Assembly: GCF_900101095.1 (NCBI RefSeq)
Contig: NZ_FNFM01000003.1
Location: 248,001 to 312,000, forward strand
Direction of reading: 5' to 3'
DNA from: Actinopolyspora mzabensis
GTDB taxonomy: Bacteria; Actinomycetota; Actinomycetes; Mycobacteriales; Pseudonocardiaceae
Length of the DNA stretch: 64,000 nucleotides
This document shows positions 1 through 64,000 of this stretch, one piece after another. The notes below the pieces were generated by a model that worked only from the letters and a program-made list of their open reading frames with translations, was not told the DNA's origin and searched no databases. The position numbers and the translations under genes are program-made. The stretch's first letter is position 1; each line of letters opens with the position of its first letter.

Positions 1-1
1 C

Positions 2-676
2 AGCGTCTATTCGGTGCGACGCTTCATAATGGATCAAGAACTGACCAAATCAATTCTTGATTTCTCCAGGATGATGCGGTGCTCGCCGTTCATGACGCTA
101 CTGGCGACCTTGAAGCTTTATCTGCACCGCAAGACATCATTCGACGACCTCGTGGTGCCGGTAATAACCTCCGGGCGCACTGAATCGTCCTTCCATGAAT
201 CCGTAGGGCCCTTTTTCAACATGGTCCCACTCCGCACGAGCATCGAGGGGTGTCGGAGCTTTTTCGACTTTATGTTGCGCGTTCGCGCGACGTGTCTGGA
301 AGGGTATTCCCACGAGCTTCCCTTCAGCGAGGTGGTCGCCCAGGCACCGGAGATCATCAGCACGTACGAACGCCCCGACAACGCGGTGGTGGCGATCCAG
401 GTGCTTCAGTTCCCCGCCATGACCGAATCCGAGGTTATAGGTGGCCTGGAGTACACAGAGGTTCGCAGAAGAACGAAATCGTACCCGGAGACCTCGGACA
501 TCCCGAACGGGATACTGCTGGGTATGGACATACTTCCCGACGACGAGATCGCGGGAACGCTGAGATTTGACAGCAATCAGTTTCACGACGAAACCATTAT
601 CGAAATGATCGATTCTTACAAGGATCTGCTCCGTTCGGTACTGATCGACCCCAACAGGCCCCTCGGGTCGCTGTGA
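2..676 (+). CDS. Stand-alone NRPS condensation enzyme, C-terminal part (SgcC5-like)
   Basis: The reading frame is open from the left edge and stops at 676, so only the C-terminal 224 residues are present. The segment PFFNMVPLR and the following PFSEVV are typical of the second half of condensation domains. The catalytic HHxxxDG motif lies upstream of the window. No adenylation or carrier domain follows, so the enzyme ends as a free-standing C protein, as SgcC5 does in C-1027 biosynthesis. That protein joins a carrier-bound beta-amino acid to the enediyne core. The stop overlaps the first possible start of the halogenase gene, implying one operon. The role is inferred from the family and from the neighbouring halogenase and the SgcC-like hydroxylase at 50601. 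The matching adenylation, carrier and aminomutase genes are not in this window. Confidence 0.82.
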   Translation, partial: SVYSVRRFIMDQELTKSILDFSRMMRCSPFMTLLATLKLYLHRKTSFDDLVVPVITSGRTESSFHESVGPFFNMVPLRTSIEGCRSFFDFMLRVRATCLEGYSHELPFSEVVAQAPEIISTYERPDNAVVAIQVLQFPAMTESEVIGGLEYTEVRRRTKSYPETSDIPNGILLGMDILPDDEIAGTLRFDSNQFHDETIIEMIDSYKDLLRSVLIDPNRPLGSL

Positions 677-699
677 CGAGCGGAGGAAGAGGGATTGCG

Positions 700-1923
700 G
701 TGAACGTGGCGAAGCCGTACTACGACGTCGTGACAGTGGGTGGCGGTCCAGCTGGATCGGCTACGGCTGCTTTGCTCGCGATGCGTGGGCACCGGGTGCT
801 TCTGCTGGAACGTGAGAAATTCCCCCGGTATCACATCGGGGAGTCGTTGATCACCGGAGCTCTGCCCACGCTCGAAGAACTGGGTTTGTTGTCCCGCATG
901 GATGCCATGGGGTTCACCAGAAAATACGGTGGCACACTGCTTTGGGGAAAGAACCAGGGCACATGGGGATTTCGCTTCGCCGAGTCCGCGTTGTACGACT
1001 ACGCTTACCAGGTCCACCGCGCGGACTTCGACGCTCTGCTGCTGGAACGCGCCCGTGAACTCGGTGTGTCGGTGGTGGAGGAGGCCACGGTCAAAGAACC
1101 CGTACTCGACGGGGAACGCGTCGTCGGTGTCGACTACGTCGACAGCGACGGACGGGACGTGACAGTGAACTGCCGGATGTTGCTCGACGCATCCGGGCAG
1201 CATCGCCTGATCGGACGACACTTCGATTTGGTCGAGTGGTACGACGATCTGCGCAACATCGCGATGTGGTCGTATTTTCAGGGTTGTAACCTGTACAGCG
1301 GGACAAGAGCAGGAGACATCGTATCGGAGAACCGCCCTTCGGGCTGGTTCTGGTTCATTCCGCTTGCTGACGGGACGTCCAGTGTCGGATACGTGACACC
1401 GATCGACGAGTACAAGTCCTCTGGACTGTCGCCGAAGAGCCTGTTCCTGCGTGAGTTGGAGAGTACGCAGGAGATCCGCAGTCTCACCGAATCGGCTCGT
1501 CGTGTCAGCGACTTTCGTGTAACTCGCGACTGGTCCTACACCTGTGACCGGTTCCACGGTCCTGGATGGGCGCTGGTCGGTGATGCGGCGGCATTCGTCG
1601 ATCCTCTGCTGTCGACGGGGGTCACGCTCGCGTTGCGCGGTGCCCGAGCACTCGCCGACGCCGTGCACGAGTCCGTAGCGGATCCCGGGGCCGAACAAGA
1701 AGCACTGGACCACTACGAGTCCAACTACAGGAAATTCCTGGAATCCATCCTGGAATTTGTCCGGTTCTTTTACGATCGTACCAAGCACAAGGAGGAATAC
1801 TGGGAAAAGGCTCAATCTACCATAGACCCCCAGAGACTTCGCCCGAGCGACATGGACTTCGCGACACTGTTGTCGGGATTGACCGGGATCAACGAAATAT
1901 TTCCCGATCGGCGTCCGATCTGA
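700..1923 (+). CDS. FAD-dependent halogenase (SgcC3-like)
   Basis: This 407-residue flavoprotein has an N-terminal FAD-binding GGGPAGSATA motif and the halogenase signature WFWFIP (WxWxIP) near residue 215. A second FAD segment, GDAAAFVDPLLSTG, lies near residue 290. This matches FADH2-dependent halogenases that chlorinate aromatic rings held on carrier proteins. In enediyne clusters the homologue SgcC3 chlorinates carrier-bound beta-tyrosine. GTG at 700 is preferred because a GGAGGAAGAGGG ribosome-binding site lies 6 bases upstream. An earlier GTG at 673 overlaps the previous stop. Reduced flavin could come from the reductase at 61415. The gene sits directly after the condensation enzyme, consistent with tailoring of the same tyrosine-derived unit. 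Confidence 0.88.
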   Translation: MNVAKPYYDVVTVGGGPAGSATAALLAMRGHRVLLLEREKFPRYHIGESLITGALPTLEELGLLSRMDAMGFTRKYGGTLLWGKNQGTWGFRFAESALYDYAYQVHRADFDALLLERARELGVSVVEEATVKEPVLDGERVVGVDYVDSDGRDVTVNCRMLLDASGQHRLIGRHFDLVEWYDDLRNIAMWSYFQGCNLYSGTRAGDIVSENRPSGWFWFIPLADGTSSVGYVTPIDEYKSSGLSPKSLFLRELESTQEIRSLTESARRVSDFRVTRDWSYTCDRFHGPGWALVGDAAAFVDPLLSTGVTLALRGARALADAVHESVADPGAEQEALDHYESNYRKFLESILEFVRFFYDRTKHKEEYWEKAQSTIDPQRLRPSDMDFATLLSGLTGINEIFPDRRPI

Positions 1924-1962
1924 CCAAGCGTTCTCGTGCTTCGGCAAACGGAAAGGAAAATC

Positions 1963-3051
1963 ATGGCACAAGCGAATCGCAGCCTCGTTTATCGCGGTGT
2001 GGCCTACGACACCGGTTCCAACCACGAGACAGGGCAGGGCTCCATCTCTCGAACCGTGTGGAGCAACGAGATCATGCGTCGCGAAATTGACGCTGTCAGG
2101 GACGAGCTCAACGCGAACTCGGTCACCATCTACGGCACGAGGTTCGACCGGTTGCGCGAAACCGTCGAAGCGGCGGTTTCGCGGGGCCTGCACGTGTGGT
2201 TGCAGCCGAGGTTGATGGACGGCACCCAGGAGCAGGTTCTGGAGCACTTGCAGGAAGCGGCGAAACTGGCGGAGTCGTTCCGGACCCGTGGTGCCGACAT
2301 CAGACTCACCGTGGGAAGTGTTCACTCGGTGCAGACCCACGGGATCATGCCCGGCGAGCACTACCACAACCGGATGGGCAACGTGTTCGCACACGCCGAT
2401 CACCACTTCCTGCGGCCGGCTGGTCCGGTCGACCAGGAGGATGTGACCACCAAGCTGAATGCTTTCCTGCGCAGGGCGGCCAAGGTGGCACGTGACCACT
2501 TCGGGGGTGAGATAACCTACTCCGCGGGGCCGTTCGAAGAGGTCGACTGGAGTCTGTTCGATTACATCGGGCTCACGTACTACTACTTCTACCACCCCAC
2601 CCGGGAGGGCTACGTCCAGGAGCTGGACGCGTACCGCAGGTGGAACAAGCCGATCGTGATCGCCGAGTACGGCACCTTCACGTACAAGGACGCCCACACC
2701 AAGGGGCTGCTCGGTTTCGACATCGTCGATCGATCCGAGGATCCACCGACCGTGTTCGACGGTTTCGTCCGCGACGAGCAGGCTCAAGCCGACTTCCACA
2801 CCGGGATGCTGCGAATGTTCGACGAGATCGGTATCCACAGCGTGGCGGTCACGGAGTTCATCCATCCGACGCATCCGCACTCGAGCGACCCCAAATACGA
2901 TCTGGATGCCGCGAGCATGGCAATCACCAAGTGCATTCGCGACGATTACTGGGACCACGACTCGACGTACCGTTTCGAGCCGAAGGAGTCACTCAGGGCG
3001 ATCGGACGATATTACGCCGACGTGGCCGCTCGGGAACGAGACGCGGCTTGA
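1963..3051 (+). CDS. TIM-barrel glycosidase-like protein of unknown role
   Basis: This 362-residue protein has no signal peptide. Its pattern suits a glycoside-hydrolase-type (beta/alpha)8 barrel: alternating strands and helices, a strand ending VWLQPRLMD, a strand DYIGLTYYYFY, and a late strand IVIAEYGTF whose Glu sits where GH-A clan enzymes carry the nucleophile. I do not recognise a characterised member. Similar soluble actinobacterial proteins are often labelled abortive-infection or hypothetical glycosidase without biochemical support. ATG 1963 follows an AAAGGA site by 6 bases. It lies between the halogenase and a hydrolase in the same direction, so a cluster role is plausible but unproven. 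A strong hairpin follows its stop. Confidence 0.6.
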   Translation: MAQANRSLVYRGVAYDTGSNHETGQGSISRTVWSNEIMRREIDAVRDELNANSVTIYGTRFDRLRETVEAAVSRGLHVWLQPRLMDGTQEQVLEHLQEAAKLAESFRTRGADIRLTVGSVHSVQTHGIMPGEHYHNRMGNVFAHADHHFLRPAGPVDQEDVTTKLNAFLRRAAKVARDHFGGEITYSAGPFEEVDWSLFDYIGLTYYYFYHPTREGYVQELDAYRRWNKPIVIAEYGTFTYKDAHTKGLLGFDIVDRSEDPPTVFDGFVRDEQAQADFHTGMLRMFDEIGIHSVAVTEFIHPTHPHSSDPKYDLDAASMAITKCIRDDYWDHDSTYRFEPKESLRAIGRYYADVAARERDAA

Positions 3052-3060
3052 CCGAAGCGA

Positions 3061-3099
3061 CGTGTCTCCGTTCCACCTGCCCGGTGGAACGGAGACACG
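3061..3099 (+). terminator. Perfect 17-bp stem-loop
   Basis: Arms 3061-3077 and 3083-3099 are exact reverse complements around the 5-base loop TGCCC, starting 10 bases after the stop at 3051. No T-run follows. It probably terminates or attenuates transcription between the glycosidase-like gene and the hydrolase gene. Confidence 0.7.
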
Positions 3100-3142
3100 A
3101 ACAGGTCCGATACCGCAGGGATCGTGGAGGGAATCCGACTCG

Positions 3143-4018
3143 ATGGGAACATCCGAAACTGGAGCGCTGGCCCTGTCCGGTGCGGAGCTGTACTACGAGA
3201 TACGCGGTGCCGGCCCGACACTTCTGATTGTACCCAGCGGTAACGGGGATGCGGCTCCTTTCACCCCGCTGGCAGAGACGTTGGCCGACAGATACACGGT
3301 GATCACCTACGACAGGCGTGGGTTCTCCCGCAGCCCTGTACACGGCCCTGTCCATGACGAGCACAGGCTCAAAACCGATGCGCAGGACATAGTCGAGCTC
3401 CTGACGCATCTCGGGCAGCGCCCTGCCCGCGTGTTCGGAAGCAGTTCCGGCGCGATCATCGCTCTGGCCCTGCTCGAGCTGTATCCCCGGGCCGTCCACA
3501 CCCTCATCGCCCATGAACCCCCACTGTCATCAGTGCTGCCCGATGCTCAACGCTGGGCAGCATTCCACGACGAGCTCTACGAAATCTTTCGGGCACGCGG
3601 TGTCGACGAGGCGAAACGAGTGTTCCGTGCCGCCATGGGCATGGACGAGGCCACCCGACCGCCGAAACGGACCCAGCCTCCGCCGCGCGAGTTGAGCAGG
3701 ATGCTCGACAGAATCCAGCGCAACCACGCGTTCTGGTTCGAGCACGAGTTGCGCACCTACCCCGCTTTCGAACCGAACCTGACTCTGCTGCGCGAGCACA
3801 GGGACCGGTTGGTGCTCGCGGGAAGCCGCACGGGAGCGCGGCAGTTCCCCTACCTTCCCAACCAGGAACTCAGCAGGCGAGTGGGAATCGGCATCCGACA
3901 TCTGCCGGGAGGACACGTGGGTTATGTGACTCATCCCGCCGAGTTCTCGGAGGAGCTCGCCGAAGTACTACTCGAGAAGGAAACGGACTCAGAGACGAGT
4001 CCCGCGGAACCAGGGTGA
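3143..4018 (+). CDS. Alpha/beta-hydrolase
   Basis: This 291-residue alpha/beta-hydrolase fold protein has an oxyanion region (IVPSGNGD), a YDRRGFSRS loop after strand 4, a nucleophile elbow GSSSG (GxSxG) near residue 100 and a C-terminal catalytic His in GGHVGYVTHP. The nucleophile is Ser, not the Asp of the enediyne epoxide hydrolase SgcF, so it is not a replacement for that enzyme. The substrate is unknown. Hydrolysis of an ester, thioester or lactone in the pathway, or a resistance function, is possible. ATG 3143 lies 10 bases after a GTGGAGGG site and 44 bases after a strong hairpin. A 186-base gap separates it from the sugar genes. Confidence 0.75.
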   Translation: MGTSETGALALSGAELYYEIRGAGPTLLIVPSGNGDAAPFTPLAETLADRYTVITYDRRGFSRSPVHGPVHDEHRLKTDAQDIVELLTHLGQRPARVFGSSSGAIIALALLELYPRAVHTLIAHEPPLSSVLPDAQRWAAFHDELYEIFRARGVDEAKRVFRAAMGMDEATRPPKRTQPPPRELSRMLDRIQRNHAFWFEHELRTYPAFEPNLTLLREHRDRLVLAGSRTGARQFPYLPNQELSRRVGIGIRHLPGGHVGYVTHPAEFSEELAEVLLEKETDSETSPAEPG

Positions 4019-4204
4019 CGCCGGACGACGGAGCTCGGCAGATCGGTGATCCGACGTGGCGTCGGGACCGGCGGGTCAACAGGCAATCCGGAAGACGATC
4101 CGAACCGCGTGTTTCGTCGAACATGGTGCTACTCGTGCCCGCTCTCCGCGAGTCCTTCGTCAAGCGGTCCGGGATTGTCGTACTTCTTCGGATTGGGGAA
4201 GCCA

Positions 4205-5551
4205 ATGCGTTTTCTGCCCGACGACGATCATCCGAAAGTAGCGGTCATCGGTTTCGGTTACGTGGGATCGTGTATCGCCGCGACCCTCACCTCGCTCGGC
4301 TGCGAGGTGATCGGGGTGGACACCGACCCACTCCTCGTCGCGGAACTGGAACGCGGGTACTGTCGATTCCACGAGCGCGGACTCGCCGAAACGCTCTCGG
4401 CCGAGCGAATGTCAGGTCGGCTGCGAGTAACCGCGGACATGACGGCGGTCGGCGAGGCCGACGTCGTGTTGGTAACCGTCGGTACACCTGTTCACGAGGA
4501 CGGTTCGCTCGCCGACGAACAACTGAGTGGAGCCTGCCGGGAACTGGGTGACCAACTCGGCCGCGGACAACTCGTGATAGTCAAAAGCACCGTCCCCCCG
4601 GGAACCACCCGTCGTGTGGTGTGTCCGTTGTTGGAACGTTCGGGGATGACCGCGGAAATCGACTTCGGTCTCGCGTTCACTCCGGAACGCATCGCCGAGG
4701 GCACGGCGTTGCACGAACTACGCACGTTCCCGATAGTCACAGGGGGAATCGGACCGCACAGCGCGCGGGCCGCGGAGGCCTTCTGGGCTCGCTGTCTCGG
4801 CGTCGAAGTGAACGTTCTCGCTTCGTTGGAATCGGCGGAGATGCTGAAGCTTGCCACGAACTGGTGGATAGACCTCAACATCGCGTTCGCGAACGAACTG
4901 GCCAAAGTCTGCGCGCCGCACGACGTGGACGTGCTGGACGTGATCGACGCTGCCAACACGATCCCCAAGGGAAACGGCAAGGTCAACATCCTGCATCCCA
5001 GTGTCGGTGTGGGAGGCTCGTGTCTGACCAAGGACCCGTGGATGATCTCGCACTCGGCGAAGGAACACGGAATCGTGCTGCGGACGGCCTCGACAGGACG
5101 CGAGATCAACGCGGCCATGCCGGAACACACCGCACAGCTGGCCGTCGACGAGTTGCTCGCGATGGGCAAGGAGCCGGCCGAATGCAAAGTCGCCGTACTC
5201 GGCCTTGCCTTCAAGAACAACACGGGAGATCTCCGTGCGACGCCGACGGGGGATTTCGTCAAGGCTGTGCGCAAAGCAGGTGCGAATGTCGCGGTTTTCG
5301 ATCCGCTGGCCGACCCCGAACAGGTGAAGGAGTTGTTCGGCATCGCAGCCTCCATCGATCTCGACCGAGCCGTCAGGGACGCGGACTGCATCGCGATACT
5401 GGCACTGCACAACGAGTTCGAGCACATCGAATTCGCCGAGTTAAATGTGAGGGACTCCTGCGTCGTGCTGGACGGCAGGGCCTACTACAGCTCCGAAAAG
5501 ATCGCGGAACTCCGCGGGATGGGGTATGTCTACCGAGGGGTGGGACGCTAG
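4205..5551 (+). CDS. UDP-glucose 6-dehydrogenase
   Basis: This 448-residue nucleotide-sugar dehydrogenase has an N-terminal Rossmann motif GFGYVGS, STVPPGTTR, the middle-domain segment TPERIAEGT, and the catalytic-cysteine motif GGSCLTKD near residue 263. The C-terminal motif GLAFKNNTGDLR follows. It should oxidise the C6 of an NDP-hexose to the uronic acid. With the decarboxylase next door, UDP-glucose to UDP-glucuronate is the likely step, as for CalS8 or the maduropeptin sugar genes. ATG 4205 has GGGGAAG just upstream. Only the CTAG-type 1-base junction and the decarboxylase gene follow, so the two are co-transcribed. An N-acetylmannosamine-type substrate is less likely in this context. 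Confidence 0.87.
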   Translation: MRFLPDDDHPKVAVIGFGYVGSCIAATLTSLGCEVIGVDTDPLLVAELERGYCRFHERGLAETLSAERMSGRLRVTADMTAVGEADVVLVTVGTPVHEDGSLADEQLSGACRELGDQLGRGQLVIVKSTVPPGTTRRVVCPLLERSGMTAEIDFGLAFTPERIAEGTALHELRTFPIVTGGIGPHSARAAEAFWARCLGVEVNVLASLESAEMLKLATNWWIDLNIAFANELAKVCAPHDVDVLDVIDAANTIPKGNGKVNILHPSVGVGGSCLTKDPWMISHSAKEHGIVLRTASTGREINAAMPEHTAQLAVDELLAMGKEPAECKVAVLGLAFKNNTGDLRATPTGDFVKAVRKAGANVAVFDPLADPEQVKELFGIAASIDLDRAVRDADCIAILALHNEFEHIEFAELNVRDSCVVLDGRAYYSSEKIAELRGMGYVYRGVGR

Positions 5552-6562
5552 GTGAACTCGCACGGCAGCACGAATTCCACTCCCCGCAAGGTACTTGTGA
5601 CAGGGGGGTCGGGATTTGTCGGTGGACATCTCGTCGAAAGACTGATCGAGCGGGGAGACGAGGTCACGGTTTTCGACACCGCGCCACCTCCGGGACCGCT
5701 CGCCTCCGAAAACGCTAAGTACGTCAGGGGGGACATCCGGGACGAGACGGAGCTGGCAAGGGTGATCCGTTCCAACGTCGATGTGATCTACCATCTGGCA
5801 GCAGTCGTCGGGGTCGACAGGTACCTCAGCGATCCCACCGCGGTCATCGACACCAACTTCTCGGGAACCCGCAACGTCCTGGATCTGGCGACACGCGCTG
5901 GAGCAAAGGTGGTGCTGGCCAGCACCAGCGAGGTATTCGGGAAGAACTCCTCGGTACCTTGGCGCGAGGACAGTGATCGGGTACTCGGGCCGAGCTCCGC
6001 GGCACGCTGGTCCTATGCCACCGGGAAAGCACTCGCGGAACATCTCGCGTTCTCGTACCGGGATCAGCACGGACTCGAGTTGACTGTTGTTAGATATTTC
6101 AACGCTTACGGCCCCGGGCAGCGTCCCGCATATCTCGTGAGCCGATCAGTGCACCGAGCTCTCAACGGCCGCGCGCCAGTGATCTACGACGGTGGAGGGC
6201 AGACGCGCTGCTTCACCTTCGTGCAGGACGTAGTCGAAGGCACGGTACTGGCCGGAACACGAACCGATGTCGCAGGTGAGTCGTTCAACATCGGTTCCGG
6301 TACGGAAACCACGATCGCACGAGCCGTTCGGCTGATAGGCGAACTGACGGGGGCGAACACAGAACCGTTGGACGTGGACACCGGTAGTGTCCTGGGTGAT
6401 TCCTACGAGGACCTGCCACGACGGGTTCCAGACAGCACGAAGGCAAGGCAGATGCTCGGATGGTCCGAGCGCACTTCGCTGCGGGAGGGGCTGCGCAGGA
6501 CCATCGAGTGGGCACGCGCTAGTCCGTGGTGGCTCGCGCTTCCGGAAGGCGGTGCTGGATGA
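5552..6562 (+). CDS. UDP-glucuronate decarboxylase-like epimerase/dehydratase
   Basis: This 336-residue extended short-chain dehydrogenase has a GGSGFVGGHL NAD site at residue 17 and a YATGK (YxxxK) catalytic pair near residue 152. The size and the YFNAYGPGQRP loop fit the UDP-glucuronate decarboxylase and UDP-glucose 4-epimerase families. Next to a UDP-glucose dehydrogenase, decarboxylation of UDP-glucuronate to a 4-keto-pentose or UDP-xylose is the best reading, as for CalS9. The GTG start at 5552 immediately follows the dehydrogenase stop, with GAGGGG upstream. The product would feed the C-methyltransferase and the PLP aminotransferase beyond. Confidence 0.82.
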   Translation: MNSHGSTNSTPRKVLVTGGSGFVGGHLVERLIERGDEVTVFDTAPPPGPLASENAKYVRGDIRDETELARVIRSNVDVIYHLAAVVGVDRYLSDPTAVIDTNFSGTRNVLDLATRAGAKVVLASTSEVFGKNSSVPWREDSDRVLGPSSAARWSYATGKALAEHLAFSYRDQHGLELTVVRYFNAYGPGQRPAYLVSRSVHRALNGRAPVIYDGGGQTRCFTFVQDVVEGTVLAGTRTDVAGESFNIGSGTETTIARAVRLIGELTGANTEPLDVDTGSVLGDSYEDLPRRVPDSTKARQMLGWSERTSLREGLRRTIEWARASPWWLALPEGGAG

Positions 6563-6611
6563 GCCCCAACCCCACGACGAAAACGAGAACGGACTGCGAG
6601 GTGTGGTGCGG

Positions 6612-7832
6612 ATGAGCAGCGGTTGTCGGATTTGCGGCGGGAAGCTGCACGAATTTCTCGATATGGGCAAGCAGCCCTCGGCCAACGGTTTCATCGATCC
6701 GGCGGAAACATCGGATGAGTTCCAGTTTCGGCTGGCGCTGGGAACCTGCGTGGGCTGCGGCATGGTTCAGCTCGTCGAGGAGGTGCCGCAGGAGCGGCGT
6801 TACCACGAGAACTACCGCTACCACGCGTCAGGCTCTGTTCTGCATCGACGTCACTTCGAAAACGAGGCGGGCAGACTGCTCGGTGCCGAACTGAACGGCT
6901 CCGACCCATTTATCGTCGAGATCGGTTGTAATGACGGTGTGCTGCTTTCAACCGTCGCCGAAGCGGGGATACGACATCTCGGGGTCGATCCCTCCACGAA
7001 CGTCGTGGAGTTGGCCAGGTCCAGAGGTGTTCGAGCGGTAACGGAATTTTTCGACGCCGGGCTCGGCGAATCGTTGCGGGACGAGCACGGGCACGCCGAT
7101 GTGATATTCGGTGCGAACACGATATGCCACATAGCGCACATCGACTCGCTGTTCCGGGGTGTGGATGCGCTGCTGGCCCCGTCCGGGGTGTTCGTGTTCG
7201 AAGAGCCATACCTGGGCACTGTGCTGGACCACAAAGCATTCGATCAGATCTACGACGAACACGTCTTCTACTTCGGGGTTGCCTCTGTAGCCGCCATGGC
7301 CGAACGGTTCGGATTCGAGTTGGTCGACGTGGAGCGCACACCGCTGCACGGTGGCGAGATCCGTTACACGCTGGCGCGGCGGGGAGCTCGTTCGGTTCGG
7401 GACTCGGTGGGGGCGTTGCTGGCTGAGGAGCAGGCGGCGGGAATTACCGACCCCGGCACGTGGCGGCGTTTCGGCCTCGAGATCGACAACATCCGGGAAG
7501 AGCTGACGAGACTGCTACGCCGCCTCAGCTCGGAGGGGCGCCGTGTTGTGGGATATGGAGCTCCGGGGAAAACCTCCACTGTCACCAATTACTGTGGAAT
7601 CGACAGCGATCTCCTGCCCTTCGTGTGCGACTCGACGCGCTCGAAACAGGGCCTGCTGATACCCGGATCGCACATCCCCGTCCTTCCTCCCGAAGCTTTC
7701 AGCAACCCGTACCCGGACTACGCGCTGATGTTCGCTTGGAATCACGCCGACGAGATCATGGCCAAGGAGTCCGAGTTCACCGCTTCGGGGGGACACTGGA
7801 TTCGCTATGTTCCGGAGGTCCGAATCGACTGA
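6612..7832 (+). CDS. NDP-sugar C-methyltransferase
   Basis: This 406-residue protein starts with a zinc-ribbon of four cysteines (CRICG near residue 5 and CVGCG near residue 46). A SAM-binding motif VEIGCNDGVLL follows near residue 103, then the C-terminal GYGAPGKTSTVTNYC domain. This three-part layout (zinc-binding N-terminus, methyltransferase, C-terminal domain) is that of NDP-hexose 3-C-methyltransferases such as TylC3. It would add a C-methyl branch to the keto-pentose, as in madurosamine. ATG 6612 is chosen because the zinc ribbon begins right after it and GAGGTG lies about 9 bases upstream. GTG codons at 6603 or 6552 are alternatives. Confidence 0.87.
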   Translation: MSSGCRICGGKLHEFLDMGKQPSANGFIDPAETSDEFQFRLALGTCVGCGMVQLVEEVPQERRYHENYRYHASGSVLHRRHFENEAGRLLGAELNGSDPFIVEIGCNDGVLLSTVAEAGIRHLGVDPSTNVVELARSRGVRAVTEFFDAGLGESLRDEHGHADVIFGANTICHIAHIDSLFRGVDALLAPSGVFVFEEPYLGTVLDHKAFDQIYDEHVFYFGVASVAAMAERFGFELVDVERTPLHGGEIRYTLARRGARSVRDSVGALLAEEQAAGITDPGTWRRFGLEIDNIREELTRLLRRLSSEGRRVVGYGAPGKTSTVTNYCGIDSDLLPFVCDSTRSKQGLLIPGSHIPVLPPEAFSNPYPDYALMFAWNHADEIMAKESEFTASGGHWIRYVPEVRID

Positions 7833-7845
7833 CACCAAGGTAGTC

Positions 7846-7881
7846 CGTTCACGGCCACGACGTCCGCCGCGGCCGTGAACG
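7846..7881. terminator. Bidirectional terminator between convergent genes
   Basis: The 11-base arms CGTTCACGGCC (7846-7856) and GGCCGTGAACG (7871-7881) form a stem with a 14-base loop. They lie between the convergent C-methyltransferase and aminotransferase genes. Confidence 0.75.
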
Positions 7882-7905
7882 TGTGTCTGTTCGGTGCCTG
7901 CGGGG

Positions 7906-9069
7906 TCAGGCAGGACGACGTTCCTTCAGACGGTTTCGAGTAATTTCCCGGACCTCGTTGATCGTTCGATCGACGTCCTCATCCGTGAGTGAGTGATGCA
8001 TCGGCAGCAGCAGGGTTCTCTCCGCGGCGTAGTCCGCTCCGGGGAGCTCGGCCTGGGATCCGTAAGCGGGAACCTTGTGCAGCGGAGGGTATCGGAAAGT
8101 GGTGTATATACCCTGGTTGTACAGATCGCGCGCCACGATGTCGCGGATGCCGTGATCGAACTGTACCCAGTACATGTAGTGTGAGGTCTCGTGCCCGGCG
8201 GGTAGCGGGGGAGGAAGTTGCAATCCTTCGATCCCGGCGAGCCCGTTCTCGTATCTCGCCGCGATCTCCTCTCTGCGTCGAATGAAGTCCGGAAGCCTGC
8301 TCATCTGAACAGTTCCCACCGCCGCCAGCACGTCATTCGTGACGGATCGACGGGAAAATGCGGAGACGTCGAAATCCCACCACCTGTTGTCGGTGTTGCG
8401 GGCCTGGTCGTATCCACTGGATTGCTCCAGCCCCAGATAGCTCAGCGTACGTGCGCGTTCCGCGAGTTCCGGCTCACGGGCGTAGAGCATTCCACCGTCG
8501 ACGGTGACCACGATCTTTCCGTGGTCGAAGCTCCACACCGCCAGATCTCCGAAAGTTCCGCACGACTGCCCTTCCACTGTCGAGGCCACCGCGATCGCGG
8601 CGTCCTCGATCAGCAGAACTCCGCGTTTCCTGCACAGCTCGGCGATTCTTGCCACATCTCCCGGATAACCACCGTAGTGCAGAATCACAACCGCCTTCGT
8701 CCGTGAGGTCAGGACGGCTTCGACGTCGTCAACGGACGGATTCAGGGTACGAGGATCCACGTCACAGAAAACAGGCGTTGCTCCTCGTGCTGAAATCGCG
8801 TTGCCCGCACCGACGAAGCTGACTGTCGGAAGGACCACATCCGAACTCTGATCGACGCCGGCGAGTTCCATGGCCAGAAACATGGCCTCGGTGCAGGAGT
8901 TTATCGAACGAACCCGATCACGAGGTACCCCGATGTGGCGCGCGAACACGGATTCGAACTCCTCGGTTCTGGAGCCACGGCCGATCCAGTTGCTGTCGAA
9001 GGTCTCTTTTACCGCAGCGAGTTCGAGTTCGCCGAGCGACGGTTGAAATACATTGATCATCCCTGTCAC
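7906..9069 (-). CDS. PLP-dependent sugar aminotransferase (DegT/DnrJ/EryC1)
   Basis: This 387-residue DegT/DnrJ/EryC1-family enzyme has EDAAIAVAS after the strand that contacts PLP and the Schiff-base lysine in SFDHGKIV near residue 188. It should transaminate the keto-sugar, giving a 4-amino-pentose. With the C-methyltransferase this predicts a 4-amino-3-C-methyl-pentose like madurosamine. No sugar N-methyltransferase is seen in the window, so the amine may stay free or be acylated by the aryl acid. GTG 9069 is preferred because AAGGAG lies 7 bases upstream. The internal ATG at 9060 lacks a well-spaced site. It is transcribed towards the other sugar genes, from the promoter region it shares with the O-methyltransferase at 9308. 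Confidence 0.88.
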   Translation of the reverse strand: MTGMINVFQPSLGELELAAVKETFDSNWIGRGSRTEEFESVFARHIGVPRDRVRSINSCTEAMFLAMELAGVDQSSDVVLPTVSFVGAGNAISARGATPVFCDVDPRTLNPSVDDVEAVLTSRTKAVVILHYGGYPGDVARIAELCRKRGVLLIEDAAIAVASTVEGQSCGTFGDLAVWSFDHGKIVVTVDGGMLYAREPELAERARTLSYLGLEQSSGYDQARNTDNRWWDFDVSAFSRRSVTNDVLAAVGTVQMSRLPDFIRRREEIAARYENGLAGIEGLQLPPPLPAGHETSHYMYWVQFDHGIRDIVARDLYNQGIYTTFRYPPLHKVPAYGSQAELPGADYAAERTLLLPMHHSLTDEDVDRTINEVREITRNRLKERRPA

Positions 9070-9307
9070 GGAGCGCTCCTTCGGTACAGGTTCCGGTCCG
9101 AGGACCATGGTGCTCGCCTAAGACCAGGTCCGACAGGAAATCGATGAACTAAGCAGGATCCGATAAGAGGAAGGCGAACCTGTTCTCCCGCGTGCGATAC
9201 CGCATTTTCGGAGGTGCTGTTCCGAGGTTTCGTGAAGCATCGTCACCAACGGCAGCTGGTACCGCGCCCGTGGGCGGAACGAACCGTACCACCGATGAGG
9301 AGACTCG
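9070..9307. promoter_or_regulatory. Divergent promoter region
   Basis: This 238-base gap separates the divergent aminotransferase (minus) and O-methyltransferase (plus) genes, so it must hold promoters for both. No clear operator repeat was found by eye. Confidence 0.5.
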
Positions 9308-10354
9308 ATGGCAGACAATGGCACCGTCACGCTCACCGAAGCGGACTATCTGCGTGTACTGATCCATGGAAGTTCAGCATTCGAGTTGGTTCATGCCGGG
9401 CTCGAACTCGGCATGTTCGAAGAACTTGAACAACACGGAGGAATGCGGCTGGACCAGGTGGCGGTGTCACTTGGGATCGAGGAGCAACCCGCTCGAATCC
9501 TACTACTGGGACTTACCTCACTGCGTCTCCTCGAAAAGCACGAGGATCATTACGTGAACTCCGAGCTGGCTCGACGGAAACTACTTCGTTCCGGCGAGCG
9601 CTTCCTCGGGCCGCTGATCGACGTTCAGGCGGAGATCATCAACCCGGCCATCGGCGACCTCACGCGGTCGTTGACCAGTAACACCAACGTCGGGATACGC
9701 AGTATCGAAGGACGGGGCAGCACGCTCTACGAGCGCCTGAACGGACATCCTCGGCTGCAAAACCTGTTCTACCGAAACATGAGGGACGTGACTTCGTACT
9801 CATTTTCTCGCATTCTCGACAGTTACGACTTCGGTTCCACGAGTCATGTTGTGAGTATCGGCGGCGGAGACGGGACGGACGTCATAGAGCTGGCTCACCG
9901 CTACCCGGACATAGAGATCACGATTTTCGACCAGGAGAGCGTGGCTCCGATCGCCGAGAAACGGGTCGAAGATGCCGGACTGGAGAATCGTGTTCATTTT
10001 CGATCGGGCGACCTGATTCGCGATCCGATTCCCGAGGGGTGTGACACGATTCTCTACGTCCACCTCTTCGAGATATGGTCGATGCGACGCAATGTGGATA
10101 TTTTACGAAAATGCCATGCGGCGCTCCCCGAAGATGGCGTGTGCCTGATCTACAACTTCGTCTCCGACGACGAGGGCAGAGGTCCTCTGAGCGCTGGACT
10201 CCTCTCGCCGTACTTTCTGACTCTGGCATCGGGCGAAGGAATGGTCTACTCGGCGCAGGACATGGAGAGAGCCGCTATGGCATCCGGTTTTTCGCGAGTG
10301 AGCCGCCGATCGGATCTCGGATTCAGTCACACCCTGGTAGTCGGAAAAAAGTGA
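9308..10354 (+). CDS. SAM-dependent methyltransferase (NcsB1/CalO6-type)
   Basis: This 348-residue protein has an N-terminal winged-helix dimerisation domain (residues 10-95) and a C-terminal class I methyltransferase domain with the SAM motif VSIGGGDGTD near residue 180. The acidic loop FDQES follows about 20 residues later. This is the layout of antibiotic O-methyltransferases acting on small aromatic acids, such as NcsB1 and CalO6. It precedes the aromatic-acid synthase by 48 bases in the same direction, so that polyketide is the likely substrate. In maduropeptin the corresponding enzyme is a C-methyltransferase, so the atom methylated cannot be fixed from sequence. ATG 9308 follows GAGGAG at good spacing. 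Confidence 0.85.
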   Translation: MADNGTVTLTEADYLRVLIHGSSAFELVHAGLELGMFEELEQHGGMRLDQVAVSLGIEEQPARILLLGLTSLRLLEKHEDHYVNSELARRKLLRSGERFLGPLIDVQAEIINPAIGDLTRSLTSNTNVGIRSIEGRGSTLYERLNGHPRLQNLFYRNMRDVTSYSFSRILDSYDFGSTSHVVSIGGGDGTDVIELAHRYPDIEITIFDQESVAPIAEKRVEDAGLENRVHFRSGDLIRDPIPEGCDTILYVHLFEIWSMRRNVDILRKCHAALPEDGVCLIYNFVSDDEGRGPLSAGLLSPYFLTLASGEGMVYSAQDMERAAMASGFSRVSRRSDLGFSHTLVVGKK

Positions 10355-10402
10355 GCCAGCGGTCGCGGTATCCGTTGGGACACTCGAGAAAGGAATCCTC
10401 GT

Positions 10403-13400
10403 ATGGACGCTGCACGGTCGGCCCCGCAGCACGGAGATCGCGAACCTGTAGCAATAGTGGGGATGGGGTGTCGCCTCCCGGGAGGAGTCGAGTCTCCCGA
10501 GCAGTACTGGAATCTGCTTCTCGATGAGCGGGACACGGTTTCGCAAATGCCCGGTGGACGCTGGTCCGACTACGAGTCATCCGCGAATTCTGCGGTATCG
10601 AGTAACACGGTTCGTCACGGCTCCTTCCTCGACGATGTCACCGGCTTCGACGCCGAGTTCTTCGGAATCGTACCCCGCGAGGCCGAACTGATGGACCCGC
10701 AGCAACGGATGCTGCTCGAAGTGACTTGGAACGCGTTGGAACACGCTGGAATACCACCCACCGAGATCGCGGGTACCGACACGGGGGTATACGTCGGTGC
10801 TGTCTCAGACGACTACGAACGCAGGCTTCTGGAGGACTTGCCCGGTATCGAGGCATGGTCCGGCATCGGCACCCAGCCCGGCGGCATGGCGAACAGGATC
10901 TCGCACGCTCTCGATCTCCGTGGTGCGAGTCTCACGGTGGACACCGCTTGTTCGGCATCGTTGGTGGCACTGCATCTGGCATGCCGCTCTCTCACCGCAG
11001 GCGAGATCCCGCTGGCCATCGTGGGTGGTGCGAATCTGGTAGTGGCTCCGGGACTCACGGTGATGCTGGATGCCGCGGGAGCCCTCTCAGCAGACGGTCG
11101 CAGCAAGCCTTTCGACGCGAAGGCTGACGGCTACGGCCGTGGCGAGGGAGCCGCTGTGGTCGTGCTCAAACGTCTCCGAAAGGCCCTCGAGGACGAGGAC
11201 CACGTCCACGCGGTCATCCGTGGTTCGGCCGTGCACCAGGACGGCAGGACGAACGGCATCATGGCACCCAGCGAACATGCCCAGGAACATCTGCTTCGCA
11301 GCGCGTACCGAGCGGCGCGGCTTCGACCCGATTCCATCGGCTATCTGGAGGCGCACGGTACGGGTACCGCCGTTGGAGATCCAATCGAGGCGAACGCCGC
11401 GGCAGCCGTGCTGTGCAACAGACGCTCCGAGGAACATCCACTCCTGATCGGATCGGTCAAGGGCAATATCGGCCATCTCGAGGGCGGGGCTGGCGTGGCC
11501 TCGGTCATCAAGACCGCGTTGTCGCTGCAACACGGCACCGTTCCGGCCAGTCTGCACTGCACGACTCCCAATCCGGAGATCGCTTGGGATACGAACAACA
11601 TGCGCGTCCCGACGGCCGCGAGTAAGTGGCCACGGGAGGACCTCCCTCGTCGCGCCGGTGTCTCCGGAAACGGCTACGGCGGAACCCTCGCGCACATCGT
11701 ACTCGAGCAGGCTCCGCCAGCCGCGGTTCAACGAGCCGGTGACGAGCTGGCCGGCCATCTCGACGAGCCCCGCGTGTTTTCGGTATCCGGATCAACCGAG
11801 TGGGGGATGCGTGCGAACGCGGGGAAATTGGCCGACTGGCTGGCCGGGCACGAACATGCGTCGATTGATGCTGTCGGTCATACGCTCAGCTCGCGCCGTT
11901 GCCATCTTCGGCATCGCGGCGCGGTCGTCGCCCAGGATCGCTCAACGCTGATTGAAGGTCTACGCGCGCTCTCCTCCGGGCAAGGCTTCCCCAGTACCAC
12001 GGAGGGAAGCGTCCCGGCGGGAAGCCCGCGGGACGCTGTCTTCGTCTTCTCCGGTCACGGTTCGCAGTGGCCGGCGATGGGACGTGAGCTGCTTGCCACG
12101 AACGCTTCCTTCGCCCGAGCCCTCGACGAGATCGCGCCGGTTTTCCGCGCGGAGCTCGGCAGTACCCCCCGCGAACTCCTCGAGCTGGGCACTCTCGACG
12201 ATGTCGGTGAGATCCAACCGCTGATCTACGCGATCCAGGTGGCACTGACCGCGGTCTGGCGTGACTGCGGAGTCGAGCCTGCGGCGGTCGTCGGTCACTC
12301 GGTGGGAGAGATCGCCGCCGCCGTAGCCGCAGGCGTCATGAACGCACGCGACGGTGCTCGGCTGGTCTGTCGTCGTTCCGTGCTGCTGCGTGGAGTCGCC
12401 GGTAACGGCGCAATGTTCATGACCGACTTGTCGTTCGAGGAGGCGCGCCGACGGGTCGAAGAGATCCCGGACGTCTCGGCTGCGATCTCAGCCTCGCCGT
12501 GCTGGACCGTCGTATCCGGTGAGCGTTCCGCGATCGATGATCTGGCGCAGGAGTTGCGCGGAGAGGGCGGGGTCGTTCGCCGAATCGACTCGAACGTCGC
12601 TTTCCACTCGCCACAGCTCACCCCATTGGTGGATGACATGGCCGAGGCTGCGCAAGAGCTCGTCAATTCTTCCCCGAAGGTGAGGCTGTACCGGACCGCG
12701 ATCGAGGCCCCTCGTGCCGAGCCGCATGACTATCGACACTACTGGGCGACCCAGCTCCGGGCTCCGGTACGGTTCTCCCAGGCGGTGTCCGCCGCTGCCG
12801 AGGACGGGTATCGCGTTTTCCTCGAGGTCTCACCTCATCCTGTCGTTACGCATTCCATCCGCGAGGTACTGTTCGAACTCGATGTGCGGGACTGGTTCGT
12901 GACAGGGACCCTTCGCCGCGGTACCGGTGATCGTGCCGCTCTGCTGACCAACCTAGCGGCTTCGCACTGTTACGGTATCCCGGTCGACCTCGGTGCATTC
13001 TTCCGGAGCGGGGAACTGATCGAGCTTCCCGGCACCGTCTGGAGGCACCGTCCGCACTGGAGGAAACCGACGAGGGGCGCATCGTCGGATGCTCCCGGCC
13101 ATGATGTGAGCACCAATACCCTGCTCGGCGGATCCCGTACCGTGGTCGCCGATACCCCGCTGTGTTCCTGGTGGACACGGCTGGACTACTCCTCCCGGCC
13201 TTATCGGGGGAACCATCCGGTCCGAGGTGTCGAGATAGTTCCCGCCGCGGTGCTGCTGCACACACTTCACGAAGCCGCGAGAACCACGGGGAAACCCACA
13301 CTGGCGGATGTGTCCTTCCGAGCACCCATCACTTTGACTTCCCCCAGCGAAGTGCAAGTCACACAGCAGGACGAGGCTCTGCTGATCGCCACCCGTCGTG

Positions 13401-14257
13401 GAACCGGGGAACTCGGTCACGAAGTTTGGTTGCGGAACACCACCGCACGATGCCGTACGCAACCACCCGCGCCCACGGCCCGGCTCGGACTCGATGCTCT
13501 CCGAAACCGGTGCGGCGAGAAACTACCGCCCGACCACCTTTCGACGTTGCTCGCTTCGCTCGGCGTACCTGCCATGGGTTTTCCATGGCAGGTGGAGGAG
13601 TTGGGGCGTGCGGACAACGAGGAGCTGTACGCCGTTGTGAGCTCCGGTGAGCAGGTGGGAGCGCGAACGTGGGCCTCGTTGCTGGACGCTGCGCTGTCGC
13701 TGCCGACCGCCTTGTTTCCCGGACCGCCGAAACTGCGGATGCCTGCGGAGCTCGGGAAATCGACCATTCGAGGTGAACCGCTCGAGCGTGCTGTCGTTCA
13801 CGTACGTCTGCATGCTCCGGACGAGACCGACACGGTGACCGTCCTGATAGCCGACGTCGAAGGACGTCTAGTGGCGAAGTTCACCGACCTCAGGTTCGGT
13901 GATCCCGGCGAGGATGCGGCTGATACCTCCGCTGCGGCCGTCGAGACCGATACCTCTCACTGGGACGACTTGGGAGGTGAAGCTCTGCTGCACCGGTTGC
14001 GCGAAGACGTCCGTGCCCACGTCGCTGCTGAGGCGCGGTGCTCCGTCGACGAAATCGACATCGACAGACCGCTCGTCGACATCGGAATGGACTCGGTGAT
14101 GACGGTCGCGGTCCGGGATCGCCTGCGAGGAACATTCCCGGTCCCGATACCTCCCACGCTCGTCTGGGATCGCCCTACCGTCCGTGCCCTGGCCGAGTAC
14201 CTTCACCAGAAGCTAGCCACCGGAAAGACCGACGAGCCCGTCGGAGGTGCCTCATGA
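10403..14257 (+). CDS. Iterative type I PKS, KS-AT-DH-ACP (orsellinate synthase type)
   Basis: The 1284 residues read KS (about 15-435), AT (about 545-850), a dehydratase/product-template-like hotdog domain (about 900-1185) and ACP (about 1200-1280). KS has Cys183 in DTACSAS, plus EAHGTGT and KGNIGHLEGG. AT has Ser633 in GHSVGE. The hotdog has HPVRGVEIVP (HxxxGxxxxP) at His938. ACP has Ser1231 in GMDSV. No ketoreductase is present between the hotdog and ACP. Size and order match bacterial orsellinic acid synthases AviM and CalO5. The 6-methylsalicylate and naphthoate synthases of maduropeptin and neocarzinostatin carry a KR. The predicted product is orsellinic acid or a close unreduced relative. 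The stop overlaps the ligase start (ATGA). Confidence 0.92.
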   Translation: MDAARSAPQHGDREPVAIVGMGCRLPGGVESPEQYWNLLLDERDTVSQMPGGRWSDYESSANSAVSSNTVRHGSFLDDVTGFDAEFFGIVPREAELMDPQQRMLLEVTWNALEHAGIPPTEIAGTDTGVYVGAVSDDYERRLLEDLPGIEAWSGIGTQPGGMANRISHALDLRGASLTVDTACSASLVALHLACRSLTAGEIPLAIVGGANLVVAPGLTVMLDAAGALSADGRSKPFDAKADGYGRGEGAAVVVLKRLRKALEDEDHVHAVIRGSAVHQDGRTNGIMAPSEHAQEHLLRSAYRAARLRPDSIGYLEAHGTGTAVGDPIEANAAAAVLCNRRSEEHPLLIGSVKGNIGHLEGGAGVASVIKTALSLQHGTVPASLHCTTPNPEIAWDTNNMRVPTAASKWPREDLPRRAGVSGNGYGGTLAHIVLEQAPPAAVQRAGDELAGHLDEPRVFSVSGSTEWGMRANAGKLADWLAGHEHASIDAVGHTLSSRRCHLRHRGAVVAQDRSTLIEGLRALSSGQGFPSTTEGSVPAGSPRDAVFVFSGHGSQWPAMGRELLATNASFARALDEIAPVFRAELGSTPRELLELGTLDDVGEIQPLIYAIQVALTAVWRDCGVEPAAVVGHSVGEIAAAVAAGVMNARDGARLVCRRSVLLRGVAGNGAMFMTDLSFEEARRRVEEIPDVSAAISASPCWTVVSGERSAIDDLAQELRGEGGVVRRIDSNVAFHSPQLTPLVDDMAEAAQELVNSSPKVRLYRTAIEAPRAEPHDYRHYWATQLRAPVRFSQAVSAAAEDGYRVFLEVSPHPVVTHSIREVLFELDVRDWFVTGTLRRGTGDRAALLTNLAASHCYGIPVDLGAFFRSGELIELPGTVWRHRPHWRKPTRGASSDAPGHDVSTNTLLGGSRTVVADTPLCSWWTRLDYSSRPYRGNHPVRGVEIVPAAVLLHTLHEAARTTGKPTLADVSFRAPITLTSPSEVQVTQQDEALLIATRRGTGELGHEVWLRNTTARCRTQPPAPTARLGLDALRNRCGEKLPPDHLSTLLASLGVPAMGFPWQVEELGRADNEELYAVVSSGEQVGARTWASLLDAALSLPTALFPGPPKLRMPAELGKSTIRGEPLERAVVHVRLHAPDETDTVTVLIADVEGRLVAKFTDLRFGDPGEDAADTSAAAVETDTSHWDDLGGEALLHRLREDVRAHVAAEARCSVDEIDIDRPLVDIGMDSVMTVAVRDRLRGTFPVPIPPTLVWDRPTVRALAEYLHQKLATGKTDEPVGGAS

Positions 14258-15903
14258 ATGAGCGGTCGGTGCCCCCGTGGCCTGAGGAGTTCGCCGCCCG
14301 GTACCGGGATGCCGGGTTCTGGAGGGATCAATCGCTCGGTCACCGATTATGGAGAGCGGCCGAACAACGGCCCGAAAGCATCGCGGTGGTCGACGAGAGG
14401 CGTCGTGTCACGTACCAGGAGATCACCGAACGGGCTGACTCGCTTGCCGAGAAACTCCTCGAACTGGGTGCTGCGCGCGGTGACAATGTTGTTGTCCAGC
14501 TTCCTAACAGCTGGGAGTTCGTCCTGGTCGTGCTCGCGTGTCTTCGAGCCGGAGTTGCTCCGGTACTGGCGTTGGCATCGCACCGGGAACACGAGATCGA
14601 ATACCTGGTACGCCTTACCAGAGCCCGCCTTGTCGTCGTAGCCGACTACTGGCGCGGTTTCGATCACCAGGAGATGGCTTCGCGTGTGGCGGGGGCGGTC
14701 GAGCAGGACTGCGATGTCGTGGTGGCCGGAGAGCCGCGTTCACGCAATCTCGGCCTCTACGCCTTGTCGCGGAACGACGGTCAGACCGGCGTGCGGAAGC
14801 GGAGCATGGACTCCAGAGCCACCGGGGCGGACGAGACCGCTCTGTATCTGTTGTCCGGCGGCACCACCGGCAGACCGAAGCTGATAGCACGAACGCACAA
14901 CGACTACGAGTACTCGTTCCGCAGGATGGGGGAAATAATCGGTGTGGGAGCGGACACGAGGTATCTCGTGGCGCTTCCGGCGGCGCACAATTTCCCACTC
15001 GGGGGGCCGGGCATCCTGGGAACGCTGACAGCGGGAGGGCGGGTGGTCATGCTCCCGTCCCCCGAACCCGGCGCGGCACAGGCGGCAGTCGAGAAGGAGT
15101 CCCCCGACGTGGTCTCCTTGGTGCCGGCAGTGGCACGTCGTTGGACGGACCACATCGAGGCAGCCGCGATGGACCCGGGCAGTTTCCGGATCGTGCAGAT
15201 CGGAGGGGCAGTGCTCGAACCCGACCTGGCGGAACGAGTGCGCACGGTCTTCGACTGTCGGTTGCAGCAGGTCTTCGGAATGGCAGAGGGACTGTTGAAC
15301 TGCACCAGGCTCGATGATCCCGACGAGGTGGTTCTGAACACTCAGGGGCGTCCGATCAGCGCCGGTGACGAGGTGCTGATAACAGACGACGACGGAGCAC
15401 CGGCGCCTTTCGGAGCGGTGGGTGAGCTGCTTGCACGAGGGCCTTACACGCCGCGAGGTTACTACCGCGCGCCGGAGCACAACGCGCGACGCTTCACGGC
15501 GGAAGGCTGGTATCGAACCGGTGATCTCGTCCGTTGGCATCCGAGTGGGAATCTGGTGGTGGTCGGGCGGACCAAGGACGTGATCAACCGCGGTGGTGAG
15601 AAGATATCCGCTGACGAGGTGGAGTCGCTCGCGCGAGAGTGCCTTCGGGTGGCTGACGCGGCGGCGGTACCGTTGTCCGCGCAGGAGATCGGGGAACGTG
15701 TGTGCCTTGTCCTCGTCCCGGAGGCGAACGGCACGACTCCGGGGCTGGATGAGGTGCGTAGTGAGTTCATCGCCAGGGGAGTGGCAAGGTACAAGATTCC
15801 CGAACGTGTCGAGACGATGGAGAAACTGCCGCTCACGCCGATCGGGAAAGTGGACAAGGCGAAGTTGCGCAGGGTGCTCGAAAGCTCCGGAGGGGACGGA
15901 TAG
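14254..15903 (+). CDS. Aryl-acid AMP/CoA ligase
   Basis: This 549-residue adenylate-forming enzyme has the AMP-binding P-loop SGGTTGRPK near residue 208, the A5-like FGMAEG near residue 343, YRTGD near residue 420 and the late catalytic lysine in TPIGKVDK near residue 530. It resembles 2,3-dihydroxybenzoate-AMP ligases and NcsB2, the naphthoate-CoA ligase of neocarzinostatin. It should activate the aromatic acid made by the upstream synthase for attachment to the core or the amino sugar. ATG 14254 overlaps the synthase stop by 4 bases, indicating translational coupling. No dedicated acyltransferase for the next step is obvious in the window. Confidence 0.88.
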   Translation: MNERSVPPWPEEFAARYRDAGFWRDQSLGHRLWRAAEQRPESIAVVDERRRVTYQEITERADSLAEKLLELGAARGDNVVVQLPNSWEFVLVVLACLRAGVAPVLALASHREHEIEYLVRLTRARLVVVADYWRGFDHQEMASRVAGAVEQDCDVVVAGEPRSRNLGLYALSRNDGQTGVRKRSMDSRATGADETALYLLSGGTTGRPKLIARTHNDYEYSFRRMGEIIGVGADTRYLVALPAAHNFPLGGPGILGTLTAGGRVVMLPSPEPGAAQAAVEKESPDVVSLVPAVARRWTDHIEAAAMDPGSFRIVQIGGAVLEPDLAERVRTVFDCRLQQVFGMAEGLLNCTRLDDPDEVVLNTQGRPISAGDEVLITDDDGAPAPFGAVGELLARGPYTPRGYYRAPEHNARRFTAEGWYRTGDLVRWHPSGNLVVVGRTKDVINRGGEKISADEVESLARECLRVADAAAVPLSAQEIGERVCLVLVPEANGTTPGLDEVRSEFIARGVARYKIPERVETMEKLPLTPIGKVDKAKLRRVLESSGGDG

Positions 15904-16133
15904 CGCTTCGTTGACTCACCGCATTTCGTCGCGCTCGGTTTCCGCCGGCTCCTCCCGTGGATCACGTAGCCGAGCGCTCCCCGCGGCTCGGACCGTACGG
16001 GCGCGCATACGCGAGCGGACACCGATGTGGCGTGGTCCCACTCGGCACCAGCGCACCCTGGAGCGGGATCCTCCGGTAAGTGCAGCAGCAGTGCGCCCGG
16101 CGAACCGCGAGTGACGAGATTCGACCGGACAGT

Positions 16134-16171
16134 GGGGCGGCACGGATCGAGTGGATCGTCCAGGCCGCCCC
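16134..16171. terminator. Stem-loop between convergent genes
   Basis: GGGGCGGC (16134-16141) pairs with GCCGCCCC (16164-16171) in the 278-base gap between the convergent ligase and flavin monooxygenase genes. The stem is short and the loop is 22 bases, so the assignment is tentative. The rest of the gap shows no gene. Confidence 0.4.
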
Positions 16172-16181
16172 CAGCCACGCA

Positions 16182-17372
16182 TCAGATGTAGCTGGTGTTG
16201 GGTTCCAGCCCGCACAAAACACGTCCGTACAGCTCGTTGCCCATGACAGCGTTGATCAGGGGGTGTTGGTTGAGCGCGTGGAGATCCCGAGCCGTCCGCT
16301 GGATCGGGACGTCGAGATAGATCGACGAGCCACCACTTACACCGTTCAGGATCGAGGTTCCCTCTGCGGCCAGCGCTCCCACCGCGCCGACGTCCATCCT
16401 GGCACGCGCCCGTTCCTCGACTGACCATGACTCGTTCACCGCGGCTTTTTGATCGAGTGAGTCCACCAGCCGCTTCGCGTGGAATTCCGCTTGGTCCATC
16501 TTCGACATCGACTCGGCTATCCGATGGTGGATCGCGGGGGCCTCCGATTGGCTGGTGTAGTCGGTATAGGTGATCGCCCGATTGGGCATTCGCTCGCGGA
16601 AGTTCTCCATAGCCGCCCTGGCCAGACCAACCGGGGCACCCACCGATGACGCGTTGGCCACAGCGGGCATGGGAGCACGGAACATCAGCAGGTCGCGGTT
16701 ACGGTCCGATGAGTAGCGTTGTCGCAGTACATCGGCCACGGCAACGATGCGGTGCGAGGGAATGAACACCTCGTCGGCAACGGTGGTGATACTTCCGGAA
16801 CCGCGTAGCCCCGATGTGTGCCAGTCGTCGACCGCGGACAACTCGTCCATGGGGACGAGTCCCATGATCGGCTGCGATTCACCCCCGCCTGCCGGCGCCA
16901 TCACGAGAACCACCTGCCAATGGCTGTGCCAGGCTCCACTGATGAAACTCCACCGGCCGTTGACCACGGCACCACCCGGTTCCGGTCGCGCCGTGGCACT
17001 GGGACTCAGGGTTCCGCACACTCGGACGTCCGGGGTGTCGAACACCTCCTCCTGGGCCTCGTCCGGGAACAGTCCCACCATCCAGGTGGGGATCCAGTAG
17101 ACCGAAGCGGTCCATCCGACCGAACCGTCCGCTCGTCCCAGTTCGGCGGCCACGTCGAGGAGTGTTCGTGTCGTGGCCTCGTATCCGCCGTGGTGTTTCG
17201 GGACACGGAGTCTGAACACACCTGCATCGGCGAGGGCATCGACCGAGTCCGGGTGTAACCGACGGTTCTCCTCCTGCCATCGTGCGTGCCCCCGCAGGAC
17301 CTCGCTGATCGCCATGACTCGGTCCAACACGGTCTCGCCCGTCCGGCTGACTGAAGTGGTGGCTGTACTCAC
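16182..17372 (-). CDS. Flavin-dependent monooxygenase of the acyl-CoA-dehydrogenase fold
   Basis: This 396-residue protein follows the acyl-CoA-dehydrogenase-fold monooxygenase pattern (group D flavin enzymes such as DszC and HsaA). It has an alpha-helical N-terminus with RLRVPKHHGG, a middle beta-domain with GRWSFISG, and GLRGSGS...VFIPSHR. The C-terminal helical bundle ends HPLINAVMGNELYGRVL. These enzymes use reduced FMN or FAD from a separate reductase to hydroxylate aromatic or polyketide substrates. GTG 17372 is chosen because GAGGAG lies 7 bases upstream. It is the last gene of the minus-strand E-gene run. It is not one of the universal enediyne genes I know, so its substrate is open. 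Confidence 0.8.
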   Translation of the reverse strand: MSTATTSVSRTGETVLDRVMAISEVLRGHARWQEENRRLHPDSVDALADAGVFRLRVPKHHGGYEATTRTLLDVAAELGRADGSVGWTASVYWIPTWMVGLFPDEAQEEVFDTPDVRVCGTLSPSATARPEPGGAVVNGRWSFISGAWHSHWQVVLVMAPAGGGESQPIMGLVPMDELSAVDDWHTSGLRGSGSITTVADEVFIPSHRIVAVADVLRQRYSSDRNRDLLMFRAPMPAVANASSVGAPVGLARAAMENFRERMPNRAITYTDYTSQSEAPAIHHRIAESMSKMDQAEFHAKRLVDSLDQKAAVNESWSVEERARARMDVGAVGALAAEGTSILNGVSGGSSIYLDVPIQRTARDLHALNQHPLINAVMGNELYGRVLCGLEPNTSYI

Positions 17373-17533
17373 TGTGCTCTCCTCGATGTGTTCGCCCCCA
17401 CGTCGGGGCTTCCGGTCTTGTGCGGTGTCCAGCGGGTTGTCGGCCGCATTACGCCGATCGCGGGGTGCATGTCGTGTCGGGCTACGACGACCGCGGGAGA
17501 CGAGGATGCCGCTCACCCGGCATCCTCGTGTGG

Positions 17534-18478
17534 TCAGCCTGCTGTGGGTGTGTTCCCGTGACGGGCGGCGACGTATGCTGCCCAGGCCGTGAGCTCGATC
17601 AGGGCCGCGTCATCGGCACCGGTTGCTCGGTAGTCCAGAACCGTTCGCTCGTCGACCCGATAAGATTCCAGCGCGGTCAACAACGCGAGTCGCCCCGCGG
17701 GACGGTCACCGGGACGAAGTTCGGTGAGGCAGTCCTGCAACCAGGAAAAATTCATTCGATAATCGCTGTCGTACCTGGGTAGCACCGTGTGCAGCATGTC
17801 CCGGACAGCGATCGGGACCGAGCTCTTACCGGCTCGTTCGATCACCGCGTGAGCTCTGGCAGTGGTCTCCGCGATTCGCTCGTGACACCCCTCCGACGGG
17901 AGTTCGGCGGCTCGGTCGGAAGGGGGCAGCAGTGCCAGCGACTCGCCCGGCGGTGAGGCTGATCGCGAACGTAGAACCCGTCCGAGCATCCCGATTGCAG
18001 CTCGTGGTGCTCCACGGGGCAGTGGCGAATCGTCCAGGAAGACGTTGACCATTCTGTTCAGGTAGTGGAACGTCGTCGCGACAGCGGTTAGCTCCGTGGT
18101 GACCTCCGGGCGCTCCTCCGCCACGGGTGCCGAGTGGGGAGAAGGGCTCGATGCGGGCAACGCGTCTGCCAAGGAACCGTGTACCGCCACACAGTAGGGG
18201 CATGAATTCGCCTCCGAGACGGCAGTTGCGATTCGTTCCTTGGCCGCTCTTCCCGCGAATCCCGGCACGAGCAGAGTTTCCCTGAGCATGCACCACGCGG
18301 CGGCCAGCAGTTCGGGGGAGGGCGAGTGCAGCGTGATCGGTGGAGCCAGCATTCCGAAATCCCGTTCGGTCTGGCGATACACCTCGGCGACGACCCCGGA
18401 AGCGGACTCCGGTCGGACCGGTGAGACGTGCTTGGTACGCATGCCGGCTGATCGGAGCATGGTTCGGAATGGGTTCAT
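17534..18478 (-). CDS. AhpD-like / carboxymuconolactone decarboxylase-fold protein
   Basis: This 314-residue protein has an AhpD-type redox motif, SCPYCVAVH (CxxC followed by His), near residue 92, within a carboxymuconolactone-decarboxylase helical domain. The second half (about 180-310) looks like a degenerate repeat without the cysteines. AhpD proteins are thiol-dependent peroxidases. In a cluster making a radical-generating compound it might handle peroxides or act on an intermediate, but this is inference. ATG 18478 has GGAG 8 bases upstream. It lies 69 bases downstream of E9, in the same direction, and 161 bases ahead of the flavin monooxygenase. Confidence 0.72.
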   Translation of the reverse strand: MNPFRTMLRSAGMRTKHVSPVRPESASGVVAEVYRQTERDFGMLAPPITLHSPSPELLAAAWCMLRETLLVPGFAGRAAKERIATAVSEANSCPYCVAVHGSLADALPASSPSPHSAPVAEERPEVTTELTAVATTFHYLNRMVNVFLDDSPLPRGAPRAAIGMLGRVLRSRSASPPGESLALLPPSDRAAELPSEGCHERIAETTARAHAVIERAGKSSVPIAVRDMLHTVLPRYDSDYRMNFSWLQDCLTELRPGDRPAGRLALLTALESYRVDERTVLDYRATGADDAALIELTAWAAYVAARHGNTPTAG

Positions 18479-18547
18479 GTTTTTCTCCGTGGCATCGGTA
18501 GCGTTTGCGCCGGCCCCGGTCCTCTCCCGGTTCGGAGTTGTCGACAG

Positions 18548-20173
18548 TCATTCCGGTCTCCCGAAACCGACGTCCACTGTGGGGAGAGTCCCTTTGTAGT
18601 CGACGTCGATTCCCCGTTCTCTGGCCGCGCGCACGATGCCGGGAACGGCGCGTTCGGCCAGCGCCGCGATCGTCAGGGCCGGATTTACCGTCAAAGCACC
18701 GGGAACGGCCGAGCCGTCGGTAACGAAGATGCCGGGATGGTTACGAAGCTCGTGGTGCTCGTCCAGCGCCGACGTGGCGGGATCGTCACCGATCCGGCAG
18801 GAAGCCAGCGGATGCACGGTGTAGGCGCCGACCACGTCGTTGGTCCACGGGGCCACCTCGGCCAAGCCGTCGCGTTCCAGGAGATGCTTCACATCGGCGT
18901 CGGCCCTGGCCCAAGCACGTACGGTGCTGTCGGAAGGAGTGTATTCGAGACTGCCCCGCCCCAGCATCTGTTGCGAGATGCGGGTGGCGTTCCCGGTCGG
19001 TGGTGGTTGGCCGAAAACTCCCTCGTTGTCGTCCTCGATCATCTCGAAGATGGTCAGCCAGGACTGCCAACGTTCGAGCAACTTCTTCTTCGCGGCGCCG
19101 AACCAGGAAGGGTCGGTTTCACCGGGCACCTGCGCCAGGATCGTTCCCAGGCCCGGTGGGAAGTACAGCTGTTCCAGTGAGTAACGAGCATACTCCGGCA
19201 GCGAACCGTCCACGTTGTCCCAGTTCGCAACCGTGGGGCCCTTGCCGATCTGGTTGGCAGCGTACGAGGTTCCTGGCGCACGACTCAGTCCCAGCACCTC
19301 ACCGACACGCCGCTCGTCGACCACGGCTGTGTTGAGCCGTTCCCCGTTGCCCGAGAAGTAACGTCCGACGGCCGGGGGCATCGTGCCGAGATGCTCCCGC
19401 GAGCGCTGCAGGATCACGGGACTAGCACCGGCGCCCGCCGCGACCACGACGATCTTCGCGTCCACGGTTCCGCTACCCGTGTGCACCCGGTAATCGGTGT
19501 CGTCCACCGTCGTGAAGTGCACCCGGTAGTCCCCGTCGGGGGTTCGGGATAGGTGTTGTACCTCGTGCAGCGGACGAATATCGGTGCCGTGAGAGACAGC
19601 CGCCGGCAGGTAATTGAGCAGCAAGGAGCGTTTGGCGTCGAAGCGGCACCCGGCCATCATCCAGTTGCAATTGGTGCACGCGTCGTTGTCGATGGCTGTG
19701 GGCAGCGGATTGGCCGTTCGTCCCGAGTGATCGCATACCGCGGCCCACAGACCACCCGCGTAACTGGTGTCGTGCCAGTCCTGCGGAGTTACGGGCAGCG
19801 CCCGGGAGACCCGGTCGTACCAAGGATCGAGAGTGTCACGAGTGATGGAGGCGGGCCACATCCTTCTGCCGATGCTGCCGTGCCGCTCGAATGTGAACCG
19901 GGGGGCACGAGGCATGGCCGCGAAGTAGACGACGCTGCCTCCACCGACACAGTTCCCTGCGAGGACGCTCATCCCGTCCCCGACGACGAAGTCGAACACT
20001 CGAGTGTAGGACGAGCCGAGGAGGAAGTCGTGTTCGAAATCGGAGCTGTTCAGCCAGGGACCACGCTCCAGCAGAATCACGTCGGCACCGCCTGCCGCAA
20101 GGTGGTAAGCCGTGATGGCGCCGCCGAACCCACTACCGATCACTACGATGTCGGTGCTTTCGAAACTGCTCAT
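18548..20173 (-). CDS. E9: GMC-type FAD oxidoreductase (enediyne E9)
   Basis: This 541-residue flavoprotein has an N-terminal FAD site GSGFGGAITA, the GGGSVVY segment near residue 76, and a cysteine-rich stretch CTNCNWMMAGC near residue 167. The C-terminal GMC signature around HPLASCRIGDDP and NPALTIAALAERA follows. It matches the cholesterol-oxidase-like E9 proteins conserved in nine-membered enediyne clusters (SgcE9, NcsE9), thought to act in core maturation. Its ATG overlaps the E8 stop by 4 bases, so the two are translationally coupled. The exact redox step is not established. Confidence 0.88.
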   Translation of the reverse strand: MSSFESTDIVVIGSGFGGAITAYHLAAGGADVILLERGPWLNSSDFEHDFLLGSSYTRVFDFVVGDGMSVLAGNCVGGGSVVYFAAMPRAPRFTFERHGSIGRRMWPASITRDTLDPWYDRVSRALPVTPQDWHDTSYAGGLWAAVCDHSGRTANPLPTAIDNDACTNCNWMMAGCRFDAKRSLLLNYLPAAVSHGTDIRPLHEVQHLSRTPDGDYRVHFTTVDDTDYRVHTGSGTVDAKIVVVAAGAGASPVILQRSREHLGTMPPAVGRYFSGNGERLNTAVVDERRVGEVLGLSRAPGTSYAANQIGKGPTVANWDNVDGSLPEYARYSLEQLYFPPGLGTILAQVPGETDPSWFGAAKKKLLERWQSWLTIFEMIEDDNEGVFGQPPPTGNATRISQQMLGRGSLEYTPSDSTVRAWARADADVKHLLERDGLAEVAPWTNDVVGAYTVHPLASCRIGDDPATSALDEHHELRNHPGIFVTDGSAVPGALTVNPALTIAALAERAVPGIVRAARERGIDVDYKGTLPTVDVGFGRPE

Positions 20174-20733
20174 GCCGGGCTCCCCGTCGCTGTGGTATCG
20201 GGATGGGGACTGGCCAGTTTTCTGCCGTAGGTGTGCCGCGGGAACCGCCAGAGTCCGTCCTCGTCCGGCGGGAAAACACCCATCGCCGTGAGGCCGGGAT
20301 GTCCCGCTCTGACCGCTTCCGCGGTGTGCAAGTGCGCGGCGCTGTCGAACGCCATATTGCTGAACAAGGCCAGCAGAACCCAGAGCTCCTTCTCGGGGTG
20401 TCCTGTCGACAGCAGTTCACTCACCAGGGCGGTACGCTGCCCGAACGACAGATCCACGAAGTTCGCAGCCGATCCCCTCGGGTTCGCCGGACTTTCGACA
20501 GTGTGACGGCCCGCGTGTTCGTCGAGCTTGTCGGCGAGTGCTTCCAGGCCTTCCGTTATTCCGGTGGCAGGCGTTTCCAACAACTCGACTGCCCCGGCAG
20601 CCACGGCGCCTGGACCGGGTGCCGCTCCCGCTACCGCCCTATCTGCGGGATGACGCTTCTCTCCGGGGAGAATGGTGTCCGCAAAGGCCTCCAGGGTCTC
20701 TTTGCGCCGTCTCCGCTCAGCTGTTTCTGGCAT
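20170..20733 (-). CDS. E8: Enediyne E8-type conserved protein
   Basis: This 187-residue protein lies between E9 and E7, the position of SgcE8/NcsE8 in characterised clusters. It has an N-terminal segment ADTILPGE, a Gly/Ala-rich stretch, then FVDLSFGQRTALV and a C-terminal FPRHTYGRKLASPHPD. The pattern is that of the small gluconate-dehydrogenase-subunit-3-like partner proteins often paired with GMC oxidoreductases. A partner role for E9 is therefore plausible, and the ATGA overlap with the E9 start supports it. ATG 20733 is the best start. The frame runs open further upstream, but that part overlaps the P450 gene. No catalytic motif is visible. Confidence 0.78.
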   Translation of the reverse strand: MPETAERRRRKETLEAFADTILPGEKRHPADRAVAGAAPGPGAVAAGAVELLETPATGITEGLEALADKLDEHAGRHTVESPANPRGSAANFVDLSFGQRTALVSELLSTGHPEKELWVLLALFSNMAFDSAAHLHTAEAVRAGHPGLTAMGVFPPDEDGLWRFPRHTYGRKLASPHPDTTATGSPA

Positions 20734-20783
20734 TGTCGAGTGTGCCCCTCTTGTCACAGTAGTACTCAGGCCATCCGGTAACT

Positions 20784-22163
20784 TCAGATGCGGCTCGGAC
20801 GAAATGGGCCGTCGGTGCCGTGGACCTTCATCGGCAGGCCTCCACCCAGTCGGAGTGACAGCATGGGTTCGGGAACCGGCGGTCGCCCCGACTTGGAAAG
20901 ACGCATATTTTTGGCCACCGTGACGAGAACGAAGACCGCTTCCATCATTCCGAGTTGATTTCCTACGCAGAATCTTGGTCCCGCGCCGAAGGGAATATGA
21001 GCGTAGCGTGGGCGCTCGGCGGCGCGGTCCGATCGGAACCTCTCCGGATCGAACCGATCTGGACGGTCCCAGAATTTCGGGTTCCTGTGCAGCGTGTAAG
21101 GGCAGATGAGAACATCCGCGCCGGCAGGAACATGGTAACCGCCGATTTCGTCCGCATACCTTGATCTGCGCGGCAGGATCCAAACGGGCGGGAAAAGTCG
21201 AATTGATTCCTGCAGGACCATCATGGTGTACGGAAGACTGTGTAGGTCTTCGTGCTTCGGTCGACGATCTCCGAGCACCGTTTCTGCTTCGGAACGAATC
21301 CTCGACATGACCTCGGGATGGCCGTCCAACAAGTGAAACGTCCATCCCAACATGCTCGCCGTTGTTTCGTGTCCGGCCAGCAGCAGAGTGATCAGATCGT
21401 CACGGATCCGCTGTTTCTTCGCGGGGGAGTCGCGATCGGGACCCGCGGACCTGAGCAGCCTCAGCAGCAGGTCATCGCCGTGGGGGTCCGGATTCGTACT
21501 CCGGTAGGCGACCAGGTCGTCAACTGTCTCACCGAGCTCACGTCGCGCATTCAGGAAACGTGACCCCGTGGGCAGCGGTAACCACTGCGGGACCATGCCC
21601 ATGGTTTGCATCTCGAACATGGCCTGGTCCTGTACGGTCTCGAAGGACCGTCCGATCGAACCCGGCAAACCCGAATCGAGATCGAGCAGCGTGCGCCCGA
21701 GGACCCGCAGGGTGAAGGCGGTCATCTCGCGTACCACATCCACCGAGCCGTGGTTCTGGGCCGATTTCAGCCTTGTTGCCAGCTTGTCCGCCTCGTCGGA
21801 GACCACATCGGCATACTCCGCGGTTCGAGCGTGCCCGAACAGTGGTTGCACGGTGCGACGTTGCTCTTTCCACAGTTCGCCGTCGCTGGTGAGCAAGCCG
21901 TTCCCCAAAGCACGCCGCGCCTGGATGTAACCGATTCCCTTGCGGTAGTTGGCGTTGTTATCGGCCAGCACGTGTTTGGCGTGGTCGGGATGGTTGAACA
22001 GATAGAGCGTTTTCGGTCCCATCCGTATACGAACGGCATCACCGTATTCGGACACGGCCGAGCTGACCAGGCCGAGGCGGTCCGTGGCGAGCTTTCGCAA
22101 CAGCGACGGTGCCGCACGAAGCGGCGGTCCCGGAGGGGACGGGAGTCGGGCCCGATCGGTCAT
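20784..22163 (-). CDS. E7: Cytochrome P450 (enediyne E7)
   Basis: This 459-residue P450 has a proline-rich N-terminus SPPGPP, the I-helix AGHETTAS near residue 265, ESIR (ExxR) near residue 322 and the haem loop FGAGPRFCVG near residue 400. The layout is of the CYP102/CYP4-like type. It matches E7, the P450 conserved in nine-membered enediyne clusters and located between UnbU and E8. It presumably oxidises the enediyne core. The ATG start overlaps the UnbU stop (ATGA). The electron donor is not encoded nearby. Confidence 0.92.
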   Translation of the reverse strand: MTDRARLPSPPGPPLRAAPSLLRKLATDRLGLVSSAVSEYGDAVRIRMGPKTLYLFNHPDHAKHVLADNNANYRKGIGYIQARRALGNGLLTSDGELWKEQRRTVQPLFGHARTAEYADVVSDEADKLATRLKSAQNHGSVDVVREMTAFTLRVLGRTLLDLDSGLPGSIGRSFETVQDQAMFEMQTMGMVPQWLPLPTGSRFLNARRELGETVDDLVAYRSTNPDPHGDDLLLRLLRSAGPDRDSPAKKQRIRDDLITLLLAGHETTASMLGWTFHLLDGHPEVMSRIRSEAETVLGDRRPKHEDLHSLPYTMMVLQESIRLFPPVWILPRRSRYADEIGGYHVPAGADVLICPYTLHRNPKFWDRPDRFDPERFRSDRAAERPRYAHIPFGAGPRFCVGNQLGMMEAVFVLVTVAKNMRLSKSGRPPVPEPMLSLRLGGGLPMKVHGTDGPFRPSRI

Positions 22164-23146
22164 GCCGCCCTCCCGGGTTTCACCGGAACGGCATCTACCC
22201 GCGTCATCACTTGTCCCGAGCCGGCCTCACTGCTGTGGCCCGTGGTGGAACGCTCACGGCTCTTGTTGACGAAGTGCACCGACCACAGGAACACCCCGCG
22301 GATAAGGCACACGCCTGCGGTGGCGAAGAACAGTCCGTACGCGATGGAAGCGCCGGTGAGGAGCCCGTAGAAGACGGCGACTCCGCTGCCGAAGGCGAGC
22401 TGGGAAGCTGGTTTCGACGGGGTGGTGGCGGGATCGGTGACCATGTAGTTGGTGAACAGAATGAAGGCCACCCCTGTCATCGAGGCGAGGGCTCCGGCGA
22501 TCGAGGTGTCCAAGAAGACGCCACGCAGGACGGACTGCAACGCGTAAACCGTTACCCACCCCACGATAAGCCACATCTTACCGGTCAGTTTGGCGTTGAG
22601 CATCGTCCCGGAAACGAGGATGACCAGGGGGATGAACCAGTCCAGCCAAATTCCCGTGCTTTCGGTGAAGTGGTAAGGAGGAGCGATACTCGCCCAGGGG
22701 AAGAGGATCAGTATCGTGGCGATCCCCAGATTGGACGGATTCATGAAGTGGCGCATTCTTCCGTTCACGGGGGCACGAAGCAGCCACTTTGCTCCGACTG
22801 CCACCGTTACTCCGAACATCATCGCCCAGACCTGGTCGTTGACATAGATCAGCATGTTCACGGCCAGACCGGTGATATGTGCCGGATAGAGAAACTCAAC
22901 CACTCCGCGCACACCATTCCCCGAAAACTGGGGCGCGCGTTTGACGGCTCTTGCCGCCAGCAGTTCGAGAAAGATTTCCACCGCATAGGCTGTCAGAATC
23001 GCTATGAAGGGCCACAGCCACGGTTGCTCGAAACCGAGAAACAGGTATCCGAGCAAGTTGAACACCGTGATCGATATGGCGAACCTTCGTAGTGCCGTGA
23101 TTACTTTCAACGATTTTCGCGAGGAATTTTGGGATTCGGTGGCCAT
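22160..23146 (-). CDS. unbU: UnbU-type enediyne core membrane protein
   Basis: This 328-residue integral membrane protein has about seven or eight hydrophobic segments (for example ISITVFNLLGYLFLG and VWAMMFGVTVAVGAKWLL). It matches UnbU (the RnfD-like E3 group), one of the signature genes of the enediyne warhead cassette. RnfD-like proteins bind flavin in ion-pumping complexes, but the enediyne role is unknown. The gene follows UnbV by 6 bases and overlaps the E7 start, so UnbL-UnbV-UnbU-E7-E8-E9 form one operon. Confidence 0.9.
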   Translation of the reverse strand: MATESQNSSRKSLKVITALRRFAISITVFNLLGYLFLGFEQPWLWPFIAILTAYAVEIFLELLAARAVKRAPQFSGNGVRGVVEFLYPAHITGLAVNMLIYVNDQVWAMMFGVTVAVGAKWLLRAPVNGRMRHFMNPSNLGIATILILFPWASIAPPYHFTESTGIWLDWFIPLVILVSGTMLNAKLTGKMWLIVGWVTVYALQSVLRGVFLDTSIAGALASMTGVAFILFTNYMVTDPATTPSKPASQLAFGSGVAVFYGLLTGASIAYGLFFATAGVCLIRGVFLWSVHFVNKSRERSTTGHSSEAGSGQVMTRVDAVPVKPGRAA

Positions 23147-23152
23147 GACTCA

Positions 23153-25111
23153 TCATTCCTTCCTGGCCCGACTGCCGAGCAGCAGATCGTGCCAGCCGGG
23201 TTCGAGCTCGAGTTCGTCCTCCCGTGTTCGCCCGGAGCGATCCCGCCAGCTCAGCTCCACACGTACTGGGGTTGTGACCTCGCCGAGCCCGATGTGGATT
23301 TCGTGGCTGCGTTTTCCGGAATGACCGCTGCCGCCGTCGACACGTGCGATGTGCTCGTGTCCGTCCGAGGTGGTCACCTTCACCTGTGCGCCGACGACGG
23401 GGGAGCCCGGTTCCAGCACCTGTCCGGAGGCGGAGTCGGCGGGACGGTTCAGCCGCAGCCCGAGGAACGATCCTGTCGAAGGGCTGTCATTGTGATAGAA
23501 CATCGGTGCTTCCCACTGTCTCGCCACCGCGAAGTCCAGTTTCCCGTCACCGTCCGCATCGCCCGTGGCGACGCCGCGTGTGGGCACCGGGACGTCCAGG
23601 CCGAGCTCTTCGGAAAGATCCGTGTACCGTCCTCCTCCGGTTCGCGAGAAGAAGTTCAGCCGTTGATTGCCCGCGATGTCGTCCTCCGAACGCACGTGTG
23701 GCCACCAGGTCGGATCGGAGACGAGCTGGTCATTCGCCGTGGCCAGTTCCTGTAGCTGTGGCCAACGGTTGGTATCGCCCCGCACGAAACCGTTGGTCTG
23801 CACGATCTCCGACGATCCGCTGTTGTCGAAGTCACCCATCTTGACGTCCCAGCACCATCCGCCCCATGCGGTCCCGAGAGAGGTGCTTCGATCCCTCCAC
23901 GGGGCCCTGCCCGCTGCGAGCTCCTCACCAAGGCTCCGCTCGCTGTGCTCCTGGGAAACGAACTGGAGATTGCTCTCCTGAATGCCGAACGATGTCGTGA
24001 TGTTGCTGACGAAGAAATCGTAAACACCATCGTCGTTGAAGTCGGCGAAATCTATCCCCATGCCCTTGAATGAATCGTGTCCGATCCGTTTGGATTTGGG
24101 TTCCATCGGGGAGCGTGCCCCCTCGACCGGCGCGAAGTTGATGTGACCGGGCTCGGAGCGGTTGTGAAGCAGCGCGTCGGGGCCGTGGTCCTGCGCGATG
24201 TAGAGCTCTGGAAGCTGGTCTCCATCAAGATCGTTGGCCGCGGCGGCCAGCACCCATCCCTTGGAAGTATCGGTGTCCAGGACACCTCGGACGCGTTCGT
24301 AGTCCACGGCTTGATCGGGATCGTCCGTTGAGTCGTTCCACCGGAAAATGTAGTCCCTGCCACCGTTCGTGGCGTTCGACAACGAGAGGTTCATCGCAAC
24401 GCCCCCATTCTTCGATTCATCGAGAACGGGGCTGTGCGGAAAGTAGTTTCCGAGGTATATGTCTTCGTGTCCGTCCCCGTCGAAGTCCGCCAAAGCAACG
24501 GCATTGCTGTTCCACTTCGGGCCTCGATAGGTATCCTCGAACGAGTTCGGCACCAGCTCGGTGGGCCGATAGGTTCCCTTTCCGAAATCCTGCCCGTCGG
24601 CACGAGCCAGATAGATGATCGGGGTGCGCCCCCAGTAGTAGACGAGCAGGTCCCTCCTCCCGTCCTCGTTGAAGTCCCCGGGAGCACATCCCATCGGTGC
24701 CATCGCGTCATTCATGGGTAGGGGGGTGGGATCCAGCTTGAAGGGCTCGTAGCGCGTGTCGTTCTCACCAGGAGTGGGAGACACCGAAACTTGGTCGGTT
24801 CTCGGGTCGGTTACACACAGGTCGTTCGAGAGTCCGTCGCCGTCCAGGTCGTTCATCGAGATACCCGCCCCGACCGAGGAGATCCAGGCGTTGATGTTCT
24901 CGTATTCCTGGTTGACTCGACGGATGTCCTGCGTGGGCAGTCCTCCAGGAAGTGCGATCGACATGGGTGTGAAGTCGTAGGAATCCGCGAGTTTTTCGCG
25001 ATCGTCCGCTGTGACGCTGGGAACTCTGGCCAGGACGAACAATAAACTCATCAACACTATGGCGACGATTCCCGCGCGTTGTTTACTCAGCCACTGCAAT
25101 GTCGCGGTCAC
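23153..25111 (-). CDS. unbV: UnbV-type FG-GAP/ASPIC protein
   Basis: This 652-residue protein has an N-terminal membrane or signal segment (about 14-36). Seven or so FG-GAP/VCBS-type calcium-binding repeats follow (DLDGDGLSND, DFNEDGRRDLL, DFDGDGHEDIY, DADGDGKLDFA). A C-terminal ASPIC/UnbV domain ends in GWHDLLLG. This is the beta-propeller layout that defines UnbV, a universal enediyne cassette protein thought to be extracytoplasmic or membrane-anchored. The GTG start overlaps the UnbL stop (GTGA). The biochemical function has not been shown for the family as far as I know. Confidence 0.92.
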   Translation of the reverse strand: MTATLQWLSKQRAGIVAIVLMSLLFVLARVPSVTADDREKLADSYDFTPMSIALPGGLPTQDIRRVNQEYENINAWISSVGAGISMNDLDGDGLSNDLCVTDPRTDQVSVSPTPGENDTRYEPFKLDPTPLPMNDAMAPMGCAPGDFNEDGRRDLLVYYWGRTPIIYLARADGQDFGKGTYRPTELVPNSFEDTYRGPKWNSNAVALADFDGDGHEDIYLGNYFPHSPVLDESKNGGVAMNLSLSNATNGGRDYIFRWNDSTDDPDQAVDYERVRGVLDTDTSKGWVLAAAANDLDGDQLPELYIAQDHGPDALLHNRSEPGHINFAPVEGARSPMEPKSKRIGHDSFKGMGIDFADFNDDGVYDFFVSNITTSFGIQESNLQFVSQEHSERSLGEELAAGRAPWRDRSTSLGTAWGGWCWDVKMGDFDNSGSSEIVQTNGFVRGDTNRWPQLQELATANDQLVSDPTWWPHVRSEDDIAGNQRLNFFSRTGGGRYTDLSEELGLDVPVPTRGVATGDADGDGKLDFAVARQWEAPMFYHNDSPSTGSFLGLRLNRPADSASGQVLEPGSPVVGAQVKVTTSDGHEHIARVDGGSGHSGKRSHEIHIGLGEVTTPVRVELSWRDRSGRTREDELELEPGWHDLLLGSRARKE

Positions 25112-26088
25112 TTGTCAACACTCCTTGGCACGCTGAATGCATCGGCGATGCGCTGTCGCCAGCTCTCGTAAGCGAGTGGTTCGTGGACCTCCACGCCCTG
25201 CGGCCTGAGTCGCCTGGTGAGCGAGGAGGCTTCTGTTGGGGACATTCCCAGCAGCGCTTCCGTGGCCAGCTCTGTCTCCGCCACCACGCATTCGCCGTGT
25301 ACCCGTGCCTCCGCGGCGAAGGCGGCCCCCTGCGCGAGAGCGCCGAAGTACGGCGCCGCGCGTTCCGTGAGACCACGAAGCTCGACCTCATCGGCTCCAC
25401 CTGCGTAGGTGGCGGCGAGCCCAACTCCGCTGAAGAGATCTCGTCTCCGGTGTTCCGGAAACCGGTAGACCAGGTCGGAAACCAAATCCGTGTCGGCTCC
25501 GCCGACGAACCACATCGCCCTTCCAATGCCTTGATCAACCGCCCTTCCCGGGTACGAACCACTTCCGTCCTCGGGCCAGGGCAGCCGTTTGGGGCGATAC
25601 TGCCGGTGCACGTAGCGTCGTGTACGGAAGTAAGCCTGGTGGAATCCGTAGCCGTCCAGCACCAACCAGCGGAGCAGCGGATCGAGCTCGCGTACCGACG
25701 GCCCGAGCAAGCGGGGCAATCTGGCCATCGCCCATCCGATCCCCACGTAGGCCGTGTAGACGTGCTCACGTCCTATACCACTCAGAAAGTGCGCGACTTG
25801 GTGATTGCGCGTGGTAGGAAGACCGTCCAGCACCGTCAACCCCATCGCCGCGCCTTCGTACGCGAACCCGCGGAAGAGAGCGGGGTGGGTATCCAGACCG
25901 CCGCGCAGCTCGGTATCGGACACCGACTCGATCGCTTTTCCGTAACCGTCCAGGAAGCTGCTACCAACCTTTTCGAGAAGCTCTTGGCAAGCCGTGTTTT
26001 TGCGGTGGAATCCGCGTTTACTCAGATATGTGGCCGATATGTGTGGGGTGAGAAGGCGCCGCCACGCGGGGCGTAGGCCGGTGCTCAC
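25108..26088 (-). CDS. unbL: UnbL-type DUF1702 protein
   Basis: This 326-residue soluble protein of the DUF1702/UnbL family is conserved in all enediyne cassettes. It shows the family-type start RRLLTPHISATYLSKRGF, FAYEGAAMGL near residue 75, AYVGIGWAMARLPR near residue 115, DGYGFHQAYF near residue 150 and GVGLAATYAGG near residue 230. No known catalytic motif is apparent. GTG 26088 has AGGGGA 6 bases upstream. It is the first well-supported gene of the E operon and translationally overlaps UnbV. Confidence 0.92.
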   Translation of the reverse strand: MSTGLRPAWRRLLTPHISATYLSKRGFHRKNTACQELLEKVGSSFLDGYGKAIESVSDTELRGGLDTHPALFRGFAYEGAAMGLTVLDGLPTTRNHQVAHFLSGIGREHVYTAYVGIGWAMARLPRLLGPSVRELDPLLRWLVLDGYGFHQAYFRTRRYVHRQYRPKRLPWPEDGSGSYPGRAVDQGIGRAMWFVGGADTDLVSDLVYRFPEHRRRDLFSGVGLAATYAGGADEVELRGLTERAAPYFGALAQGAAFAAEARVHGECVVAETELATEALLGMSPTEASSLTRRLRPQGVEVHEPLAYESWRQRIADAFSVPRSVDK

Positions 26089-26288
26089 GCTGGGTCCCCT
26101 GTCTGTCGAATGGCGTCAACGCTTTTCCCGAGATTCTGAACCGCACGCGAGGCCGACAACCACTTCAGTATTGCCTTCGGACGGTGTCGTTGGACGAGTG
26201 GTGGCAGCCGTGCTATCCGATCGAAGTGTTCGCTCGGCTGCCCGCTTCGCTGCGCGTGAGTCCAGGCCCATGGCTGCGGGCATCGCAT
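26085..26288 (-). CDS. Possible small ORF upstream of unbL
   Basis: This 67-codon frame ends with a stop that overlaps the unbL start (GTGA), the same junction type seen throughout this operon. The product is basic, with no recognisable domain, and third positions are only moderately GC-rich. A GAGG lies about 10 bases before the ATG. Coding status is uncertain. It could be the remnant of a longer gene or chance. Confidence 0.2.
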   Translation of the reverse strand: MRCPQPWAWTHAQRSGQPSEHFDRIARLPPLVQRHRPKAILKWLSASRAVQNLGKSVDAIRQTGDPA

Positions 26289-26426
26289 GAAGCAGAAGCC
26301 TCGATTCCCGGTCGCTGTGTCACGATATCGCGCCGCGAACGCGGCAATTTCCTCTTCGAACGATTCTCGTACAACGAGCCCGTCGATTCACGTTCCGGCC
26401 TCCGGCGAGGCGGCGACGTGTGCGTG
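26289..26426. other. Gap upstream of the E operon
   Basis: If the small ORF at 26085-26288 is not real, the gap between the AraC stop and unbL is 338 bases (26089-26426). It may carry the E-operon promoter. No operator-like repeat was recognised. Confidence 0.35.
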
Positions 26427-27248
26427 TCAAGCTGCCTTCGGGGACCGGTGCTCGGAGTTGCCTCCACGTCCGAGATTGGGTCGAGGTCCGGCCAGTGACA
26501 CGGCGATGGGCGGATCGGTCGGTGTCAGCGGCCGCAAGCGCAACCGTACCCGCGATGTGCGGTGGGGGACGGAGGAAACAGGGGTGGGGCCACTGATGTG
26601 AAGCTGTTCCCGTCCGCTGCTGCGATCAACGTGTTGGGCTACCGCCAGCACTGACCATCGGCCGGACGGCACGTCGTTCAGCGCCATTCGTGTCGTCCCG
26701 GTATGTGTGATGTATTCGTAAGCCAGCGGAGCGCTCTGTGGAATTGTGCTGTCGAACAAGCCGACGAAAACATTAGCCGGAGCGAGGTCACACGGTAACT
26801 CGATCGTGCCTTCGACCGTGGAGTCGCCGTACGAGCCGTCACGGACGTGTTCCGCATGGGATTCCTCACCCATCGCCCCCGGAGCGGGTAATCGGAAAAA
26901 GTCGGTGGCTGTGGCGATCATGAGATCGTTCACCTCGGGTTGCCGGTACTCCGTGGGCGTCATGCCGACTGTTTTCGTGAACCTGCTGGTAAAAGTTCCG
27001 ACGCTGCTGTATCCGACGCTGCACACGATGTCGGAAACCGTGAGCGAACTCGTCAACAACATTCGCTTGGCTTCGAACAGACGTACCGCAGTCAGATACC
27101 TACCCGGAGTAACTCCTGTTTCTCCGGAAAAAACACGTGAGAAGTGGAATGGACTGAAGAACGCCGCAGAAGCCAAATCACCGAGCGTGATGGGGTCGTC
27201 GTAGTGCGTGCGGATCAGCGAGATCGCGTTTTTGATGCCTGGATGCAT
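26427..27248 (-). CDS. AraC-family transcriptional regulator
   Basis: The 273 residues begin directly with an AraC double helix-turn-helix domain (about 5-102). ITLGDLASAAFFSPFHFSRVF and VSDIVCSVGYSSVGTFTSRF form the two HTH units, ending GMTPTEYR. A C-terminal effector-type domain of about 160 residues follows. This N-terminal HTH order is unlike classical AraC. Nine-membered enediyne clusters usually carry an AraC-type activator (SgcR2 in C-1027), and this gene heads the minus-strand E operon. ATG 27248 has AGGGAG about 8 bases upstream. The Tn3-type transposon lies about 550 bases upstream of its start. Confidence 0.87.
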   Translation of the reverse strand: MHPGIKNAISLIRTHYDDPITLGDLASAAFFSPFHFSRVFSGETGVTPGRYLTAVRLFEAKRMLLTSSLTVSDIVCSVGYSSVGTFTSRFTKTVGMTPTEYRQPEVNDLMIATATDFFRLPAPGAMGEESHAEHVRDGSYGDSTVEGTIELPCDLAPANVFVGLFDSTIPQSAPLAYEYITHTGTTRMALNDVPSGRWSVLAVAQHVDRSSGREQLHISGPTPVSSVPHRTSRVRLRLRPLTPTDPPIAVSLAGPRPNLGRGGNSEHRSPKAA

Positions 27249-27794
27249 GATTCTGACTCCCTGGAACTGCGAGCGGCGGAATCCGCGGTGCGCATGTCCA
27301 CGCTTGCTCCCGCGGGACGGATCCCTTACCCCGGAGGAGCCGATTCGGATGGGACAACGAGTGCCGGCCCATCCCCGCTCGCGCCGGCTTGAACGTGCCC
27401 ACGACCGTGCTGAGTGTTCCGCTGCGCGAATGTGGTGGGATCGGCCTCACAGGACTGAATATGCGGTTACCCGCTCAAAGGAGGGTCAAGAACGGAGCAG
27501 GGAGCTGGTGAGGTGTCGATAATCCACAGGGGAAGCCCGAGCCGGGACCGTACGAAACAGCAGGTGGTGCGGCTGGACGAGTTTCGCGATTCCGCTCTTT
27601 CCGAGGTGAATGCTTCCGATGTCTCTCTGAACCGGCTGTGACCCCCGGTCCGCCTCTCGCCACCGGGCCGGTGCCACATCGACACGCAAGGACGCTGCGC
27701 ATTCACCAGCGACCCTACGGGCGAACTCCGCCCGTAGCGCGACTCCAACAGTCCCAATGACGAGCCCTGGACCGATGACCTGTCCGGCGGGGAC
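27249..27794. other. AraC upstream region up to the transposon
   Basis: These 546 bases lie between the AraC start and the left transposon end. They should contain the AraC promoter. A minus-strand open frame (27486 to the transposon end) has a protein-like composition and could be a gene fragment cut by the insertion, but I recognise no family in it. Nothing else is supported. Confidence 0.4.
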
Positions 27795-27832
27795 GGCGTT
27801 TCGGTAGCAGGCGCGCAGAAAACAACGGTTAG
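27795..27832 (+). repeat. Left terminal inverted repeat of the Tn3-type element
   Basis: This 38-bp repeat starts GGCGTTTCGG and ends ACGGTTAG. It is the reverse complement of 37497-37534 except at two positions. Its length is the classic one for Tn3-family ends. Confidence 0.88.
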
Positions 27833-27965
27833 CCCTGTTCCTACTGGCCACAGGGCCGAGATCGCTGACGATCTGTGGGTGGCGGCCGAATGAGCCGCAG
27901 ACGGGGCGGTGTTCGGTGGCGGTGAGGATGTGCTCCGTCGTTGATCACTACGGGCGGAGCGGTGG

Positions 27966-30748
27966 ATGTCGACGAGGTTCTTCTCCGATGAGGAGATCGA
28001 GCGGCTGCGGTCGTGGCCTGCCGAGTTGGGCCGGGATGAGCTGATCCGGTACTTCACGTTGGGCTCGGATGATCGGGCGTGGTTGAAGCGGTCGGCTCGG
28101 GGGCAGGGCAATCGGCTGGGTTTGGCGGTGCAGTTGTGCACGCTTCCCTGGTTGGGTTTCGTGCCTGATGAGGTGCCGGCCGCACCGCGGGCGGCGGTGA
28201 ATCGGCTGGCTGTGCAGCTCGGTGTTGGCTTGGCCGAGCTCGCCGGATATGGGGCGCGGGAGCAGACCCGCACCGAGCATCTGCGGCTGGTGGCCGAGCG
28301 GCTGGGGTGGCGGTTGGCCGGGGACGTCGAGTGGAAAGACCTCGAGGAGTTCCTGGCCGCGCGGGCGATGGAGCATGACGCGCCGAGTGTGCTGTTTCCG
28401 CTTGGTGTGCGAGTACTGCGCCGGTACTCGGATCATCCGGCCTGGTGTGGTGCCGCTGATGCGCGCGGTCGCCACCGCACGGGAGCGTGCCACGGCTGAG
28501 ACGTTCCTGCTGCTGGAGCCGCTGCTGGGGGCGCAGCGACGGGAGGAGCTCGACGCGCTGCTGGTCGCGGGTGGGATCTGCGGATCTCGCGGTTGGCGTG
28601 GCTGCATCGCGGGACGACGACCGCGTCGCCGATGGCGATCCGGGCCGAGTTGGACAAGCTGCGGTTTTTGCGTGGGTTGGACGCGCGCACCCTGGACCTG
28701 TCGATGCTGCCCGAGGTCCGGCGTCGCCGGCTGGCCAGGATCGGCCGCCGCAGCACGAATCAGGCCCTGGCTCGTCGGGACGGCGACAAGCGGCATCCGG
28801 TGCTGCTGGCCACGGTCGCCGAGTGCGCCGTCGAGGTGCTCGACGAGGTCATCGGCATGTTCGACCAGGCCTTGTCCGGTGTGGAGAACCGCGCGAAGCG
28901 CAAGCTGGACGATCTGCTGGCCCAGCGGGCCCGAGAGTCCGAGGAACGGCTGAATCTGCTGGAGGAAATCCTCGCGGTGGCCACCGAGGTGGACGTGCCT
29001 GATGCCGAGTTCGGGCCCCGGTTGCGGCGCGTGATCGGGCTGGAACGGCTGCGCATCGCCCGGCGTGACCCCGCCGACCGGCTGCCGCGCGATCACGGGC
29101 ATCTGGCGATGGTGGAGTCGAGTTTCACCTACCTGCGCGAGATCGTCCCGCACGTCATCCGTGCTGTGTCCTTCGAGGTCGCCGTGGATGCTCGGCTGCT
29201 GCTCGAAGCGGTCGAGGTGTTGGCCGAGTTGTATGCGCGCGGTGGCCGGAAGGTGCCCGAGGGGGCGCCGACCGAGTTCGTGCCGAGTCGGTGGCGTGGC
29301 TACCTCGATCAGGTCGCCACCAGCGGCAACACGGCCGCGTACCGGCACTATTGGGAACTTGCCACCCTGTTGGGCTTGCGGGATGCGCTGCGGTCCGGGG
29401 ATGTGTGGGTGCCGGGCTCGCGGCGGTTCGCCGACCCGACCACGTTCCTGCTGCCCGCGTGCCGGTGGGAGGCGTTGCGGGGCGAGTACTGCGCCTTGGT
29501 CGGCGTGCCGCACGAGGTCGAGCGGCTGCGCGGCCAGCTGCTCGCGCTGTTGCCCCGGCCGCACTGACCGAGCTGCTCATCGAGGTCGACCGGTGGGCGG
29601 ACTGGTCGGAGCAGCTCACCCACGCCGGCGGCAAGACCCATCGTGAGCCGCAGCTGCGCCGCAACCTGTATGCCGCGATCCTGGCGCAGGCCTGCAACTT
29701 CGGCGTGGGCGCGATGGCCGATGCCTCCGGGATCTCGGAGGAGACCCTGCGGGAAGCCAACGCGGCGATCGTCAATCACCACCACGGCCTGCCGCTGGCC
29801 TCAGTCTGGGGTGGCGGCACGATGTCGTCCTCCGATGGGCAGCGATTCCCGATGCGGGGCAAGTCGCTGACCGCGCGGGCGATGAGCCGCTACTTCGTCA
29901 ACGAGGGCGTGGCCACCTACGCCCACGTCTCCGACCAGCACACCACCTACGGCACCAAGGTCATCCCGGTCACCGACCGCGAAGCCGTCTACGTGCTCGA
30001 CGAGATCCTGGGCAATGCCACCGACCTGCCGATCACCGAGCACGCCACCGACACCGCAGGCCAGACCCTGACAGTGTTCGCGCTGTTCGCCTTAACCGGC
30101 TTCACCCTGTCCCCACGCATCCGTGACCTCGGTGAGATCACGTTGCACCGCCTCGGCATGCGCAAGCAGGTCGTGGGCGGGTTCCCGCACGCGGGCACCT
30201 TGTTGACCGGCACCATCGATACCGCGCTGCTCCGCAGCCAGTGGGACGAGATGCTGCGGCTGGCCGCCTCGCTGGTGGTGTCCAAGTTGCATGCCTCCTC
30301 GCGACGCTCGGCGCTGGCTCAAGCGCTGGTCAAGTACGGCAAGCTGCAGCGCACGATCTACGCGCTGCGGTACCTGGCCGGTGAGGCCTACCGACGGCGG
30401 ATCACCCGCCAGCTCAACAAGGGCGAGAGCCTGCACTCGCTGCGCCGGGACCTGTTCTTCGCCCACGAAGGCACCGTCCGGCGCCGGCGCCAGGAGCAGC
30501 AGACCGAACAAGCCCTGTGCCTGTCGCTGGTGACCAACGCGATCATCACCTGGAACACCGCCTACCTCGAGCTCGCGCTCGAGCGCCTGTCCCAGCGGCG
30601 CGGACGCATTGACCGCGACCTACTTGCCGACATCTCCCCGGCGCTGCTGGAACACGTCAACCCCTACGGCACCTACGAATTCCCAGTCGAAGCCGAGTAC
30701 GCCCGCACCGGCTACCGACCGTTGCGCACGCTCGAGGCAGAGGGCTAA
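27966..30748 (+). pseudogene. tnpA: Tn3-family transposase tnpA, broken by frameshifts
   Basis: Put together across frames, the product is a full-length Tn3-type transposase of about 925 residues. The N-terminal part (27966 to about 28435, starting MSTRFFSDEEIERLRSW) shifts frame near 28435, again near 28575, and meets a stop at 29567. The catalytic C-terminus continues in another frame from about 29545 to 30748. That last part keeps MSSSDGQRFP (first catalytic Asp region) and ATDTAGQT (second Asp region). Three frame changes imply an inactive gene unless they are sequencing errors. A large antisense frame over it (27948-29564) is a shadow. It lies 133 bases inside the left repeat. Confidence 0.85.
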
Positions 30749-30922
30749 CGCGGCACGGTCTGGGTGATGTGGGAACAGGCCCGTGATCCGGCGGTCCGGC
30801 GTCGATGGGCGGGCGGCATGCCGTGGGCGAATCCGGTTCGGCACAGAGGGGCTTGAGGATTCGAGACGGTAGGCAACGTTGAACACTCGACAGCCGTTGG
30901 GCGGCCGATGCTCGGGGCTCTG

Positions 30923-32191
30923 TCAGGTTGTGCTCTCGGTGGTGCGTTGGGAGTGGGGGTGGGTTTCGTACATGCGCAGGGCGAGGCTGCAGGTGGAGGC
31001 GAGGCTGAGGGCGGCGGCGGCCCAGACGGCGGCGCGCAGGTCGGTGAGGTCGGCGACGATGCCGCCGAGGACGGCGCCGGCGGCGTAGCCGCTGTCGCGC
31101 CAGAGGCGGTAGACGCCGACGGCGCGGGCGCGCCAGTTGGGGTGGGCGACGTCGCCGATGGCGGCCAGCAGCGTGGGGTAGACCATTGCTGTTCCGGCAC
31201 CGAGCAGCACGGTGGCCAGCGCCCATGTGGGGAAGCTGTCGGCGACGGCGATGAGTGCCAGGGCCGCGGCCTGGGTGAGCATGCCGGTGGTGATGAGGTG
31301 TTTGCGGCCCCACCGGTCGGACAGCGCTCCGGTGGCGAGTTGGCCCGCTCCCCAGACCGCGGGGTAGAGCGCGACCAGCAGGCCGACCTGGGCGACGGGC
31401 AGTCCGGCGCTGGCGAACAGCAGGGGGAACAGGCCCCAGGACAGGCCGAAGTTGAGGTTGTTGACCAGGCCGGCCTGGCTGGCCGAGGACAAGGCCGGTT
31501 CGGTGAGGGTGGTGCGGGTGAAGACGTGCCGGTTGGTCAGCTCGGTGTGGCCGTTGTCGGAACTGACGGTTGGGTGGGCGGCTTCGAGGCGGGCGTGCTC
31601 GCGGGTTTCGCGGACTGCCACCGTCGACAGGGCGAGGCCGAGCACGACGTAGGCCGCGCCGAGCAGGAACGGTATGGGACGCAGCCCGAAGTGCTCGGCG
31701 AGATAGCCGGCCAGCGCCGAGGTGACCGCGACCGCGCCGTATCCGGCGGCTTCGTTGAAGCCCATCGCCAAGCCACGTTGGCGGGGCCCGACGAGGTCGA
31801 CCTTCATGATCACGGTGGTGGACCAGGTCAGCCCCTGGTTGATGCCGAGCAGGAGGTTGGCCGCCACGATCCAGCCCCAGTGGGGTGCGAAGATCAGCAT
31901 CGCCGGCACGGGGATGGCGATCAGCCAGCCGGCGATCAGCACGGGTTTGCGGCCGAAGCGATCCGACCAGGTACCGGCGAAGTAGTTGGTGGCGGCCTTG
32001 CTGAGCCCGAACACGAGCACGTAGCTCAGCAGGAAAGTGTAGCCGGTCAGGTGAAACTCCTGCTCGGCCAGCAGCGGCAGCACGGTCTGCTCCTGGCCGA
32101 CCATGCCGCCGACCAGGGCGTTGACAACGACGAGCAGGCTGAACTGGGCCAGGTTGGCGCGCAGACCCAACCGCAGGCCGGTGGTGCTCAT
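30923..32191 (-). CDS. MFS transporter (transposon cargo)
   Basis: This 422-residue major facilitator has 12 predicted membrane segments. The typical loop-2 motif is GTWSDRFGRKP near residue 75, repeated in the second half as GALSDRWGRKH. ATG 32191 has a strong GGAGGAGGGGG site and overlaps the stop of the MBL-rhodanese gene (ATGA), so the two are co-expressed. Next to sulfurtransferase-type genes, transport of a sulfur compound or an efflux role is possible. The substrate is not readable. The composition is more GC-rich than the enediyne genes. Confidence 0.8.
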   Translation of the reverse strand: MSTTGLRLGLRANLAQFSLLVVVNALVGGMVGQEQTVLPLLAEQEFHLTGYTFLLSYVLVFGLSKAATNYFAGTWSDRFGRKPVLIAGWLIAIPVPAMLIFAPHWGWIVAANLLLGINQGLTWSTTVIMKVDLVGPRQRGLAMGFNEAAGYGAVAVTSALAGYLAEHFGLRPIPFLLGAAYVVLGLALSTVAVRETREHARLEAAHPTVSSDNGHTELTNRHVFTRTTLTEPALSSASQAGLVNNLNFGLSWGLFPLLFASAGLPVAQVGLLVALYPAVWGAGQLATGALSDRWGRKHLITTGMLTQAAALALIAVADSFPTWALATVLLGAGTAMVYPTLLAAIGDVAHPNWRARAVGVYRLWRDSGYAAGAVLGGIVADLTDLRAAVWAAAALSLASTCSLALRMYETHPHSQRTTESTT

Positions 32192-33549
32192 TCCCCCTCC
32201 TCCAGGGAACGTCCAGTGCTCGTGGCCCAGTCCTGCGGGCCGCCTTCGAGGACGGCGAGGTCGCGGTGGCCGGCCTGTTCGAGCAGGCTGGCCGCGCCCA
32301 TCGCACGCTCGCCGTGCCCGCACATCACCACCGTCGGGGCGTGCGGCAGTGCGTCGGCACGGTCGGCCAGGGTGCCGAGTTCGACATGGGTGGCCCCGGC
32401 GACGTGCCCCTCGGCGTACTCGGCGTCCTGGCGTACGTCCAGGACACGCTGGTGGGTGATCTCGTCGGCGCCGAGCAGGCGGGTACTGCTGGTGGGCTGT
32501 CCGTCGGAGGTCCAGGCGGGCATGCCGCCGTCCAGTTCGCCAGCGAGGTCGATGCGGCCGATCTTGGCGGCTTGCCAGGCGATCTCGGTCGGGTCCTGCT
32601 CCTCCGAGCGGACGATCACCAGGGGGTGTTCGGGCGAGGTCAGCCACCCCAGCCAGGAGGCGAATGCCGGCCGCAGCGGAATGGACAGCGCCCCGGGGAT
32701 GTGACCGGTGGCGAACTGGCACACCGGGCGCACGTCGACCACCTGCGCGCCCTCGGCTTGCAGCGACCGCACCCGTGCCCCGTCCAGCGCCGGCAGGGCA
32801 GGGTCGGCGTCGAGCACAACAGGCCCACGCCGGTTGTACTCGGCCAACCGCAGGAAGTACGGCGGGAAACTGCCCAGCGAATCCAGCAGGGCCGTCACGA
32901 AGGCGTCCTCGTCCTGGGCCTGCAGCAGCGGGTTGCCGGCCTTTTCCGCGCCGATGGTGCTGGTGCGCTGCGCACCGGGCGGGGCCGAGCAGAACGATCC
33001 GGCGCCGTGGGTGGGCCAGACCGCGACCTCGTCAGGCAGAGCTGTCAGGCGTTGCAGCGAGGCATACTGCTGCCGCGCCAGCGGCTCGGTCTCGTCCGGC
33101 GAGACCAAGTCGGTGCGCGCCGCCGCACCGACGATCAGCGATCCACCGGTGAACACGCCCTGCGCTCGGTCGCCGTCGAGCAGCAGGAACGCCAGATGCT
33201 CGTGCGTGTGCCCGGGTGTGGCCAGCGCCCGCAGTCGCAGCCCGCCGAGGTCGATCTCGTCACCGTCGTGCAATCCGGTGTGGGCGAACTCCCGGTGCCC
33301 GGCCGCAGAGGCGAGTACCTGGGTGCCTTCGGTGGCCGCCAGCTGGCGCATGCCGGAGACGAAGTCGGCGTGCAGGTGCGTATCCGCAGCAAACGCCAGC
33401 GTCAGGCCCCGTCGCCGGGCGGCCTGCCACGCGCCTCGTAGATCCAGGCTGACATCCACGACCAACGCGCGTCCGTCACCCAGATCGACCAGGTAGGCCG
33501 AGTTGCCCAGACCCTCATCGACCAGCGGAACCAGATCCACCGTGCTCAT
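32188..33549 (-). CDS. Metallo-beta-lactamase-fold / rhodanese fusion
   Basis: The 453 residues contain an MBL-fold domain (about 1-230) and two rhodanese-like domains (about 255-350 and 360-445). This is the layout of persulfide-dioxygenase-rhodanese (CstB-like) proteins. The metal motif reads THLHADF, with Phe in place of the last His of HxHxDH. A second usual ligand region reads TGGSL where TGDxL is typical. The first rhodanese lacks the active Cys (VRSEEQ), while the second has it in VVMCGHGER. Persulfide or thiosulfate handling is the family role, but the altered metal site leaves activity uncertain. It is divergent from the ArsR gene, with a palindromic operator between. Confidence 0.8.
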   Translation of the reverse strand: MSTVDLVPLVDEGLGNSAYLVDLGDGRALVVDVSLDLRGAWQAARRRGLTLAFAADTHLHADFVSGMRQLAATEGTQVLASAAGHREFAHTGLHDGDEIDLGGLRLRALATPGHTHEHLAFLLLDGDRAQGVFTGGSLIVGAAARTDLVSPDETEPLARQQYASLQRLTALPDEVAVWPTHGAGSFCSAPPGAQRTSTIGAEKAGNPLLQAQDEDAFVTALLDSLGSFPPYFLRLAEYNRRGPVVLDADPALPALDGARVRSLQAEGAQVVDVRPVCQFATGHIPGALSIPLRPAFASWLGWLTSPEHPLVIVRSEEQDPTEIAWQAAKIGRIDLAGELDGGMPAWTSDGQPTSSTRLLGADEITHQRVLDVRQDAEYAEGHVAGATHVELGTLADRADALPHAPTVVMCGHGERAMGAASLLEQAGHRDLAVLEGGPQDWATSTGRSLEEGE

Positions 33550-33601
33550 CGCAGCACCTCCCTTCGGGGTCGCTTTTCCGTACGCAGGATCCGTTATACA
33601 C

Positions 33602-33615
33602 TATTCCACGGAATA
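33602..33615. promoter_or_regulatory. Palindromic operator of the ArsR-rhodanese regulator
   Basis: TATTCC-AC-GGAATA is a perfect 6-bp dyad in the 77-base divergent gap between the MBL-rhodanese and ArsR genes. It lies just ahead of the ArsR ribosome-binding site. AT-rich dyads at this position are typical ArsR-family operators, and autoregulation of both directions is likely. Confidence 0.6.
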
Positions 33616-33626
33616 TTGGAGGAACG

Positions 33627-34286
33627 ATGGCTGATCATCATGCCAAGGCAGCGCTGTTCGACCAGTTCGCCCGAGTCGGCAAGGCACTGGGCAGTGGCAA
33701 GAGGCTCGAACTGCTCGATCTGCTCGCCCAAGGCGAGCGCACCGTGGAGTCGCTGGCCCGCACGGCCCAGCTGGGCACCACCACCGCCTCGGCGCACTTG
33801 CAGACCCTCAAACAAGCGAACCTGGTTACCACTCGCCGGGAGGGCACCAAGATCTACTATCGACTGGCCGGTACCGACGTCGCCGCGCTATACGCGCTGG
33901 TGCGCAGCGTGGCCAGCGCCCACCTGCCCGACGTAGCCACGGCCAGCACCGCCTACCTCGGCCCGGACGATGCCGAGCACGTCAGCCGCGACGAACTGCT
34001 CCAACGCGCCCAAGACGATGACGTGGTCGTGCTCGACGTGCGCCCGCGCGAGGAATACGAGGCCGGACACATCCCCGGCGCGGTCTCGATCCCGCTGGAG
34101 GAACTGGCCGGCAAGCTCGAAACCATCCCAGCCGACCAGAACGTCGTCGCCTACTGCCGCGGCCGCTACTGCGTGCTCGCCCACGACGCGGTGCGCTTGC
34201 TGACCGCCCACGGGCGCACCGCCCACCGCCTGGACGACGGGATGCTCGAATGGCGGCTCGCCGACCTGCCCGTGACCACCACCTGA
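33627..34286 (+). CDS. ArsR-family regulator fused to a rhodanese domain
   Basis: The 219 residues have a winged-helix ArsR domain (about 5-95; recognition region SAHLQTLKQANLVTTRREG). A C-terminal rhodanese domain (about 120-215) carries cysteines in the active loop YCRGRYC. In this family the rhodanese can sense or carry sulfane sulfur, so the protein is probably a persulfide- or sulfide-responsive repressor of the divergent MBL-rhodanese/MFS operon. ATG 33627 follows GGAGGAACG. The gene lies inside the Tn3-type element. Confidence 0.88.
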   Translation: MADHHAKAALFDQFARVGKALGSGKRLELLDLLAQGERTVESLARTAQLGTTTASAHLQTLKQANLVTTRREGTKIYYRLAGTDVAALYALVRSVASAHLPDVATASTAYLGPDDAEHVSRDELLQRAQDDDVVVLDVRPREEYEAGHIPGAVSIPLEELAGKLETIPADQNVVAYCRGRYCVLAHDAVRLLTAHGRTAHRLDDGMLEWRLADLPVTTT

Positions 34287-34444
34287 CAAGCACCACCCGA
34301 CCCGCAGCCGCAGCGCGCCCGCTGACGACCGCCTGCCAACGGCAACGCCGCCGAGCACAAACTTCGGTCGACTCGACGCGGAATTGCCGCGACGGCCTGC
34401 CCATCACCGCTGCCTGATCCATCACTTGCCCTGAAGGGACCAGG

Positions 34445-35731
34445 ATGACCCCCGCGACCGCGGCCGCACTGCACCCTGCGCAACGACGCATCCTCACCGT
34501 CCTCGTTGCCGCTCAGATCCTCAGCGGTGCCGGGCTGGCCGCCGGCATCACCGTCGGCGCCCTGCTGGCCGAGGACATGCTCGACACCACGGGCCTGTCC
34601 GGCCTGCCCAGCGCCCTGTTCACCGCCGGCTCAGCCGTCGCGGCCGCCCTGATCGGACGCACCTCCCAACGCCGTGGACGCCGCACGGGCCTCGCGGCCG
34701 GCTACGCCGCCGGGGCGTTGGGAGCGCTCGGTGTCGTGGTCGCCGCCACCGTCGACAACGTCACACTGCTGTTCACCGCCCTCGCCATCTACGGAGCCGG
34801 CACCGCCACCAACCTGCAAGCCCGCTACTCCGGCGCCGACCTGGCCACACCCGCGCACCGTGCTCGCGCTCTGAGCACCGTGCTCGTGGCCACCACCCTC
34901 GGCGCCGTGGTCGGCCCCAACCTGGTCACCCCGCTGGGCACGCTGGCCCGGTCCTGGAACATCCCACCGCTGGCCGGGCCCTTCCTGCTGGCCGCCGTCG
35001 CCTACGGCGCCGCCGCGGTCGTGCTGTGGACGCTGCTGCGCCCCGATCCGCTGCTCACCGCCCGCACCCTGGCCGAGCCGGACACACCCCGACCCCGGCG
35101 CAGCCCCGCAACCCCGAGCTCCTCGGCCGACAACAGGCGCCTCGTGCTGCTCGGGGCCGCGGTGATGGTCCTCGCCCAACTCGTCATGGTCGCGATCATG
35201 ACGATGACCCCGATCCACATGCAGCACCACGGACACTCCGTCGGCGCGGCCGGAATCGTCATCGCCGTGCACATCGCCTCGATGTACCTGCCGTCCCCAC
35301 TGAGCGGATTCCTCGTCGACCGCTACGGCCGAATGCCCATCGCGGCTGCCTCCGGACTCACCCTGCTGGCGGCGGGACTGGTGGCCGCCTTCGCCCCACC
35401 ACAGTCGGTCGCGCTGCTGGCGATCGCGCTCGGACTGCTGGGCCTGGGATGGAGCCTCGGACTGGTCAGCGGCACCGCGATCATCACCGACAACACATCG
35501 CTGGCCACCCGCGCCAAAACCCAAGGACTGGTCGACGTCACCATCGCCGTCGCCGGAGCCAGCGGTGGGCTCGCCTCCGGCATGATCGTGGCCACCGGAA
35601 GCTACACCCTGCTCTCTCTGGCCGGAGGCATCATCGCCGTGGCCCTGCTACCCGTCCTCGTGATCGCCACACGCCCCGGCAGCACGCTGCGCCCACACGA
35701 CCAACCGGCGCCCACACCAGCTGACCGTTGA
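34445..35731 (+). CDS. MFS transporter (transposon cargo)
   Basis: This 428-residue major facilitator protein has 12 hydrophobic segments, a loop motif IGRTSQRRGRRTG near residue 68 and a second-half loop FLVDRYGRMP near residue 295. ATG 34445 has GAAGGGACC upstream. It is unrelated in detail to the other MFS protein of the element and faces the other way, downstream of the ArsR gene by 158 bases. The substrate is unknown. Placement with the sulfur genes suggests export or import of a sulfur species or a companion resistance. Confidence 0.78.
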   Translation: MTPATAAALHPAQRRILTVLVAAQILSGAGLAAGITVGALLAEDMLDTTGLSGLPSALFTAGSAVAAALIGRTSQRRGRRTGLAAGYAAGALGALGVVVAATVDNVTLLFTALAIYGAGTATNLQARYSGADLATPAHRARALSTVLVATTLGAVVGPNLVTPLGTLARSWNIPPLAGPFLLAAVAYGAAAVVLWTLLRPDPLLTARTLAEPDTPRPRRSPATPSSSADNRRLVLLGAAVMVLAQLVMVAIMTMTPIHMQHHGHSVGAAGIVIAVHIASMYLPSPLSGFLVDRYGRMPIAAASGLTLLAAGLVAAFAPPQSVALLAIALGLLGLGWSLGLVSGTAIITDNTSLATRAKTQGLVDVTIAVAGASGGLASGMIVATGSYTLLSLAGGIIAVALLPVLVIATRPGSTLRPHDQPAPTPADR

Positions 35732-35754
35732 GCGACCAACCTGGTCACCAGGAA

Positions 35755-35915
35755 CCCGGTCTGACACACGTTGAAAAACGATCGTTTCTCAACACGATCA
35801 CCACGCCAGCAGTCCACACCGCACGAACCGTCCCGCAAGTGTCGGAAAAACGTGTTGCAAGGACCGAGTGTCCAACAACCAGACCAGGACCGTTTGTCGT
35901 ACGGTCACGACACCC
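35755..35915. promoter_or_regulatory. Candidate resolution (res) region
   Basis: The 260-base gap upstream of the recombinase contains a near-perfect 24-base dyad (35770-35793, core AAACGATCGTTT) and a second dyad GTCGT-6-ACGAC (35896-35911). Tn3-type res sites sit beside the resolvase gene and contain such dyads. The assignment rests on position and symmetry only. Confidence 0.4.
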
Positions 35916-35937
35916 GTGATCACGAAAGGCGCACCGG

Positions 35938-35991
35938 ATGACCAACGACGCCCCGGACGACCTCGCCCTCGACGGCGACCCCCTCGGCTAG
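35938..35991 (+). pseudogene. Separated 5' leader of the recombinase gene
   Basis: ATG 35938 opens a 17-codon frame, MTNDAPDDLALDGDPLG, ending at a TAG made at the IS junction. It resembles the acidic N-terminal leaders of actinobacterial Tn3-type resolvases. It is in the same frame as the recombinase body beyond the IS, because the insert plus duplication is a multiple of three. Confidence 0.5.
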
Positions 35992-36878
35992 GGCGTGACT
36001 GGTGGATCTTGTGGTCGTTGGTCAGGTGTGTCGTATGGCGAGTTGTCCGATCGGGAGTGGGAGCGGTTGGAGCCGATGTTGCCGCAGGTCACGCCGCAGC
36101 GGGGTGGTCGGTGGCGGGAGCATCGGCAGGTGGTCGAGGGCATGATCTTCAAAGACCGCACCAGCTGCCCGTGGCGGGACCTGCCGGAGCGGTTCGGTCC
36201 GTGGCAGACGGTGCAGTCTCGTTTCTACCGGTGGGCCGAGGACGGCACCTGGGATCGGATCCTGACCGAGCTGCAGCGGGCCGCTGATGCCGCCAGTGAG
36301 GTGGACTGGACGGTCAGTGTGGATTCCACCGTGGTGCGCGCCCACCAGCACGCCGCCGGAGCAAAAGGGGGCACCCGCAAGCACTGGGCCGGTCCCGAGG
36401 AGGGCTGAGCACCAAGATTCACCTCGCTGTCGACGGACGAGGCCGTCCGCTGAGTCTGCTGATCACGCCGGGACAAGCCGGTGATGCTCCGCAGTGTCTG
36501 CCGTTGTTGGCGGCCATCCGAGTTCCCCGCCCGGGGCGTGGGCACCCGCGCACCAGACCGGTGCGCATCATTGCCGACAAGGCCTACTCCTCACGAGCAA
36601 TCCGGGCCCACCTACGGCGTCGCGGCATCGCCGCCACCATCCCGGAACCAGCCGACCAGGCCGGACACCGCCGCAGGCGAGGCTCGGTGGGAGGCCGCCC
36701 ACCCGCCTTCGAGCCCACTGTCTACCGGCAGCGCAACATCGTCGAACGCAGCATCAACCGCCTCAAGCAATGGCGCGGCATCGCCACCCGCTTCCACAAG
36801 AAAGCCCACTACTTCCACGCCACCCTGACCCTAGCCAGCATCCTCCTCTGGCTCCGCACCTGATCCACCAGTCACGCT
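35992..36878 (+). mobile_element. IS5-type insertion sequence inside the transposon
   Basis: This 887-bp element has terminal inverted repeats 35992-36008 and 36862-36878, matching at 16 of 17 positions (core GCGTGACTGGTGGATC). CTAG flanks both ends (35988-35991 and 36879-36882), giving a 4-bp CTAG or 2-bp TA duplication typical of IS5/IS427-group elements. It has split the 5' end of the serine recombinase gene. Confidence 0.88.
36028..36863 (+). CDS. IS5-family transposase in two overlapping frames
   Basis: The first frame (to 36408) has the N-terminal DUF4096-like region LSDREWERLEPMLP and the first catalytic Asp in VSVDSTVV. The second frame (from about 36400 to 36863) has LAVDGRGRPL, IIADKAYSS and the C-terminal RNIVERSINRLKQWR, the DDE Glu region. 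Many IS427-group elements join two such frames by a programmed shift, so the element may be functional. The shift point lies near 36385-36408. No poly-A slippery run was seen. Confidence 0.82.
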
Positions 36879-36915
36879 CTAGATCGGGTGCGGTGCGCGC
36901 GTCGGCTACGCCCGC

Positions 36916-37500
36916 GTGTCCACCGCCGAGCAGAGCCTGCGCCGCCAGGTCGATGCCCTCACCGACGCCGGATGCATCCGCGTCTTCGAGGAGAAGCTGT
37001 CCGGCAAAAACGCCGAACGGCCCGAGCTGGCCGCCTGCCTGGACTACCTCCGCGACGGCGACACCCCCGTCGTGCTCGAACTCTCCCGGCTGGGCCGCAG
37101 CCTGCAGGACCTGCTTGCGATCGTCTCCGACCTGCGTAAGCGCGGCATCGGGTTCACCTCACTGCACGAGAACCTCGACACCACCACCCCCGGTGGCAGG
37201 CTCATGTTCCACGTCTTCGCCGCCCTGGCCGAATTCATCCGTGAGCTCATCGCCGACGGCACCCGCGAAGGCCTCGCCGCAGCCCGCGCAGGCGGCGTCC
37301 GACCCGGCCGACCACCGGCCATGACCGGCGAACAGGTCCGCCACGCCCGCGCCCTGCTCGCCGAACCCGACACCACCGTGGCCTCCATCGCCCGCCTACT
37401 CGGCGTGTCCCGCTCCACGATCTACAAATACGTCCCCGAACTCAGCCCCAGCCGCTCGGTCGAATCCGGATCTGGTCCGCAAGCATCCCTGACGAGCTAA
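36916..37500 (+). CDS. Serine recombinase / resolvase, 5' end disrupted
   Basis: This is a Tn3-type resolvase with a catalytic domain (VGYARVSTAEQ, VLELSRLGRSLQDL, FHVFAALAEFIREL) and a C-terminal Hin-like HTH (ASIARLLGVSRSTIYKY). The frame is open only from 36883, just after an in-frame TAG at the IS border. The first in-frame start is GTG 36916. Starting there removes the strand that precedes the nucleophilic Ser (Ser2 in that numbering), so activity is doubtful. The stop codon lies within the right terminal repeat (37497-37534). Confidence 0.8.
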   Translation: MSTAEQSLRRQVDALTDAGCIRVFEEKLSGKNAERPELAACLDYLRDGDTPVVLELSRLGRSLQDLLAIVSDLRKRGIGFTSLHENLDTTTPGGRLMFHVFAALAEFIRELIADGTREGLAAARAGGVRPGRPPAMTGEQVRHARALLAEPDTTVASIARLLGVSRSTIYKYVPELSPSRSVESGSGPQASLTS

Positions 37501-37534
37501 GCGTTGTTTTCTGCGCGCCTGCTACCGGAACGCC
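37497..37534 (-). repeat. Right terminal inverted repeat of the Tn3-type element
   Basis: This 38-bp repeat is complementary to 27795-27832 at 36 positions. It includes the last codon and stop of the recombinase gene. Outside it begins the sensor-kinase flank. Confidence 0.88.
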
Positions 37535-37682
37535 CCGAGCAACGGTGGTCCTGTCCGTCACGGGAGGCCGCCGATACGGATCAGTACCGGTGTGCGGTCG
37601 GGTCCGTCGGTCGTCGCAGACACGTGTGGAGCATTCCAGTCATTTCCGGGACCAGGAGGGGATCACGTAGACCATGGCGACT

Positions 37683-38906
37683 TCACTCCCGCAACGGGAT
37701 CATCACGCACAAGCGGTACCTGTCGCGCGGTTCCTCCGCTGCCAGCAGGCTTCCCCCCAAGGACGACACTCGCTGTTCAAGATTGTGGATGCCACGCCCG
37801 GTTCCCTCGTCGGCGGAACGGCTCCCGCGTGTTACTCCATCGTTTACGATGTCCATTCTTGCCGTGTCACCGTCTTTTCTTATGGTGATCTCGCAAAACT
37901 TCGTCTTGCTGTGGCGGAGGACGTTGGTCACGCCCTCCCGGATCACAGTGGCGAGCACGGTGCTGACCGGTTTCGGAAACTCGGATCCGTCGCTGTCGAT
38001 GTGTACTTCCACATCAGCGGCAGTGAGCGCGGCACGCGCCGCGCAGCATTCGTCGTCCAAGCGAAGTTGCCGGTAGGTGTTGGCCAGTGACCGGGTGTCG
38101 GCCAGGGATTTGCGGGAGATGTCGAGGATCTCGATGAGCTCGTCATTCGCCCGCTCCGGATGCTCGGCCATCAGCTTGCTGGTGAGTTCGACTTTGAGCG
38201 TTATGGCCGACAGGCTCAGGCCAAGCAGGTCGTGTACGTCGCGGGCGAAACGCTGCCTTTCCCCAGCCAGAGCGATACGCAAGTGCTCGTCGTACTTCGA
38301 GTGGAGCGTTCGGACATAACCGGAGAGCCGAACCAGACCGTAGATCATCAACCCGGTCAGGGCGGTCGTGATCATCTGGAACGTCCTGTCGAGCACCGCA
38401 ACGTTCCCGATTGGAACGAGCCAGCCCGCGCCGAGCGTGATCGTCGCCAACAGCGGAACCGAGACAGCAGCTCGCAACGACAGCAGGACGCTGCTCCCGA
38501 ACAGGCCGGCCAACCCGACCCAGGACTGGCCGTACTGGAACAGCGGTGCGTACACCAGCGCCGCGAGTGCGATCAACGCCGGATAGCACGCTGCCGGCCG
38601 GTACCGGGTACGCGCTCGGAGGAAGTATCCGAACTGGAGAGCGAGTATCGCCGCAAGGTAAACGGGTGCGAGTAGCAGGTCAGTCGTGACCGCGCTGGTA
38701 GTCAGTACGTCGAGGAACGACACCAGGCACAACGTGCCGATGACGACGGTGACCGTTCCGCTCGACAGTCTGGAGGCGGCGTCAGGATGGAGGTGGCCGA
38801 TGGCAGCGGCCGGGTGAGCCGAGGACCACGAACCCGATGACGACACGTTGCTCGGGAAGGGATCCCCCTCCGCCGTCGGTGAGCCGTACATCCACGTCCT
38901 CCTCAT
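37683..38906 (-). CDS. Orphan sensor histidine kinase (HisKA_3, DesK/NarX type)
   Basis: The 407 residues have about five or six membrane segments in the N-terminal 190 residues. A HisKA_3 dimerisation domain with phospho-acceptor His in FARDVHDLLGLSLS follows near residue 225. The HATPase domain has N-box VIREGVTNVLRHS and G-box GTGRGIHNLEQRV. There is no response-regulator gene next to it, which is unusual for this class. The only NarL-type regulator in the window is at 62522, at the far right end of the cluster. It lies 148 bases right of the transposon. ATG 38906 or the internal ATG at 38891 may be used. Confidence 0.88.
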   Translation of the reverse strand: MRRTWMYGSPTAEGDPFPSNVSSSGSWSSAHPAAAIGHLHPDAASRLSSGTVTVVIGTLCLVSFLDVLTTSAVTTDLLLAPVYLAAILALQFGYFLRARTRYRPAACYPALIALAALVYAPLFQYGQSWVGLAGLFGSSVLLSLRAAVSVPLLATITLGAGWLVPIGNVAVLDRTFQMITTALTGLMIYGLVRLSGYVRTLHSKYDEHLRIALAGERQRFARDVHDLLGLSLSAITLKVELTSKLMAEHPERANDELIEILDISRKSLADTRSLANTYRQLRLDDECCAARAALTAADVEVHIDSDGSEFPKPVSTVLATVIREGVTNVLRHSKTKFCEITIRKDGDTARMDIVNDGVTRGSRSADEGTGRGIHNLEQRVSSLGGSLLAAEEPRDRYRLCVMIPLRE

Positions 38907-39631
38907 AGCCGCCCCCTTAACGGTCGAGAACGAAATTACCCGGCCAACGACAACACGGCTTCCGCAAAAAAGCTGAATCTATATCAATATAGTAAAGTTA
39001 CAAAATTGTAATTGTACCAACCGGTAACCCTTCGGAGGAAAAATTGCCAGTGGATCTTGCTTGCAAGAAACAGGCAGCTTCATACGTGTCGCGCCGATAC
39101 CTGCCGAATAGTCCTCTCGAGCCGAGGGAAACATCCCGTCTGGGCTCTGACCAGCACGTATTGTTCCGCCAAACACCTGTTGCCCTGTCGAGCACCTCGA
39201 AACCACCGTTTGTCGTGTATTCGAACTCGCCGCGCACTCCCGGCCGCGAGGGCACTCACCTGGTCGAGTTAATCCTTCAAGGGGACCCTGGAACGAAAAA
39301 GCTATTCCAAGGACTCTCTCGCCGCTCCGGTTGAACTCCCGCCAGCATGGTTGCCACGCGCTGGAACGTTCGTCGCATCCGCTCGACTCCGGAAGGCGGA
39401 AATCTGGTCCACTTTCCGGAGGAATCTGATTAACCCGGAAAACCTTACCGCTTGACCCGTTTGTCCTATTTGTTCTGCACACTCAAAAAAATGAAAAAAA
39501 TACATATTTCAAGTGCGTTGTTGACTGCCTCTGCTCCGTCCGCTGCTTTTAAGTTCGACTCGTCGTACAGCGATCCGGAAAACTGGATTGTACTGAGCCA
39601 GTGCGGCGGATAATCATTGGGGGTATTCGCT
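38907..39631. promoter_or_regulatory. 725-base regulatory gap upstream of the SARP gene
   Basis: The gap lies between the divergent sensor-kinase and SARP genes. It is unusually AT-rich for this DNA, with an A-tract region at 39485-39515 and an AT dyad at 38998-39011. Minus-strand frames inside it (for example 38998-39255, 85 codons) have poor start sites and codon use, and I do not call them. It probably carries promoters for both flanking regulators. Confidence 0.5.
38998..39011. promoter_or_regulatory. AT-rich dyad, possible operator
   Basis: TTACAA-AA-TTGTAA is a perfect dyad within a 60-base AT-rich stretch about 90 bases upstream of the sensor-kinase start. It is a possible regulator-binding site, with no experimental or family-specific match. 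Confidence 0.35.
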
Positions 39632-40459
39632 ATGCGAGCTGACCCGACGACCACGGATCGAGCCGTTCACGAAGACCTCGGGCTACGGGTCGAGACGTCA
39701 GCCAAGTCGTGGTTCTCCCTGCTGGGGGAACTGGAGATACGTAAGGACGGTATCGATCACGCTCCGACAGCACCGAAACTGCTGCAGATAATGGCGTTGC
39801 TGATCCTGCAAGCCGGTAAGACCGTACACACCGATTCGATCATCTGGGAGCTGTGGTCGGAATCTCCACCGCGCAGCGTCCGCACCGCCATACAGACCTA
39901 CGTCTATCAACTGCGCCGCAGCATCGAGGAAAACGGCCTGGCCACCAACGGTGAATGCGTGCTGGAAACGAAAACACCGGGCTACCGCCTGTGCGTGAGT
40001 CCCGAACAAATCGACGTTTTCCTGTTCCAGCGCTTGTGCAGCCAAGGGCGCGAGGAATTCGAGGCAGGGCTCTTCGACCAAGCGGCGGCTTCGCTGCGTG
40101 CAGCACTGTCGCTGTGCTCCGGGAACCCGATGGCAAACGTCAGATGCGGTCCCGTGTTGCTTTCACACGCCGTGGCTTTGGGCGAACAACGCCGCAATGC
40201 CCTTCACCTGCGCATCCAGGCCGAAATCGAGCTGGGGGAGCACCGCGACCTGGTCGCCGAACTGCGGTCGCTGGCTGCAGACTCCCTGGACGAGACGGTG
40301 CACATGCAACTCATGCAAGCGCTGAGCCGTAGCGGTCGCAGACCGGAGGCGTTGGGTATCTACCGCGACCTGCGAACCAGGCTGGTCGAAGAGCTGGGGC
40401 TCGAACCCTCCGGAGAACTACAGCGATTGCATCGTGACCTGCTGTCACACGACAGGTAA
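39632..40459 (+). CDS. SARP-family pathway activator
   Basis: The 275 residues comprise an OmpR-type winged-helix DNA-binding domain (about 30-115; ESPPRSVRTAIQTYVYQLRR) and a bacterial transcriptional activator domain (about 120-270; FQRLCSQGREEFEAGLFDQA and ELGLEPSGELQRLHR). This is the small-SARP layout (ActII-ORF4, RedD), lacking NB-ARC or TPR extensions. SARPs usually switch on antibiotic clusters through direct repeats overlapping the -35 region. ATG 39632 has GGGGG 8 bases upstream. A TTG at 39617 is less likely. It stands alone between a divergent sensor kinase and a convergent SDR gene. Confidence 0.92.
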   Translation: MRADPTTTDRAVHEDLGLRVETSAKSWFSLLGELEIRKDGIDHAPTAPKLLQIMALLILQAGKTVHTDSIIWELWSESPPRSVRTAIQTYVYQLRRSIEENGLATNGECVLETKTPGYRLCVSPEQIDVFLFQRLCSQGREEFEAGLFDQAAASLRAALSLCSGNPMANVRCGPVLLSHAVALGEQRRNALHLRIQAEIELGEHRDLVAELRSLAADSLDETVHMQLMQALSRSGRRPEALGIYRDLRTRLVEELGLEPSGELQRLHRDLLSHDR

Positions 40460-40586
40460 CTCGCGGTGAGCGCCCGGGACCGCGGCGGTGTGCGGGCAGA
40501 CGGACACCGCGGTTTCGCGGCACTACCGGGTTGCTCGGGTGAGCTCCGGGCGCGGTCCCGGCGAACCGCGCCCGGAGGAACGCGAA

Positions 40587-41369
40587 TCAGCTGGGGAAGG
40601 TGCCGCTGGTGGCGTTGATGAAACTACCGGTGATGGCCCCCGCCTGGTCGGAGGCGAGGAAGGTGGCGGTTGCGGCCACCTCGTCCAGTCGCGGGGAACG
40701 CTTCGTCATGCGCATCTGGTCGAGGTGATCGAGGACACCCTGGAAGGCGGTCTCGTCCATGGGCTCACCCCCGAAGGAGGCGAGCTTGGCCGGGGAGAGT
40801 GTCTCGGGGAGTCCAGCGGTCCAGATGCCGCAGACACGCACCCCTCGCGGGCCGATCTCGGCCGCGAGATTGCGAACGAGGGCATCGGTGGCCGCGTCGG
40901 CCATTCCGGTCGCCCCCATCATCGGACTTCCGTGTGCGGACCCGCTGTTCAGGGCGATGATCACCCCGGAACCCTGGTCGACCATGTGACGTGCGGCCGC
41001 TCGGGCGGTGACGTAGTTGGTGGTTACCGCGTTGCTGATGGGCGCGGTGATGTCCTCGGTCTTCATGTCGATCATCGGAGTGCCCTGGACTTCTCCGCGT
41101 GTGATCAGGTTGATCGAGATGTCCAGGCTGCCCGCATCGGCCATGATGTTCTGCGCGTGCTCCGCCACAGCCGCTTCGTCCATGGCATCCAGCGTGGTTT
41201 CCTGCGCGCTGCCGCCCGCCGATTCGATTTCATCGACGACCGCGCGCAACGACTCCTGGGTGCGTCCGGCCAAGTGGACTGTGGCACCCGCCGCGGCGAA
41301 CGCTTTCGCCACGGCGCTGCCGATGGCACCCCCGGCCCCGTAGATCACAGCGTTCTTCTTCTGGAGCAT
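40587..41369 (-). CDS. SDR-family protein lacking catalytic Tyr/Lys
   Basis: The 260 residues form a Rossmann-fold short-chain dehydrogenase. The cofactor loop is GAGGAIGSAV near residue 10, the second strand ends in HLAGRT, and a typical C-terminus GAITGSFINATSG is present. After the conserved Ser strand (ALNSGSAHGS), the place of YxxxK reads TGMAD, so both the proton-donor Tyr and the Lys are missing. NAD(P) binding may remain, but classical reduction is unlikely. A structural, dehydrating or regulatory role is possible. ATG 41369 has GAAGGA 9 bases upstream. It is downstream of the ECF sigma gene in the same direction. Confidence 0.8.
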   Translation of the reverse strand: MLQKKNAVIYGAGGAIGSAVAKAFAAAGATVHLAGRTQESLRAVVDEIESAGGSAQETTLDAMDEAAVAEHAQNIMADAGSLDISINLITRGEVQGTPMIDMKTEDITAPISNAVTTNYVTARAAARHMVDQGSGVIIALNSGSAHGSPMMGATGMADAATDALVRNLAAEIGPRGVRVCGIWTAGLPETLSPAKLASFGGEPMDETAFQGVLDHLDQMRMTKRSPRLDEVAATATFLASDQAGAITGSFINATSGTFPS

Positions 41370-41476
41370 GTTTGTGCGTCCTTCAGCGTTGTAATGGAAC
41401 GTGGCGCTCGGCCACGTATCGGCCATCTGTTACGACGCACGAAGCAACCAGAACTCATCGCCGTGCCGATACCGGT

Positions 41477-42895
41477 TCACAGCGTCATCGATAACCCGAA
41501 CGCCGGGAACAGGTGCGGTTCGAACGACGTGATCTCGACGATCTTCCCGTCCTGGATCCGTAGGACGTCGAGCACCTGAGCCCGATAGACTGTGGTGCCC
41601 GGCCGTTGGAGATATCCCGCGGAAGCGGGCTGCCGGTTCGCGAAGGTGGGCCGATGCTTCCAACGTCCGAGGTAATGCGGTGAGGTGGGATCGGTGGAAG
41701 GCCTGATGAACGACATCATGGCCTCACGACCGATGAACCACATCGGGTTGGGCGGCATGGTCAGCACCACGTCTTCACTGAGCAGGCTGGATATGGTGTC
41801 CGCGTCACCACGTTCGGCCGCGAGCATGTAGCGCTGCAGCACATCACGTTCGGTTTCGGAGACAGCCGTGGCGCCGTTCCACTCACTGCGCCTGCGAGGC
41901 AGGTGTTCGCGGAGAGTGGGGCGTGCACGCTGCAGTGCGCTGTTGACCGAAGCCGTACTGGTGTCCAGCAGATGAGCCGTATCGGATGCGGTCCATCCCA
42001 GAACGTCGCGGAGCAGGAACACCGCCCGTTGCAGCGGTGGTAGATGCTGGATCGCGACGAGGAAGACCAGCTCCATCGTTTCACGGGTCTCCACCGCGTT
42101 GTCCGGCTGTTCGTCCTGGGCGACCGCTTCCGTCAGCAGTTCGTCGGGATACGGCTGCAGCCAGGTCACCTTCGACGGCGGAGTCACGTCGCCCGCATCG
42201 CTCCCGCCCATGGGCTCGTAGCGCTGAGGTCTCCGCGAGTTCCGGCGCAGGAAATCCAGGCAGATGTTGGTCGCTATGCGGTAAAGCCAGGCCCTGAACG
42301 TGGAGCGCCCCTCGAAGTCCTGCTTGCTCCGCCAGGCACGCAAGTAGGTCTCCTGGACGAGGTCCTCGGAATCGTCGTAGGAGCCCACCAGGCGGTAGCA
42401 GTGCACCTGCAACTCGCGGCGATGAGGCTCGACCATACCCGCGAAGGTCCACTCGTCAGCGTCGGCGATGGACACAGCGGTGGTGCGCTCGTCTCCACTC
42501 GTCCGCAGCGTGATGTCTCCGGGGAGGGATTCCGTAACAGCTTGATGAGTAACGCTTTCAGAGTTGTGCTCCGCGGTGTTCACCTCGCCGGTGCCGAACT
42601 CCAGCTTCTGGGCGGCATCACGTGCACTTCGCGCCAGGCGCCGCAGTTTGCCCACGACACCGGCGAGCTCGGTGACATCGGAATAGAACTCCGTCGGAGC
42701 CTTCGGCGTCAGCTTACCCACCCGACTCTCGATATCGGAGATGAGTTTGTGCACCATCTCACCGTTGTCCGGGAGAGCGCGGGAGCGATAGGCCTGCTGC
42801 CGACACGCCGCCGAGCAGTAGACCGGGGAGCGCCCCCGCCTCTCGGGCTTTCGCGGCAGCGGTCGACCGCAATTGGCGCACTGAAATTCAGACAC
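41477..42895 (-). CDS. ECF sigma factor with N-terminal zinc-finger-like and C-terminal NTF2-like domains
   Basis: The 472 residues have three parts. The first is an N-terminal four-cysteine motif (C6, C9, C27, C31: CANCG and YCSAACR). The second is sigma-70 regions 2 (about 160-225; YDDSEDLVQETYLRAWR) and 4 (about 270-330; LPPLQRAVFLLRDVLGW). The third is a C-terminal SnoaL/NTF2-like domain (about 345-465; MPPNPMWFIGREAMMSFI). The sigma plus SnoaL layout is that of the ECF41/SigJ-type groups, in which the C-terminal domain controls activity without an anti-sigma factor. The N-terminal finger is an uncommon addition. GTG 42895 is preferred because it starts just before the finger. GTG 42919 is an alternative. 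Confidence 0.85.
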   Translation of the reverse strand: MSEFQCANCGRPLPRKPERRGRSPVYCSAACRQQAYRSRALPDNGEMVHKLISDIESRVGKLTPKAPTEFYSDVTELAGVVGKLRRLARSARDAAQKLEFGTGEVNTAEHNSESVTHQAVTESLPGDITLRTSGDERTTAVSIADADEWTFAGMVEPHRRELQVHCYRLVGSYDDSEDLVQETYLRAWRSKQDFEGRSTFRAWLYRIATNICLDFLRRNSRRPQRYEPMGGSDAGDVTPPSKVTWLQPYPDELLTEAVAQDEQPDNAVETRETMELVFLVAIQHLPPLQRAVFLLRDVLGWTASDTAHLLDTSTASVNSALQRARPTLREHLPRRRSEWNGATAVSETERDVLQRYMLAAERGDADTISSLLSEDVVLTMPPNPMWFIGREAMMSFIRPSTDPTSPHYLGRWKHRPTFANRQPASAGYLQRPGTTVYRAQVLDVLRIQDGKIVEITSFEPHLFPAFGLSMTL

Positions 42896-43066
42896 GAGCC
42901 ACCGTCCCGATAGCGTCACACGGTAATTCCGTTACGCATTAACGCACACTCGCGACGAGGCGTAACAGGCGGGGCACTGTGCGAAGGATATTCGTGACGT
43001 TCGGTTGTGGTCCCTGTCGTTTGGTCCGTTCCAGCTTCCCGTGCGGTTCGTTGATCGTTGCCGTGC

Positions 43067-43522
43067 CTATCCGGTTACGGGGCTGCTCTGCTGCGAGATG
43101 AGCCACCATTGCTCATCGTGCAACACCATGATCCAGGTGGTCCTGACTTCACGATCCGTCGGCAGTTCCTGTTCGTGCTCCGCCAGCACACCACCTTGGG
43201 ATATCACAACCGCCACGCTCTCGGTGAGCAATCTTATTTCGAGCGGCTCATCGACGAACCGAGAGTTCTTGTAGCGGCCCGAGAACGCCTCGGCCATGTA
43301 GGAGCGGATACTCTCCCTGCCGACCAACTGCTCGTCCCCGAACAGCACGCTGCCGTTTTCGGCGAAGACCTCGGCTACGCCGTCGGCGTCGTTGTTCTCC
43401 CATGCGGCGCGCTGCCGGAGCAACGTGGCCAGCACCACGCTCTGTTCCCCCTCGGTGAACTCCCCGTAGTAAGTGGCCCACTGCTTTGCCTGATCGACGA
43501 GCGAGGCTGCCTTGTCGGTCAT
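43067..43522 (-). CDS. SgcJ-family NTF2-like protein (paralogue 1)
   Basis: The 151 residues form one NTF2/SnoaL-like domain: RQRAAWENNDADGVAEVFAENG, then a strand pair, and VRTTWIMVLHDEQWWLISQQSSPV at the end. This is the SgcJ/EcaC group. SgcJ is required for the C-1027 core, and its NTF2-like fold is known from crystal structures, though the reaction is unknown. ATG 43522 has AAGGAA about 9 bases upstream. It is divergent from two further paralogues at 43744 and 44263. Confidence 0.85.
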   Translation of the reverse strand: MTDKAASLVDQAKQWATYYGEFTEGEQSVVLATLLRQRAAWENNDADGVAEVFAENGSVLFGDEQLVGRESIRSYMAEAFSGRYKNSRFVDEPLEIRLLTESVAVVISQGGVLAEHEQELPTDREVRTTWIMVLHDEQWWLISQQSSPVTG

Positions 43523-43743
43523 GGAACTGTTCCTTCCTGGAGACTTCCGTATCGCCCATTTTCACCCAGCAAGATCTCTGTCGCGTCTTCCGGCATGCTT
43601 ACCGGATTTCGTGAAACGCGGTTCCGGGCAACTACGGAGAGGACCTGGGCGCGAAACTGTGACAAGCTTCGCAGTGAACCGATCGACGATTTCCGAATAT
43701 GGATTTCACCGGTTCGTTTCTAGCTACTCGGAAAGGGGAAAAC
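43523..43743. promoter_or_regulatory. Divergent promoter region of the SgcJ-like genes
   Basis: This 221-base gap between oppositely oriented sgcJ-like genes must carry promoters for both. No unambiguous operator was seen. Confidence 0.5.
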
Positions 43744-44217
43744 ATGTCCGTCACCGACCGGACGACCGAAGAACGTAGTGGACTCGACTCCTACTACGGG
43801 ACGTTCACCGGCGAACGGGAGAAAGAGGTGTTGCAGGTACCCCTGCGCATGGTCGCGGCCTGGTCCCGCAACGACGCCGACGGCATAGCCGATGTCTTCA
43901 CCGAGGAAGGAATCCTGATTCTGCCGGGTGACGTGCTGAAGAGAGGACGCCGGGAGATCCGGTCGTTCATGGCCGCAGCCTACGCGGGTCCCTTCAAGGA
44001 CACCGGGGTCACGGGTAATCCGGTCGATGTTCGGTTCGCCTCGGACTCGGTAGCGCTCGTACGTACCCACGGGGGGATCCTGGCTCCGGGGGAGACCGAG
44101 GTCGCTCCCGAACTGGCCGTGCGTTCCACTTGGGTGATCGTGAACGAAAACGGACAGTGGCGACTGGCCGTCTACCAGAACAGCCCTCGAGGTGAAGGTG
44201 CGACTCTGCGCTGGTGA
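43744..44217 (+). CDS. SgcJ-family NTF2-like protein (paralogue 2)
   Basis: This 157-residue protein is collinear with the other two SgcJ-like proteins. RMVAAWSRNDADGIADVFTEEG is followed by GRREIRSFMAAAYAGPF and the terminal VRSTWVIVNENGQWRLAVYQNSPRG. ATG 43744 has AAAGGGG at good spacing. It is followed by the third paralogue 45 bases on, in the same direction. It presumably arose by duplication. Whether each copy acts at a separate step of core formation or they form a hetero-oligomer cannot be read from the sequence. Confidence 0.85.
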   Translation: MSVTDRTTEERSGLDSYYGTFTGEREKEVLQVPLRMVAAWSRNDADGIADVFTEEGILILPGDVLKRGRREIRSFMAAAYAGPFKDTGVTGNPVDVRFASDSVALVRTHGGILAPGETEVAPELAVRSTWVIVNENGQWRLAVYQNSPRGEGATLRW

Positions 44218-44262
44218 CGCGCCTCGGTGGACACTTACCGCACCATCACACGGGAGACGACA

Positions 44263-44742
44263 TTGCCTACCACCACTTCGTGGGGCAGCGCTGCACGGAT
44301 ACTCGCCGAGTCCGGCGTGGCAGAGGACACGTCGTTCTTCGGTCCTTTCACGGGAACCGACGAGAGAGCGGTGCTCACCGTCCCGATGCGGATTCAGGCA
44401 GCCTGGTCGGCGAACGACCCGGATGCTTTCGCCGAGGTCTTCGCGGAGAACGGCAGTTTGCTGCTGCAGGACAATCAACTGGTCGGCAAGGAGCGAATCC
44501 GCCAGTACATGAACGAGGGGTTCCGCGGTGATCTTCGTGGAGCCTGCGTGACCGGATGGCCGTTGGAGGTCAGATTCCTCGACACCGACGTGGCCATGGT
44601 GGTCACCGAGGGCGGCATCGTGCTCGCGGGCGAGCAGGAACTCGCGACGCAACGGCGGATCCGCGCCGTCTGGGTGATCGTGAAACGAACCGACGGTTCG
44701 GTGAAACTGCTTTCGCACCAGAGCAGTCCCGTCGGTGGCTGA
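44263..44742 (+). CDS. SgcJ-family NTF2-like protein (paralogue 3)
   Basis: This 159-residue protein shares RIQAAWSANDPDAFAEVFAENG, GKERIRQYMNEGFRG and the C-terminal IRAVWVIVKRTDGSVKLLSHQSSPV with the other two copies. The TTG start at 44263 is chosen because GGGAG lies 6 bases upstream. An in-frame GTG at 44227 lacks such a site. It ends ahead of a strong hairpin region (44771-44860). Confidence 0.83.
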   Translation: MPTTTSWGSAARILAESGVAEDTSFFGPFTGTDERAVLTVPMRIQAAWSANDPDAFAEVFAENGSLLLQDNQLVGKERIRQYMNEGFRGDLRGACVTGWPLEVRFLDTDVAMVVTEGGIVLAGEQELATQRRIRAVWVIVKRTDGSVKLLSHQSSPVGG

Positions 44743-44770
44743 GGCGTCACCAGGATTCTGGGAAAGACAT

Positions 44771-44824
44771 ACTGCTCCTCGGCGGTCGGACCGAGAAAAT
44801 CGGTTTCGGTCGCCGGGGAGCAGT
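44771..44824 (+). terminator. Long stem-loop after the SgcJ-like genes
   Basis: ACTGCTCCTCGGCG (44771-44784) pairs with CGCCGGGGAGCAGT (44811-44824), with one G-U type mismatch. An inner hairpin ACCGA-GAAAA-TCGGT sits in the loop. It lies 28 bases after the third SgcJ-like stop. Confidence 0.65.
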
Positions 44825-44846
44825 TTGCGTGTTGGGAGCGGTTCGT

Positions 44847-44860
44847 TGCTCCTAGGAGCA
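44847..44860. repeat. Perfect 14-bp palindrome repeating the hairpin arm
   Basis: TGCTCCTAGGAGCA is self-complementary and repeats the GGAGCAG/CTGCTCC arm of the preceding stem-loop 22 bases away. It may be a protein-binding site or a second terminator arm. Confidence 0.4.
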
Positions 44861-45330
44861 GTGCGTCGGGGACGGAGCTGCTCGACGCCGGTTCGGCGAG
44901 GCAGTTGGTGACGGCCCTGCACACGGGATTCTTCCGGTGGTTCGTACGATATGTGGTAGATCCGTGGCATTCAGTGACCGACGGGTAGTCACCCGAGTGT
45001 CCTGATCTCCTTCGATGCAACCGGGAGTGGTGCCGGGGTCGATGCGGAGTTCCACCGAGGGGTTAGTTCGCGCTGTAGTCACCAGCTCCACTCAGGATCG
45101 AAACGCGGATTCGAGGTCGCCACACCTGCTACGCCGATGTTGGGACCTGTTGGTGGATCACACCAGCCGGGCCAACACGCCCCGGGCAAACATGAAGTGA
45201 GGGCCCGGGCGCGGCGTGAAACCGCCCCCGGCCCCTCACTACCGGACTCTTGTCGAACCGGCCCCTCGGGTACCGGTTCGAATTCCCGGTCGTTGATCCG
45301 TCGAATCAGCTGATCCCCGATCCAGGAGGG
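44861..45330. other. Intergenic stretch between SgcJ-like and apoprotein genes
   Basis: About 470 bases without a supported gene. It contains an imperfect 16-bp-arm hairpin, 45199-45214 with 45222-45237 (two mismatches), which may back up the apoprotein terminator on the minus strand. Short plus-strand frames here lack ribosome-binding sites. Confidence 0.5.
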
Positions 45331-45359
45331 CCTGCGCCGGCCGTCACGGCCGGCGCAGG
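45331..45359 (-). terminator. Apoprotein gene terminator
   Basis: CCTGCGCCGGCCGT (45331-45344) and ACGGCCGGCGCAGG (45346-45359) are exact reverse complements. They form a strong GC hairpin 20 bases beyond the apoprotein stop. Confidence 0.75.
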
Positions 45360-45378
45360 TTCCGGAATCGCGGCTCGA

Positions 45379-45816
45379 TCAGCCGAAGTGGATCGGCGTC
45401 CGGTCGAGCGCGACGATGTCAGCGTTGTAGACACCGACCTTGCACTGGGTCTCGGCGCAATCGATCGATACGTCGTTACCCGTTCCGACGTTGCCGACGA
45501 ACTCCTTGTTCACGGTGAGCTCGGTCGTGAGATCACCGGAGCCGTCCGAAGTGGCTTCGACAACCGAGTCCGGGTCACCCGCACACCCGTTGTCCGTCAT
45601 GCCGCACGGCCCGATCCAGTAGGTCTCGTTAGCCGCCAAGCCGGTAACGGTAGCCGTGATCGTGGCGCCGTCGGTGAGGCCACTGGAGGGTGCCACGGAC
45701 AGCTCGGGCGCTGTTGTGTCGGCCGAGGCGGAGTGCACCCCCGCGATGAGCCCAGCGGTCGCCGCGGCGACCACACCGGCCTTGGCGAGCCGTGAGGTCC
45801 GACGTTTCAGAGTCAT
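45379..45816 (-). CDS. Chromoprotein enediyne apoprotein (neocarzinostatin/C-1027 family)
   Basis: The 145 residues include a secretion signal (basic MTLKRRTSRLAK, hydrophobic core, cleavage after VHSASA). That leaves a mature protein of about 113 residues starting DTTAPELSV. The mature part matches the neocarzinostatin/C-1027/macromomycin apoprotein fold: APELSVAPSSGLTDG, TVTGLAANETYWIGPC, and a C-terminal VGVYN..IHFG. Four cysteines (GPCGMTDNGC and IDCAETQC) fit the two conserved disulfides. The mature protein is strongly acidic, with about 17 Asp/Glu and 3 Lys/Arg. It should bind, stabilise and carry the enediyne chromophore outside the cell. ATG 45816 has GGAG 8 bases upstream. A strong terminator follows. 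Confidence 0.95.
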   Translation of the reverse strand: MTLKRRTSRLAKAGVVAAATAGLIAGVHSASADTTAPELSVAPSSGLTDGATITATVTGLAANETYWIGPCGMTDNGCAGDPDSVVEATSDGSGDLTTELTVNKEFVGNVGTGNDVSIDCAETQCKVGVYNADIVALDRTPIHFG

Positions 45817-46156
45817 GTAGTACTCCGTTTCGTCATACAGACGAGGACATATGCGGATTCATTCAGAATTTGGGCGCCCCTGATGGAATCCTCGTCCAGG
45901 ATATCCCACTAGAGGTTGATATTCCATAGTTTTTGGTCCGGTGTGCATCTTCGGGCAATCGACGAGAAAATTGGTTTTCGGTCGGCATTCGGAGAGTCGG
46001 GGTCATTCGAAAACCCTCACCGATACCGCCCTCCGTGTCGGATCTCACGGTCCCGACGAGCAACGGTGATTCCGTTTTCACATTACACGGGAAACAAATG
46101 TTCCGGCCGGGAGTACATGTTTCCCGGCCGGAACCGCGTCGGAGAGCGTGTGATGC
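45817..46156. promoter_or_regulatory. Apoprotein promoter region
   Basis: This 340-base gap on the 5' side of the apoprotein gene and the 3' side of the exporter gene is comparatively AT-rich in its middle (45900-46000), as expected for a strong promoter. No defined operator is claimed. The exporter terminator occupies 46100-46134. Confidence 0.45.
46100..46134 (-). terminator. Exporter gene terminator
   Basis: The arms GTTCCGGCCGGGA (46100-46112) and TCCCGGCCGGAAC (46122-46134) are exact complements with a 9-base loop, 23 bases past the exporter stop. Confidence 0.75.
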
Positions 46157-47752
46157 TCAGGGTTGCGCTGCGGAAGCCCCCGAATCGCTTCCGGCGTCGG
46201 GAGCGGGTTCCGAAGAGCCCTGCGGGGCTCCGGTGGCCGCGATGTGGCGTAGTGAGGCGAAAGCGAGGACAGCCAGTCCCAGGAACACGGCGGCGCAGAC
46301 GCCGGCCGTAATGTTGAGCGAACTTGTGAAGGCTTCCTCGGCGCTGTCGAGTAGTTCTTCACCCGCCGCGCCCGGGAATCGAGAGGCCGTCGAAACCGCT
46401 CCGGCCACGCTCTCCCGTGCCGCATCGCCGGCCGCGGTTGGTATCGAACCGGGAACTCTGATCTTCGTGTGGTAGACGGCTGCCGCGAGACTTCCCAACG
46501 CCGCTATGCCCAGAGCGGATCCCAGCTCGCCCCCGGTCGACTGCAACGAGGCCGCCGATCCCGCACGTTCCGGGGGAGCGGACTGCATGACGAGTTGATT
46601 GACCAGAACCCCGATCGGGCTGCCCCCGATGAAGACGATACTGGCCCCCGAGACGAGGAGCGGCAGGCCGCCGCTGGCATCGACCCGAGTCAGGACCAAC
46701 ATTCCGATCGCCGCGATCAGCATGCCCACGACCAGCACCGCGGCCGGACGGATCCGCTTTGCCAACGGTGTAGTCAGTTGTATTCCCACCACCATCGCCA
46801 CAGCCGGGATCAACAGCCACAGGGCCGCCACGAGCGGGGAGAACCCTTCGACCAGCTGGAGGTGCTGTGTCATCAGTAGTCCCGTGCCAGCCTGGATCGT
46901 CGCGAAGAGCAGCCCCAGGATCAACGCACCGCTGACCGCTGGGATGCCGAACAGTCCGATGTCCAGCAAGGGGGTTCGCAATCGTCGCTGGCGGTACACG
47001 AACAGCACGCCGAAGACGACACCTACCACCAGAACCACAGCCGGTACCGCCGCCCAGCCGGATCTGGCCATCTCCTTCAATCCGTAGATGACAGGAAGCA
47101 GCGCAGCCAACGACAACACCACGCTGAACAGGTCGATCCTGCCCGCATCGGGGTTTCGGGAGTCCGGTAGCAGGAACGGACCGGTCACGACCACCAGCAA
47201 CATGACCGGCACCGCGAGCAGGAAAACCGAGCCCCACCAGAACGAGGCGAGCAGCAGGCCGCCCACGACTGGGCCGAGTGCCACCCCCGCCATCATCGCG
47301 GTGGCCCAGACCCCGATCGCAGCACCCATCTGCTTCGGATCGGGGAACATGCTCATGATCAGTGCCAGGGTGGACGGCATGATCGTGGCACCCGCGATTC
47401 CCAGCAGCGCGCGAATGGCGATCAACATTTCCGGACTGGTGGAAAACGCCGCAATGGCGGACAAGACCCCGAAAGCGGTGGCGCCCGCGATGAGCACGTT
47501 TCGACGCCCGAGCCTGTCGCCGAGTGTTCCCATGGTAACCAGGAAACCGGCGATCAGGAAACCGTAGATATCGGTGATCCACAACTGTTCGGTGCTCGTC
47601 GCACCCAGATCAGTGCTCAGGTGCGGGAGCGCCAAAAACAGCACATTGATGTCCATCATTGCCAGCATGGTGGGAATGGCCAGTACCACCAGCCCGATCC
47701 ATTCGCGCCGTCCGGCCAGGGGCGGCGCGACACCACTCTCGCTCGTGTTCAT
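46157..47752 (-). CDS. DHA2-family (14-TM) MFS efflux pump, SgcB-like
   Basis: The 531 residues contain 14 predicted membrane segments and the DHA2 (EmrB/QacA) signatures: MLAMMDINVLFLALPHL in TM1, GTLGDRLGRRN after TM2 and the antiporter motif GVALGPVVGG in TM5. The C-terminal tail is Ser/Ala/Pro-rich. Enediyne clusters carry a pump of this type (SgcB in C-1027) that exports the chromophore or complex and contributes to self-resistance. ATG 47752 has AGGAGA at good spacing. It stands between the glycosyltransferase and apoprotein genes on the same strand, with its own terminator. Confidence 0.9.
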   Translation of the reverse strand: MNTSESGVAPPLAGRREWIGLVVLAIPTMLAMMDINVLFLALPHLSTDLGATSTEQLWITDIYGFLIAGFLVTMGTLGDRLGRRNVLIAGATAFGVLSAIAAFSTSPEMLIAIRALLGIAGATIMPSTLALIMSMFPDPKQMGAAIGVWATAMMAGVALGPVVGGLLLASFWWGSVFLLAVPVMLLVVVTGPFLLPDSRNPDAGRIDLFSVVLSLAALLPVIYGLKEMARSGWAAVPAVVLVVGVVFGVLFVYRQRRLRTPLLDIGLFGIPAVSGALILGLLFATIQAGTGLLMTQHLQLVEGFSPLVAALWLLIPAVAMVVGIQLTTPLAKRIRPAAVLVVGMLIAAIGMLVLTRVDASGGLPLLVSGASIVFIGGSPIGVLVNQLVMQSAPPERAGSAASLQSTGGELGSALGIAALGSLAAAVYHTKIRVPGSIPTAAGDAARESVAGAVSTASRFPGAAGEELLDSAEEAFTSSLNITAGVCAAVFLGLAVLAFASLRHIAATGAPQGSSEPAPDAGSDSGASAAQP

Positions 47753-48074
47753 GGCTTTCTCCTAGTCAGGGCCGCTGCTCGACCGGACTGTCGTCGGCTG
47801 GCCGAAATTCCGTGACGTGGGATCCGAGGGTGACGGTGGCCGATCGTCGCGCTCCCCACCTGTTGTGACATCTTCTGCTGTGCTATCCCTTCCAAACCGT
47901 CGAAGAGCCCGTTCCCGGCACTAGTATTCGATGCTCCTGCCCAGCAGCACGGGTGAGAATGTCTCGTTGTCACGACGTCGTGGCGGTCGAGAACTCATCT
48001 GTGCGCGCCCCGGCGGTGGACTCTTGATACAGCCCGGATGACAGCTGCGATCGTCCGTTCCGGACGACGAAAGG
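47753..48074. other. Intergenic region between glycosyltransferase and exporter
   Basis: These 322 bases should contain the exporter promoter. A small hairpin, TCGTCCG-TTC-CGGACGA (48052-48068), lies just past the glycosyltransferase stop and probably terminates that gene. No gene is supported. Confidence 0.5.
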
Positions 48075-49529
48075 TCAGCGTCTGCGGTTCTGCACCGTGA
48101 GCTTCTCCAGATCCGGGACCACGTCACCGGGGCCGGGCATCGCCATCCAGTCGTCGTAGAGCGCGGCGGCGTTCGCGTGGTAGGAGGGATCCGTGGCGAC
48201 ATGCCAGATCAGTTCACGCATCTCCTCGATGGACTGGGCTCGATGGTCCAGTCGTGCTCCGGATCCCTTGGAAAGCATGAACTCGGACACCGGGGTGGCT
48301 TCCACCTTTTTGGCGGGCAGCTCCCAGTGCGCCGTCGGTGCCGAGGCCTCACCTTCTTCTCGTACACCGAATTCCCACCCCAGTCGGTAGGTCCCGGCCT
48401 TCATCACGTTCGGATCGTCCTCCACGAGGCGCATGAGCAGGGACTCATCCGCCAGATCACATACAAGCTGAGGCACTTTCGCGGCCACCGCGGCTGAGTA
48501 CGTACCGATACCGCCGTGATGAATCAATGCCGAACAGGTCGGCATCAGCTGGGGGAGCGGCACCCAGTCGATCGGCCGCACATTGTGCGGCACCTTTTTG
48601 ACGTCGTGCAACTGTGCTTGGTCCAGGGTGGCAACCACTTCCAGGTCCTCCAGACCTTCGAGTGCCTGCAGTATCCTGGGGGTCCTGTCCCAGTCTCCGT
48701 TGATGAACCGCCGCGTGGATTCCCCCAGAGACATGGCGATGCGACGTCGGCCGAGCCTGCCGCAACATTCACACCGCTTGTTCTCCGGTGACTCGTGCAG
48801 CCACTCAGGGAACAGTTGTGGATCCACGTAGGGCACGTGCCGCATGGACAACTTCTTGGTACTGGTAGGCAGTCGTAGCCCATCGAGCATGGTTTCCACG
48901 CTCCACTGCCCGTACAACAGCTCCCGGTCCACCTCGAGCCCGTAGTGCTCTGCGAGCGGTCGGATGAGACTCGCCAGCGGATTCTCGTCGAGCCCCGCTG
49001 CACGTAGGTCGTCCCTGCGCTCCGCGAGACGATCCAGACACCACCCGAACATGTCATGGCCGATCAGGAATCGTGCGTGCGCGGCACCGGAGACCCGTGC
49101 GGCGACGGCACCCGCGGGATGCGTCGGATCCCAGAAAATCAGGTCCGGTTTCCACGTGCTGGCGAAGTCGACCAGGTCGGAGGCCTCGGACCGATCCAAC
49201 CGCACGTAGTCCGAGACAGGCTGCATGAGGTACTGGTAGAAGACGATCCAGTGCTCCCGCTGCTCGGGCGTGAGCCCCAGGACTCGGGCATACCGATCAA
49301 CGTCTTCGGGTGACCTGGGTGGGGAGCAGTCGTCGGTCAACCGCACGGGAGGTTGTTCGGGGTCTCCCAGACCGACGGGCGTGAGGCCGGTACGCACGAT
49401 CAGCTCCGCGGAACTGACGTGCGTCGCTATCCGGACCTCGTGTCCCGCACTCTGCAGCGCCCAAGCCAGGGGGACCACCGGGTAGAGGTGGGCGAGCGAG
49501 TTGGGATAAATGGTGAATAGGACTCGCAT
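48075..49529 (-). CDS. Glycosyltransferase (GT1, EryCIII/CalG-like)
   Basis: This 484-residue GT-B fold enzyme has an N-terminal MRVLFTIYPNSLAHLYPVVPLAWAL acceptor domain. The C-terminal donor domain has the NDP-sugar motif PTCSALIHHGGIGTYSAA near residue 350. It belongs to the antibiotic glycosyltransferases with macrolide-type spacing. A four-cysteine loop, CECCGRLGRRR, in the linker is an unusual insertion. It should transfer the C-methyl aminopentose to the enediyne core, as MdpA6 does in maduropeptin. ATG 49529 has GAGGGAG immediately upstream. It is the only glycosyltransferase in the window, matching a single predicted sugar. Confidence 0.88.
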   Translation of the reverse strand: MRVLFTIYPNSLAHLYPVVPLAWALQSAGHEVRIATHVSSAELIVRTGLTPVGLGDPEQPPVRLTDDCSPPRSPEDVDRYARVLGLTPEQREHWIVFYQYLMQPVSDYVRLDRSEASDLVDFASTWKPDLIFWDPTHPAGAVAARVSGAAHARFLIGHDMFGWCLDRLAERRDDLRAAGLDENPLASLIRPLAEHYGLEVDRELLYGQWSVETMLDGLRLPTSTKKLSMRHVPYVDPQLFPEWLHESPENKRCECCGRLGRRRIAMSLGESTRRFINGDWDRTPRILQALEGLEDLEVVATLDQAQLHDVKKVPHNVRPIDWVPLPQLMPTCSALIHHGGIGTYSAAVAAKVPQLVCDLADESLLMRLVEDDPNVMKAGTYRLGWEFGVREEGEASAPTAHWELPAKKVEATPVSEFMLSKGSGARLDHRAQSIEEMRELIWHVATDPSYHANAAALYDDWMAMPGPGDVVPDLEKLTVQNRRR

Positions 49530-49903
49530 CGAACTCCCTCGGATTCCGTGAGCATAGTCGGGTCTACCTCGCGTCAGGCGCACGTGCCGGGCCTCCGGAG
49601 TGGACGGGGCCACGTGCCGGGAGCAGAACTCGTCGGAAGGGCTCGGCGACGGGGACGATCATCAACGTCGTAGCGGAACCGGCCGACCTGACAGCACGAT
49701 TCTGTGGGTGCGCGGAGAGGAAAACGTCTCCCAGCGTGCTGTCCTCACCGGCCGGGCAAGTGCCGGACCAGCTCCCGGAGTGCAAGCGAGAAGACGCACC
49801 GGACCGGGCTGCGGCCGGACAGTGGGTGGTAACCGACGGGAAAGCGTCCCTTCCGTGGCACAGCGTATCGACGGGGGACACGAATCCGCGACGTGGAGGA
49901 AAC
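49530..49903. promoter_or_regulatory. Divergent promoter region
   Basis: This 374-base gap separates the glycosyltransferase (minus) and the O-methyltransferase operon (plus). It must carry promoters for both. The frame of the methyltransferase is open upstream, but the GGAGGA site fixes its start at 49904. Confidence 0.45.
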
Positions 49904-50569
49904 ATGAGTACGTTCCGCCTGGACGAGAAGCTGAGTAGCTACGTCGTCGGTTCGTGCACGCCCCCGGAAGAAGCCGTGTCCAATCTGATTCGGCGCACCA
50001 TGGCGCTCGGCGACGCGGCGGAGATGATGATTCCCGTCGAGCAGGCCGGTTTCCTGACGATGCTCACCCGGGTCTCCTCCGCGCGCAGGGTGATCGACGT
50101 GGGTACATTCACGGGTCTGTCCGCTCTGGCGTTCGCCCGGGGACTCGGCGAAGACGGAAAAGTCGTCACCTGCGACGTCACCGACGAATGGCTGTCGATC
50201 GCGTCCGAGCACTGGCGGTTGGCCGGCATCGACGATCGCATCGACTTCCGATGCGGCCCGGCGAAACGCACGTTGGAGGAGCTCGAGAACGAGGAAGCCG
50301 CGGACATCGTCTTCCTGGACGCGGATAAGACGTCCTATCCGCGTTACTGCGAGGCGGCGGCCCGGTTGCTGGCTTCGGGAGGGTTGCTGATCCTCGACAA
50401 CGTGTTGCTGCACGGAACAGTGGTGGATCCCGGAAACGCCGAGGACGAGCTGGGCCAGTATGCCGCGGAGATCATGGATTCGGTCAGTGCGCGGCTCGCC
50501 GCGGACGAACGTTTCGACACGGTGATGCTACCCATCGCCGACGGGATGACCATCGCCCGCAAAAAGTAA
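49904..50569 (+). CDS. Cation-dependent O-methyltransferase (caffeoyl-CoA type)
   Basis: This 221-residue class I methyltransferase is of the caffeoyl-CoA/catechol O-methyltransferase family. The SAM motif is [16 protein letters not shown] near residue 66. A metal-binding [15 protein letters not shown] lies near residue 137, with [11 protein letters not shown] near residue 165. Such enzymes methylate one hydroxyl of a catechol, which is what the next gene (SgcC-like hydroxylase) would create. SgcD4 and the maduropeptin cluster have corresponding steps. ATG 49904 has GGAGGA 6 bases upstream. The hydroxylase starts 31 bases after its stop. Confidence 0.88.
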
Positions 50570-50600
50570 TCCCACGGGCGGATCGTCGAAAGGGCCCACT

Positions 50601-52145
50601 ATGAGCGCGCATCAGGACCAGCGGTCCGACGAATCGTGCGGTACCCGTCCTCTGACGGGCGAGGAGTACCTCGAAAGCCTCAGGGACGGCCGAGAAGTCC
50701 ACATTTACGGTGAAAAAGTCCGGGACGTCGCCGCGCATCAGGCCTTCGGCAATCCGGCGAGGATGGTCGCCAGGCTCTACGACGCTCTGCACGATCCGGC
50801 GACCAAGAGTCTGCTTACCGCACCCACCGACACCGGTAACGCCGGTTACACTCACAGCTTCTTCCGCACTCCACGCAGCGCGAATGATCTGATCGACGAC
50901 CAGCAAGCGATCGCCACCTGGGCACGCAGCAGTTACGGCTGGTTGGGACGCAGTCCCGACTACAAGGCGTCGTTCCTGGGGACACTGGGTGCCAACGCCG
51001 AGTTCTACGAACCCTTCGAGGCCAACGCGAGGCGCTGGTACCGCGAATCGCAGCAGAAAGTACTGTACTGGAATCACGCCATCGTGCACCCCCCAGTGGA
51101 TCGCAAAACGCCGGCGGACCGGGTCTCGGACGTTTTCGTTCATGCGGAGCGGGAGACGGACGCAGGACTGGTGGTCAGCGGGGCGAAAATGGTGGCGACA
51201 GGATCCGCGCTGTCACACTACAACTTTGTCGCCCACTACGGACTTCCGGTCAAGGAACGCAATTTCGCCCTAGTTGCCACCATTCCCATGAACGCGGAGG
51301 GCGTCAAGCTGATATCTCGCCCTTCCTACACCGCCGCGGCCGTGGCGAATGGCACCCCCTTCGACTACCCCCTGTCCTCCAGGTTCGACGAAAATGACTC
51401 GATCTTGGTGCTCGACAAGGTGCTCATCCCGTGGGAGAACGTGTTCGTCTACGGTGACCTGGGCAAGGTCCAGCTGTTTACCGCGGATTCGGGATTCATC
51501 GAGCGTTCCACGTTTCACGGGTGCACACGACTCGCGGTCAAACTGGAGTTCATCGCTGGACTGCTGGCCAAAGCGCTCGAGATCACCGGCACCGAGGACT
51601 TTCGCGGAGTGCAGACCCGTGTGGGTGAAGTCCTGGCGTGGCGCAATCTTTTCTGGGGGTTGTCGGACGCTGCGGCTCGCAACCCGAGCGAGTGGCGCGA
51701 CGGGAGTGTCCTGCCGAACATCCACTACGGGCAGGCATACAGATGGTTCGCACAGATCGGCTACCCCCGAATCAGGGAGATCGTCCTGCAGGACGTCGCG
51801 GGCGCCCTGGTGTACACGAACTCTGGTGCCGAGGACTTTCACAACGAGGAAACCAGGAAATATCTGGAAACTTATCTTCGTGGTTCCAACGGTATCACGG
51901 CCGAAGACAGGGTCAAAGTCATGAAGCTTCTCTGGGACGCGGTGGGGACGGAGTTCGGCGGCAGACACGATCTTTACGAGAGGAACTACGCGGGAAACCA
52001 CGAGAGTACTCGTCTGGACATGCTGTTCGGGCAGACCGCATCCGGGAAGATGGACGAATACCGCCAATTCGTCGAGCGATGCCTCGACGAGTACGACCTG
52101 GAAGGCTGGAAGGCCCCGGACCTTTCCGCGGGAACGACCTGGTGA
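50601..52145 (+). CDS. Two-component flavin monooxygenase (SgcC/HpaB-like)
   Basis: This 514-residue protein is of the 4-hydroxyphenylacetate 3-monooxygenase (HpaB) family. It has [21 protein letters not shown] at the start, [11 protein letters not shown] near residue 160, [25 protein letters not shown] near residue 180 and [18 protein letters not shown] near residue 415. SgcC, the C-1027 homologue, hydroxylates the chlorinated beta-tyrosine while it is bound to a carrier protein, using FADH2 from SgcE6. The E6-type reductase here is at 61415. The catechol formed would be methylated by the preceding O-methyltransferase. ATG 50601 has AAAGGG 7 bases upstream. Confidence 0.92.
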
Positions 52146-52357
52146 TACTGCGACCTGAACAACAGCCCCGGTCGATCCACAGAATTTCCGTATTGCTCGG
52201 TAATTTCGAGCGGCAGCGGACAGCAATGTGAAAGTCGCTCTCGCCGACGCGTGCCACGAAGATACTTCGGTGACACGGCAATTCGAAAGCATGACTCGTC
52301 CGACGGACCAGTCAAGAATACGGATTTTGATCATCAAAGAATTCGAGAGGTGCACAC

Positions 52358-53581
52358 ATGTCCAACTCGGAAAGCGATGCGCTGCTGCTGGAAGCCACTG
52401 ATCTCACCCAGCCACAGACACTTCTCGCGAAGCTAGGGACCGGAAAACCGGTTCATCGTGTGTCCATGCCGGACGGGATGCCGGCCTGGTTGGTGACCGG
52501 CTACCGTGAAGCGCGTCGCGCTCTTTCCGATCCTCGCTTGGCGCGCAGCGATCAAGTCGCCAGTCCCGAGCTCAAACCGTACCTGAGTCTGTACAACGAC
52601 GAGTTTTTCCGCCACTCCATGGTGTTCAACGATCGCCCGGATCACACCAGGATCAAAAAGGTCGTATCCCAGGCCTTCACCCCGCGGTACATGGAACGGC
52701 TCCGTCCACAGGTACAAGCCATCACCGACGAGCTCGTCGACGCGATCGCGGAAGAAGGTGGGACCGAGGTGCTGGAGTCACTGGCGGTGCCGTTGCCCAA
52801 CTCGGTGATCTGCGACTGGTTCGGTGTCCCCGTGAAGGACCGAACCGAGTTCCGGAAACACTGCGGTGTCGTCACCGGATTGTCCGTTTCTTCGGACGAG
52901 AACGATCTGTTCGAGGCGGGCCGCTGGTTCGACAACTACCTTTCCGAGCTGATCGAGGAGCGCAAGAACAACCCCGGCGAGGACATGATCTCCGCAATCC
53001 TGGCCGGACAGGCGGAGGAAGCCACGCTGTCGGACATCGAGTTGCGATCCAACGTCTTCCTGATGTTGATCGGTTCGGTGGAAACCGCAGTGAACATGGT
53101 CGCTAACGGTACGCTCGCGCTGCTGCGCAACCCGGATTCGCTGCGACTGCTCCGCGACGACCCCTCTCGTATTCCGCAGGCGGTCGAAGAGATGTTGCGA
53201 GTGGATCCTCCCGTCGTGACCGTGGCCTACCACTTCGCCAAGGACCACGTGACGATCGGCGACGTCCAGATCGAACCCGGTGAGCACGTCGCGATCTCGT
53301 TGGCCGCCACCAACTACGACGAGCGCGAGTTCGCCGATCCCGCCCAGTTCGATCCACGCCGACAGAACGGCCATCTCTCCTTCAGCCACGGAATCCACTT
53401 CTGTCTGGGTGCGCCACTGGCTCGACTGGAAGGCGAGATCTTCTTCACCACCTTGCTGCGACGTCTGGAAAACATCGAGTTGGCCGTGCCGGAGGAGGAG
53501 CTAACATGGAAGCCGAGTTACTTCGTTCACCGCTTGGACAGGTTGCCGATCAGATACACGGCGACGAACGTCGGCGGTTGA
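52358..53581 (+). CDS. Cytochrome P450 (tailoring)
   Basis: This 407-residue bacterial class I P450 has an early FNDRPDHTRIKKVV (C-helix), the I-helix LIGSVETAVNMV, EEMLR near residue 282 and the haem loop FSHGIHFCLGAPLAR near residue 345. The I-helix keeps the acid-Thr pair (ET) but has Ser in place of the second Gly of the usual (A/G)Gx(D/E)T. It differs from E7 in size and class, so it is probably a pathway-specific hydroxylase, for example of the orsellinate-type acid as MdpB2 or NcsB3 do for theirs. ATG 52358 has GAGAGG upstream. It lies 212 bases after the SgcC-like gene. Confidence 0.9.
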   Translation: MSNSESDALLLEATDLTQPQTLLAKLGTGKPVHRVSMPDGMPAWLVTGYREARRALSDPRLARSDQVASPELKPYLSLYNDEFFRHSMVFNDRPDHTRIKKVVSQAFTPRYMERLRPQVQAITDELVDAIAEEGGTEVLESLAVPLPNSVICDWFGVPVKDRTEFRKHCGVVTGLSVSSDENDLFEAGRWFDNYLSELIEERKNNPGEDMISAILAGQAEEATLSDIELRSNVFLMLIGSVETAVNMVANGTLALLRNPDSLRLLRDDPSRIPQAVEEMLRVDPPVVTVAYHFAKDHVTIGDVQIEPGEHVAISLAATNYDEREFADPAQFDPRRQNGHLSFSHGIHFCLGAPLARLEGEIFFTTLLRRLENIELAVPEEELTWKPSYFVHRLDRLPIRYTATNVGG

Positions 53582-53663
53582 TTTCCATGATCGACAGCCC
53601 GAAACACATCGCCATCCACCGCCCCTGCCGATCACTCACTCCCGGTACCGGCAGGTGGTCAGG

Positions 53664-54680
53664 ATGAAAGCAGCGGTGATATCGCAGATGGGTGGCCCGT
53701 GGCAGCTCAGCGAGGTGCCAACTCCTCACCCGGGTCCCGAGGACGTACTGATCAGGGTGCACGCCTGCGGGCTGTGCGGTAACGACGTTCTCGCAACCAA
53801 CGGGATCCTACCCTTTCCCAGCATCGAACCGGCGATCACCGGACACGAACCGGTCGGTGAGATCGTCGAGGTCGGAAGCGCGGTAACTGAGCGCGCGGTA
53901 GGGGACCTGGTCGGGGCCACCTGGATCAGGGGGACCTGTGGAGACTGCGGGTACTGCCAGGCACGACCACCGCTGACGGCCACGGCCGCGTTCCGCTGCG
54001 CTGCTCCCGTATCGACAGGTTTCACAGTGCAGGGGGGTCATGCGGAATACATGGTCGCCGCCGCGTCGGAGACAGTGAGCATCCCGGACGGCCTCTCGCC
54101 GGAACTGGCTGCCCCGTTGCTCTGTGGAGGCTACACGGCCATCAGCGCACTACGCGCTTCGGAACCTCGCCGGGACGAACGTGTCGCGGTCCTCGGCATC
54201 GGCGGTATGGGGCATCTCGCTGTCCAGTTCTCCCGAGCCGCCGCCCTCGAAACGGTCGCCGTCACCAGTTCCGAGGAGAAGCACAAACCTGCACGGGAGC
54301 TCGGAGCCGATCTCGTTGTCGCGAGTGGTCCAGAACTGCGCGAGGTGGGCGGTGCCGACGTCATACTGGTAACCGGCAGTTCGTACCGATCAGCCACGGA
54401 TTCCCTGCCCGCGCTCAGGGAAAACGGTCGAATGGTGCTCGCGGGCATCGATCCCGCCACACCTTTCACGATTCCGCCCGAGCACCCGTTCTTCGGGCTC
54501 GGCCAACGAATCATCGGCGCCACCCACCATGGCGAGCACCATCTCCGTGACGCTCTGGACATGGCTGCGTCCGGAACGATCCGTCCCATGGTCGAGACCT
54601 TCCCGAAGGAACGGGTTTCCGAGGCGGTTGACAAAACCGCCCGGGGTGACGTCCGTTTCCGCGCCGTGGTGACCTACTGA
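53664..54680 (+). CDS. Zinc-dependent alcohol dehydrogenase (MDR family)
   Basis: This 338-residue medium-chain dehydrogenase has the catalytic-zinc Cys in ACGLCGND, GHEPVGE with the catalytic-zinc His and Glu, and the NAD(P) site GIGGMGHLAVQF near residue 178. The structural-zinc lobe begins normally (CGDCGYC), but its fourth Cys is displaced by several residues (RCAAP), so the lobe may be altered. It should interconvert an alcohol and a ketone or aldehyde. The substrate is unknown. ATG 53664 is preferred over GTG 53655. It follows the P450 by 82 bases in the same direction. Confidence 0.82.
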   Translation: MKAAVISQMGGPWQLSEVPTPHPGPEDVLIRVHACGLCGNDVLATNGILPFPSIEPAITGHEPVGEIVEVGSAVTERAVGDLVGATWIRGTCGDCGYCQARPPLTATAAFRCAAPVSTGFTVQGGHAEYMVAAASETVSIPDGLSPELAAPLLCGGYTAISALRASEPRRDERVAVLGIGGMGHLAVQFSRAAALETVAVTSSEEKHKPARELGADLVVASGPELREVGGADVILVTGSSYRSATDSLPALRENGRMVLAGIDPATPFTIPPEHPFFGLGQRIIGATHHGEHHLRDALDMAASGTIRPMVETFPKERVSEAVDKTARGDVRFRAVVTY

Positions 54681-55130
54681 GCCGTTCGCGATACCGGCGA
54701 GCCGACGGGCGTCACCGACTCGTCACGCGGTCGCGATGCCCGTCGGAACGCCGTGACGACGCGCACTGCGACCTGGCGGGAACGGAACCGTGGTACCGCC
54801 CCTTTCGGGAGAGGGGGTGGTTCTGGTTACCGTCACTTCGCTCACCGCAGTTTCGTGGATGACCTCGGGACTCTGACCCGCCGAGCCCGACCGGGCAGCC
54901 TGCCGTGAGCAGAGCAACCGGACGGTGAAACGTCGTGTGTCGATTCCGATTCCGTACCGAACACTTCCGTTCTTCGGTGCCGGGGAAACTGGACACCTCC
55001 GAAGAAGACCGAATCACCTTTCCGGTGCATTCTGAGCAGCACACGGCTCAGTGGCCGTGCTGTTGGCGCGACACCGCGGAAATAGATATGACGATTGATG
55101 TGGACAGGCGTGCACGACGGAAGGCAGTCG
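54681..55130. other. Intergenic region upstream of the PKSE gene
   Basis: These 450 bases contain a terminator-like hairpin, CCGACGGGC (54702-54710) with GCCCGTCGG (54738-54746), for the dehydrogenase gene. The remainder presumably carries the PKSE promoter. No gene is supported. Confidence 0.5.
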
Positions 55131-58100
55131 ATGGGAAGCGAACGGATCGCGATCGTCGGAATCGGTCTCTGTTACCCCGACGCCGAATCTCCGGATGAAC
55201 TCTGGGAGAACGTGCTAGCCGGAAGGCGAGCCTTCCGGCGGATACCCGACGAACGTTTAAATCGCAGCGATTACTGGTCACCGGCCCCCGAAGCGCCGGA
55301 TCGGTTCTACACGGAGTACGCCGCCGTGCTACGTGATTTCGAGTTCGATCGCGTGCACTACAAAGTGGCGGGAAGTACCTACCGCGCCACGGACCTAACG
55401 CACTGGCTCGCACTCGAGGTGACAGCACGGGCGCTGAGGGATGCGGGGTTCGGAAACGGATCGGGGCTGCCACGTGAATCGACCGGAGTCGTACTGGGCA
55501 ACAGCCTGACCGGTGAGTTCTCGCGAGCTGCCAACACCCTGCGGCTGAGGTGGCCCTACGTCCGTCGGACCGTCGCGGACTCGTTGACCTCGAAAGGCTG
55601 GGACGACCACGAGATCGCTGATCTCCTCCGAGACCTCGAAGAGCGCTACAAGGCTCCGTTCCCCGCGATCAACGAGGACTCTCTCGCCGGGGGGCTCTCG
55701 AACACGATCGCGGGAAGAATCTGCAACCACTTCGACCTGCACGGTGGTGGCTACACCGTGGACGGAGCTTGCTCCTCCTCCTTGCTCTCCGTGGCAACCG
55801 GAGCCAATGCCCTGGTCGAGGGCGACCTGGACGTCGTGCTCGCCGGCGGAGTAGATCTCTCCATCGATCCGTTCGAGATGATCGGCTTCGCCAAAACCGG
55901 CGCGCTCGCCAGCAACGAGATGAAGGTCTACGACCGTGACTCCAACGGTTTCTGGCCTGGTGAGGGGTCGGGCGTGCTCGTTCTCATGCGCCATCGGGAC
56001 GCCCTGGCGCGCGGGTGTCGGATCTACGCATCGATAACGGGCTGGGGAGTGTCCTCCGACGGCAAGGGCGGCATCACCCGTCCGGAAGCGGCGGGACATC
56101 GACTCGCACTGCGGCGCGCTTACCAACGAGCCGGTTACGGCCCCGGAACGGTTGGCTATTTCGAGGGTCACGGCACAGGTACAGCGGTCGGCGACGCCAC
56201 CGAGATCGAAGCGTTGTCCTCGGCACGCGACGAGGACGATCCCACCGCGGCACCCGCGGCACTGAGCACGATCAAGGGCAACTTCGGACACACCAAGGCC
56301 GCCGCGGGAGCAGCAGGACTGATCAAGGCGAGTCTCGCCGTGTTTCACCAGGTGATCCCCCCGGCCACCGGACACCGGAACGCTCATTCGGCCCTGCACG
56401 GCGACTCCTCGGTATACGTGCCGAGCGAGGTGGGGACATGGACCGCGGGGGCTCCGGTACGCGCTGGCGTATCAGCCATGGGATTCGGGGGCATCAACAC
56501 GCACGTCACCTTGGAGGGAGAAGCCGGAGTACGACGTGTCGCTTCTCCTGATCTCCGGACATCGCGTGCGGTCACCGGTAGGCAGGATCGCGAGATCCTG
56601 ATGTTCGATGCGGAAACTCGCGACGAGCTGCGAGAACGAGTCGCGCGATGTGCTCGGCTGGCGACACGGCTTTCGTACGCGGAAGTTGCGGACATGGCTG
56701 CCGAACTCTCGCGGGAGCTGTCGGGAGGTCCACAACGCGCCGCCGCTGTCGTTTCCGGACCCGACGATGCCGCACGAGCGCTCGACAGGTTGCGAGAGGC
56801 ACTCGACAACGGCGCGGAGAGTTCATTCGACCAGCGCGAGGGGGTCTTTCTCGGAAACAGCGAGACAGAACCCCGCATCACGTACCTATTTCCCGGTCAA
56901 GGAACCGGTGGCGGTACTGCCGGAGCGCTGAGACGACGCTTCCCGGAAGCGGAGTCCGTCTTCGCCACCGCAGATCTGCCAGCGGCACAGGACAATGTGG
57001 CGACCGAGGTCGCGCAGCCGCTCATCGTGACGAACTCACTCGCCGGGCTGCGCGTGCTGCACAAGCTCGGGATCGAAGCGGACGGGGCGGTCGGACACAG
57101 CCTCGGGGAGCTGACGGCTCTGCACTGGGGCGGAGCCTTGGACCAGCAGCAGCTGGTCCGGCTGGCGACGATTCGTGGCGCGGTCATGGCCGCTGAGAGC
57201 CAGGCCGAGGGGACGATGGCGGGACTGTCCTGCTCACCGAAGGAGGCACAACGTTTCCTCATCGGCACGAACGTCGTCATCGCGGGGTACAACGGGCCAC
57301 GACAAACCGTTCTCGCAGGCGGCACGAACGAGATCGAGGAAGTGTGCGCGACCGCTGCCGCACGAGGGGTGCAGACGAGCAGCCTCAACGTCTCACACGC
57401 GTTCCACTCACCACTGGTCGAACCCGCTGCCGCCGTGCTCGACGACCGGCTGGCTCATTTCGAGTTCCTCGAACCACGCGGAACAGTCTTCTCGACCGTT
57501 ACCGGTGAGAGGCTGCGTCCCGGGCAGGATTTGCGCCGATTGCTGCGGGAACAGATCACCAGCCCGGTGCGGTTCCAACAAGCAGTCGAACAGGGCTCGC
57601 ACAACTGCGATCTGCTCATCGAGGTCGGCCCGGGCAGAGTGCTGGGCACTCTGGCTCGAGAGATCGCACCGAACACCGAGACAGTGTCGATGAGTACCGA
57701 CAGCGACTCGCTGTCCGGTCTTCTCGGCGTTGTCGCCGCGGCCTTCGTATGCGGACAGCAGGTGAACACCGCCGCATTGTTCGAAGACCGTGTGGTTCGC
57801 CCGCTGTCGATCGATTCCGATCCGGAGTTCCTGACGAACCCATGCGAGCTTGTACAGGAGCTGCCCGACGGGTTGGTCGACCGTGAACCTGCGAGAACCG
57901 AGCGGGACGAGCAGGACAGCCACACCAGGACGAGTACCACCCCGGGTGCCCCACCGGGTGAGATGACCGAGCCAGGAGGAACTCTCCAGCTGCTTCGTGA
58001 ACTGGCCGCCGAACGTGCCGAACTGCCGTTGGAAGCGATCGGTACCGACACTCATCCGCTGGATGATCTGCATTTGAGCTCCATCACCGTCGGACAGCTG

Positions 58101-60959
58101 GTCAACGAGGTGGCCAGGGCAACGGACAGGTCCCTCGTCGAATCGGTGCCGAGCTTCGCCACGGCACGGTTGGGCGAACTGGCCGAGATGATCGACGGCA
58201 TCGCCGAATCCGCGGCGGACGGCGACCGCCCAGCCGTGGGTGAGGTCTCCGGAGTGGCGTCCTGGGTCACTCCCTTCGCCGTTGAGTATGTGGACGAGCC
58301 CGCTCCGGCGCCGGGGGGCGTCGGCGAACCGGGGGAGTGGACGGTCTTCACCACCGAGAACCATCCGCTCGCGAAACCGCTGGAACGCGCACTCAGCTCT
58401 GCGAACGTCGGGGCCGGCGTCTTGCTGTGCCTGCCTCCCGACTGCGATGAGCAACATGTCGAACTGTTCCTGGCGGCAGCACGCGCCACGACGAACGGCA
58501 CTCGATTCGTGGTGGTGCAGCAGGGACTCGGGGCATCCGGGATGGCCAAGACCCTGGTGCTGGAACACCCCTCGATCAAGACCACGATCGTGGAACTCGC
58601 CGACGTCACCTCGGCGGGAGACATCGACACCCACGTGGACCAGGTAGTGCGAGAGGTCGCCGCCACCACGGAATTCGCAGAAGTCAGTTACGACTCCGCC
58701 GGAAGACGTCGGGTGCCGGAACTGATCGCGGTAACCGACTCCGAGCCCCACGAGCAGCTACTACTCGACGAGACGGACGTCCTGCTGGTAACCGGTGGCG
58801 GTAAGGGAATCACCGCCGAATGCGCACTTGCCGCGGCGAAGGATTCCGGTGCACGGCTCGCGCTGGTCGGACGCGCCGAACCGGAGCAGGACGCTGATCT
58901 CACCGCCAATCTGAAGCGACTGACCGAGGCCGGGGTCGAGTACCGCTACCAGCGCGCCGATGTGAGTGACGAAGAACAGGTCCGTGCTGCTGTCGGTGAA
59001 CTCCAGCAGGAACTCGGTCCGGTGACAGCAGTCATGCACGGAGCGGGGTACAACGCGCCCGCAGCACTCTCCACGCTCACCGGGGAGGAATTCCGGAAAG
59101 CCCTGCTTCCCAAGGTGCGAGGGCTGGAGTCGGTGCTGCGAACTGTCGGGACGAGCGGCCTCAAACTGTTGGTCACCTTTGGCAGCATCATCGGACGAGC
59201 GGGGCTGCGTGGCGAAGCTCACTACGCGACGGCGAACGACTGGATGAGTGAGCTGACTCGACGTTTCCAGGCGGAGAATCCGCATGTTCGTGCGATCGCG
59301 ATGGAGTGGTCCGTGTGGTCGGGCACCGGGATGGGTGAACGTCTCGGCGTCGTCGAAGGACTCAGCCAAACAGGAATCACCCCGGTGTCGACACGGGACG
59401 GCATCGATCTGTTGCGGCGCGCGTTGAACAGTTCGCCGACGAATCCGGTTATGGTGATCTGTGGCCGGATGGGCGGCATGAGCACGTTGCCGATACGGAG
59501 ACCAGAGCTCCCGCTGACGCGGTTCGTGGAGCGGATCGCGGTGCATTATCCGGGTGTCGAGCTCATCACCGAGGCGGACCTGTCGAGCAACAACGATCCG
59601 TATCTACGTGATCACGAACTGGACGGCCAGTTTCTGTTTCCCGCCGTGCTCGGCGTGGAGGCGATGACGCAGGTCGCCGCGGCACTCGCGGGACGTACCG
59701 ACGCGCCACTCCTGGAAGGAGTCGAGTTCCTGCGCCCGGTCGTGGTCACCCCGACGGACACGAACACGATTCGCGTCGCTGCACTCGTGCGGGATCCCGG
59801 CACAGTCGATGTGGTCCTGCGAACTTCGGAGACCGGATTCGGGGCCGATCATTTCCGTGCTCGGGTACGTTTTCCCAGCCCGAGTATCCCAGCTGCAGCC
59901 GTCGAACCACGACCGGAGCTACCGCTTGTCGCCGTGGATCCGGCCTCGGAGCTCTATGGTGGATTGCTGTTCCAGGGCAAACGCTTCCAACGGTTGCTCG
60001 GATACCATCGCTCGGCAGCCAGGCATGCCGTGGCGGATATCGACACGCGTGGCGAGAGCTCCTGGTTCGCACCGTTCCTGCCGCAGGAACTGCTGCTGGG
60101 TGATCCGGGGACGAGGGACACGCTGATGCACGCGCTCCAGTGTTGCGTCCCCGACGCGACGCTGCTTCCCGAACGTGTCGAACGGCTCTACCCCGCGGGT
60201 CAGATCGACCAGGACTCCGGACCACTCGTGCTCGACGCGAGCGAGCTATTTCAGGACGGCGACAGCTACGTCTACGACCTGATGGTCCGCACCACGTCCG
60301 GCAAGGCAGTGGAACGATGGGAGGGACTGAGACTCCGCGCCGTCCGCAGGAACGACGGCCGCGGCCCCTGGGTGCCACCCATGCTGGGGCCGTATCTCGA
60401 GCGCTTCCTCGAGAATGTGCTGGGTGGCAACCGCGCGATCGTGGTGGAACCGGACCCGGAGGAATCGTCACACCCCGACGTCCGCAGGCGGTCGCAAACC
60501 GAGCTTGCCGTGAGTCGTGCACTCGGTCGCCCGGTCCGGTTGAACCACAGACCGGACGGCAGACCGGAGGTTCCGGACGCCGAGGTATCCGCCTCGCACG
60601 GTGCGGGGCTGACGCTTGCTGCGGTGAGCTCCGAGCCGGTCGGGTGCGACGTCGAACAGGTCGTGGAACGAACGGTCGATGACTGGACCGGTCTCCTCGG
60701 TCCCGGCTTGATGGGGCTTCATGACCTGGTGACGCGCGAATGCGCAGAACCTCCCGCGGTAGCCGGCACTCGGATATGGAGCGCACTGGAATGCCTGCGA
60801 AAGAACGGCTCGATGACGAAAGCACTTGTGCTCGAACGGGTACACACGCCCGAGTGGGTGCTGTTTTCGGCGGGTGGATCCCGAATAGCCACCTTCGTGA
60901 CGAACGTCGAGGGCCGCGAAGGTCCGGTAGTGTTCGCTTTCCTGGAAGGCAGAGAATGA
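55131..60959 (+). CDS. pksE: Iterative enediyne polyketide synthase PKSE (KS-AT-ACP-KR-DH-PPTase)
   Basis: The 1942 residues carry the full enediyne PKS domain order. KS (about 1-450) has Cys214 in DGACSSS, EGHGTGT and KGNFGHTKAA. AT (about 590-870) has Ser657 in GHSLGE. ACP (about 950-1030) has DDLHLSSI, with Ser984 as the likely pantetheine site. KR (about 1210-1440) has TGGGKGITAE and the Ser and Tyr of GSIIGRAGLRGEAHYATAND. DH (about 1480-1700) has DHELDGQFLFP. A C-terminal phosphopantetheinyl transferase follows (GCDVEQV, WSALECLRKNG). The enzyme builds the linear polyene precursor from malonyl-CoA. ATG 55131 has GGAAGG 7 bases upstream. The stop overlaps the thioesterase start. Confidence 0.97.
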   Translation: MGSERIAIVGIGLCYPDAESPDELWENVLAGRRAFRRIPDERLNRSDYWSPAPEAPDRFYTEYAAVLRDFEFDRVHYKVAGSTYRATDLTHWLALEVTARALRDAGFGNGSGLPRESTGVVLGNSLTGEFSRAANTLRLRWPYVRRTVADSLTSKGWDDHEIADLLRDLEERYKAPFPAINEDSLAGGLSNTIAGRICNHFDLHGGGYTVDGACSSSLLSVATGANALVEGDLDVVLAGGVDLSIDPFEMIGFAKTGALASNEMKVYDRDSNGFWPGEGSGVLVLMRHRDALARGCRIYASITGWGVSSDGKGGITRPEAAGHRLALRRAYQRAGYGPGTVGYFEGHGTGTAVGDATEIEALSSARDEDDPTAAPAALSTIKGNFGHTKAAAGAAGLIKASLAVFHQVIPPATGHRNAHSALHGDSSVYVPSEVGTWTAGAPVRAGVSAMGFGGINTHVTLEGEAGVRRVASPDLRTSRAVTGRQDREILMFDAETRDELRERVARCARLATRLSYAEVADMAAELSRELSGGPQRAAAVVSGPDDAARALDRLREALDNGAESSFDQREGVFLGNSETEPRITYLFPGQGTGGGTAGALRRRFPEAESVFATADLPAAQDNVATEVAQPLIVTNSLAGLRVLHKLGIEADGAVGHSLGELTALHWGGALDQQQLVRLATIRGAVMAAESQAEGTMAGLSCSPKEAQRFLIGTNVVIAGYNGPRQTVLAGGTNEIEEVCATAAARGVQTSSLNVSHAFHSPLVEPAAAVLDDRLAHFEFLEPRGTVFSTVTGERLRPGQDLRRLLREQITSPVRFQQAVEQGSHNCDLLIEVGPGRVLGTLAREIAPNTETVSMSTDSDSLSGLLGVVAAAFVCGQQVNTAALFEDRVVRPLSIDSDPEFLTNPCELVQELPDGLVDREPARTERDEQDSHTRTSTTPGAPPGEMTEPGGTLQLLRELAAERAELPLEAIGTDTHPLDDLHLSSITVGQLVNEVARATDRSLVESVPSFATARLGELAEMIDGIAESAADGDRPAVGEVSGVASWVTPFAVEYVDEPAPAPGGVGEPGEWTVFTTENHPLAKPLERALSSANVGAGVLLCLPPDCDEQHVELFLAAARATTNGTRFVVVQQGLGASGMAKTLVLEHPSIKTTIVELADVTSAGDIDTHVDQVVREVAATTEFAEVSYDSAGRRRVPELIAVTDSEPHEQLLLDETDVLLVTGGGKGITAECALAAAKDSGARLALVGRAEPEQDADLTANLKRLTEAGVEYRYQRADVSDEEQVRAAVGELQQELGPVTAVMHGAGYNAPAALSTLTGEEFRKALLPKVRGLESVLRTVGTSGLKLLVTFGSIIGRAGLRGEAHYATANDWMSELTRRFQAENPHVRAIAMEWSVWSGTGMGERLGVVEGLSQTGITPVSTRDGIDLLRRALNSSPTNPVMVICGRMGGMSTLPIRRPELPLTRFVERIAVHYPGVELITEADLSSNNDPYLRDHELDGQFLFPAVLGVEAMTQVAAALAGRTDAPLLEGVEFLRPVVVTPTDTNTIRVAALVRDPGTVDVVLRTSETGFGADHFRARVRFPSPSIPAAAVEPRPELPLVAVDPASELYGGLLFQGKRFQRLLGYHRSAARHAVADIDTRGESSWFAPFLPQELLLGDPGTRDTLMHALQCCVPDATLLPERVERLYPAGQIDQDSGPLVLDASELFQDGDSYVYDLMVRTTSGKAVERWEGLRLRAVRRNDGRGPWVPPMLGPYLERFLENVLGGNRAIVVEPDPEESSHPDVRRRSQTELAVSRALGRPVRLNHRPDGRPEVPDAEVSASHGAGLTLAAVSSEPVGCDVEQVVERTVDDWTGLLGPGLMGLHDLVTRECAEPPAVAGTRIWSALECLRKNGSMTKALVLERVHTPEWVLFSAGGSRIATFVTNVEGREGPVVFAFLEGRE

Positions 60960-61390
60960 ATAAGTCGGACTACTACGAGATCAGGCACGTCATTGGATTC
61001 GAGGAAACCAACCTGGTCGGCAATGTATACTATGTGAATTACCTGCGCTGGCAGGGTCGGTGCCGCGAGATGTTCCTCCGGGAGAAGGCTCCGGGGCTTC
61101 TTGCGGAACTACGTGACGACCTGAAGCTCTTCACGCTCAAAACCGAGTGCGAGTTCTTCGCCGAAATCACCGCTTTCGAAGAGCTCTCCATACGCATGCA
61201 GCTCGAGGAGATAACCCAGACACAGATACAGTTCGTTTTCGACTACGTAAGGCTCGGAGAGGTGAACGAGAGCCTCGTGGCCAGGGGGCGGCAACGCATC
61301 GCCTGCATGCGTGGCCCGAATTCGAACACTGTTCCCACACGCGTTCCCGCCGAGCTGCGGGCGGCTCTCACCTCCTATGAAGCGCCCTGA
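60956..61390 (+). CDS. E10: Enediyne hotdog thioesterase (E10/TEBC)
   Basis: This 144-residue single hotdog domain of the 4HBT class matches CalE7/SgcE10. The start is YYEIRHVIGFEETNLVGNVY followed by NYLRWQGRCREMFL, the part that forms the active-site helix in this family, and FFAEITAFEELSIRMQLEEI follows. It releases the polyene (heptaene or a keto-acid) from PKSE. The ATGA overlap with PKSE ensures coupled translation. This PKSE-TE pair is the minimal enediyne unit. Confidence 0.95.
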   Translation: MNKSDYYEIRHVIGFEETNLVGNVYYVNYLRWQGRCREMFLREKAPGLLAELRDDLKLFTLKTECEFFAEITAFEELSIRMQLEEITQTQIQFVFDYVRLGEVNESLVARGRQRIACMRGPNSNTVPTRVPAELRAALTSYEAP

Positions 61391-61414
61391 AGCAGCAGGA
61401 ACGGAGTGGATCAC

Positions 61415-61993
61415 ATGTTCAGCGAGAATCACGCACCGACCGGGCGAGACGTGCGGATCACGCCGACTTCGCCGCATCCCCGCTCCAGGGATGATCCGAC
61501 TTCGCTGCGTGCCGTGATGTCCCGCTTCGCCACGGGTGTCACCGTGCTGACCGCGGGCGGAAGCAGGGCGCACGGAATGACGGCAAACTCCTTCAACTCC
61601 GTATCGCTCGACCCGCCGTTGGTGCTGTGCTGCGTATCCCGGACGGCCAGAATGCACGCCAGCATAGCAGCCTCCTGCTCGTTCGGTGTATCCGTGCTGG
61701 CCGACGATCAACGGGAACTGGCCCGGTACTTCGCTGACAGGACGAGGCCGGCCGGATGGCGGCAGTTCGAAGGTGTGGGGTGGAAGGACGGCCCGTTCAC
61801 CGGGGCTCCACTGCTCGACGGTTCACTGGCCTGGCTGGAATGCGAGTTGGCCGATGTCCACGAGGCAGGGGACCACTCCATATTCCTCGGTAGCGTACTC
61901 GGTTCAGGTTGTGGCGCGGACTCCGGTGCTCTCCTTTTCTGCGGCGGAGATTACTACGACATAAAGACGAAGAGGCGAGAGGAAAAACGATGA
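61415..61993 (+). CDS. E6: Flavin reductase (enediyne E6-like)
   Basis: This 192-residue protein is of the flavin reductase-like (HpaC/SgcE6) family. VMSRFATGVTVLTAGG is followed by GMTANSFNSVSLDPPLVLCCV, the flavin-binding core, then FGVSVLADDQRELARYFADR and the C-terminal GDHSIFLGSVL with FCGGDYYD. In C-1027 SgcE6 supplies reduced FAD to the SgcC hydroxylase and the SgcC3 halogenase. Counterparts of both are in this window, and the acyl-CoA-dehydrogenase-type monooxygenase may also depend on it. ATG 61415 has GGAGTGG upstream. The TGA overlaps the next small gene. Confidence 0.9.
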   Translation: MFSENHAPTGRDVRITPTSPHPRSRDDPTSLRAVMSRFATGVTVLTAGGSRAHGMTANSFNSVSLDPPLVLCCVSRTARMHASIAASCSFGVSVLADDQRELARYFADRTRPAGWRQFEGVGWKDGPFTGAPLLDGSLAWLECELADVHEAGDHSIFLGSVLGSGCGADSGALLFCGGDYYDIKTKRREEKR

Positions 61994-62166
61994 GCGAGGA
62001 GTGCAGCCGTTCCGAGGAAGAACGCATGGCGTACACGCGGAACGGCAACGGATTCCTGATGCCAGGGGGCTTCACCGAACCGGCCAGGCGCCTGGCTCGC
62101 GGGATTCGCTGGAGCGACATTCTTGCCGAAATGGAGCGAGAGGAACGAGAACGAAACATCGCCTGA
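61990..62166 (+). CDS. Small hypothetical protein (58 aa)
   Basis: This 58-residue, highly charged soluble protein has an acidic start MSEECSRSEEE, a central MAYTRNGNGFLMPGGF and a basic-acidic helix WSDILAEMEREERERN. Its ATG overlaps the flavin-reductase stop (ATGA), which supports real coupled translation. I recognise no family. It may be a small partner of the reductase or of PKSE products. Confidence 0.6.
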   Translation: MSEECSRSEEERMAYTRNGNGFLMPGGFTEPARRLARGIRWSDILAEMEREERERNIA

Positions 62167-62177
62167 GTGGCGGTCCC

Positions 62178-62279
62178 GTGTACGTCCGGTGGACTTGTCC
62201 CGATGAACGAGTGATCACCGGTGTGAAGGAGGCCATCCGCGAGGAGCCCGGAGCAAGCAGTCACCTGGAGCAACGATGA
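62178..62279 (+). CDS. Possible 33-residue peptide gene
   Basis: GTG 62178 opens a 33-codon frame with a product starting MYVRWTCPDER and ending SSHLEQR. Its TGA overlaps the start of the next small ORF (ATGA). The ribosome-binding site is weak. Only the overlapping junction supports it. It could also be the tail of a frameshifted longer gene. Confidence 0.3.
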   Translation: MYVRWTCPDERVITGVKEAIREEPGASSHLEQR

Positions 62280-62422
62280 ACGATCGAGACCAGTCCGCTG
62301 AGGAGACAGCCCCACATTGCGGGAGAAGTTGTTCGTACGATGCGGACTGCACTGCAGCATCCGAGGTATGTCCAGCGTGGGGAGAGGTGACCGAATCGCA
62401 TATCGTACTGGGATACGATTGA
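62276..62422 (+). CDS. Possible small cysteine-containing protein (48 aa)
   Basis: ATG 62276 has GGAG 6 bases upstream and opens a 48-codon frame. The product is acidic with four cysteines (HCGRSC, DADC, EVCPAW) and ends VLGYD. Position after the chain PKSE, E10, E6, 58-aa gene and the ATGA junction argue for expression. The cysteine spacing suggests a metal site or disulfides, but no family is recognised. Confidence 0.4.
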   Translation: MNDRDQSAEETAPHCGRSCSYDADCTAASEVCPAWGEVTESHIVLGYD

Positions 62423-62521
62423 GAGCCCGATCGTCGTCTGCGCCGCGTGTTCCCGCTCCACCGGTGCGGTCTGGGAGGACCGCCGGATCTGCTCGCTCCC
62501 GCGTCTCTCCTTGCCAGGAGA

Positions 62522-63127
62522 TCAGAGCCATTCCGAGTCGGTCGCGATGCGAACCGCGTGCAAACGGTTGCGTGCGTTGAGCTTGGTGACCGCTGCGGTG
62601 AGGTAGTTGCGCACGGTTCCCGCGGACAGATACAGCGAGGCGGCGATCTCGCCTGGGTCGTGCCCAGCGGAGGTCAACCGAAGAATTTGCAGTTCCCGTT
62701 GAGTCAAGGGGCACTCCTCGGTGTCCCATGCCTTCAGCGCCAACTCGGTTTCGATCGCTCGTCTTCCAACCGCGACCTCGCGCACCGAGGTCGCGAGTTT
62801 GTCCGCAGGAGCGTCCTTGAGCATGAAACCGTCGACGTGGTTGGCCAGGGCACGACGAATGGTCGCGGGCGTACCCAGGTTCGTCAGTATGAGAGTTCGG
62901 CAGTCGGGCAGTTCGGAGTGCAGCTCGGTGGCGACGGTGATGCCGTCCTTGCCGGGAAGGCTGATGTCGAGGATGGCCACGTCGGGACAGTGTTGTTTCG
63001 CCTGGGGCATGATCTCGTCACCGGTGGCGACCTCGGCGGCGACTTCGATGTCGGGTTCGAGACTCAGCAGCACTCCGAGCGCTCCACGTACCATGTGCAT
63101 ATCCTCGGCTAGCAGCACTCTGATCAA
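62522..63127 (-). CDS. Orphan NarL/LuxR-type response regulator
   Basis: The 201 residues form a receiver domain (about 1-115) with the acidic pair Glu8/Asp9, phospho-acceptor Asp54 in AILDISLPG, Thr82 and Lys104 (FMLKDAP). A LuxR-type HTH (about 137-198; LTQRELQILRLTSAGHDPGEIA and GTVRNYLTAAVTKL) follows. All phosphorylation residues are kept. No kinase gene adjoins it. The NarX/DesK-type kinase at 37683, which has no partner beside it, is a natural candidate. It faces the PKSE operon convergently. Confidence 0.92.
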   Translation of the reverse strand: MIRVLLAEDMHMVRGALGVLLSLEPDIEVAAEVATGDEIMPQAKQHCPDVAILDISLPGKDGITVATELHSELPDCRTLILTNLGTPATIRRALANHVDGFMLKDAPADKLATSVREVAVGRRAIETELALKAWDTEECPLTQRELQILRLTSAGHDPGEIAASLYLSAGTVRNYLTAAVTKLNARNRLHAVRIATDSEWL

Positions 63128-63779
63128 CCGGCCTCCTCACTCTAACGTCGCCGTATATTTTCCCCCGCTGTGCATCTCGATGCTTCATACGAATGGAGCA
63201 TAAGCATCTCGTACGGCCTCGTCTGCCTGGGCGTAAGAGCGTGGAGTTCGGTCATGATACGACGAACGGAAGTTGCGGGAAGACCTGTTCGAGGTCGCCT
63301 TCGTACTCGTCGAGCGTCGGTCGGCGAGGCGGTTGGGTCTGTGATCGGACAGAGCGTCAACCTGCCCCATGACGACTGGTCGCGCCAGAGCGCGCGGTGG
63401 ACGGTCGGGCGGGACACGGAGCACCGCTCGATGGAATGGGTGGTCGTGCACTCGTCGGTGTCGTGCAGCACCGCGGTTGGGCTTGCTGTTTCGGCGGGAG
63501 CTTGCCTTGCGTGCACAAGTTCGGTCGTGGGGGTACCCACGTTTTCACCGTGACGATTCGGTGGCGGCTACGAGGAATGCTTCCGCGCAGATATGCGCTG
63601 TGCAGTCGTGCGTCGTCGAACGTGTCGGCGATATGAGCGCGGGCAGGATCGAAGACGGAGGCGAACGCCGCAGGCACTCGGTACAGGGCTCCTTTCCGGG
63701 GCGATGAGCCGGTTCTCAGCCGTGCCTCTCCACTGGGTGGCTGCGTCATGCGGCGTTGTTGGTTACCAACCGGTGTGTC
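63128..63779. other. Right-edge region without a supported gene
   Basis: About 650 bases with open frames in several phases but no convincing start, ribosome-binding site or family match. The region upstream of the response regulator should hold its promoter. The rest looks like degenerate sequence and may mark the right border of the cluster. Confidence 0.45.
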
Positions 63780-64000
63780 TTCGGTGAAGATCCTGCGCCA
63801 GTAGTAGGGATGGGCGTCTTGCAGTCTTACCCAGGACACCTCGGTCGGCTCGTCGGCTGTGGGAACACGACCAGTCCCCCTGATCCGTGCCCGGCCAGCC
63901 CCTCCAAGCAGACGCCGCAGGGGCTCAGGACGACGGACCGGGAGTGTGTCTCGCAGCGGAGGCATACTGATGCCAAGACGGTCTTGTGCTGCTTGAGTGC
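63780..64000 (-). pseudogene. Cytidine-deaminase-like fragment with frameshift
   Basis: Read from the right edge on the minus strand, one frame gives HKTVLASVCLR and VLSPCGVCLEGLA, the zinc-binding PCGxC part of the cytidine/blasticidin deaminase fold. Near 63885 the likeness continues in another frame as VPTADEPTEVSWVRL and HPYYWRRIF, which fits the C-terminal end of this family. The N-terminal HAE part would lie beyond the window. One frameshift implies a decayed gene or a sequencing error. Confidence 0.45.

Follow-up and report, generated by a model that had tools for sequence, protein, structure and literature searches.

Results

Enediyne core, carrier and regulatory genes

The window, a stretch of 64,000 nucleotides from Actinopolyspora mzabensis, carries an enediyne gene cluster that continues past its left end (negative coordinates denote positions left of window position 1). 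The rpoB DNA of this salt-loving host matches that of A. righensis at 98%. The left limit lies about 6.8 kb outside, at a second DUF1702 gene recognized by profile (E2; -6796..-5819, - strand), and a gene for a LuxR-type response regulator (62522..63118, -) probably marks the right edge. Profile matches identified an enediyne polyketide synthase (PKSE) of 1942 aa (55131..60959, +), the E10 thioesterase (60956..61390, +) and the E6 flavin reductase (61517..61993, +). On the opposite strand lie E3 UnbL (DUF1702; 25108..26088; PF08012, E 2.2e-121), E4 UnbV (23153..25111; PF07593/PF13517), E5 UnbU (22160..23146; PF03116, with 48-78% relatives adjoining PKSEs), E7 cytochrome P450 (20784..22163; PF00067), E8 (DUF5987; 20170..20733; PF19449, E 4.5e-81), E9 GMC oxidoreductase (18548..20173; PF00732/PF05199) and an E11-type AhpD-like protein (17534..18478), homologues of which adjoin many PKSEs.

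According to passages of PMC5181780, the PKSE cassette of enediyne clusters consists of E3/E4/E5/E/E10, and E2 is found exclusively in 9-membered clusters (section 8). Here the cassette is complete and E2 accompanies it; E2, assigned here by its profile match, resembles the DUF1702 gene adjoining E3 in several PKSE loci (53-58%). The cluster also contains a gene for a neocarzinostatin-family apoprotein, the chromophore carrier (45379..45816, -; PF00960, E 9.7e-18), for which the C-1027 apoprotein was the top PDB match (E 7.4e-15). Strong profile matches thus confirmed the PKSE, E10, UnbL/V/U, E6-E9 and neocarzinostatin-type apoprotein listed in the initial annotation. An MFS exporter (46157..47752, -) and a P450 and zinc alcohol dehydrogenase pair (52358..54680, +) were also found by profile, together with an acyl-CoA-dehydrogenase-like flavin monooxygenase (16182..17516, -; PF08028; HsaA-like in NCBIfam, below the cut-off).

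A Tn3-family element of about 9.7 kb with 39-bp inverted ends (27795..37534), not part of the pathway, is inserted inside the cluster between the gene for an AraC-type regulator (26427..27248, -) and those for a histidine kinase (-) and a SARP regulator (+; 37683..40459). No 5-bp target duplication flanks its ends (GGGAC versus CCGAG), and a small rearrangement is therefore possible; the insertion could have disrupted regulation of the cluster. Further profile matches revealed an SDR oxidoreductase (40587..41369, -) and, within 41477..44742, a sigma factor-SnoaL fusion (-) and three SnoaL-like genes (-, +, +). Near the left end are an alpha/beta hydrolase gene (3143..4018, +; PF00561) and a conserved gene with a weak glycosidase-like profile match (1963..3051, +) that has homologues at 69, 68, 60 and 49% in four other enediyne clusters.

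Aminopentose branch

Five genes correspond by family to the aminopentose steps A2-A6 of the maduropeptin (mdp) cluster of Actinomadura madurae ATCC 39144. Note that all comparisons with mdp were made by gene family and description, as given in parts of PMC10951976. The genes encode an NDP-glucose dehydrogenase (MdpA2 role; 4205..5551, +; PF03721/PF00984/PF03720), an NDP-glucuronate decarboxylase-type epimerase/dehydratase (MdpA3 role; 5597..6562, +; PF01370), a sugar C-methyltransferase (MdpA4 role; 6552..7832, +; PF08484/PF08421/PF13489), a DegT/StrS aminotransferase (MdpA5 role; 7906..9108, -; PF01041, E 2.5e-84) and, by profile, an EryCIII-like glycosyltransferase (MdpA6 role; 48075..49529, -). 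The Pfam families of the genes in 4205-9108 bear out the pentose C-methyl/amino branch that had been proposed for this DNA. No nucleotidyltransferase for the MdpA1 role was found among the proteins scanned.

A hydroxymandelate synthase-like gene in place of an aminomutase

The SgcC-, SgcC3- and SgcC5-type genes named in the initial annotation were recovered by profile and PDB matches as an HpaB-type ring hydroxylase (SgcC/MdpC role; 50601..52145, +; PF11794/PF03241), a flavin-dependent halogenase (700..1923, +; PF04820, E 3.6e-40) with 67-69% homologues in Amycolatopsis and Saccharopolyspora clusters, and a condensation enzyme (-703..676, +, of which the 3' part, 1..676, lies in the window). 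The top PDB match of the last is the SgcC5 entry 4znm (E 4e-106). A catechol-type O-methyltransferase (MdpC6 role; 49904..50569, +; PF01596, E 3.7e-53) adjoins the hydroxylase.

Adenylation, carrier and aminomutase genes had been expected left of the window. The first two are present as one fused A-PCP didomain protein (-3827..-2100, +; profile), there being no separate A and PCP genes, but the aminomutase is absent. Instead, the flank contains an HmaS-type dioxygenase gene (-1823..-756, +) and a flavoprotein monooxygenase-like gene (-5435..-4029, +; profile). A genome-wide search for an aminomutase returned a single PF00221 gene, hutH, on a different contig. A 73% homologue that adjoins a PKSE in Amycolatopsis arida was likewise rejected as an aminomutase because it is hutH.

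The dioxygenase grouped with HmaS and not with HPPD in both a PDB search and an alignment. Its top PDB matches were 7yvv (2.6e-137; 61% identity) and Amycolatopsis orientalis HmaS, 2r5v (6.7e-91; 47%), with HPPDs such as 1t47 trailing (4.6e-56) and four HPPD-like relatives at 36-39% identity. The motif TLVEP/TLIEP is common to the dioxygenase and the HmaS group, whereas all four HPPDs carry PLNEP. The protein also scored above the NCBIfam HPPD cut-off (329.5 versus 277) in a scan that held no HmaS-specific model. An AlphaFold2 model of an HmaS homologue, built without an alignment, was unusable (mean pLDDT 33.8). The dioxygenase gene is located between the A-PCP and C5 genes, and it adjoins the A-PCP gene in all nine mapped HmaS-linked enediyne clusters.

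We also examined the A-domain position corresponding to GrsA D235, which we take to be the residue that binds the substrate amino group. In the window cluster this Asp is replaced by Asn. The other HmaS-linked enediyne A-PCPs have N or G in nine of nine cases (6 N, 3 G), versus D in 18 of the remaining 20 rows of that search and P in two, both CoA ligases. In the enediyne cluster of Haloechinothrix halophila, which encodes a tyrosine aminomutase (TIGR03832, 922.6 bits), both A domains keep the Asp. The window cluster resembles that of C-1027 in its SgcC5-type enzyme, apoprotein and HpaB hydroxylase, but lacks both the tyrosine 2,3-aminomutase and the Asp-bearing A domains used in the C-1027 cluster and in other beta-tyrosine clusters, for example in H. 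halophila.

Among 49 genomes searched, nine or more further PKSE clusters combine HmaS with an A domain lacking the Asp, and in eight of them HmaS and PKSE share a contig. This survey left out 20 of 70 PKSE loci, a manual selection meant to avoid Amycolatopsis clusters that closely resemble one another, and HmaS matches in Saccharothrix sp. ST-888 and others did not enter the cluster mapping. Saccharothrix yanglingensis and Actinoalloteichus caeruleus were not counted because their HmaS genes lie outside PKSE clusters, at a distance of 0.9 Mb in A. caeruleus.

An aromatic PKS without a ketoreductase

The KR-less aromatic PKS of the initial annotation was confirmed by profile as an iterative synthase of 1284 aa with the order KS-AT-DH/PT-ACP (10403..14257, +); a KR domain was sought in it and found to be absent. 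It is flanked by an aryl methyltransferase (MdpB1 role; 9308..10354, +; PF00891), closest to SibL among PDB matches (1.8e-52, compared with 1.8e-14 for the NcsB1-type 3i53 and 7.5e-13 for CalO6), and by an acyl-CoA ligase (MdpB2 role; 14254..15903, +; PF00501, E 4.3e-75). None of the proteins scanned was an acyltransferase for the MdpB3 role. By contrast with this PKS, MdpB bears a KR and makes 6-methylsalicylate, as described in part of PMC10951976; KR domains are likewise present in the cluster aromatic PKSs of Amycolatopsis sp. 2-2, A. rifamycinica and Actinoalloteichus caeruleus.

The DH/PT region matched the AviM PT domain best (7vwk, 6.4e-34; next match, 8.1e-06), and both residues of the AviM dyad, His and Asp, are conserved at the aligned positions of the window PKS. 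Domain order, KR absence and dyad are thus as in the AviM/CalO5 orsellinate synthases, so far as those are described in the consulted part of PMC9135731. The 7vwk match suggested an AviM-type origin, but this idea was weakened by a domain tree in which a 100/100 split sets AviM PT and a KR-less Actinophytocola PKS apart from all remaining rows, that of the window among them. The window domain grouped instead with DH domains of KR-bearing synthases. Note that AviM was the single named OSAS domain in this tree, such that more OSAS sequences could shift the window domain, and that the window PKS forms a long branch with no firm place in either the domain tree or the KS tree.

Sibling clusters in Amycolatopsis

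Each of two public genomes, Amycolatopsis rifamycinica DSM 46095 (on two contigs) and Amycolatopsis sp. 2-2 (NZ_CP127173.1), encodes a homologue of every one of the 42 query proteins, and this joint recurrence argues that the gene grouping is not due to chance. The combination of genes, which had seemed unique, is therefore shared. Both siblings have the apoprotein, HmaS, fused A-PCP and aminopentose genes, and several blocks keep their order, but overall gene order and strands differ and PKSE identity is about 60%. Each sibling carries two copies of the SDR gene (69-72% to the window gene), the second copy being a difference. With respect to gene content, only the domain make-up of the aromatic PKS, which has a KR in both siblings, sets the window apart; the PKS of Amycolatopsis sp. 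2-2 reads in two frames.

PDB chain 7yvv, presumably AcmP1, an R-4-hydroxymandelate synthase, shares 95% identity with the HmaS encoded in the Amycolatopsis sp. 2-2 cluster, and the prefix acm would fit amycolamycin. The sibling clusters are probably of the published amycolamycin type. Amycolamycins A and B are a cycloaromatized 9-membered enediyne from Amycolatopsis (cited as reference 14 in the consulted portion of PMC10381858).

Discussion

Aminopentose, SgcC/C3/C5-type aromatic and KR-less PKS branches co-occur at this locus with PKSE, E3-E11 and an apoprotein. We consider it fairly probable that the cluster is complete and directs synthesis of a 9-membered chromoprotein enediyne of the maduropeptin/amycolamycin kind, one that would carry a mandelate ester, an unreduced aromatic acid and an aminopentose. 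This reading draws on the observed gene content, the HmaS-type clade of the dioxygenase, the loss of the A-domain Asp, the lack of a KR and the absence of an aminomutase from the genome.

The chemical steps would run as follows. In this family the E proteins convert the PKSE/E10 polyene into the 9-membered core, and the same is expected here. UDP-glucose would undergo oxidation, decarboxylation, C-methylation and amination to a 4-amino-3-C-methylpentose, by analogy with the mdp pathway, and the glycosyltransferase would attach this sugar. The HmaS-type dioxygenase would convert tyrosine-derived 4-hydroxyphenylpyruvate to 4-hydroxymandelate for loading by the A-PCP protein; the HpaB hydroxylase, halogenase and O-methyltransferase would decorate the ring, and the SgcC5-type enzyme would esterify the decorated mandelate onto the core. 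The SibL-like methyltransferase probably C-methylates the aromatic acid, which the CoA ligase would activate before N-acylation of the sugar. The finished chromophore would be carried by the apoprotein and exported by the MFS exporter.

The aromatic ester is the point at which a true maduropeptin type would differ. In that case the ester would be a 3-aryl-3-hydroxypropionate, a C9 unit derived from beta-tyrosine, and the dioxygenase would be an HPPD, as its NCBIfam label has it, making homogentisate, and the SgcC-, C3-, C5- and C6-type genes do fit the mdp branch as far as the available text of PMC10951976 describes it. However, the window cluster has HmaS where mdp has the aminomutase MdpC4 and the transaminase MdpC7, and its A and PCP are fused. 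With no aminomutase in the genome, an HmaS-like dioxygenase encoded beside the A-PCP gene and an A domain without the Asp that an aminomutase-type cluster keeps, we regard the C9 ester as very unlikely. Given the dioxygenase and the Asp-to-Asn change, a chlorinated, hydroxylated and O-methylated mandelate ester is the most likely product of the tyrosine branch. Of the maduropeptin-like product originally proposed, the related 9-membered chromoprotein cluster and the aminopentose branch are supported; the expected aminomutase is not, and a mandelate most likely takes the place of maduropeptin's C9 acid. We think it improbable that the Tn3 element broke the cluster and left it decayed or silent, for although the element sits between regulators and may have left a small rearrangement, all examined pathway frames, including PKSE and aromatic PKS, are open, and the 42-protein sibling set is complete, with none cut by the element.

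For the acyl group, the sequence of the KR-less PKS makes an unreduced aromatic acid plausible, orsellinate being the simplest candidate; the unreduced product could also be shorter or longer. Because the PT/DH domain does not belong to the AviM group, the orsellinate assignment depends on KR absence and domain order, and this capacity probably arose via independent KR loss. The orsellinate-derived acyl group proposed initially is therefore retained, but not as the product of a plain orsellinate synthase. Recruitment of a classical AviM/CalO5-type synthase, whole, into an otherwise amycolamycin-like cluster would account for the AviM-like domain order and length, the 7vwk match and the lower identity of the acyl cassette to Amycolatopsis sp. 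2-2 (methyltransferase 55%, PKS 46-58%, CoA ligase 48%, against 54-78% for most neighbors). This origin is nonetheless somewhat doubtful in light of the 100/100 split from AviM PT and the Actinophytocola PKS, albeit with one named OSAS domain, and the KS tree gives the window PKS no firm place. A further reading, somewhat less likely than not, is a product with a chlorinated mandelate ester and a C-methylated orsellinate on the aminopentose, made by a salicylate/naphthoate-type PKS descendant that underwent clean KR loss, with the rest as in the Amycolatopsis siblings.

The predicted hydroxymandelate and unreduced aromatic acid are unlike the side groups of textbook maduropeptin/amycolamycin-type examples. 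In the portions of the literature consulted we met no description of a mandelate-bearing enediyne, which is not to claim that none is in print; by the count given in the jejucarboside paper, 9-membered enediynes comprise fewer than ten families (PMC10381858, in part). Our analysis offers a sharper product prediction for a known enediyne kind rather than a new class. HmaS together with an A domain lacking the Asp provides a simple sequence rule that separates the hydroxymandelate from the beta-tyrosine branch and predicts the aromatic ester. The window and its KR-bearing siblings further constitute a natural experiment on how losing a KR alters what an iterative aromatic PKS makes. If the reading with clean KR loss is true, a natural KR deletion re-specifies one building block while the remainder of the cluster stays as in the Amycolatopsis siblings.

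Extent of the cluster and its host

Genes were called across 164 kb around the window with a codon-usage model, and Pfam was applied to 60 proteins from the cluster and its flanks, with NCBIfam used in 20 scans. The cluster extends from E2 (-6796, negative positions denoting the left flank) to a response regulator ending at 63118, and the pathway occupies about 60 kb once a Tn3-family element is subtracted. This element (27795–37534, 9740 bp) occurs once in the genome, is inserted between an AraC gene and kinase/SARP genes, and has 39-bp ends that are 95% complementary; the 5 bp at its two ends (GGGAC left, CCGAG right) did not match as a target duplication. It holds a frame-broken transposase, a resolvase, a rhodanese gene and an IS5-like fragment, together with sulfur-related cargo (MBL-rhodanese, ArsR-rhodanese and two MFS genes). 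Some 5 kb beyond the left end of the cluster lies a gene with a family match to NPP1 (necrosis-inducing-protein-like) proteins (2233–2985 of left-flank stretch L007, in which positions are the window coordinate plus 14000).

The window (C9:248001–312000) belongs to a 5.0-Mb genome whose rpoB, compared over a 1.5-kb piece, shares 98% identity with the A. righensis (Actinopolyspora) gene versus 84 to 90% for eight other genera or species tested, and therefore the host is an Actinopolyspora. Excluding the transposon, the cluster has a G+C content of about 0.60 to 0.65, lower than the 0.66 to 0.68 of the farther flanks. Among 10 Actinopolyspora genomes examined, the PKSE of the window is absent from all but its own, and one holds a 64% relative.

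Pfam and NCBIfam revealed E3, E4, E5, PKSE, E10, E6 to E9 and an E11-like gene, and the second DUF1702 gene is E2, which serves as a marker for calling 9-membered clusters (PMC5181780). The best PKSE identities among 70 PKSE loci found in genome contigs are 63 to 64%, far below the 90% used as a clade-grouping threshold in PMC5181780. A conserved gene at 1963–3051, with a weak glycosidase-family match below the Pfam cut-off, is kept at 49 to 69% in four other enediyne clusters and could supply a missing acyltransferase step or be sugar-related. At 41477–44742 are a sigma factor–SnoaL fusion and three SnoaL-like genes, and the SnoaL set also adjoins PKSE in 8 to 9 of the 70 loci.

A 4-hydroxymandelate synthase-type enzyme in the tyrosine branch

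The initial annotation expected an aminomutase to the left of the window. None is present there; a whole-genome search located a sole PF00221 gene. It lies on contig C18, scores above the NCBIfam cut-off for hutH (629.5 versus 539) and falls short of that for tyrosine mutase (367 versus 501). The left flank instead encodes a dioxygenase (-1823 to -756) beside a fused A-PCP didomain protein (-3827 to -2100), followed rightward by an SgcC5-type condensation enzyme and a halogenase and, 49 kb further, by OMT, HpaB, P450 and ADH genes. NCBIfam assigns the dioxygenase to HPPD, the family that makes homogentisate, contrary to its reading as a 4-hydroxymandelate synthase (HmaS). Its best PDB matches, however, are chain 7yvv (61% identity) and A. 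orientalis HmaS 2r5v (47%), with four HPPD-like proteins from other genomes at 36 to 39%. Pfam showed no alpha-hydroxyacid oxidase in the 60 proteins scanned, and so the mandelate probably enters the product unchanged at this position. By analogy with the mdp branch outlined in PMC10951976, HpaB, the halogenase and OMT would decorate the ring.

Where LgrA has the Asp of FDGS, the aligned residue of the A domain is Asn (AFNVSTYEIW). In a survey of 29 tblastn rows from mapped clusters, the nine HmaS-linked enediyne A-PCPs have N (six) or G (three), D occurs in 18 rows, one of them a CoA-ligase-like match of just 26.5%, and P occurs in two, both CoA ligases. The Haloechinothrix halophila PKSE cluster, in contrast to the window, carries a tyrosine 2,3-aminomutase (TIGR03832, 922.6 versus a cut-off of 501) and keeps D in both A domains, with G in a third, CoA-ligase-like row.

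An aromatic PKS that lacks KR

The aromatic PKS (10403–14257) has KS, AT, DH/PT and ACP domains and no KR, as the initial annotation had proposed. The best structural match of its DH/PT region is the AviM PT (6.4e-34; next, 8.1e-06), whose catalytic dyad is His and Asp (PMC9135731), and a His and an Asp of the window PKS align with this dyad. When 20 DH/PT domains were placed in a tree, a 100/100 split set off AviM together with the KR-less PKS from an Actinophytocola MAG; the window domain falls among those from PKSs with a KR, where its branch is long and it has no close relatives. The KS tree does not resolve the placement of the window PKS. Corresponding-cassette PKSs of Amycolatopsis sp. 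2-2, A. rifamycinica and Actinoalloteichus caeruleus carry KR (PF08659; E values 4.6e-57, 1.1e-55 and 4.8e-59). On account of this tree placement and the KR in these PKSs, loss of KR within a salicylate/naphthoate-type lineage is the better reading, and orsellinate would be the simplest unreduced product. KR-less bacterial relatives are rare: a DH/PT-ACP piece searched against 297 family genomes matched in 42, its own included, and besides the window the match ran through to ACP at only three places in two genomes. The adjacent methyltransferase is nearest to the C-methyltransferase SibL (1.8e-52), in agreement with MdpB1.

Related clusters

A search for HmaS in the genomes of 50 of the 70 PKSE loci (49 genomes), in which nine places and then four more regions were mapped, placed HmaS beside A-PCP in nine PKSE clusters: those of Amycolatopsis sp. 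2-2, A. rifamycinica, A. bullii, Amycolatopsis sp. MtRt-6, Actinopolyspora righensis, Saccharopolyspora indica, Streptomyces novaecaesareae, Kitasatospora sp. GP82 and the Actinophytocola MAG. For A. rifamycinica, the linkage is deduced from two contig ends whose genes agree with the order seen in Amycolatopsis sp. 2-2. Using 42 proteins as queries (all cluster genes except those of the transposon) and a cover of 0.4 or more, we found homologs of all 42 in both Amycolatopsis sp. 2-2 (40 within 80 kb; the other two, the kinase and the response regulator, within the adjoining 20 kb on the left) and A. rifamycinica. The gene combination, initially unrecognized, is thus present in these two public Amycolatopsis genomes. 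In Amycolatopsis sp. 2-2, the aromatic PKS (L172:2893–8293) is split between two reading frames and the PKSE (stretches L143–L144) likewise matches as two pieces, through either sequencing error or decay.

The A. righensis locus (L147–L150; PKSE 63%) is a different HmaS-type 9-membered cluster from the same genus, and no apoprotein matched within the stretch mapped. In the Actinophytocola MAG (G527:C7, L242–L244), PKSE is accompanied by HmaS, A-PCP, a pair of halogenase-like genes and two pieces of aromatic PKS that lack KR, of which one or both belong to the AviM branch; sugar genes and apoprotein had no match on its 59-kb contig.

Predicted product

Genes for a dehydrogenase, a decarboxylase-type enzyme, a C-methyltransferase, an aminotransferase and a glycosyltransferase match the mdpA2–A6 aminopentose steps given in PMC10951976. 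The observations of the initial annotation stand, as do the KR-less PKS and aminopentose in its interpretation, but not the aminomutase branch or the unshared gene set. Maduropeptin shares the plan of the window but uses 6-methylsalicylate and an aminomutase. The product would most likely bear an ester of mandelate type, together with an aminopentose to which an unreduced aromatic acyl group is attached.

The amycolamycins are cycloaromatized 9-membered enediynes from an Amycolatopsis (PMC10381858). Taken as a whole, the gene set recurs in the two Amycolatopsis genomes, whose acyl-cassette PKS carries KR, and the feature that sets the window apart is its KR-less PKS. We take 7yvv, which is 95% identical to HmaS of Amycolatopsis sp. 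2-2, to be AcmP1, an R-4-hydroxymandelate synthase, which would mean that the amycolamycin (acm) cluster already offers a known example of the mandelate branch.
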